Shown here one piece after another: positions 1 to 21,696 of a stretch of DNA of 21,696 bases. Location: positions 1 to 21,696 of the IMG/VR virus record IMGVR_UViG_3300017987_002545. One strand, written 5' to 3'. Every line of letters starts with the position of its first letter. Position 1 is the first letter of the stretch. This DNA is from a virus. The position numbers and the translations under genes were made by a program. The notes beneath the pieces are model-generated. The model ran no database searches, was not told where the DNA came from, and saw nothing but the letters and a program-made list of their open reading frames with translations.

Positions 1-198
1 CTCCAGGTGGTTCAACGCCACTTCGTATTGCTGGATCGTCCCCGGCGAGCCGGCGGCCAGCCGGACGGGTGCGTAGCGCCGGCGAAAGAATTGCCGCAAG
101 GTCATCGGCGGGGGGGCCGGCGACGGTTGCGGCGCCGGAACGCCGGTGGTCCACGCGGCGATTCGGATCGTGTGCGTATTCGCGGATTCGCGGATCAT
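1..198 (-). CDS. Tyrosine recombinase/phage integrase, N-terminal part (cut by window edge)
   Basis: The frame is open from an ATG at 198 to the window edge (66 codons). From Met-32 it reads MTLRQFFRRRYAPVRLAAGS, then a Gly-Thr-Ile-Gln-Gln-Tyr segment and ALNHLE. This is the start of the SAM-like core-binding domain of tyrosine recombinases (pattern TLxxFFxxxYxP...SPGTxxxYxxALxxL). The catalytic domain would lie beyond the edge. Such enzymes cut and rejoin phage attP with the host attB. The start is uncertain: in-frame ATGs also exist at 282/279 and at 105, and none has a strong ribosome binding site. The first 31 residues at the 198 start are Pro/Ala-rich. The gene reads away from the tRNA-like att core at 909-952, about 710 bp off, a usual int-attP arrangement. 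A host recombinase or a neighbouring element's integrase is the alternative. Confidence 0.72.
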   Translation of the reverse strand, partial: MIRESANTHTIRIAAWTTGVPAPQPSPAPPPMTLRQFFRRRYAPVRLAAGSPGTIQQYEVALNHLE

Positions 199-372
199 GG
201 TGCGGCCCCCGACACGAGAACGGGGGGCGTCGAAACCCTTGCCCCCCCCAGCCAATTCTAATCGGGGGTCTTGGACCATCATGATGAGTCCGCCGCGTAC
301 ACTTCGCGAAATGCCGCCATCCTCGGCCGATTGTGCGGGCAGCGCAAAAGGAGGCGGCCACAAGTGGATGGA

Positions 373-534
373 TCAGCGGCCGCGATACGAGATCGGGAAC
401 CGACAACACTTGCAGCCGCCATGCGCCAGCGTGATCCATGCCCACAGCCTCCGATCCGCATCCGGCGAGATCGGTTGATGTTCGGGGGGATCGGTCGAGC
501 AGGCCGTCTGATCCTGTCCGGCCGGCTCCAGCAA
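373..534 (-). CDS. Possible small Cys-rich protein, start unresolved
   Basis: An open frame without any ATG runs from a TGA near 627 to the TGA at 375-373. Its C-terminal part reads like protein (RRLWAWITLAHGGCKCCRFP, then ISYRGR), with a CxCC cluster that could bind metal. The only useful start seen is a TTG at 534, without a convincing ribosome binding site, so the N-terminus is a guess. It lies between a sigma70-like promoter (about 628-599) and the integrase start, so all three could form one leftward unit. No family is recognised. It could also be a decayed gene or chance coding in GC-rich DNA. Confidence 0.3.
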   Translation of the reverse strand: MLEPAGQDQTACSTDPPEHQPISPDADRRLWAWITLAHGGCKCCRFPISYRGR

Positions 535-598
535 GCCGGCCGGTGAGCAAGAGTGCTCAGAGGGAAGCGAGCTGGAGTGTGTTCGTTTAGCGTCGGCG

Positions 599-628
599 AG
601 AATACGGCGGCGAGGGTTGGGCTGTCAA
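599..628 (-). promoter_or_regulatory. Candidate sigma70-type promoter reading leftward
   Basis: The minus strand carries a perfect TTGACA at 628-623 and a TATTCT at 604-599, with an 18-bp spacer. The -10 match is 4 of 6. In a GC-rich region a full -35 hexamer is noteworthy. It would drive the small ORF and the integrase. The three palindromic repeats at 681-756 lie 53-130 bp upstream. This is a motif match only. Confidence 0.35.
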
Positions 629-680
629 GTCGGTTTGAAACGGTCGGGCCGGCAGCTGCTAGAGGTGAACGGATGCACCG

Positions 681-756
681 CACAACATCTAGTGGCCCAC
701 GCCCAGCAAACCCGCAAGATGTTGTACAACCACCGCCAGACCCACAAGATGTTGTG
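681..756. promoter_or_regulatory. Three evenly spaced 14-bp palindromic repeats (NrdR-box-like or integrase arm-type sites)
   Basis: Copies are CACAACATCTAGTG (681-694, inverted relative to the others), CGCAAGATGTTGTA (713-726) and CACAAGATGTTGTG (743-756). Start-to-start distances are 32 and 30 bp, about three helical turns, so bound proteins would sit on one DNA face. Each is a near-palindrome with CACAA/TTGTG-like arms. The form resembles NrdR boxes, which also come in tandem at about this spacing, but no ribonucleotide reductase gene is visible. Their place between int and the att core also fits arm-type integrase or excisionase sites. The inverted-copy relationship and spacing are seen directly; the binding protein is inferred. 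Confidence 0.55.
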
Positions 757-908
757 GCTCCGCCCGCCGCAGACACAAAATATGGAACTTCAGAAAAAGC
801 CGATCGGGAGGCCTGCTAGGCCAACACACTCCTGCGATGTGCAATTCCCAAGGGGGAGCACACCAAAGGCCCCCGCGGCCTCGCGGCTCGCGGAGCCTCC
901 CGATCGAG

Positions 909-952
909 GGTGGCTGAGCGGACTCGAACCGCCAACCCCTGGAACCACAAGT
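909..952 (-). other. 3' fragment of tRNA-His (GTG anticodon), probable attachment-site core
   Basis: On the minus strand the sequence has an anticodon loop TTGTGGT, the 3' anticodon strand TCCAG, a T-arm (GGCGG stem, TTCGAGT loop, CCGCT) and the acceptor 3' strand CAGCCAC with discriminator C73. The C73 and GTG anticodon identify tRNA-His. Upstream (positions above 952) there is no matching 5' acceptor (GTGGCTG), no D-arm and no 5' anticodon strand (CTGGA expected, CTAAC present). It is therefore not a functional tRNA but the part usually duplicated when an element integrates into a tRNA 3' half. CCA is not encoded. The virion genes lie on the side where the 5' half is missing, which is the phage side. 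Confidence 0.78.
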
Positions 953-1048
953 TAGGGCTACCATTTTCGGTTAGAAACTCTGCATTGACATTGCGGGGTC
1001 GGCCCCGTCGACGGCGGGATTTTCGGCGAGTTTGTGGCCGGTGGATCG

Positions 1049-1079
1049 GCGCGCACTGGATTAGTAGTCCAGTGCGCGC
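1049..1079. other. Perfect 12-bp inverted repeat (strong hairpin) near the att core
   Basis: The arms GCGCGCACTGGA (1049-1060) and TCCAGTGCGCGC (1068-1079) are exactly complementary around a 7-base loop TTAGTAG. Neither strand has a clear T-tract afterwards, so a classical intrinsic terminator is not well supported. It lies about 100 bp from the tRNA-like core and 96 bp upstream of the plus-strand gene at 1175. It could be a factor-binding palindrome, an mRNA leader hairpin or a recombination-associated structure. The rest of 956-1174 holds no gene I can support. Confidence 0.7.
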
Positions 1080-1174
1080 AGCCGGATTTCTTGGGGGGAA
1101 AGGTTGATCGGGTGGCCGGTGCGCGGTAGCGTCGCGCGTGGTGGTTTCTTGGGCTCGAACTTGGGAGGCAGATC

Positions 1175-1690
1175 ATGAGCCGAACGAATGCGGTGATCGT
1201 GGCGGCGGTGGCGTTTGCGGCGGGGATTCTGGTCGGGCTGGCCACGGCAGCGCTGACCAGCGACTCGGTCCGCGAGTTGACCGCCCAGCGCGACGAGCTG
1301 GCCCGGGAGGTGTGCGAGAAGACGGCGGAAGTCTTCGAGGTTCGCCGGGCCGCGGAGATCCTGCGACGCGAAGCGGTCGAGGCGACCAAGGTGATGGAGG
1401 GCACGGCGAAGCTGATCGACGACAAGGCCGACGCGTCGTATGCCGCGGAAATCGCTCTGCGAGACGGCGACGGCGACGACTGGATCGATCTGACGGACAA
1501 CGAGAAGATGGTTCTGTGCGTCGAGGTCGCCAGCCGGTTGGGCAAGGTCAACAAGCTGGCCTGGGCCTATCGGCAATTCTTGGACTCCTTCTACGAACAG
1601 CCGGAGCCGCTGGCTCGCGAAACCCGGATCGCCGAGGCGATCGTTTGCTGCCAGGTGTTCATCGAAAACGGGGAAATCACGCTGGAGTGA
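1175..1690 (+). CDS. Single-pass membrane protein with coiled coil, unknown function
   Basis: 171 aa. The start is supported by GGGAGG 5 bases upstream of the ATG. Residues about 6-27 form one hydrophobic helix rich in Ala, Val and Gly (an uncleaved anchor or signal). Residues about 28-75 are charged with heptad-like spacing (RELTAQRDELAREVCEKTAE), consistent with a coiled coil. An acidic DGDGDD stretch near residue 108 is followed by a helical C-terminal part with Trp, Tyr and paired Cys. It is the only plus-strand gene and converges on the leftward late cluster. A spanin-like, superinfection-exclusion or host-interaction role is possible from topology and position, but no family is recognised. 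Codon use resembles the rest of the window. Confidence 0.75.
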   Translation: MSRTNAVIVAAVAFAAGILVGLATAALTSDSVRELTAQRDELAREVCEKTAEVFEVRRAAEILRREAVEATKVMEGTAKLIDDKADASYAAEIALRDGDGDDWIDLTDNEKMVLCVEVASRLGKVNKLAWAYRQFLDSFYEQPEPLARETRIAEAIVCCQVFIENGEITLE

Positions 1691-1732
1691 TGGCGATCGA
1701 CCCACGCCGAATCCGGCGAGCCGGGCCCGTGA

Positions 1733-1793
1733 CCACTCCCCACTCCCCACTCCCCACTACCCACTACCCACTACCCACTACCCACTCCCCACC
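1733..1793. repeat. Heptanucleotide array, CCCCACT/CCCACTA units
   Basis: About eight tandem 7-bp units (CCCCACT then CCCACTA on the plus strand) lie between the convergent ends of the membrane-protein gene and the zinc-ribbon gene. On the minus strand the units read AGTGGGG and AGTGGGT. The zinc-ribbon gene ends inside the array: its last residues GVGSG and its TAG stop are encoded by repeat units. Confidence 0.9.
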
Positions 1794-2115
1794 GCGGGCA
1801 CCACCGGCCGCGGTCCGTCAGGACGTCGAGCAGGCTCGGCCGATCGTCGCGGCCGTCGAACGTGAGGCACCCCCGACCGGTGAACCGCTCGCAGTATTGG
1901 CACCGGGCCAGGCAGCGGCCGGTCTCGAAGACGCACCGGGTCGATTCGTTGTTGGAGGCCAGCTCCCAAATCGCGTTGACCAGCTCCGCGGCGGCCGGGG
2001 TCTCCTGTTCGGATCGCGGGCCCGGGCAGTTCCGCCGGACCTGTGTGGGGTGGGTCCAGCCGCATCGCGGACAGGTCCAGGAGCCATCGTCGTTTTGTTC
2101 GAGCGGGCAGTCCAT
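1771..2115 (-). CDS. Small zinc-ribbon protein, last gene of the late cluster
   Basis: 114 aa. The start is the ATG at 2115, which shares a base with the TGA of the upstream gene (TGATG) and so implies translational coupling; a longer in-frame ATG at 2172 would overlap the neighbour by 19 codons. Residues 12-17 read WTCPRCGW, half of a zinc ribbon. A second cluster near residues 77-87 (RCQYCERFTGRGC) could complete the site. The C-terminus is WCPRWGVGSG, the last five residues encoded by heptad repeats. Its role is unknown. A small Cys-rich phage protein at a tail-module end could be structural or act on host factors. No known family is claimed. Confidence 0.65.
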   Translation of the reverse strand: MDCPLEQNDDGSWTCPRCGWTHPTQVRRNCPGPRSEQETPAAAELVNAIWELASNNESTRCVFETGRCLARCQYCERFTGRGCLTFDGRDDRPSLLDVLTDRGRWCPRWGVGSG

Positions 2116-3014
2116 CAATGCACCGCGGAGATCGTGACCGTACAGTTGAGGAAGTTCACCGGGACATTGCACACTAGACCATCGAGGTCGCAGTCGGTTT
2201 GGCCGACGAGTTGGGCGCGCCAGTGATCGAGGCGGACGCGCTCGGCTTCGTCGTTATAGCCAAACAGCGTGACCCAGACCTCGTTACCGGTCGATGGCCA
2301 CGAGGGCCCGACCCAGTCGGTCCATTGGAAATGCAACAGGATCTCGCTGATCGGCCAGGGCAGCAACTCGCAGACGAAGGGGGGATCGAAGACATATTGC
2401 CAATACCAGTTCTCTTCGTACGAACCGGGTGTCATCACGCCGGCGTAGTCGGTGATGTAGCCGCCCGACAGGCCCGGGCAGTCGACGCAATTGAAGGTGA
2501 CCTCGTACTGGTCAAACGGCTCGCCATCGTGGCAGGCCCGGGTGACGTCGAGGTACAGCCGATAGGCTCCATTCTCGTCGGCCGTTTGCCAGCGGATGCG
2601 GACCTCGCCAGTCGGCGAGACGTACGGGGCCGACAATGCGTATTCGGGCCACGGGCTGATGTCGATCAGGGCGTGATCCCAGCTCCCGACCTCGATCCAC
2701 TCGGCGGCGTCGAAGTCGTACAAGTAGACCGTGATCGACTTGCCCGCTTCGGCTTCGTATCGGCCGGCCGCGCGGACCATGTTCGGCGTGCAGCCTGCAC
2801 CCAACTGGAAAGTGACGTAACAGTCCAGGCCGCCTGCGCCGGGCTGCACCTCCAGGTAGCCGTACAGATGGCCATGCAACGACTCAAAGGTCCCGTCGAC
2901 GATGTTCCCGGCCGCGAGACTGACCGCGGTTGCGTCGGACCAACTACAGATATGGTCGCACGTGAGCGGCTCGCAACAGACCACGCACGGCAGGAATCGC
3001 CAGGGGGCCGTCAT
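2115..3014 (-). CDS. Cys-rich putative tail-tip/virion protein
   Basis: 299 aa, start overlapping the upstream stop (TGATG at 3014). The N-terminus has a dense Cys cluster (LPCVVCCEPLTCDHICSW, residues about 8-25). The rest is rich in Tyr, Trp, Asp and Gly with beta-type patterns (ITVYLYDFDAAEWIEVGSW; EVRIRWQTADENGAYRLYLD), suggesting beta-sandwich modules. Further Cys residues recur in the middle (FNCVDCPG) and near the end (TDCDLDGLVC), so disulfides or metal sites are likely. It follows the tail-hub gene in a coupled group of three. By position it is a tail-tip, fibre or receptor-binding component. No family is recognised by sequence. Confidence 0.65.
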   Translation of the reverse strand: MTAPWRFLPCVVCCEPLTCDHICSWSDATAVSLAAGNIVDGTFESLHGHLYGYLEVQPGAGGLDCYVTFQLGAGCTPNMVRAAGRYEAEAGKSITVYLYDFDAAEWIEVGSWDHALIDISPWPEYALSAPYVSPTGEVRIRWQTADENGAYRLYLDVTRACHDGEPFDQYEVTFNCVDCPGLSGGYITDYAGVMTPGSYEENWYWQYVFDPPFVCELLPWPISEILLHFQWTDWVGPSWPSTGNEVWVTLFGYNDEAERVRLDHWRAQLVGQTDCDLDGLVCNVPVNFLNCTVTISAVH

Positions 3015-3493
3015 CAGCAGGGTGCCTCCGTGACGACGAGGCGGCCGTTCTGGACGTCGTAGACGAACCCGATCCGGCTGGCCGAGTCGAGCGACCCGCC
3101 GGCCGACAAGAAGCGGTCGGTGACCGTGACGGTCTTCGAGTCGCCGTGGATCGTGACCGACGCCTCGGCCGTGCCGTCAAAGCTCAGGGCCTCGTCGAGC
3201 GTCCCTTCATACCACGGGGCACCGCCGCGGGTCACCTCCCAGACGTGGCTCGCGTCGTCGGGCATCCTGCGCGATCGGGCCGAAACCCGCTCGCCTTTCA
3301 GGCCCCAATGGCAGCCCATCAGGTCGCGGACCTCGTACTCGATCGACTCGTCGGCGACGTAGTCCGCGCCGTCCCAATACATGCGGTACGCCGCGGCGGT
3401 CCCGCCGGCGTCGAGCTGCTCGGTCAGTTCAAAGAGCGGCTCCCGTTCCGGCGGATCTTTGCGGGGTCGGGCGAGGATGGGGGTTTCATTCAT
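3014..3493 (-). CDS. Small putative tail protein
   Basis: 159 aa. The ATG at 3493 is chosen because the in-frame extension to 3628 would be translated heptad repeat. The ATG is preceded by a T6 run and GGG from the array edge, a weak ribosome binding site. The sequence has an N-terminal Pro/Arg/Glu-rich piece and then a mixed beta region (AAYRMYWDGADYVADESIEY; SVTIHGDSKTVTVTDRF). It is translationally coupled to the next gene by TGATG. A role in the tail tip or as an adaptor for the following Cys-rich protein is inferred from order only. Confidence 0.6.
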   Translation of the reverse strand: MNETPILARPRKDPPEREPLFELTEQLDAGGTAAAYRMYWDGADYVADESIEYEVRDLMGCHWGLKGERVSARSRRMPDDASHVWEVTRGGAPWYEGTLDEALSFDGTAEASVTIHGDSKTVTVTDRFLSAGGSLDSASRIGFVYDVQNGRLVVTEAPC

Positions 3494-3501
3494 GGCAAAA
3501 A

Positions 3502-3592
3502 ATCCCAATGACCAATGACCAATGATCAATGACCAATGACCAATGATCAATGACCAATGACCAATGATCAATGACCAATGACCAATGACCAA
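3502..3592. repeat. Heptanucleotide array, CCAATGA units
   Basis: About twelve 7-bp units, CCAATGA with a CAATGAT variant, fill most of the 124-bp gap between the tail-hub gene stop and the next start. The left edge has the TCCCAA motif that marks the start-proximal side in other arrays. Unlike most TTGGTCA-family arrays, no substantial inverted second half is present. The frame is open, so a spurious extension of repeated IGHWSL heptapeptides appears upstream of the real start. Confidence 0.92.
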
Positions 3593-3617
3593 AGGCCCTT
3601 GGAATTTGGGGTGTCCT

Positions 3618-5657
3618 TCATTGTGCAAACCCCGTGCTGATAATCGTCTGCGGCTTCTCGCCGCCCATCCACGCGACCTGGGTAATCGGGGCCTGGATCT
3701 GGTGCGTGTCGCCGGCCTCCTCGATCACGGTCAAAATGTGGCCCAACAGGGGCCCCCACGGCACGAGCCCCTTGATCACCAACACGCCCCGCATCCGGCC
3801 GGCGAAGTATCGGGCGATCGCCCCGGCCATGACGGCGGCCAGGCGGTCCACGTCGTTTCGCAACACGCGGCCGGTATCGCCCGACGTGAGGACTTCTTTA
3901 ATGGCCCCCTTGTCGACCTCCCACGGCTCGGGGTCGACGTCGACGATCGTCCGGGCGGCCAGGAACCAGAACTCGGCGTCGGGGACCTCGATGTCGAGCG
4001 TCCCATCGGTGGGCTTCGCGCCGCCGGGGATTTCTAATTCGAGCCGGAGCCGCTGGTCGGACTCGAAGGCGATCGTGGCGACGAGTCGGTCGTAGTCGAA
4101 AACCGGTGGGTTCTCCGTGCCCTTGGCGGGGAACCAGTGGTTCATCGCCAGCCGGTGATTTGGGGAGGCGTTCAGGCAGACGCCCCAGTCGGTCTGGGCG
4201 GCCGAGACGCCGATCCGCGCGGCCTCGCAGGGCTGGGAATGGTCGACCTCGGGATCGTGAAAGTTGCCCCAGGCCTCGGCCAGGATCCAGCACGCGGCCG
4301 GGCGGAACTCCGGCTGGTAGCCGTCGACGTTGTTATCCACCGCCGGGTCCACCGAGTAATCGAAGCCCTCCCGCAACGGGAGCCACGACAGGGTCGACCG
4401 GATGTCGAGCTGGTGCTGGCCGGTCAGGAGGGGGTCGTGCTGGCCGGCGGCGTCGATGTACGGGGCGGCCGCGCCGTCCTGGTGGGTCCAATCGTCCGGC
4501 GCGCCGAAGTATTGGTACACCGGTCTAAAATGATCGCGGCGTCGGACGGCGTCGTGCTCGGCGTCGGGGTCGGCCGCGTTGCCCGTCCCGTCTTTGTAGT
4601 CGGCCAGCAGGTCGTCGTGCCACTTGGGGACGAGGCTCCCGGCGAGCTTCGCGTCCCAATACTCAGGGCCCGCCAGCGAGCAGCACACCACGGCCCGCTT
4701 GCCCAACACGCGGATGCGGCCGTAGCGGTGGTCCTCGGTGGCGACGACCCGCGTTTGCAGGTTGTCGCGGGTCTCGCCCGACCGGACCGCCACCGTGTTC
4801 GGATTCTTGGGCAGCGTGACGTTGGCGAAACAGAATTCCCGGGCCGACAACGCGAACACGTGGACCTCGAATCCGGTGCCCTCGTGGTGGACGATTTTGT
4901 AGTCCACCCCCAGCCGCGGCGGGATGAGCTGGGCCAGGACCTGGTCGATCGTCTGGGTCGTCCCCAGCCGGATGTTTTCGGAAAACCCCGCCAGCAGGTC
5001 GGCCTGGCCGCCGATCGTCCAGCTCGGGCCGCCGTCGGCCGTCTCGTCGACGAACCGGTCCAGGACGTACTCGAGGTAATCCAGATGGGTCCAGGTGTCC
5101 TCGCCGCCGTACAGATAGACGCCGTCGTGCTTCTCCGCCGACCGGTTGCCGACGATCATGTTCCGCTGGTCGCGATCGTTGATACTGGGGACCCAGCCCA
5201 GCTTCCGCCTTAGCGCGCCGTCCCACCAGTACGAGTTCGACATCGCGATCTTGCGTAGGATGTTGGTCGGGCCGTAGGCGGTCCAGGATTGGGCGCCCAT
5301 CCGGCCGCCCTCCGAGCCGTAGACGTTGCGGGACTCGCCGGCGATCCGGCCGATCCAGACGGGCTGCAAGCCCTGGTCGCAGACGATCCGGAGTTGGACC
5401 CACCACCCCGCGCCCGTGGCCCAGGAGCCGCGGGCCGAGTAGTCGGCCTCCCACGGCTGCTTGACCGCGGGGCCGTACCGGCGGCGGAACTGGCACCGCC
5501 CCAGGTCGTGGCCGCCCGTGGCAAGCTGGGCCGACACGAGCTCCAGGTCCGGCGCGATCCGCCACGTGTCGCCCCAGAGCCGCTTGATTTCGAGGATCGG
5601 CGGATAGGTCGACTTGGGGAACGCTTCGGTCGTGGGGCCGATGATGGTGCAGGGCAT
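3618..5657 (-). CDS. Large tail protein, central hub-like
   Basis: 679 aa, start ATG at 5657 with GGAG 9 bases upstream. It sits downstream of tape measure and distal tail genes, where the tail hub of siphophages lies. Features include a region with RDNLQTRVVATEDHRYGRIR (about residues 300-325), several Trp-rich stretches (WGDTWRIAPDLE; SWTAYGPTN) and a C-terminal end QAPITQVAWMGGEKPQTIIS, which resembles the closing beta-strands of hub-type proteins. A basic segment near residue 370 reads AVRRRDHF. No peptidase motif is evident. The hub assignment rests on position, size and general beta-rich character. A fibre or receptor-binding scaffold is the alternative. Confidence 0.65.
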   Translation of the reverse strand: MPCTIIGPTTEAFPKSTYPPILEIKRLWGDTWRIAPDLELVSAQLATGGHDLGRCQFRRRYGPAVKQPWEADYSARGSWATGAGWWVQLRIVCDQGLQPVWIGRIAGESRNVYGSEGGRMGAQSWTAYGPTNILRKIAMSNSYWWDGALRRKLGWVPSINDRDQRNMIVGNRSAEKHDGVYLYGGEDTWTHLDYLEYVLDRFVDETADGGPSWTIGGQADLLAGFSENIRLGTTQTIDQVLAQLIPPRLGVDYKIVHHEGTGFEVHVFALSAREFCFANVTLPKNPNTVAVRSGETRDNLQTRVVATEDHRYGRIRVLGKRAVVCCSLAGPEYWDAKLAGSLVPKWHDDLLADYKDGTGNAADPDAEHDAVRRRDHFRPVYQYFGAPDDWTHQDGAAAPYIDAAGQHDPLLTGQHQLDIRSTLSWLPLREGFDYSVDPAVDNNVDGYQPEFRPAACWILAEAWGNFHDPEVDHSQPCEAARIGVSAAQTDWGVCLNASPNHRLAMNHWFPAKGTENPPVFDYDRLVATIAFESDQRLRLELEIPGGAKPTDGTLDIEVPDAEFWFLAARTIVDVDPEPWEVDKGAIKEVLTSGDTGRVLRNDVDRLAAVMAGAIARYFAGRMRGVLVIKGLVPWGPLLGHILTVIEEAGDTHQIQAPITQVAWMGGEKPQTIISTGFAQ

Positions 5658-5671
5658 ACAAATACTCCAAG

Positions 5672-5799
5672 CACCAATGACCAATGACCAAAGGGGCCTC
5701 CGTCATTGGTCATTGGTCATTGGTGTTTGGTCATTGGTCATTGGTGTTTGGTCATTGGTCATTGGTGTTTGGTCATTGGTCATTCGTGTTTGGTCATTC
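5672..5799. repeat. Composite heptad array with 17-bp inverted repeat
   Basis: CACCAATGACCAATGAC (5672-5688) is the exact inverse complement of 5709-5725 within a long right arm of TTGGTCA units with GTTTGGTCA variants. The loop contains GGGGCC. The array fills the gap between the LamG tail gene and the hub gene. The TGA stop of the LamG gene (5796-5794) is itself part of the last repeat unit. Confidence 0.92.
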
Positions 5800-7776
5800 C
5801 TCGGGCAGCGGGCCGGCCCAGCGTTGGGCGTCCAGGGGTGCGGTCGGGCCGGCGGCGTCGGCCGTGGCCGTCTTGATCGTCGAGTCCTCGCTGTAGACCG
5901 TGTCGCCGCGGCGGGTTTGCAGCCGGACCTTGACCGTGGTCCCGTTGGCCTGCTCGGGCAGTGCGTAGTCCAAGACGGCCAGGCCGGCGGGCAGGTCGAC
6001 CGTGACGTCCGGGGTGTCTTCCGGCGGGTCGCCGCCGTCGGTGGTGTAGCCGATCGACCAGTGGTCGGCCCGTAGGGCGCCCGACTCCCAATAAAAGCCG
6101 ACGACGCGGACGACGCCCGCGGCGTCCAGCTCCAGCCGCCAGTCGGTCGGGCCTTGCGGCGGGCCGGTCGTCTCCTCGCCGCCGGCCAGGTCCAACCGCA
6201 AGAAGGTCTCGCCGTGCTCGCCCAGCGGCAAGAATCCGGAGTCGATGACGCCGTTGAAGTAGGATACCGAGAGGTACCAGGTGCCGTCGGCGTAGACGTC
6301 GGCCGGCGTGTGGGGCAGGGTCGCGTTGGTTGCAAAGGGCGCGTCATCTTCGGCCGGCGGGGCGGAGTTGTCTCGATAAAATCTGTACTCAACCGAGTTG
6401 AAAATTCTGTAAAGCCCCCGGCCGTCGTGGTAGAACCGGCCGCGAAAGGTCGACGGGTCGGCGGTCCGCGATCGGACCCGGCGTCGGGCCTGGGCCACAC
6501 GCCGGGCCAGCGGCCGGCCGGTCACGACGGGCACCAACGGCACCTGCCAAAACGGCCGGACGATCCGCGACCGGGGCCGGCGGATGGGCTGCCGGCGGCG
6601 GGTCGACCGGAGGATCAGCGGCTGGTAGGTTTCCTCTTCCTCTTCCTCTTCGACGTAGGGCGGCCAGGTCAGCCAGGACCGCGGCCGGCGGATGGGCTGC
6701 CGGCGGCGGGCCGACCGGACGACGGCGATCGGATACTGGTATTCCTCGGTCCCCCAGGTCAGCTCGTTGTCCGCCTCGTTGACGTTGGCCAATTGGAACT
6801 TGTCCCAATTGGCCGAGCGGTCCGTGTCGCTTACGCGGACCTCGTCGATGAGGCCGTCGAAGTAGTTGCCCCAAACTTGTTGTGAGCCGACCCGGAAGTC
6901 GCCCGCCTTGTCGGCGATCCCCGCCGTGTAGGCTTTGGGGTTGTCCGCGCCGTTGGCGTCCAGGGCCCCGTCGACATAGATCCGGATGTCCGTGTCGTCG
7001 TACACTGCGCGAACGTGGTGCCAGGAGCCGTCGTCGACCGTGTTGTCCGCGCCGAGCGCCCGGGTATTGGCCGCGCCGTCGCCGGACAGGTTGCACGCGA
7101 TCGAGTCCTCGGAGTGGTCGAACCAGAGGATGTACTGGCGGTCGCCGGTGTCGCTCTTGTACTTCGAGATGATCCCGGCGTCGGCCGTCGCCGACTCGAA
7201 CTTGACCCACGCCTCCAGGGTCAGCTCCTGGTCGGCACCCGAAATATCGGTCGAGCCGCCGTCGGCGTGGGAGAGGTACTGCGAGGAGCCCGACTCCAGG
7301 TCGATGCACTTGCCGATCTTGCCGGACGCCGAATAGCTTGGCCCGCCGTTCGCGGTGAGCGTCTCGCCGTTGCCGGACGAATCGGCCAACGAGTCCTCGA
7401 AATGCCAGACCGCCTTGTAGCCGGCATCCCAGGCGTTGGCCGCGTCGGACTGGTCGCCGCCGTCGTAACCGTAGTAGAGCCAGAGCTTATTCTGATCGCC
7501 GGCCGGCGCGGCGTACAAGTCGGCGATCTTGCACCAGATCTCGGCGTTGGCGAAGCTGGCGCCCTCGCTGTACGTTTGCTCTTCGTACGCGCACTCCGTC
7601 CCGTTGTGGTCGAAGATGCGGTACCGCTTCGAGGCGATCTTGTCTTTGTCGATCGCCTGGGTGTCGGTGAGCTTCAAGAGGCACGGGAAGTCCGCCAGGT
7701 TGCCGTCGATGTTCGCTGCTTGGACGGCAATCTCGATCCGAAAGGGATAGTCGGCGGCATCCCAGCTCTTGGTCAT
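5794..7776 (-). CDS. DUF2341/LamG-domain tail fibre-like protein
   Basis: 660 aa. The ATG at 7776 overlaps the upstream stop (ATGA). Residues about 5-115 match the DUF2341 pattern (FRIEIAVQ; KLWLYYGYD; VWHFEDSLADSSGNGE). Residues about 115-330 form a LamG/concanavalin-like jelly roll (LTLEAWVKFES; DGSWHHVRAVYDDTDIRIYV; LIDEVRVSD), a fold that binds glycans or shapes adhesins. A linker at about 345-430 has two copies of RRRQPIRRPRS separated by a run of seven Glu. The C-terminal 230 residues are beta-rich with two further likely domains. The protein is probably an adhesin or fibre at the tail tip. The stop codon lies in a heptad array. Family calls come from motif recognition, without a profile search. 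Confidence 0.78.
   Translation of the reverse strand: MTKSWDAADYPFRIEIAVQAANIDGNLADFPCLLKLTDTQAIDKDKIASKRYRIFDHNGTECAYEEQTYSEGASFANAEIWCKIADLYAAPAGDQNKLWLYYGYDGGDQSDAANAWDAGYKAVWHFEDSLADSSGNGETLTANGGPSYSASGKIGKCIDLESGSSQYLSHADGGSTDISGADQELTLEAWVKFESATADAGIISKYKSDTGDRQYILWFDHSEDSIACNLSGDGAANTRALGADNTVDDGSWHHVRAVYDDTDIRIYVDGALDANGADNPKAYTAGIADKAGDFRVGSQQVWGNYFDGLIDEVRVSDTDRSANWDKFQLANVNEADNELTWGTEEYQYPIAVVRSARRRQPIRRPRSWLTWPPYVEEEEEEETYQPLILRSTRRRQPIRRPRSRIVRPFWQVPLVPVVTGRPLARRVAQARRRVRSRTADPSTFRGRFYHDGRGLYRIFNSVEYRFYRDNSAPPAEDDAPFATNATLPHTPADVYADGTWYLSVSYFNGVIDSGFLPLGEHGETFLRLDLAGGEETTGPPQGPTDWRLELDAAGVVRVVGFYWESGALRADHWSIGYTTDGGDPPEDTPDVTVDLPAGLAVLDYALPEQANGTTVKVRLQTRRGDTVYSEDSTIKTATADAAGPTAPLDAQRWAGPLPEE
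6575..6718. repeat. Two 36-bp direct copies inside the LamG tail gene
   Basis: A 36-bp segment at 6575-6610 recurs at 6683-6718 with one mismatch, exactly 108 bp apart, so the frame is kept. It encodes the Arg-rich motif RSARRRQPIRRPRS and its Thr variant, at residues of about 350-365 and 386-401. Between the copies is a run of TTC/CTC on the plus strand that encodes the poly-Glu block. Confidence 0.85.
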
Positions 7777-8117
7777 GCGGTCAGCTCGTCGAGTTTGGCC
7801 TGGACGGCGGCGGCGCCGTGGTCGGCGATTGCACGGCCCGCCGCGACCATGCACGCCGTGGCGGCCTTCAGGTCGTTCCGCTCGGCGATGTATTTCGCCA
7901 GCCGGTTGTCCAACAGGACCCAGGCCGGATCGTCGGGATTGGCGGCGGCCCGGGCCTGGACCTCGGCGATCACCTCGGCGTAGGTCGTGGCCAGGCCGGC
8001 CAGGACGTTGTCGGCCGCGGAGGTCGCCTGGTTGGCTTGATCGTACCGCTGCCGGCTCTTCACGATGTCGGCGGCGGCGTTGAGCAACGCCTGTTCAATC
8101 TGGCAAAACGTCGGCAT
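7773..8117 (-). CDS. Small helical virion-associated protein
   Basis: 114 aa, ATG at 8117 with a good GAGGAG 8 bases upstream. It is almost entirely alpha-helical by composition, Ala-rich with Gln, Asp and Glu (ATTYAEVIAEVQARAAANPD; KYIAERNDLKAATACMVAAG). It is coupled by ATGA overlap to the LamG tail protein, which suggests that it is a chaperone, trimerisation partner or assembly factor for it. No family is recognised. Confidence 0.62.
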   Translation of the reverse strand: MPTFCQIEQALLNAAADIVKSRQRYDQANQATSAADNVLAGLATTYAEVIAEVQARAAANPDDPAWVLLDNRLAKYIAERNDLKAATACMVAAGRAIADHGAAAVQAKLDELTA

Positions 8118-8137
8118 GGTCAAACTCCTCTTATTGC

Positions 8138-8175
8138 TACCCACGAACCACTACCCACTGCCCGCTCCCCACTAC
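8138..8175. repeat. Degenerate heptad array, CCCACTA family
   Basis: A decayed array of CCCACTA-like units with variants (CCCACGA, CCCGCTC) between two virion genes. The TAG stop of the upstream gene (8174-8172) is read from the repeat on the minus strand (GTAGTGGGG). The ribosome binding site of the downstream gene lies outside the array. Confidence 0.75.
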
Positions 8176-8654
8176 TCCTCCCACTCGACGTACGCTTCGA
8201 GATTGGCGGCCGTGGCCTCGCCGGGCGCGGCCTCGATGGCGAGGCATTCTTTGCGGCCCCAGGTCGGGCCCTCGCCGGGTCCCCATTCCAGGACCAGGCC
8301 GCTGCGGCCGTTGATCGAGCCGCCGCCCAGCGTGTCGGTCCCCATGGTGGTGGGCTCGACGGTGTAGTTTTTGCCCATGGCGGCCACGAGCGAAGCCTGC
8401 GAGGTGGGGTCCGACTTGCCGATCGTGTTGACGTTGACCGCGGTGCTGGTCCCGTCGGCCGTGATGTCGGTCTTCCGCAGCCGGATCGAGACTTGCAGGT
8501 CCTGTGCGGCACCGCCGCCGCCGCCGATGAACAGCTTCCGCAGCCGGCCGCGGTGGCCCAGCGTGTCGGCGTACTTCAGGCCCAGGATGGTCTTGAAGGT
8601 GTTCGCGACGGCCCCGGTCGCGATCCCCTCGACTTTGCAATGGTAAATCGACAT
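8172..8654 (-). CDS. Putative virion protein, 160 aa
   Basis: The start ATG at 8654 has AGGAG 8 bases upstream. The protein is Gly/Thr-rich with alternating hydrophobic pattern (DLQVSIRLRKTDITADGTST) and a Gly run (IGGGGGAAQ) near residue 45. It ends YVEWEE, with its TAG inside a heptad array. Located between two tail-module genes, it may be a beta-rich tail-tip or decoration protein. No family is recognised. Confidence 0.6.
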   Translation of the reverse strand: MSIYHCKVEGIATGAVANTFKTILGLKYADTLGHRGRLRKLFIGGGGGAAQDLQVSIRLRKTDITADGTSTAVNVNTIGKSDPTSQASLVAAMGKNYTVEPTTMGTDTLGGGSINGRSGLVLEWGPGEGPTWGRKECLAIEAAPGEATAANLEAYVEWEE

Positions 8655-8666
8655 GAATGGCTCCTG

Positions 8667-9335
8667 TTAGAGTCCGTTGAATGCGAAATGCAGGTGGTTC
8701 AAAATGTCCGTGTCCGAGTCGGCCGCCGCGCCGATCGTGCGGCGGAGGAAAAGCGATTGCGTCGCGCCCGGCCCGATGTCGGGTAGCTGGATGCCCGTCG
8801 CCTCGGTCGTCGGCGCGGACCAGCCCACCCACTCCTCGAAGATCTCCAGCCCGGCCGTCGCCGCGTCGAGCCAGGCCACCAGCTTCGAGAACCGGTGCAG
8901 CGAGTCGTTGGCCAGCGTGATCGTGTACGTGGCCACGTCGCCGGCCAGGGCCTCGGCGGCCGTGACGTCGTCGTGCCCGACGCCGTTATTAAACACGTCG
9001 GCGAGCAAGACGCGGCCCTCGGCCGGGCCCGTGTTCATGTACGCGCCGTGGCGGGCGACCCGGGCCCACTTGTCGGGGTCCTCGCCGTCTTGGAGCAGGA
9101 AGGTCGTGTCGACGCCGGCGACGACGTCGAGACCCCAGACGGCGGACCCGGGCGCCTTGAACGCGAGCCGCTCGCCGTCGGCCGAGCTCCGCAGCCGGGC
9201 CGCGCCCGGACCGCACCGCGCGGCCACCGCCTCGACGACCACGCCGGGGATCGTCCCGACCGGGACGAGGTGCCGGACCTCGACCGTGTCGATCTTCAAC
9301 CGCAAGCTGTCGGCGCGTCGCGCGTGGTAGACCAT
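8667..9335 (-). CDS. Putative tail/virion protein, 222 aa
   Basis: The ATG at 9335 is chosen because the longer frame to 9404 is translated repeat. No clear ribosome binding site is seen. The protein begins MVYHARRADSLRLKIDTVEV and is beta-rich, with a central segment (LLADVFNNGVGHDDVTAAEA) and a C-terminal region with conserved-looking ATGIQLPDIGPGATQSLFLR, similar in style to beta-sandwich decoration domains. It precedes the 160-aa gene by 12 bp. A tail-tip or virion-surface role is inferred from position. Confidence 0.6.
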   Translation of the reverse strand: MVYHARRADSLRLKIDTVEVRHLVPVGTIPGVVVEAVAARCGPGAARLRSSADGERLAFKAPGSAVWGLDVVAGVDTTFLLQDGEDPDKWARVARHGAYMNTGPAEGRVLLADVFNNGVGHDDVTAAEALAGDVATYTITLANDSLHRFSKLVAWLDAATAGLEIFEEWVGWSAPTTEATGIQLPDIGPGATQSLFLRRTIGAAADSDTDILNHLHFAFNGL

Positions 9336-9336
9336 G

Positions 9337-9476
9337 GGAGTGGTGAGTGGGGAGTGGAAAATCCCAAATCCCAATGACCAATGACCAAATGGGCCGTTGG
9401 TCATTGGTCATTGGTCATTGGACATTGGTCATTGGACATTGGTCATTGGACATTGGTCATTGGTCATTGGTCATTT
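9337..9476. repeat. Composite heptad array with perfect 18-bp hairpin
   Basis: On the plus strand GTGGGGA-type units and CCCAAAT units lead into CCAATGACCAATGACCAA (9371-9388). An 8-base loop ATGGGCCG follows, then the exact inverse TTGGTCATTGGTCATTGG (9397-9414) and further TTGGTCA and TTGGACA units. The TAA of the FnIII-like gene (9477-9475) directly abuts the array. The 139-bp gap before the next start is filled entirely by it. Confidence 0.93.
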
Positions 9477-10035
9477 AGGACGCGGCGGAGAACGTGACTT
9501 TGGTTGTCCCGGAATCGAACGTGATCTCGAACTCGGGGGCGTCGGGCGTGCGGACGATCGTCTCGGGTCCGATGGCGATCGGCGTGCCGTCATTCCCGGC
9601 CGTGTCGACGGGGACGACCTGCCACGTGTAGTCGGACAGGTCGTCGAGCCGGTCGGTCAGGACGGAAAATTCCCACTGGTGGGGCTCTTGGTGGACGATC
9701 GCCACGGTCGACCAGTCGCCCTCTCCCTTCTTTTGCTCGACGCGATACTGGTCGACGTCCGCGGCCAGCGATCGGACCCACCAGAGGGTGCGGCGTGCCG
9801 GCCAGCCGGCGGGCGCGCCGGCCACGGCGTCGAAGGCCGGGTCGGCCGTGTCGACGACGTCGATCCGGGCCTGATCGGCCAAGGGTAAGTAAAAGTCCCA
9901 GGTCCCGGTCTCGCACACGCCGACCCAGGTCCCGTCCACGTACCAGTGAAAATAGGGACTGCCGCCCAGGTCACTTGTGGCCGTGACCGTCGTCACGTTG
10001 CCGAATCGGGTGGTTTCAATGGCGGTGATCGTCAT
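9475..10035 (-). CDS. Ig/fibronectin type III-like tail protein
   Basis: 186 aa, start overlapping the upstream stop by ATGA. Two beta-sandwich-like segments are suggested. The first (about 1-75) has FHWYVDGTWVGVCETGTW. The second (about 80-165) has VDQYRVEQKKGEGDWSTVAI and LDDLSDYTWQVVPVDTAGND, close to the fibronectin III pattern of YxVxxxxxxG.W..V and L..YTWxVxxVDxAGN. Such domains are common on siphophage tail tips, where they help attachment to cell-surface polymers. It is probably a distal-tail-associated protein acting with the preceding 116-aa protein. Confidence 0.7.
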   Translation of the reverse strand: MTITAIETTRFGNVTTVTATSDLGGSPYFHWYVDGTWVGVCETGTWDFYLPLADQARIDVVDTADPAFDAVAGAPAGWPARRTLWWVRSLAADVDQYRVEQKKGEGDWSTVAIVHQEPHQWEFSVLTDRLDDLSDYTWQVVPVDTAGNDGTPIAIGPETIVRTPDAPEFEITFDSGTTKVTFSAAS

Positions 10036-10382
10036 GTAATCACCCCCTGGACGATGATCGTGCTTTTCTCGTTGGGATACGCCGGGACCCGTTGGGGGAT
10101 ACCGATCCGCGACACCAGGAACCGGGTGTAGGTCTTCCCCCGGTCGTTCACCACGGTGACGATCGCGCCTTGCAAGGCCTCGATCGAGGCCTCCCAGGTG
10201 TCGAGGTTCGCACTGGACAGGACGCGGATGCAGCGGAACGCGCAGGCCGAGTCGCCGGCCCCCAGTTTCTGGGCGCCGTAGCCCGAGATCCCGGGGACCT
10301 GCCAGACGTCGAGGCGCATCTTGCCCGACGGGGCGATGCCCTTGACCCAGTCGCAGGTGATTCCGCCGATCGTTCCGGACAT
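10032..10382 (-). CDS. Small tail protein following the tape measure
   Basis: 116 aa, ATG at 10382, without a clear ribosome binding site because a heptad array lies directly upstream. The sequence has mixed alpha/beta character (LDTWEASIEALQGAIVTVVN; GKTYTRFLVSRIGIPQRVPA) and ends in TIIVQGVIT, like a compact beta-barrel of the distal tail type. It is the first gene after the tape measure, where distal tail or minor tail proteins such as lambda gpM sit. It is coupled to the FnIII-like gene. The role is inferred from synteny. Confidence 0.6.
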   Translation of the reverse strand: MSGTIGGITCDWVKGIAPSGKMRLDVWQVPGISGYGAQKLGAGDSACAFRCIRVLSSANLDTWEASIEALQGAIVTVVNDRGKTYTRFLVSRIGIPQRVPAYPNEKSTIIVQGVIT

Positions 10383-10383
10383 C

Positions 10384-10440
10384 AGTGGTTAGTGGTTAGT
10401 GGGTAGTGGTTAGTGGGTAGTGGGTAGTGGGTAGTGGTCA
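10384..10440. repeat. Heptad array, GTGGTTA/GTGGGTA units
   Basis: Eight tandem 7-bp units (GTGGTTA, GTGGGTA) fill the whole 55-bp gap between tape measure and next gene. On the coding strand the units read CCACTAC, the reverse of the orientation seen in the other arrays of this family. The TGA of the tape-measure gene (10440-10438) is formed at the array edge. Confidence 0.92.
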
Positions 10441-11898
10441 GCGGTCGACGTTGGGCGGCACGAGGGTCGGGCCGCGGCCGGCGTCCCGGAGCGTCTCGGC
10501 GGCGGCGTTGAGATTCTTGGCTGCCTCAATCAAGCCACCGTCGCCGCCGGCGGGCCCCCCGCCGCCGACGAACCGGTGGCCCGTGCCGGCCAGCTCGGCC
10601 ACTTCGCGCCGGGTCCGCGGGTCGGCGATGTCGTCGTGGGCCTGGCGCAACCACCATTCATCGCCGCCGAAGTATCGTTGGAGGCCGGCGTATCGGCGGG
10701 TGAGGCCGATCCCGAACTCGCCGCGGCCTTCGCGCCGCGCCTGGGTGGCAAACTCGTCCAGGACGGTGTCTGCCAGGTTCCCCATCTGCCCGAGGGTTTC
10801 TTTGGACAGTTCTTCCTGGGCCTTGGCGATCCGGGCCCGCTGGGAGGCATAGATGGTCGGATCGCTTTCCGAGAGCTTCAGTTGTGCGGCAACGCGGTCC
10901 TCCTGTTGTGCCGCTTGCACTTCGGCGAAGGCCTTCCCGTACCGCGGCATATTTGTTCGCAGGATGTCGAACGCCTCGCGACCTTGGGCGCGGCCAAACC
11001 ACTCTTTCGCGTCCTCCTCGGACATGCCACCGGTAATCCGTTCGACCTGTCCGAGCGTCGTCGCAAGGTCTTGCCCCTTGAAGATGCCCTTTTGCCGCAG
11101 TGTGCGCATGAGTTGGGCCAGATAGGTCCCGCCCATTTCGGCGCCGCCTTTTCCGGTGGCGACGACGGCAGTCGCCGCGAGCACCTCTTCGTCGGTTATG
11201 CCCATGGCCGCGGCGGAGCTACCGCTCCGGGCCGCCGCTTCCAACAGGGCGTCGGCGGTGGCCGGCGAGTAAAGCGACGCGCCGAACGCCTTGGACGCCA
11301 GCGCCCGCATGGTGCCCGTTTCGCCCTTGCCCATCGTGGTCTGGAGCGTCGCGGCGGCCTTGGCCATCACCGCGGGATCGGTGACGAGCCGTTTCGACGA
11401 CAACTGGGTGAAGAGGTCCTCGAACTCACTGGCCCCGGCCGACTCCAACTGGAAGACGAGCTTGGCGGCCGATTCCAAGGAGTCGCCGCCGCCCGCGCCG
11501 TAGACCTTTCGGGCGCGGGCGGTCAACGCCTGGAACGCCTCGGGCGTTTTCGCCAGTTGCGCGAGCTCGGACATGCCGCCCTCGGCCTGGCCCCATTGCT
11601 GGGTGGCCTCTTGACGGGCCTCGCGCATGTCGTTGAACAGCCCGATGACTTGCGTAATCGCGGCTCCGATCCCCAGGAAACTCGCGGCATAGCTGCGGAT
11701 CTGCGCGACCGCCCCCGCCCCAAACGCCGTCCGCCCGGCCGTGCCGGCGGATCGCATCTTCGCGCCGGCTGCCCCGGCCTGCATCCCCGTGTTCTTCAGC
11801 CCGTTTTGCAACGTCGTCTGCTGGACGATCAGCTTCTGCATCCCGGCCCACGCCCGGGCCTCGTTCGCGGTCATCTCGATTTGGATGCGTGGGGCCAT
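10438..11898 (-). CDS. Tail tape measure-like protein
   Basis: 486 aa, ATG at 11898. The N-terminal part is Ala/Gly/Met-rich and helical, with a hydrophobic stretch (ASFLGIGAAITQVIGLF, residues about 72-90) then long Glu/Gln/Ala/Lys helices (EEVLAATAVVATGKGGAEMG; LSKETLGQMGNLADTVLDEF). This is the composition of tape measure proteins, which set tail length inside the tube and enter the host membrane at injection. A Gly-rich patch (GHRFVGGGGPAGGDGG) sits near the C-terminus. Its place directly after the frameshifted chaperone gene supports the call. At about 0.15 nm per residue it predicts a tail of roughly 70 nm, short for the family. Confidence 0.78.
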   Translation of the reverse strand: MAPRIQIEMTANEARAWAGMQKLIVQQTTLQNGLKNTGMQAGAAGAKMRSAGTAGRTAFGAGAVAQIRSYAASFLGIGAAITQVIGLFNDMREARQEATQQWGQAEGGMSELAQLAKTPEAFQALTARARKVYGAGGGDSLESAAKLVFQLESAGASEFEDLFTQLSSKRLVTDPAVMAKAAATLQTTMGKGETGTMRALASKAFGASLYSPATADALLEAAARSGSSAAAMGITDEEVLAATAVVATGKGGAEMGGTYLAQLMRTLRQKGIFKGQDLATTLGQVERITGGMSEEDAKEWFGRAQGREAFDILRTNMPRYGKAFAEVQAAQQEDRVAAQLKLSESDPTIYASQRARIAKAQEELSKETLGQMGNLADTVLDEFATQARREGRGEFGIGLTRRYAGLQRYFGGDEWWLRQAHDDIADPRTRREVAELAGTGHRFVGGGGPAGGDGGLIEAAKNLNAAAETLRDAGRGPTLVPPNVDR

Positions 11899-11912
11899 GA
11901 TCGTTTATCCGT

Positions 11913-12817
11913 TCATCCGATGCGAAACTGTTGCACCACGACCGGCGGGTCGTCCCCCTTGCCTGCGCTCAGGGCCCAGAGGTCGGCGAGCGTGGGTCGG
12001 TAGCCGGGGTCGAGGCCTCGGGCCCAGCGTCGGTAGCCGAGCCATCGGGCATCGAGCGGGCCTTTTTTTTTATCCAGCCCACAACCGTCGGCCAGTCGAT
12101 CAGGGCCTTGAGGATCTCGGCCGTCGCCCGGTCGTCAAACAGGCCCAGCAACGCGACCTCCGCCTTGCCGACGCGATAGTTCGTCGCGAGGGCGTACAGG
12201 GCCGCATCGTTGAGGCCGGCGAAGTCGAACTCGATCGTCACCGTCTTGCCCGGGTCGACGTCGTCGCCGACCTGGTCGTCAGGGCCCGGGGAGGCCGCCG
12301 CGAACGTATCCCACCAGGCGGTGGCAATGTCCCAGAGCCGGCGATATTTGGGCACGACGCCGCCCTGGGTCCACTCGCCGGCGGCGTCCATGCCCACGGT
12401 CTGCGGGAGGTTGTGGTGCCAGGTCAGCGCGTCGCCCTCGGCATTCAGGGCCCGGGCGATCGGCACGAGCCAGTCGTTTCCATCGGCCAGCGTCACGAAG
12501 TGGCCTGGCAACACATTCTCGCGGATCAGGTCGGGCGGCCCGACCGGCTGATCGTTGTGCCGGCCGACCCAGGCCGTTTTGCCGCCGGGCAGCCCGGGGA
12601 TTTTGAGCCACGTCTGCCGGTCCGGCCAGAAACCCAGCAGGTGTTCTTTGAGCCGGTCGGGGTCGGCGACGACCACGCCGTGATCGCCGTCGGGTCCGCG
12701 CTGGACCTCGCGGGGGACCAGCCGGGAACCGAACGCATAGCCCAGGCCCAGGCCGGCCAGGTCCGGGACCTTGATCGCGCGGGTGGCATCCGGGATGTAG
12801 TAGAGTAGTCCGGGCAT
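11913..12817 (-). CDS. Tail-assembly chaperone, -1 frameshift product (gpGT-like)
   Basis: The frame-0 protein starts at the ATG at 12817 (GGGAG 9 bases upstream, from the array edge) and stops at 11969, 282 aa. At codons 249-252 the coding strand has nine A then GG (12071-12061), reading ATA AAA AAA AAG, which contains an A AAA AAG slippery heptamer. A -1 slip continues for 49 residues (GPLDARWLGYRRWARGLDPG, then YRPTLADLWALSAGKGDDPP, ending VVVQQFRIG) to TGA at 11915-11913. That is 15 bp before the tape-measure start. The fusion is 301 aa. The frame-0 tail is Pro/Ser/Thr low complexity, while the -1 tail looks like folded protein. Location between tube and tape measure matches lambda G/GT. 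Ribosomal or transcriptional slippage or an assembly error in the homopolymer could each explain it. Confidence 0.75.
11969..12817 (-). CDS. Tail-assembly chaperone, frame-0 product (gpG-like)
   Basis: 282 aa form that terminates without frameshifting. Residues 1-252 are shared with the longer form. They include MPGLLYYIPDATRAIKVPD at the start, Trp-rich central segments (KYRRLWDIATAWWDTFAAAS) and a helical domain (ALLGLFDDRATAEILKALID) before the slippery A-run. The last 30 residues after the A-run are Pro/Ser/Ala/Asp-rich. Lambda gpG binds tape measure and is absent from virions; the same is inferred here from location. The protein is longer than typical gpG (about 140 aa), so an additional N-terminal domain is likely. 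Confidence 0.65.
   Translation of the reverse strand: MPGLLYYIPDATRAIKVPDLAGLGLGYAFGSRLVPREVQRGPDGDHGVVVADPDRLKEHLLGFWPDRQTWLKIPGLPGGKTAWVGRHNDQPVGPPDLIRENVLPGHFVTLADGNDWLVPIARALNAEGDALTWHHNLPQTVGMDAAGEWTQGGVVPKYRRLWDIATAWWDTFAAASPGPDDQVGDDVDPGKTVTIEFDFAGLNDAALYALATNYRVGKAEVALLGLFDDRATAEILKALIDWPTVVGWIKKKARSMPDGSATDAGPEASTPATDPRSPTSGP
12061..12071 (-). other. Programmed frameshift slippery site (A9-GG)
   Basis: On the coding strand nine consecutive A and then GG. It holds a canonical A AAA AAG heptamer in the correct phase for -1 slippage. The A9 run is also long enough for polymerase slippage. GC-rich sequence downstream (GGCCCGCTCGATGCCCGATG) could form a stimulatory structure. It is the longest A-run noticed in an otherwise very GC-rich coding cluster. 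Confidence 0.75.
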
Positions 12818-12826
12818 TATCGAAAC

Positions 12827-12894
12827 TCCCAAATCTCAATGACCAATGACCAATGACCAATGCGTCCCTTGGTCATTGGTGCTTGGTCATTCCC
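12827..12894. repeat. Composite heptad array with inverted arms
   Basis: Plus-strand order is CCCAAAT, CTCAATGA, then repeated CCAATGA, a short spacer (TGCGTCCC) and TTGGTCATTGGTGCTTGGTC. The arms can pair over about 13 bp. It fills the gap between the tail-tube gene stop (TAG at 12897-12895) and the chaperone start at 12817. The start-proximal CTCCCAAA edge supplies the GGGAG used as ribosome binding site. Confidence 0.88.
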
Positions 12895-13815
12895 CTACGT
12901 AATGGCGCTCGCCGTGTTGATCACCAGCGGGGCGTTTGTGCCGTCGTACTTCAGCGGCATCGTCAGGTTGGTCGTCGCGTAGCCGTCGTCCGAGGCATCG
13001 AAGGGCACGTCGATATAGGCGAGCCCGGCCGCCGTGAACTTGATGTGCTCGGCGGTGCCGTCGGCAACAAACGTCGAGCCGGCGGCCCGCTTGCGGAGGT
13101 AAATCGCCGTGTTCGTGTGCGTGACCGACTTGCCGGTCAGCGGGATGTTGGCCGCCTTGAGCCACTCGACGTCGAACCCCGAGAGGGTCAGCGAGGGCGT
13201 GATTTTGCGGATCGAGCAGTAGGTGTCCCAGATCGACGAGTCGCCGCCCTCCGGGTCGCCCGTGATCCCGAAGGTGATCGTCATTTGTTGGATCGTGGTC
13301 AGCGTGACCGACTCGATCGTCGTCGGCCCCAGCGTGAACCGCTCGGCGTCGGTCACGCCGGCCGGCAGGGTGACCGCGTCGGTCAGGATGATCGGGTCGT
13401 TCACGCCGTCGTACAAGACCAGCAGGTCGTAGGTCAGCTTGGCGTCGCCCCGGTGGGGCACGGTCAGCGTCCGCGGGACGACCAGGCCGTCGCTGAACGT
13501 GTGCTTGCGGTGGCTGGTCGCGCCGGCCCGGGTCGACGCGCGGTCGTGTTTCTGCGCAAAAATCTTGAGGCCCGTTGCCAGGCCCGACACGTCCAGGCCG
13601 GTCAGTCCGCAGAGGTCCAGGGCGGAGGCGATCGCCTTGGTGGTCCAGTCGGCCTTGGGTTTTTGCGCGAAGATCGACTGCCAGCGGGTGTAGACCTCGC
13701 CCGAGGTGGCCTCGCCCTGGACGTCGGTCCCGGTCTCGACGCGGCATTGCGTGATCCCGGGCAAGAGCGTGTCGTCGAATTCGATGGCGTAGAGGCCGTG
13801 TCGTGTGTCGCCCAT
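12895..13815 (-). CDS. Major tail (tube) protein candidate
   Basis: 306 aa, ATG at 13815 with AAGGAA upstream. It is beta-rich with many Thr, Asp and Val, and long strands typical of tail-tube proteins (VPRTLTVPHRGDAKLTYDLL; FTLGPTTIESVTLTTIQQMT; TLSGFDVEWLKAANIPLTGK). A linker includes HKHTFSDGL-like basic residues (SHRKHTFSDG). Its position just upstream of the frameshifted chaperone is where lambda gpV sits. The tube forms the tail channel through which DNA passes. At 306 aa it is larger than gpV (246 aa), possibly with an extra surface domain. No profile match was run. Confidence 0.68.
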   Translation of the reverse strand: MGDTRHGLYAIEFDDTLLPGITQCRVETGTDVQGEATSGEVYTRWQSIFAQKPKADWTTKAIASALDLCGLTGLDVSGLATGLKIFAQKHDRASTRAGATSHRKHTFSDGLVVPRTLTVPHRGDAKLTYDLLVLYDGVNDPIILTDAVTLPAGVTDAERFTLGPTTIESVTLTTIQQMTITFGITGDPEGGDSSIWDTYCSIRKITPSLTLSGFDVEWLKAANIPLTGKSVTHTNTAIYLRKRAAGSTFVADGTAEHIKFTAAGLAYIDVPFDASDDGYATTNLTMPLKYDGTNAPLVINTASAIT

Positions 13816-13829
13816 GGTGGATTCCTTAA

Positions 13830-13883
13830 AATCTCAAGTCCCAAGGACCAATGATCAAAGGGGCCGATCATCGGGCCTTGGTT
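13830..13883. repeat. Decayed composite heptad array
   Basis: A short, diverged copy of the composite element, with TCTCAAGTCCCAAGGACC, ATGATC, a GGGGCC-containing loop and GATCAT, then CCTTGG. The ATGATC/GATCAT arms pair around AAAGGGGCC. The TAA of the upstream gene (13884-13882) abuts CCAAGG of the array. The order matches the intact copies, so it looks like an old unit of the same kind. Confidence 0.65.
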
Positions 13884-14493
13884 AGACTTCGGAGTCGTAA
13901 ATGCCGACCAGCTTGATTTGATCCGTGGTGGTCTCGCCGCAGCTCACGAGGATCTTGCCCACGGGGTCGCCGGTCAACGGGTTGGCGGCGCCCGTGTCGT
14001 ACACCCACGACCAGGCCTCGTTGGCGGTCAGCTCGCGGCCGAGGATCGAGACGTCGCCGTTGGTCAGGAACTCGATGTGGGCCCGCTTCTTGCAGTGCGC
14101 GACGATCATCTTGACGAGGTCGCCGTCGAAGTCGACGTCGTACTCTTCCTGGACGCCGACGACGACGGCGGTCTCCGCCGCGGGCAGGTCGTCGCCCGTG
14201 CCCGCGTCGATCGAGACGGCCGTCCCGTCGACCAGGGTCACGGTCATGCCATACCGGCAGCCGCCCGACCAGTAGACGTCGACGGTGTCGGCGTCGGTGA
14301 TCCCGTGCTCGGCGGACGACATCGTGATAATGCCGGTGTCGGCGTCGGTCCGGGTGGTCAGCGAGCCGGCCAGGCCGGCGGCCGGGGTCGGGGTCTGCGC
14401 GGGGATCGCCGCGACGGCCGACCGCGAGGTGACCGACGTCACGGAGAGCCCGGCGATCGAGATCGTCGATTGAATTTGAGCGGTCAGGGTCAT
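13882..14493 (-). CDS. Virion protein of unknown role, 203 aa
   Basis: Start ATG at 14493, 13 bp after the preceding gene. The N-terminal 40 residues are Ser/Thr/Ala-rich with repeated beta strands. Then comes a motif-like block SLTTRTDADTGIITMSSAEH and GGCRYGMTVTLVDG, then GTGDDLPAAETAVVV (residues about 45-110), a pattern of Asp/Gly turns seen in beta-sandwich virion proteins. A Cys pair (HCKK; SCGE) lies in the second half. Between tail-completion and tail-tube genes, it may be a head-tail connector, tail-tube accessory or decoration protein. No family is recognised. Confidence 0.6.
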   Translation of the reverse strand: MTLTAQIQSTISIAGLSVTSVTSRSAVAAIPAQTPTPAAGLAGSLTTRTDADTGIITMSSAEHGITDADTVDVYWSGGCRYGMTVTLVDGTAVSIDAGTGDDLPAAETAVVVGVQEEYDVDFDGDLVKMIVAHCKKRAHIEFLTNGDVSILGRELTANEAWSWVYDTGAANPLTGDPVGKILVSCGETTTDQIKLVGIYDSEV

Positions 14494-14506
14494 GGTCGTG
14501 CCTGGG

Positions 14507-15004
14507 TTAGGGGATGGTCGTGGTTTTGGTGGCCCGGTAGGCCCGGAGCTCGGCGTCCATCTTCCGCTCGTACGTCCGGACCATCCGGGAGGCGTCCGAC
14601 GTGCTCACGCGGGTGATCTCCTCGCGCATGTTCACTTGGGAGTGAGGGTTGCGGCGGTTGAAGCCGGGCGCCCGGATCACGCACACGCCCCGCTTGCTGG
14701 TCGCGCGGACGTCGCGCATCCGGGTCAGGGCCATCGACTCGCCGCTGAAGACCAGCGGCTTGGTGTGGCCTTTCTCCTTCAGTTTCCGGCCGATGTAGCT
14801 CGCCTTGAAGCTGCCGCGCCATTGGCGTTTGCGCGGCGTGTAGCCGTACTCGGTCGCCCCGGCCGAGGTGAAGTGCTTTCCCAAAAGCTCGCGGTGCCAG
14901 AAGGTCATCGCGCAGTAATAGCACTTCTGCTTGAGCTTGTTGAAGCCGCGCTTCATGAGGCCCGGGGTCGGGCCCCGCTCGCGGATCTTGATCTCGCCGA
15001 TCAC
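14507..15004 (-). CDS. Tail completion-like basic protein (GTG start)
   Basis: 165 aa. The start is a GTG at 15004 overlapping the upstream TGA (GTGA), with GGGGAGG 7 bases upstream, the best ribosome binding site in the cluster. The protein is very basic (Arg/Lys-rich) with RGFNKLKQKCYYCAMTFW, a CxxC pair near residue 30, then YGYTPRKRQWRGSFKASYIG and KEKGHTKPLVFSGE. This order (PxKR, RK..GH, PLVxSG) resembles virion-morphogenesis/tail-completion proteins that cap the tail before head joining. A DNA-binding role is less likely in this position. Confidence is moderate and rests on pattern and synteny. Confidence 0.62.
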   Translation of the reverse strand: MIGEIKIRERGPTPGLMKRGFNKLKQKCYYCAMTFWHRELLGKHFTSAGATEYGYTPRKRQWRGSFKASYIGRKLKEKGHTKPLVFSGESMALTRMRDVRATSKRGVCVIRAPGFNRRNPHSQVNMREEITRVSTSDASRMVRTYERKMDAELRAYRATKTTTIP

Positions 15005-15543
15005 AGGCCACCTCCCCACTCCAGGAGCAGCTCGCAACCCTGACAAAGTCCCTGGGCGGGGACGGCGTCGGGGTGCGTCCAGTAGGGGCCGTCGGCCACG
15101 GTGATCCGCTCGAATGCCAGATAGCCGGCCGTGCCGGCCAGGGCGCACAGGCCGTCGATGATCGCCCCGACCGTGTTCTTGAATTGCAGGTTGGCGTCGG
15201 AGCTCGGCTGGTCGCCGACGCCGTCCGGGCAATCCTGTTCGAGCCGGAGCATGAGCCGGCCGGACCCGACGAAATCGAACAGCGCCCCGCTGGCGTCGTG
15301 GACCTTGGTCAGGCCGTTGTCCTCGCCGGTGAACACCACGGCATAGGGCCGGTACGCTTCGAGCTCGGCCCGGGTGTGGCAGTCCTTTCCGGCCGCCGGC
15401 TTGGGCAGTCCCTCGAGGTGGATCTTCGCCAGCGCGGCCGCCTCGTCCTCGGTCTCGGTCCACGTCCGAAACGCGGTGACGTTGGCCAGCATCGTCTTCA
15501 GATAACTCTCGGCCAGGCTGAGGCAACCGGCGGGCTCGGTCAT
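15001..15543 (-). CDS. Neck/tail-terminator candidate
   Basis: 180 aa. It is coupled on both sides: ATGA at its start (15543) and GTGA at its end. The sequence starts with a helix (LSLAESYLKTMLANVTAFRT), then alpha/beta segments (YAVVFTGEDNGLTKVHDASG; GSGRLMLRLEQDCPD) and a C-terminal ELLLEWGGGL. Its position before a tail-completion-like gene fits a tail terminator or neck protein such as lambda gpU/gpZ. The last four codons include a GGGGAGG that serves as ribosome binding site of the next gene. Confidence 0.58.
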   Translation of the reverse strand: MTEPAGCLSLAESYLKTMLANVTAFRTWTETEDEAAALAKIHLEGLPKPAAGKDCHTRAELEAYRPYAVVFTGEDNGLTKVHDASGALFDFVGSGRLMLRLEQDCPDGVGDQPSSDANLQFKNTVGAIIDGLCALAGTAGYLAFERITVADGPYWTHPDAVPAQGLCQGCELLLEWGGGL

Positions 15544-15734
15544 TTCTTGGCGACCTCCAGACCGCGGACCCGGGCGTCGATCTTCTCGACGTCACGCTCC
15601 AGGAACTTCACCCGGGTGTTGATCGACGAGGCCCACCACACGAGCCCCACCGTCTGGACCACGATCGCCAAGACCAGCGTCCCGGCGTGGACCGTCAAAT
15701 ACTTTTTGATCCCGTTGGATTCGGTGCTGGTCAT
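15540..15734 (-). CDS. 64-aa single-TM coiled-coil protein
   Basis: ATG at 15734. A longer in-frame ATG at 15764 would read repeat sequence (SSGEWGVGS). Residues about 13-38 form a hydrophobic helix (LTVHAGTLVLAIVVQTVGLV, then WW). The last 23 residues are charged with heptad spacing (NTRVKFLERDVEKIDARVRG), a short coiled coil. It sits between the head-tail joining and neck genes, an unusual place for a membrane protein. It is coupled to the next gene by ATGA. Holin-like, spanin-like or assembly-anchor roles are possible and cannot be separated by sequence. The heptad array upstream gives GGGGAG near the start codon. Confidence 0.62.
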   Translation of the reverse strand: MTSTESNGIKKYLTVHAGTLVLAIVVQTVGLVWWASSINTRVKFLERDVEKIDARVRGLEVAKK

Positions 15735-15736
15735 GC

Positions 15737-15795
15737 TCCCCACTCCCCACTCCCCACTACTCACTACCCACTACTCACTACCCACTCCCCACTAC
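15737..15795. repeat. Heptad array, CCCCACT/CCCACTA/CTCACTA units
   Basis: About eight 7-bp units between the head-tail joining gene and the small membrane gene. The TAG stop of the upstream gene (15794-15792) is made from the repeat (GTAGTGGGG on the coding strand). The last units give AGTGGGGAGC just before the ATG, placing GGAG 8 bases from the start codon. The array thus appears to supply both stop and ribosome binding site. Confidence 0.92.
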
Positions 15796-16163
15796 TTCCG
15801 ATACCCAGGCCGACTCCGCTCGACGGAGCCGATCCGGACCAGGCCCAGCCGCCAGGCGGCGGTCGAGACCGTGCTGATCGACTCGACCGAATACTCGACG
15901 GAGTCGATCGTCACGGTGGCCCGTTCGGACGGCTCGGCGACGCCGCCGTAGTCGGCGTCGTCCGCGTCCGAGAGGACCTTGACGGCCCGGACCCGCCGCT
16001 GGTGCCGGCCGTCGGTGGCCGGGTCCTCTTCCGACCGCTCCCGTTCGACGCACCCGGTCAGCGCCACCGGGTCGCCGCCGGCCGGGGTGTAGGTGATCGA
16101 CTCCCCGTGCTGGAAGAACACGTCGGCCATGGCGACGGCGAAGTCAGCGTCGAAGCGTGACAT
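15792..16163 (-). CDS. Head-tail joining protein, FII-like
   Basis: 123 aa, ATG at 16163; the longer frame to 16241 is translated repeat. The N-terminus is SRFDADFAVAMADVFFQHGE then SITYTPAGGDPVALTGCVER. This fits the pattern F...F...GE.ITYTPAGG.P..L.G.V of gpFII-type head-tail attachment proteins (PF05354-like), which form the interface ring between connector and tail. The C-terminal part (ERATVTIDSVEYSVESISTV) is beta-rich and ends with a basic tail. Its place after the decoration gene and before the neck gene matches lambda order. The family call is by pattern only. Confidence 0.68.
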   Translation of the reverse strand: MSRFDADFAVAMADVFFQHGESITYTPAGGDPVALTGCVERERSEEDPATDGRHQRRVRAVKVLSDADDADYGGVAEPSERATVTIDSVEYSVESISTVSTAAWRLGLVRIGSVERSRPGYRK

Positions 16164-16176
16164 CAAAACACTCGCA

Positions 16177-16246
16177 AAATCCCAATTCCCAATGACCAAT
16201 GACCAAGGCCCTTTGGTCCTTGGTCCTTGGTCATTGGTCATTGGAC
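16177..16246. repeat. Composite heptad array with perfect 20-bp hairpin
   Basis: Arms at 16189-16208 (CCAATGACCAATGACCAAGG) and 16225-16244 (CCTTGGTCATTGGTCATTGG) are exactly complementary over 20 bp. They enclose a 16-base loop that itself contains TTTGGTCCTTGG units. The start-proximal side carries AAAATCCCAATTCCC, as in the sister arrays. Confidence 0.95.
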
Positions 16247-16265
16247 CTTCGGGCGTGTGGCCTCC

Positions 16266-17231
16266 TTACGCGGCCAGGTCGGGCGTGCGGACGGCCAGGT
16301 GGGAGAGCTGGACCTCCCCGAGACTGTCGTTCGCCGACTTTTCCAGGTGGAACAACGCCTTGAGCGGGCCCGTGGCGGCGTCGAGCTTGAACACGCTGTC
16401 GGGCAGGACGTTCACGCCGTTGACGTAGATCTGGATGTCCGTCAGGTCGCGGGCGTCGATCCACACCTCGACGGGGGTGAACGCGACCACGTCTTTGGTC
16501 GTGTCCGTGGCGGCCACCTCGGTCGTCCCGTCGTCGCTTTCCGCGTCGAGGTTGAGGTCGGCCCCCAGGTCAACGTGCAAGAAGCAGCTCTCGGTGATGC
16601 TGTCGGCGTCACTGGCATGGGTCGCGTTGGCCAACCCGATGTTCAGGTCCCCGACGTCCGCGTCGCAGGTGACGTTGACCGCGAAGATCGCTTCGAGGAT
16701 CATCGGGATCGTCACGGGCACGCTGTGGACCGAGAGCCAATCGAGCTTCTGGGCCTCGGCGTCGGCCGAGAAGCCGGCCACGAGGCTGGCGCCGCGATTG
16801 AACAGGTAGGGCGTGCCGGCGGTCAGGACGGGGACGGAGAGGCCGGGGTCCCGCTTCATGTCGATCGTGTAGGCGGGCTGCACGTTCAGGTCGACCAGGA
16901 CCGTGGTCGCGGCGGCCAAGGCGTCTTCGCGGGCGACGCCCACGTAGAAGTCGGCACCGGCGGCGGCCTGCAAGGGCGTGGCCGCGTTGGCCGACCGGTC
17001 CCAGTAGACCTTGCCGCCCTTGAGGATGACCAGGTCGGCGCTCTTGGTGATCGTGACCTGGCCGGCGGTGATGAAGCTGACCGGGTCGCCGCTGGCCGCG
17101 GCGAGCAGGCCGGCCTTGAAGCCGGCGCGGCCGTCGGCCAGTTGGTACACCTCGCCCGAGGCGATGGCCGCCGCGGCGGTCTCGTCGACCGTGTTGGCGT
17201 TGGCGTCTTTCGAGAGGGTGGCGTCTGCCAT
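16266..17231 (-). CDS. Capsid decoration protein, DUF2190-like N-domain plus beta C-domain
   Basis: 321 aa, ATG at 17231 with GGAG 10 bases upstream. Residues about 20-120 follow the DUF2190 pattern (ASGEVYQLADGRAGFKAGLL; VTITKSADLVILKGGKVYWD; then FYVGVAREDAL). DUF2190 proteins sit on or near the capsid surface as cement or decoration. The remaining 200 residues form a second beta-rich module with LamG-like strands (CFLHVDLGADLNLDAESDDG; VEVWIDARDLTDIQIYVNGV), reminiscent of a jelly-roll that could bind glycans. It follows the capsid gene, as decoration proteins usually do. The two-domain arrangement suggests a capsid surface adhesin. Confidence 0.68.
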   Translation of the reverse strand: MADATLSKDANANTVDETAAAAIASGEVYQLADGRAGFKAGLLAAASGDPVSFITAGQVTITKSADLVILKGGKVYWDRSANAATPLQAAAGADFYVGVAREDALAAATTVLVDLNVQPAYTIDMKRDPGLSVPVLTAGTPYLFNRGASLVAGFSADAEAQKLDWLSVHSVPVTIPMILEAIFAVNVTCDADVGDLNIGLANATHASDADSITESCFLHVDLGADLNLDAESDDGTTEVAATDTTKDVVAFTPVEVWIDARDLTDIQIYVNGVNVLPDSVFKLDAATGPLKALFHLEKSANDSLGEVQLSHLAVRTPDLAA

Positions 17232-17265
17232 GGTTCGTGTCTCCGGGAGAAAAGAGGATTTTGTT

Positions 17266-17304
17266 CAGGGTTTGAGGGTTCGGGGTTCGGGGTTCGGGCG
17301 GGTT
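17266..17304. repeat. Heptad array, GGGTTCG units
   Basis: Three exact GGGTTCG units with flanking GGGTTTGA and GGCGGGTT variants lie between the capsid gene stop (TAA at 17305-17303) and the decoration gene start. It is a third heptad family in the window. Confidence 0.85.
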
Positions 17305-19600
17305 ACTGCCCGGCGCCGGTGCTCTTGTACCAGGGGCGGAAGTCGAGGAACGCGGCCCCGATGTCGTGATTGATGTCCCACCCCAGGCCCCATTGGCCTT
17401 GCGTCAGGATGAAACTCCGCATCTGCGGCGACCGGCCGGTGCCCATCCGGTAGGCCACGCGGAGGCCCTTCGTGCCGCCGGCGGTCAGGAACCAGTTGGT
17501 ATCGAGGCCGGTCCGCACGGTCTTGGTCCGCGGGTCCTTCACGCCGATCGCGCCGATCCGGTCGTCGATGACGGTCCGCAGCCCCTCTTGCGCGAGGAGG
17601 TTGAGCTGGGCGTACCACGGATCGCTGGAGTCGGCGAAGAGTTTGGCCAGGGCCCCGGCGGCGGTCAGCTCGCGGGCGGTCCAGTCCAGGGCGGCGGGGA
17701 CGATCAGCCACTTCGGCCGCAGGTTCAGGGCCTCGCCGGGATCCGTCGTCGTGCGTCCCAGCCGCTGCTTGACCATCGCGCTGATCCCCGCTTTCAACGT
17801 GGCCGACGCCAGTGCGCCGGTCCCCAGGTTGGCGTGGCCGCCGGCCGTCGTGACGGCGGTCGCGTTGAAGACCGCGCCGGAGTCGGCGACCAGGTCGGGA
17901 TTTTCGAGCATGATGCTGTAGACCAGGTCGGGCCGGAGTCGCCGGGCCGCCTTGCCCATGGCGACGGGCATCCCGAGCAAGGCGCCCAACCGATCGTTCA
18001 GGATGTCCTGCTCGTCCATGACGAACTTCTTGGCGTAGCGCGCGATCTTGTAGGTCTCGTGCGAGTCGGAGACCGTGGCGTGGTTGGCCGTGCCGCCGGA
18101 CGGGAGCCGGTCGAGTGTGGCGCTCTCGTCGATCGAGATGTCTTCTTGCTGGAGGAAGTTGGGGACGTCCTCCTCGTCACACCAGCCGATCGTCGTGTCG
18201 CCGATCGTCTCCCAGCCCTCGACCAGCCGGGCGTAGACGTTCGTGCCGAAGACGTGGCTGAGGGTCCCGCCGGAGACCGCCGCGCGGATCGCCTCGCCCC
18301 GGCTGTGATACCGGCGGCCCGTGTCGATCAACGCGCACTCGCGGCAGAGGTCCACGGCCGAGAGGTCGCGGAGCCGGTCGCCCCGATCGGCGTCCTGCTC
18401 GGTGAGCATGTCGCCCCGCCGCTGGCCGGTGTACTCGCGGCAAAAGCGGTGCTTCGTCGGGTCCTGGCCGTAGGCCGCCAGCATCCCGGCGGCCAGGCTG
18501 CGGGCGTTCACGTCGGCGTCGTGCGACCGGCTGTGCTGCGCGGGCGCGCGGCCGGCCGAGCCGGATCGGGTCGCGCGGACCCCGGCGAGGAACTCCCGCG
18601 AGGCCCGGGTCTCGTCCCAGCCCTCGTCCACCGCCCGGGTGATCAGCTCGGCGGGGACGTCGTCGCCGCCCAGCTCGCGCATCCGGGCGGCTCGCGTCCG
18701 CTCCTCGGCCTGGGCCTCGGCCCGGATCCGGGCCTCGTCGGCCGGCGGCGCCGGATTCGGCGGGTCGGCCGGCGGGTCGGCCGGCGGCGGAGCGGATCGC
18801 TGGGCCGGCTTGCTCGGGTCCTCCGGGTCGACGCCCAGGGCCTCCAGGCCCGCGCGGACCATCAATCGCGAGGTCTCGCTGTCGGTCTCGCTTTCCAGGA
18901 CCTTGGCCACCTGGGCCCGGGTCCCGCTCAACAGGGCCAGGAACTGCCGGGCCTCTTCCTCGCTGGCCTCGTGTCGCAGGCCGATCGCCTCGAGGTACTT
19001 TCGGAGTCGTTCGTTCATCAGTACGGTCTCCCGTGGGGTTGTGGGCGGGTCGCCCGTTTCGCGTCGGATTTTCGCTGCCGGATCCGCGCCGATCGCAAGT
19101 AAAGAAACCTCGCGAAGTTGCCAACGAGTGCTGATCCGCAAGGTCCGGTTGCCGGCGGTGTACCTTCGGCCGGCCACCTCCTGGGTCTGGCCGGCCGGGA
19201 TGTCGACGTAGTCGAGGGACTGGTACCCGATGGACACGTCGCGGATGTGCCTGTCTCGAACCTTGCTCCAGGCCCGGTCGACCTCGGGGTCGTCCGCGGC
19301 AAAGAAAAGGCGCCCGACTACCTCCCCCGCCTCGATACGGATCGCCCGCGCCGAGCCGAAGACACTCTCAACACCCTCGCGACGGTGATCATTCAAGAGC
19401 CGCACTTCCTCGGGCAGCTCGGTGCCGTCCATCCGGAGGACCTCGTCGATCACCTCCCAGGTCTTCGGGTCCAAGACTGTGACCGGGTTTTCCGTGGCCA
19501 TCACGGTCTCGACGCTCCGGTCGGCCTCGTTGATCGACGCCGCGCGGAGGGTCATCACGGAGACGGTCAGGTCGCGCCGCATCGTTTGGTCATGGGGCAT
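17303..19600 (-). CDS. Fused prohead protease - scaffold - major capsid protein
   Basis: 765 aa, ATG at 19600, 3 bp after the portal stop. Residues about 10-180 match the HK97-type prohead protease (U35-like): His-72 in RLLNDHRR, Ser-123 in RDVSIGYQ and the EVSLLAIGADPAA closing strand (165-177). Residues about 195-340 are charged, helical and Pro-rich (scaffold-like). Residues about 360-765 look like a Mu gpT/HK97-fold capsid subunit (AKKFVMDEQDILNDRLGALL; NLRPKWLIVPAALDWTAREL; ending INHDIGAAFLDFRPWYKST). The protease would cut the scaffold during maturation. An in-frame ATG at 19018 (Met-195) has GGGAG upstream and could start a separate scaffold-capsid form. A fusion of all three is rarer than separate genes. 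Confidence 0.82.
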   Translation of the reverse strand: MPHDQTMRRDLTVSVMTLRAASINEADRSVETVMATENPVTVLDPKTWEVIDEVLRMDGTELPEEVRLLNDHRREGVESVFGSARAIRIEAGEVVGRLFFAADDPEVDRAWSKVRDRHIRDVSIGYQSLDYVDIPAGQTQEVAGRRYTAGNRTLRISTRWQLREVSLLAIGADPAAKIRRETGDPPTTPRETVLMNERLRKYLEAIGLRHEASEEEARQFLALLSGTRAQVAKVLESETDSETSRLMVRAGLEALGVDPEDPSKPAQRSAPPPADPPADPPNPAPPADEARIRAEAQAEERTRAARMRELGGDDVPAELITRAVDEGWDETRASREFLAGVRATRSGSAGRAPAQHSRSHDADVNARSLAAGMLAAYGQDPTKHRFCREYTGQRRGDMLTEQDADRGDRLRDLSAVDLCRECALIDTGRRYHSRGEAIRAAVSGGTLSHVFGTNVYARLVEGWETIGDTTIGWCDEEDVPNFLQQEDISIDESATLDRLPSGGTANHATVSDSHETYKIARYAKKFVMDEQDILNDRLGALLGMPVAMGKAARRLRPDLVYSIMLENPDLVADSGAVFNATAVTTAGGHANLGTGALASATLKAGISAMVKQRLGRTTTDPGEALNLRPKWLIVPAALDWTARELTAAGALAKLFADSSDPWYAQLNLLAQEGLRTVIDDRIGAIGVKDPRTKTVRTGLDTNWFLTAGGTKGLRVAYRMGTGRSPQMRSFILTQGQWGLGWDINHDIGAAFLDFRPWYKSTGAGQ

Positions 19601-19603
19601 GGG

Positions 19604-21142
19604 TCATTCGTCCTTCGCGTCGTCCGCCTCGGCCTTCGCGTTCTGCTTGTCGTCTTCCTCGTCGGGGTCGTCGTCCACCGGCGGGGTCGGCCCGGGCGGC
19701 TGCGGCAGCGGTGGGAGCCCGGCCGCTTCGAGCTTTTCCCGCTCCCGTTTGCGGGTGGCGACCGTGGTGTCGAGATCCTTGTTGCGGGCGGCCAGGGCGT
19801 CGGTGTAGGTGAGGGTGCCGTTTTCCAGGCCGGTTCGCTCGGCGTTCGCTTCGCGCTGCGGATCGACGTGGGGCCGCTTGGGCCAGTTCCACTCGCGGCG
19901 GATCTCGCCCGGCGGCGGGGCGGGCAGCGCGCCGGCCAGTTGCGCCTCGCGGGCGACGAGGGCTTCGAGCCGGTCGAGCGTGTCCGTCGCCAAAAAGGCC
20001 TGGAACGCGGCCAGGCCGCGGGCGTAGCCTTGGCCGTCGAATCGGGCCGAGCTGTAGTTGTAGCGCCGGGAGTCCAGCCGGATCATCATGGCCGGCATGT
20101 CCACCGGCCGGCCGATCTCGCGCTGGCGCTCCTCGCGATACTCGACGTACCGGGTCGAGGGCTGTTGCGGCGTAAGCTGGTAGGCCTTCCACCCCGGGGG
20201 CATCGTCGAGACGGTCCGCCTTTCGATCTCTTCGCTCTCGTTGACCGGGATGTACTCGGCGTCGTTGTGGTCGGTGTATAGAAGCACCGCTTGGTCGGCC
20301 GCGGAGCGGGCCGCGTCGAGGACCTCGGCGTCGTAATCGCGAAGGTCGGCGATCACCTGGAGGCACGTTGCCAACAGCGGCACGCCGCGGACCTGGTCGG
20401 GCTCGGTCTTCTCGAACCCGTGAACAATCTTGGCGGCCGGCTTTTCCTCGTACTCGGTAACCAACTCGCGGCCCGTCGGCGGGGCCTTCGAGATGTGATA
20501 ATTGACGGGCTTGCCGTTGGGGTCGAGCTGGACGCCCAGGATCACGTCGGCTCCGCCGGCCTGGCCGGGCGGCGTCGCCAGCCGCGAGGCGTGCAGGCCC
20601 AGCAGCCGCGTCTTGACCGGCCCGGTGGCGTTTGGGTCGATGGTCAGCTCGGCCAGGTACTCGCCCGCCTGCCAGCGCGCTCGGACCCAGAGCCGGAGGA
20701 AGTCGGCCCCGGACAGCTTGCCGTTCACGTCCGGCCGCGCCCACCACTCCCGCCAGACCCGCTCGCGGGCCTCGTTGTACTCCGGCGAGCTGGACTGGAT
20801 CTGGAGACCGGGGCCGTGCTGGCCGACCACGTCGTTGGTGTGGGTGCGGATGACGCCCTCGACCATCGGGTTGCAGGAGGCCTCGTGCGCGCAGCGGGCC
20901 CGGAGCGTGGCCAGCTTCTCCTCGAGGTCGAGGTTGATGGATCGCTCGACCGCGTTTTGCCAGTGGGCCCGGTTCAGCCGGTTCGTGCCGGCCGCTTCCT
21001 CCCAGCGGCGGCGCCCCAGCGGGTTGCCGGCCGGCTCGGTCGAGGCACCGCCGCGGCGATCCCGGTCGACCCGCCGAAGCCCGACCCATTTGGGATCGTG
21101 GTCGACGCGGCGGCGGAAGAGGCGTTTGGCCCAGCGTAGCAT
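19604..21142 (-). CDS. Portal protein, lambda gpB-like
   Basis: 512 aa, ATG at 21142; the frame is open further upstream but that part overlaps the gpW-like gene. No strong ribosome binding site is seen. Residues about 55-130 carry family features (LNRAHWQNAVERSINLDLEE; NPMVEGVIRTHTNDVVGQHG; PGLQIQ). Then REWWARPD at 131-138, and a core with IVHGFEKTEPDQVRGVPLLA (about 245-265) typical of the PF05136 portal family. The lambda gpB length is 533 aa, so it is near full. The last 40 residues are Asp/Glu/Lys-rich. The dodecameric portal forms the DNA entry vertex and nucleates capsid assembly, here with the fused protease-capsid encoded next. Confidence 0.85.
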   Translation of the reverse strand: MLRWAKRLFRRRVDHDPKWVGLRRVDRDRRGGASTEPAGNPLGRRRWEEAAGTNRLNRAHWQNAVERSINLDLEEKLATLRARCAHEASCNPMVEGVIRTHTNDVVGQHGPGLQIQSSSPEYNEARERVWREWWARPDVNGKLSGADFLRLWVRARWQAGEYLAELTIDPNATGPVKTRLLGLHASRLATPPGQAGGADVILGVQLDPNGKPVNYHISKAPPTGRELVTEYEEKPAAKIVHGFEKTEPDQVRGVPLLATCLQVIADLRDYDAEVLDAARSAADQAVLLYTDHNDAEYIPVNESEEIERRTVSTMPPGWKAYQLTPQQPSTRYVEYREERQREIGRPVDMPAMMIRLDSRRYNYSSARFDGQGYARGLAAFQAFLATDTLDRLEALVAREAQLAGALPAPPPGEIRREWNWPKRPHVDPQREANAERTGLENGTLTYTDALAARNKDLDTTVATRKREREKLEAAGLPPLPQPPGPTPPVDDDPDEEDDKQNAKAEADDAKDE

Positions 21143-21153
21143 GGGGGGAGTGC

Positions 21154-21414
21154 TCAGGTGGTGGGGCGGATGTACGTGGTCTTGGTCCGCTGGACGCCGA
21201 CCGCGGCGGCCCGGGATTTGTTGATGTCGGCGATCAAGGCGTCGATCGCCGCGCGGTCCCACGTCAGGCCCAGGCCGTCGCCGGCGTCCGTGTCGGGCAT
21301 CCCGGCCAAGAGCATCTTGGCGGAGCGGAGCTTTACGAGGGCCGTGGCGGCGTCGCCCGATTCCCAGGCGGCCACGGCCTCGGTGCATTTGGTGGCGATC
21401 AGGGCGGCAGACAT
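21154..21414 (-). CDS. Small gpW-like head-tail connector protein
   Basis: 86 aa, ATG at 21414 with GGGGG just upstream; an ATG at 21444 is in frame but lacks a better signal. It is mainly helical (MSAALIATKCTEAVAAWESG; ALVKLRSAKMLLAG) with a turn and a last helix (WDRAAIDALIADINKSRAAA). It lies immediately before the portal, the place of lambda gpW and of DUF6148-type joining proteins. Lambda W is 68 aa. It would plug the head-tail interface after DNA packaging. The match is based on size, helix pattern and synteny. Confidence 0.68.
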   Translation of the reverse strand: MSAALIATKCTEAVAAWESGDAATALVKLRSAKMLLAGMPDTDAGDGLGLTWDRAAIDALIADINKSRAAAVGVQRTKTTYIRPTT

Positions 21415-21457
21415 ACCCCCAGGGTCACCGGGGGCGCGGCCCAAAAGCGAGAGGGTG

Positions 21458-21476
21458 GTTTACAGGGGCTGTAAAC
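21458..21476. other. Perfect 8-bp inverted repeat upstream of the gpW-like gene
   Basis: GTTTACAG and CTGTAAAC, 3 bases apart (GGG), form an exact palindrome 44-62 bp upstream of the 21414 start. It lies outside the heptad array, in the leader of the gpW-like gene. The size fits a dimeric regulator half-site pair, or a short hairpin. No promoter hexamers are clear next to it. Confidence 0.5.
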
Positions 21477-21486
21477 GTGGGGAGAA

Positions 21487-21574
21487 AATCCCAAATCCCA
21501 AATCCCAAATCCCAAATCCCAATGACCAAGGTGGTCATTGGTCATTGGTCATTGGTCATTGGTCATTGGTCATT
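21487..21574. repeat. Composite heptad array, CCCAAAT then CCAATGACC and TTGGTCA units
   Basis: On the plus strand: four CCCAAAT units, then CCAATGACCAAGG, then about six GGTCATT units. The arms CCAATGACCA and TGGTCATTGG pair over 10 bp around AGG. The array begins at the TAA (21575-21573) of the upstream gene and ends about 70 bp before the gpW-like start. It is the clearest copy of the CCCAAAT block. Confidence 0.93.
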
Positions 21575-21696
21575 AGCTCGCCGGCGTCTCCGGCCGGCGT
21601 CGCCGCACCACCGCGGCCGCCTCGAGCAAGAGACTCTCCTGGTCGATCGCCACCGCCAGGCCGGCGAGGCCCAGGACCAAACCGCCCAAGTCGGAA
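21573..21696 (-). CDS. C-terminal end of an unrecognised protein (cut by window edge)
   Basis: The last 40 residues of a leftward gene end at TAA 21575-21573. The readable part is hydrophobic then basic: SDLGGLVLGLAGLAVAIDQE, then a helix with LLLEAAAVVRRRR and PETPAS. It could be the tail of a small membrane or packaging protein. The place upstream of gpW-like and portal is where the terminase large subunit often lies, but these residues do not allow that call. Confidence 0.55.
   Translation of the reverse strand, partial: SDLGGLVLGLAGLAVAIDQESLLLEAAAVVRRRRPETPAS

Follow-up and report, generated by a model that had tools for sequence, protein, structure and literature searches.

What kind of process fills nearly every wide gene junction of a virus operon with tandem repeats of a 7-nt unit, and where do the repeats come from? 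The DNA that raises this question (hereafter the window) is a 21,696-bp IMG/VR virus record with a G+C content of 67%. It carries a leftward morphogenesis operon that includes a portal gene, a protease-major capsid fusion (phrog_4523; 17303-19600, minus strand), a head decoration gene, Hc1 and a putative tape measure gene (10438-11898, minus strand), the latter named by position and length with no family hit. An independent gene call combined with homology gives 22 complete leftward genes with 21 gaps between them, the gene starts being fixed by homology and a codon-usage caller. A 171-codon rightward ORF (1175-1690, plus strand) with a hydrophobic N-terminal stretch converges with the operon across its last array. 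Relatives were sought with the capsid fusion, which matches named GenBank phages at only about 27%, and nine IMG/VR contigs, eight with a nearly complete capsid gene and one partial, at 38-78%; a portal search among viral contigs returned no relatives. From gpW to g11, the proteins of contigs L008, L010 and L011 are mostly 57-91% identical to those of the window, the tape measure being only about 33-36% identical. Between gpW and g14, L008 and L010 have the same genes in the same order, save for a small extra ORF in L010. Another related virus contig, L446, has a g9 that is 42% identical to that of the window.

The period-7 signal is far above chance. At a threshold of 11, period-7 runs take up 647 bp of the window, whereas 60 dinucleotide shuffles averaged 0.3 bp and never exceeded 18 bp. 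The corresponding figure is 0 bp for periods 5, 8 and 9 and 21 bp for period 6. Of 667 bp in period-7 runs, just 25 bp fall inside genes. Among the gaps of the leftward operon, 12 measure 54-158 nt and the 10 others are at most 13 nt or overlapping. Eleven of the wide gaps (54-139 nt) separate complete genes, and the twelfth (about 158 nt) is bordered by a partial gene at the right edge. Period 7 is the best autocorrelation period in 10 of the 11, and the right-edge gap is clearly of period 7 too; two gaps (8118-8171 and 13816-13881) hold degenerate heptads only. The preliminary description, made from the sequence alone, had every wide junction filled by heptads; this holds for 11 of the 12 gaps of at least 50 nt and fails for 11899-11968. 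Its further claim that several 7-bp families obey one placement rule that is not due to chance is supported, and the same rule is found in cells. As in STRR and long heptanucleotide SSRs, the arrays consist of tandem 7-nt units longer than expected by chance and lie between genes.

The exceptional gap (11899-11968, minus strand; best period 8) lies upstream of the tape measure gene. The -1 frame of g11 is open through it, with a protein sequence conserved in three phages (PTLADLWALSAGKGDDPPVVVQQFRIG, PSIADLAALSLGLGDRPPVVVDQYHFHR and PTIADLAALSLGLGDRPPVIVEQYHFHR), and an AAAAAAG slip heptamer in A-AAA-AAG phase (12062-12068, minus strand) is conserved in L008 and L010. The region 11899-12134 (minus strand) thus probably directs a programmed -1 frameshift that adds a C-terminal extension to g11, like the G/GT tail assembly chaperones. 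Because the conserved frame and the in-phase, conserved slip site make 11899-11968 probably coding, effectively all real wide gaps are heptad-filled.

Seven of these gaps hold palindromes, in which heptad arms surround a GC-rich centre. Read on the coding strand, the TTGGTCA-type gaps have a common order: (AATGACC)n, a GGCC-rich centre, (TTGGTCA)n, GGGATTT units and often TTTT. The arms are AATGACC-AATGACC-AAGCACC-AATGACC-AAG on one side of the centre and CTTGGTCATTGGGATTTGGTCATTGGTCATT on the other. These gaps fold as long hairpins, with MFE reaching about -52 to -59 kcal/mol and z-scores of -2 to -6, so that the TTGGTCA/CCCAAAT gaps, previously taken for simple arrays, are mostly pairs of inverted arrays. 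Rfam gave no match to the element. In the paired positions 13 of 22 pairs are invariant and one changed on both sides; since the arms hardly vary, covariation is uninformative about selection for pairing.

Element A, between the partial upstream gene and the gpW-like gene (21486-21574, minus strand), comprises (AATGACC)6, one unit of the 3' arm and (GGGATTT)5, with a fold of E=-58.8 (z=-4.6) and a covariance-model score of 48.3 bits at 21508-21574. Element B, in the decoration-Hc1 gap (16177-16249, minus strand), reaches -52.5 kcal/mol (z=-5.9) and 47.5 bits. Element C, in the g9-g10 gap (13828-13890), is a degenerate heptad palindrome (z=-3.2; period 7, autocorrelation 0.44; 22.4 bits). Element D, in the g10-g11 gap (12837-12891, minus strand; 5' arm AATGACCAAGCACCAATGACCAAGGGA; z=-6.1; 60.8 bits), is the window copy closest to those found in cells. 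Element E, in the g14-g15 gap (9336-9475, minus strand; 50.6 bits), combines a long AATGACC arm and a two-unit 3' arm with GGGATTT and CCACTCC units. A 21-nt supra-unit is found both in element F, in the g18-g19 gap (5661-5798; z=-5.1; 55.6 bits), and in element G, in the g19-g20 gap (3505-3618, minus strand; z=-3.7; 19.8 bits). Element F has a long AATGACC arm and a 3' arm, GGTGCTTGG, that is the asymmetric arm in reverse orientation; element G consists mainly of a TTGGTCA/TTGATCA arm.

The five non-palindromic arrays are plain heptads, and the CCCACTA and GGGTTCG arrays show no such fold. They comprise a GGGTTCG array without hairpin in the capsid-decoration gap (17263-17298), a TAGTGGG/CCCACTA array in the Hc1-g6 gap (15736-15793), whose first unit includes the stop codon TAG, an ACCCACT/AGTGGGT array with higher-order periods of 14 and 21 nt in the tape measure-g13 gap (10384-10437), degenerate TAGTGGG heptads in the g16-g17 gap (8137-8175), and a CCCACTA/CCCCACT array where the last leftward gene ends (1733-1792). 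The latter had been placed after that gene; the array is indeed present, and it contains the gene's stop codon. Several arrays start at or within a stop codon, which at several junctions forms part of the first unit. A stop/start cassette (TGA, ATG and TAG within the units) was considered as a general rule; it fits AATGACC, AGTGAGC and TAGTGGG, and was dropped because GGGTTCG and GGGATTT contain neither.

Among L008, L010 and L011 the gene order is kept and the arrays are not. At the portal-capsid junction the window has 3 nt, L008 has TGAGCAG units and L010 has TGACCAA units. The decoration-Hc1 palindrome is present in the window only, with none in L008, L010 or L011. The Hc1-g6 units are TAGTGGG in the window and AGTGAGC in both L008 and L010; the tape measure-g13 gap holds ACCCACT in the window, an AATGACG palindrome in L008 and AGTGAGC in L010. 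Heptads occur in all three phages at Hc1-g6, g10-g11 and tape measure-g13, and presence and absence alternate at the other junctions, a sign of rapid turnover. L008 and L010 have in common an 81-bp element, 90% identical between the two contigs, which occupies the tape measure-g13 gap of L008 and lies downstream of g14 in L010. Judged by these comparisons, the arrays are dispensable at their junctions, since relatives with the same gene order have no array or another unit there. The preliminary description had named absence of arrays at the same junctions in close relatives as a refuting condition, and because this is what many junctions show, a junction-specific function is not supported. As to copy number between isolates, also raised there, three short arrays, the only ones comparable, have the same length in the near-identical contigs L010, L011 and L015, and L008 and L010 have Hc1-g6 arrays of unequal length. 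More distant phage relatives have few or no period-7 arrays, and L446 carries five copies of the window's element between genes (1789-8543).

Two further features of these contigs may be recorded. A second heptad palindrome family (AATGACGAATGACGAAATTCAAATGAAGAATGACC...) occupies differing junctions in L008 (14584-14663 and 16276-16355) and L010 (13065-13144); searched with one string from L008/L010, it was found in none of 382 sampled Planctomycetota genomes. In L010 (2827-2890) and L008 (6985-7061), the portal stop codon and the apparent capsid start both lie inside a heptad array, which appears to encode the capsid N-terminus (MTNDQ... and MSSEQ..., respectively).

The cellular counterpart of the element is a dispersed palindrome of 75-145 bp in two Planctomycetota genomes (G202 and G226), with arms AATGACCAAGCACCAATGACCAA and TTGGTCATTGGGATTTGGTCATT and a conserved GCA/GAT mismatch that the window elements have in common with it. 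A covariance model (R1) built solely from 18 copies in these two genomes matches all seven window elements, five of them at 47-61 bits, and gives matches in phages L008, L010/L011, L141, L145 and L446. Its E-values are rough, being inflated by low-complexity arms, and a better yardstick is provided by 80 control loci that all contain TTGGTCA x3, many of them cyanobacterial. Only two of the 80 exceed 50 bits (one Planctomycetota locus and one from a Gemmatimonadetes MAG), and a few cyanobacterial loci match weakly, the best being an Oscillatoria locus at 34 bits. By sequence, the window elements are of the same family as the cellular palindromes. The unit TTGGTCA is presumably that of STRR2, and the proposed link to STRR stands as far as the unit is concerned; beyond it, TTGGTCA x3 occurs in many phyla (it is common in cyanobacteria and found also in Bacteroidota, Verrucomicrobiota, Planctomycetota and others), and the window's composite form is matched in Planctomycetota genomes. 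In a sample of 59 genomes from this phylum, only the centre genome itself has TTGGTCA x3. A few Planctomycetota genomes contain the 3'-arm string GGTCATTGGGATTT in multiple copies, many single matches there being chance protein-coding ones. Any match to the model was found in 13 of 61 genomes in the order of G202, four of which have at least 33 matches with both strands counted, so that the distribution is patchy and multicopy; once the both-strand counts are halved, G202, G226 and G403 hold about 20-30 copies apiece.

The placement of the cellular copies follows that of the arrays in the window. None of 34 copies lies inside a called gene, and 22 codirectional copies lie closer to the preceding stop codon (median 13 nt) than to the start codon that follows (48 nt; p=0.0005); the genes of these MAG stretches come from a simple caller, and the stretches of G202, G226 and G029 were mostly picked around element copies, so that densities differ from genome averages and placement statistics are unaffected. 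Equal frequency of arrays inside cellular coding sequence, which would speak against intergenic placement, was not observed: 2-22% of period-7 array bases are coding compared with 83-87% of the genome, whereas coding sequence makes up 70-100% of period-6/9 arrays. Other intergenic heptad families occur in G202 and G226 as well, several of them palindromic and CCCCACT among them. Further intergenic palindromes in their stretches (L368-L400) are built on the heptads AATGCCT, AAAATGG and AGCATCC, or are not heptad-based (CCTCTCCCTCCGGGAGAGG, GTAGGGTGGGTCAAGCG...). Capsid relatives in Planctomycetota are distant, at best 32% in the phylum sample and 24-33% in G202 and G226. We found no pair of occupied and empty sites with clean boundaries or a target duplication, and the copy flanks show no obvious duplication.

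On balance we lean towards the reading that the gaps of the operon were colonised by the intergenic heptad vocabulary of a probable planctomycete host lineage. Against this reading stand the distant capsid relatives, the failure to find clean empty-site pairs, the absence of the second family's string from the 382 genomes and the unchanged short arrays of the near-identical contigs. New copies would be brought in by some copying route, whether host copies recombine with the phage or a transposase acts in trans; thereafter the 7-nt units would grow and shrink through replication slippage and arm-to-arm template switching, slippage alone being needed for the five non-palindromic arrays. Purifying selection would clear copies from genes and ribosome-binding sites, leaving those just after stop codons. 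Since 7 nt is no multiple of three and shifts the frame, heptads would be tolerated only between genes, and exclusion from genes is already predicted from the frame disruption caused by 7-nt changes. We thus infer that copies passed between host and phage, that units slipped and that in-gene copies were selected against. The hairpins, once transcribed, may alter mRNA stability or coupling, and a function specific to each junction is unneeded.

Several other explanations have to be weighed against this one. An excess of 7-nt repeats in bacteria has been noted since 2007, the sole explanation so far being a guess based on the polymerase footprint; Mrazek reportedly proposed in that year that a polymerase preference for a 7-nt step causes heptad repeats. 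In-place slippage, with such a step growing microsatellites in any non-coding gap without element or function, seems to us a rather unlikely account. It is true that heptanucleotides outnumber all other long repeats in many bacteria (PMC4679880; PMC4692102), the CCCACTA and GGGTTCG arrays lack a palindrome, and higher-order periods of 14, 21 and 28 nt suggest local amplification, but slippage leaves unexplained the inverted arms and ordered composite common to seven gaps, as well as the conserved GCA/GAT mismatch and the model matches across phages and cells. Under junction-specific control, the gaps would hold intercistronic terminators, attenuators or hairpins that stabilise mRNA, and these would tune the stoichiometry of the structural proteins. 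This would suit the strong hairpins in seven gaps, the position of cellular copies just after stop codons and the suggestion that intergenic heptad hairpins of cyanobacteria affect transcript stability or coupling (PMC2670836). We nevertheless judge it quite improbable: orientation to transcription is 9:7 in cells, terminator-like sites in the window (13) are not above shuffles (12.3) with 0 of 13 in heptad gaps, covariation is slight, and the element is missing from the corresponding junctions of relatives. On the orientation and the site counts, the element was rejected as an intrinsic terminator.

A REP-like element mobilised in trans by a Y1 (HUH) transposase, with the mismatched-bubble hairpin as the recognised single strand, is unlikely in our view, and its link to the transposase is weak. 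It would agree with dispersed palindromes that keep an internal mismatch, and Y1_Tnp genes per Mb are 1.21 in genomes with at least four matches (n=8) versus 0.60 in the others (n=53; p=0.007), an association that is post hoc and whose carriers may be interrelated and have larger genomes. Against it, the Y1_Tnp loci inspected in G202, G226, G029 and G001 have no element in the surrounding 1.5 kb or so, none of these loci is a RAYT flanked by copies, the flanks of 29 copies share no GTAG or CGTC tag, and many Y1_Tnp-rich genomes lack the element. That the arrays are homology handles left where a mosaic phage genome once exchanged modules strikes us as very improbable: they lie exactly at gene borders and have units in common with host DNA, yet gpW-g14 order and content match in L008 and L010 despite differing arrays. 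More tentatively, and with considerable doubt, the colonisation that we prefer may be extended to non-autonomous mobile palindromes made of 7-nt modules in several dialects, which would copy themselves into gene ends of Planctomycetota and pass between host and phage. If this were true, the 'heptad microsatellites' of many phyla would be at least partly remnants. Together, the phage operon, its relatives at graded distances and the cellular counterpart make it possible, on a small scale, to trace at individual junctions how such repeats are gained, lost and spread.

Known repeats resemble the element in part. STRR heptads are said to have been described in Calothrix and Nostoc by Mazel in 1990. 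The cyanobacterial STRR likewise have intergenic 7-nt units, including TTGGTCA, and intergenic hairpins are reported in cyanobacteria (PMC2670836), but here an ordered palindromic composite is found in phage and planctomycete, and most TTGGTCA controls fail the model. The GGGAATC/GGGGATT repeats of Xanthomonas and Nostoc are also intergenic heptads of variable length, nearer one ORF end, whereas they are G4-forming tandem arrays and not heptad palindromes (PMC4692102). The TAACTGA heptads of Beggiatoaceae form comparable short intergenic sets in unrelated phyla, but lie just upstream of starts, unlike the cellular copies here, which lie just after stops (PMC4679880). REP/BIME, the GTAG/CGTC palindromes associated with RAYT, are, like our element, palindromic, dispersed and extragenic, lie near coding ends and sometimes supply a stop codon (PMC3733652); our element differs in being longer (about 75-145 bp), in its 7-nt modular arms, and in having no noticed end tag and no adjacent RAYT. 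We found no description of heptad-armed planctomycete palindromes or of a heptad-filled phage operon in the open-access literature. The ingredients, STRR and REP/MITE-like palindromes, are thus known, and it is their combination and density that is unusual.
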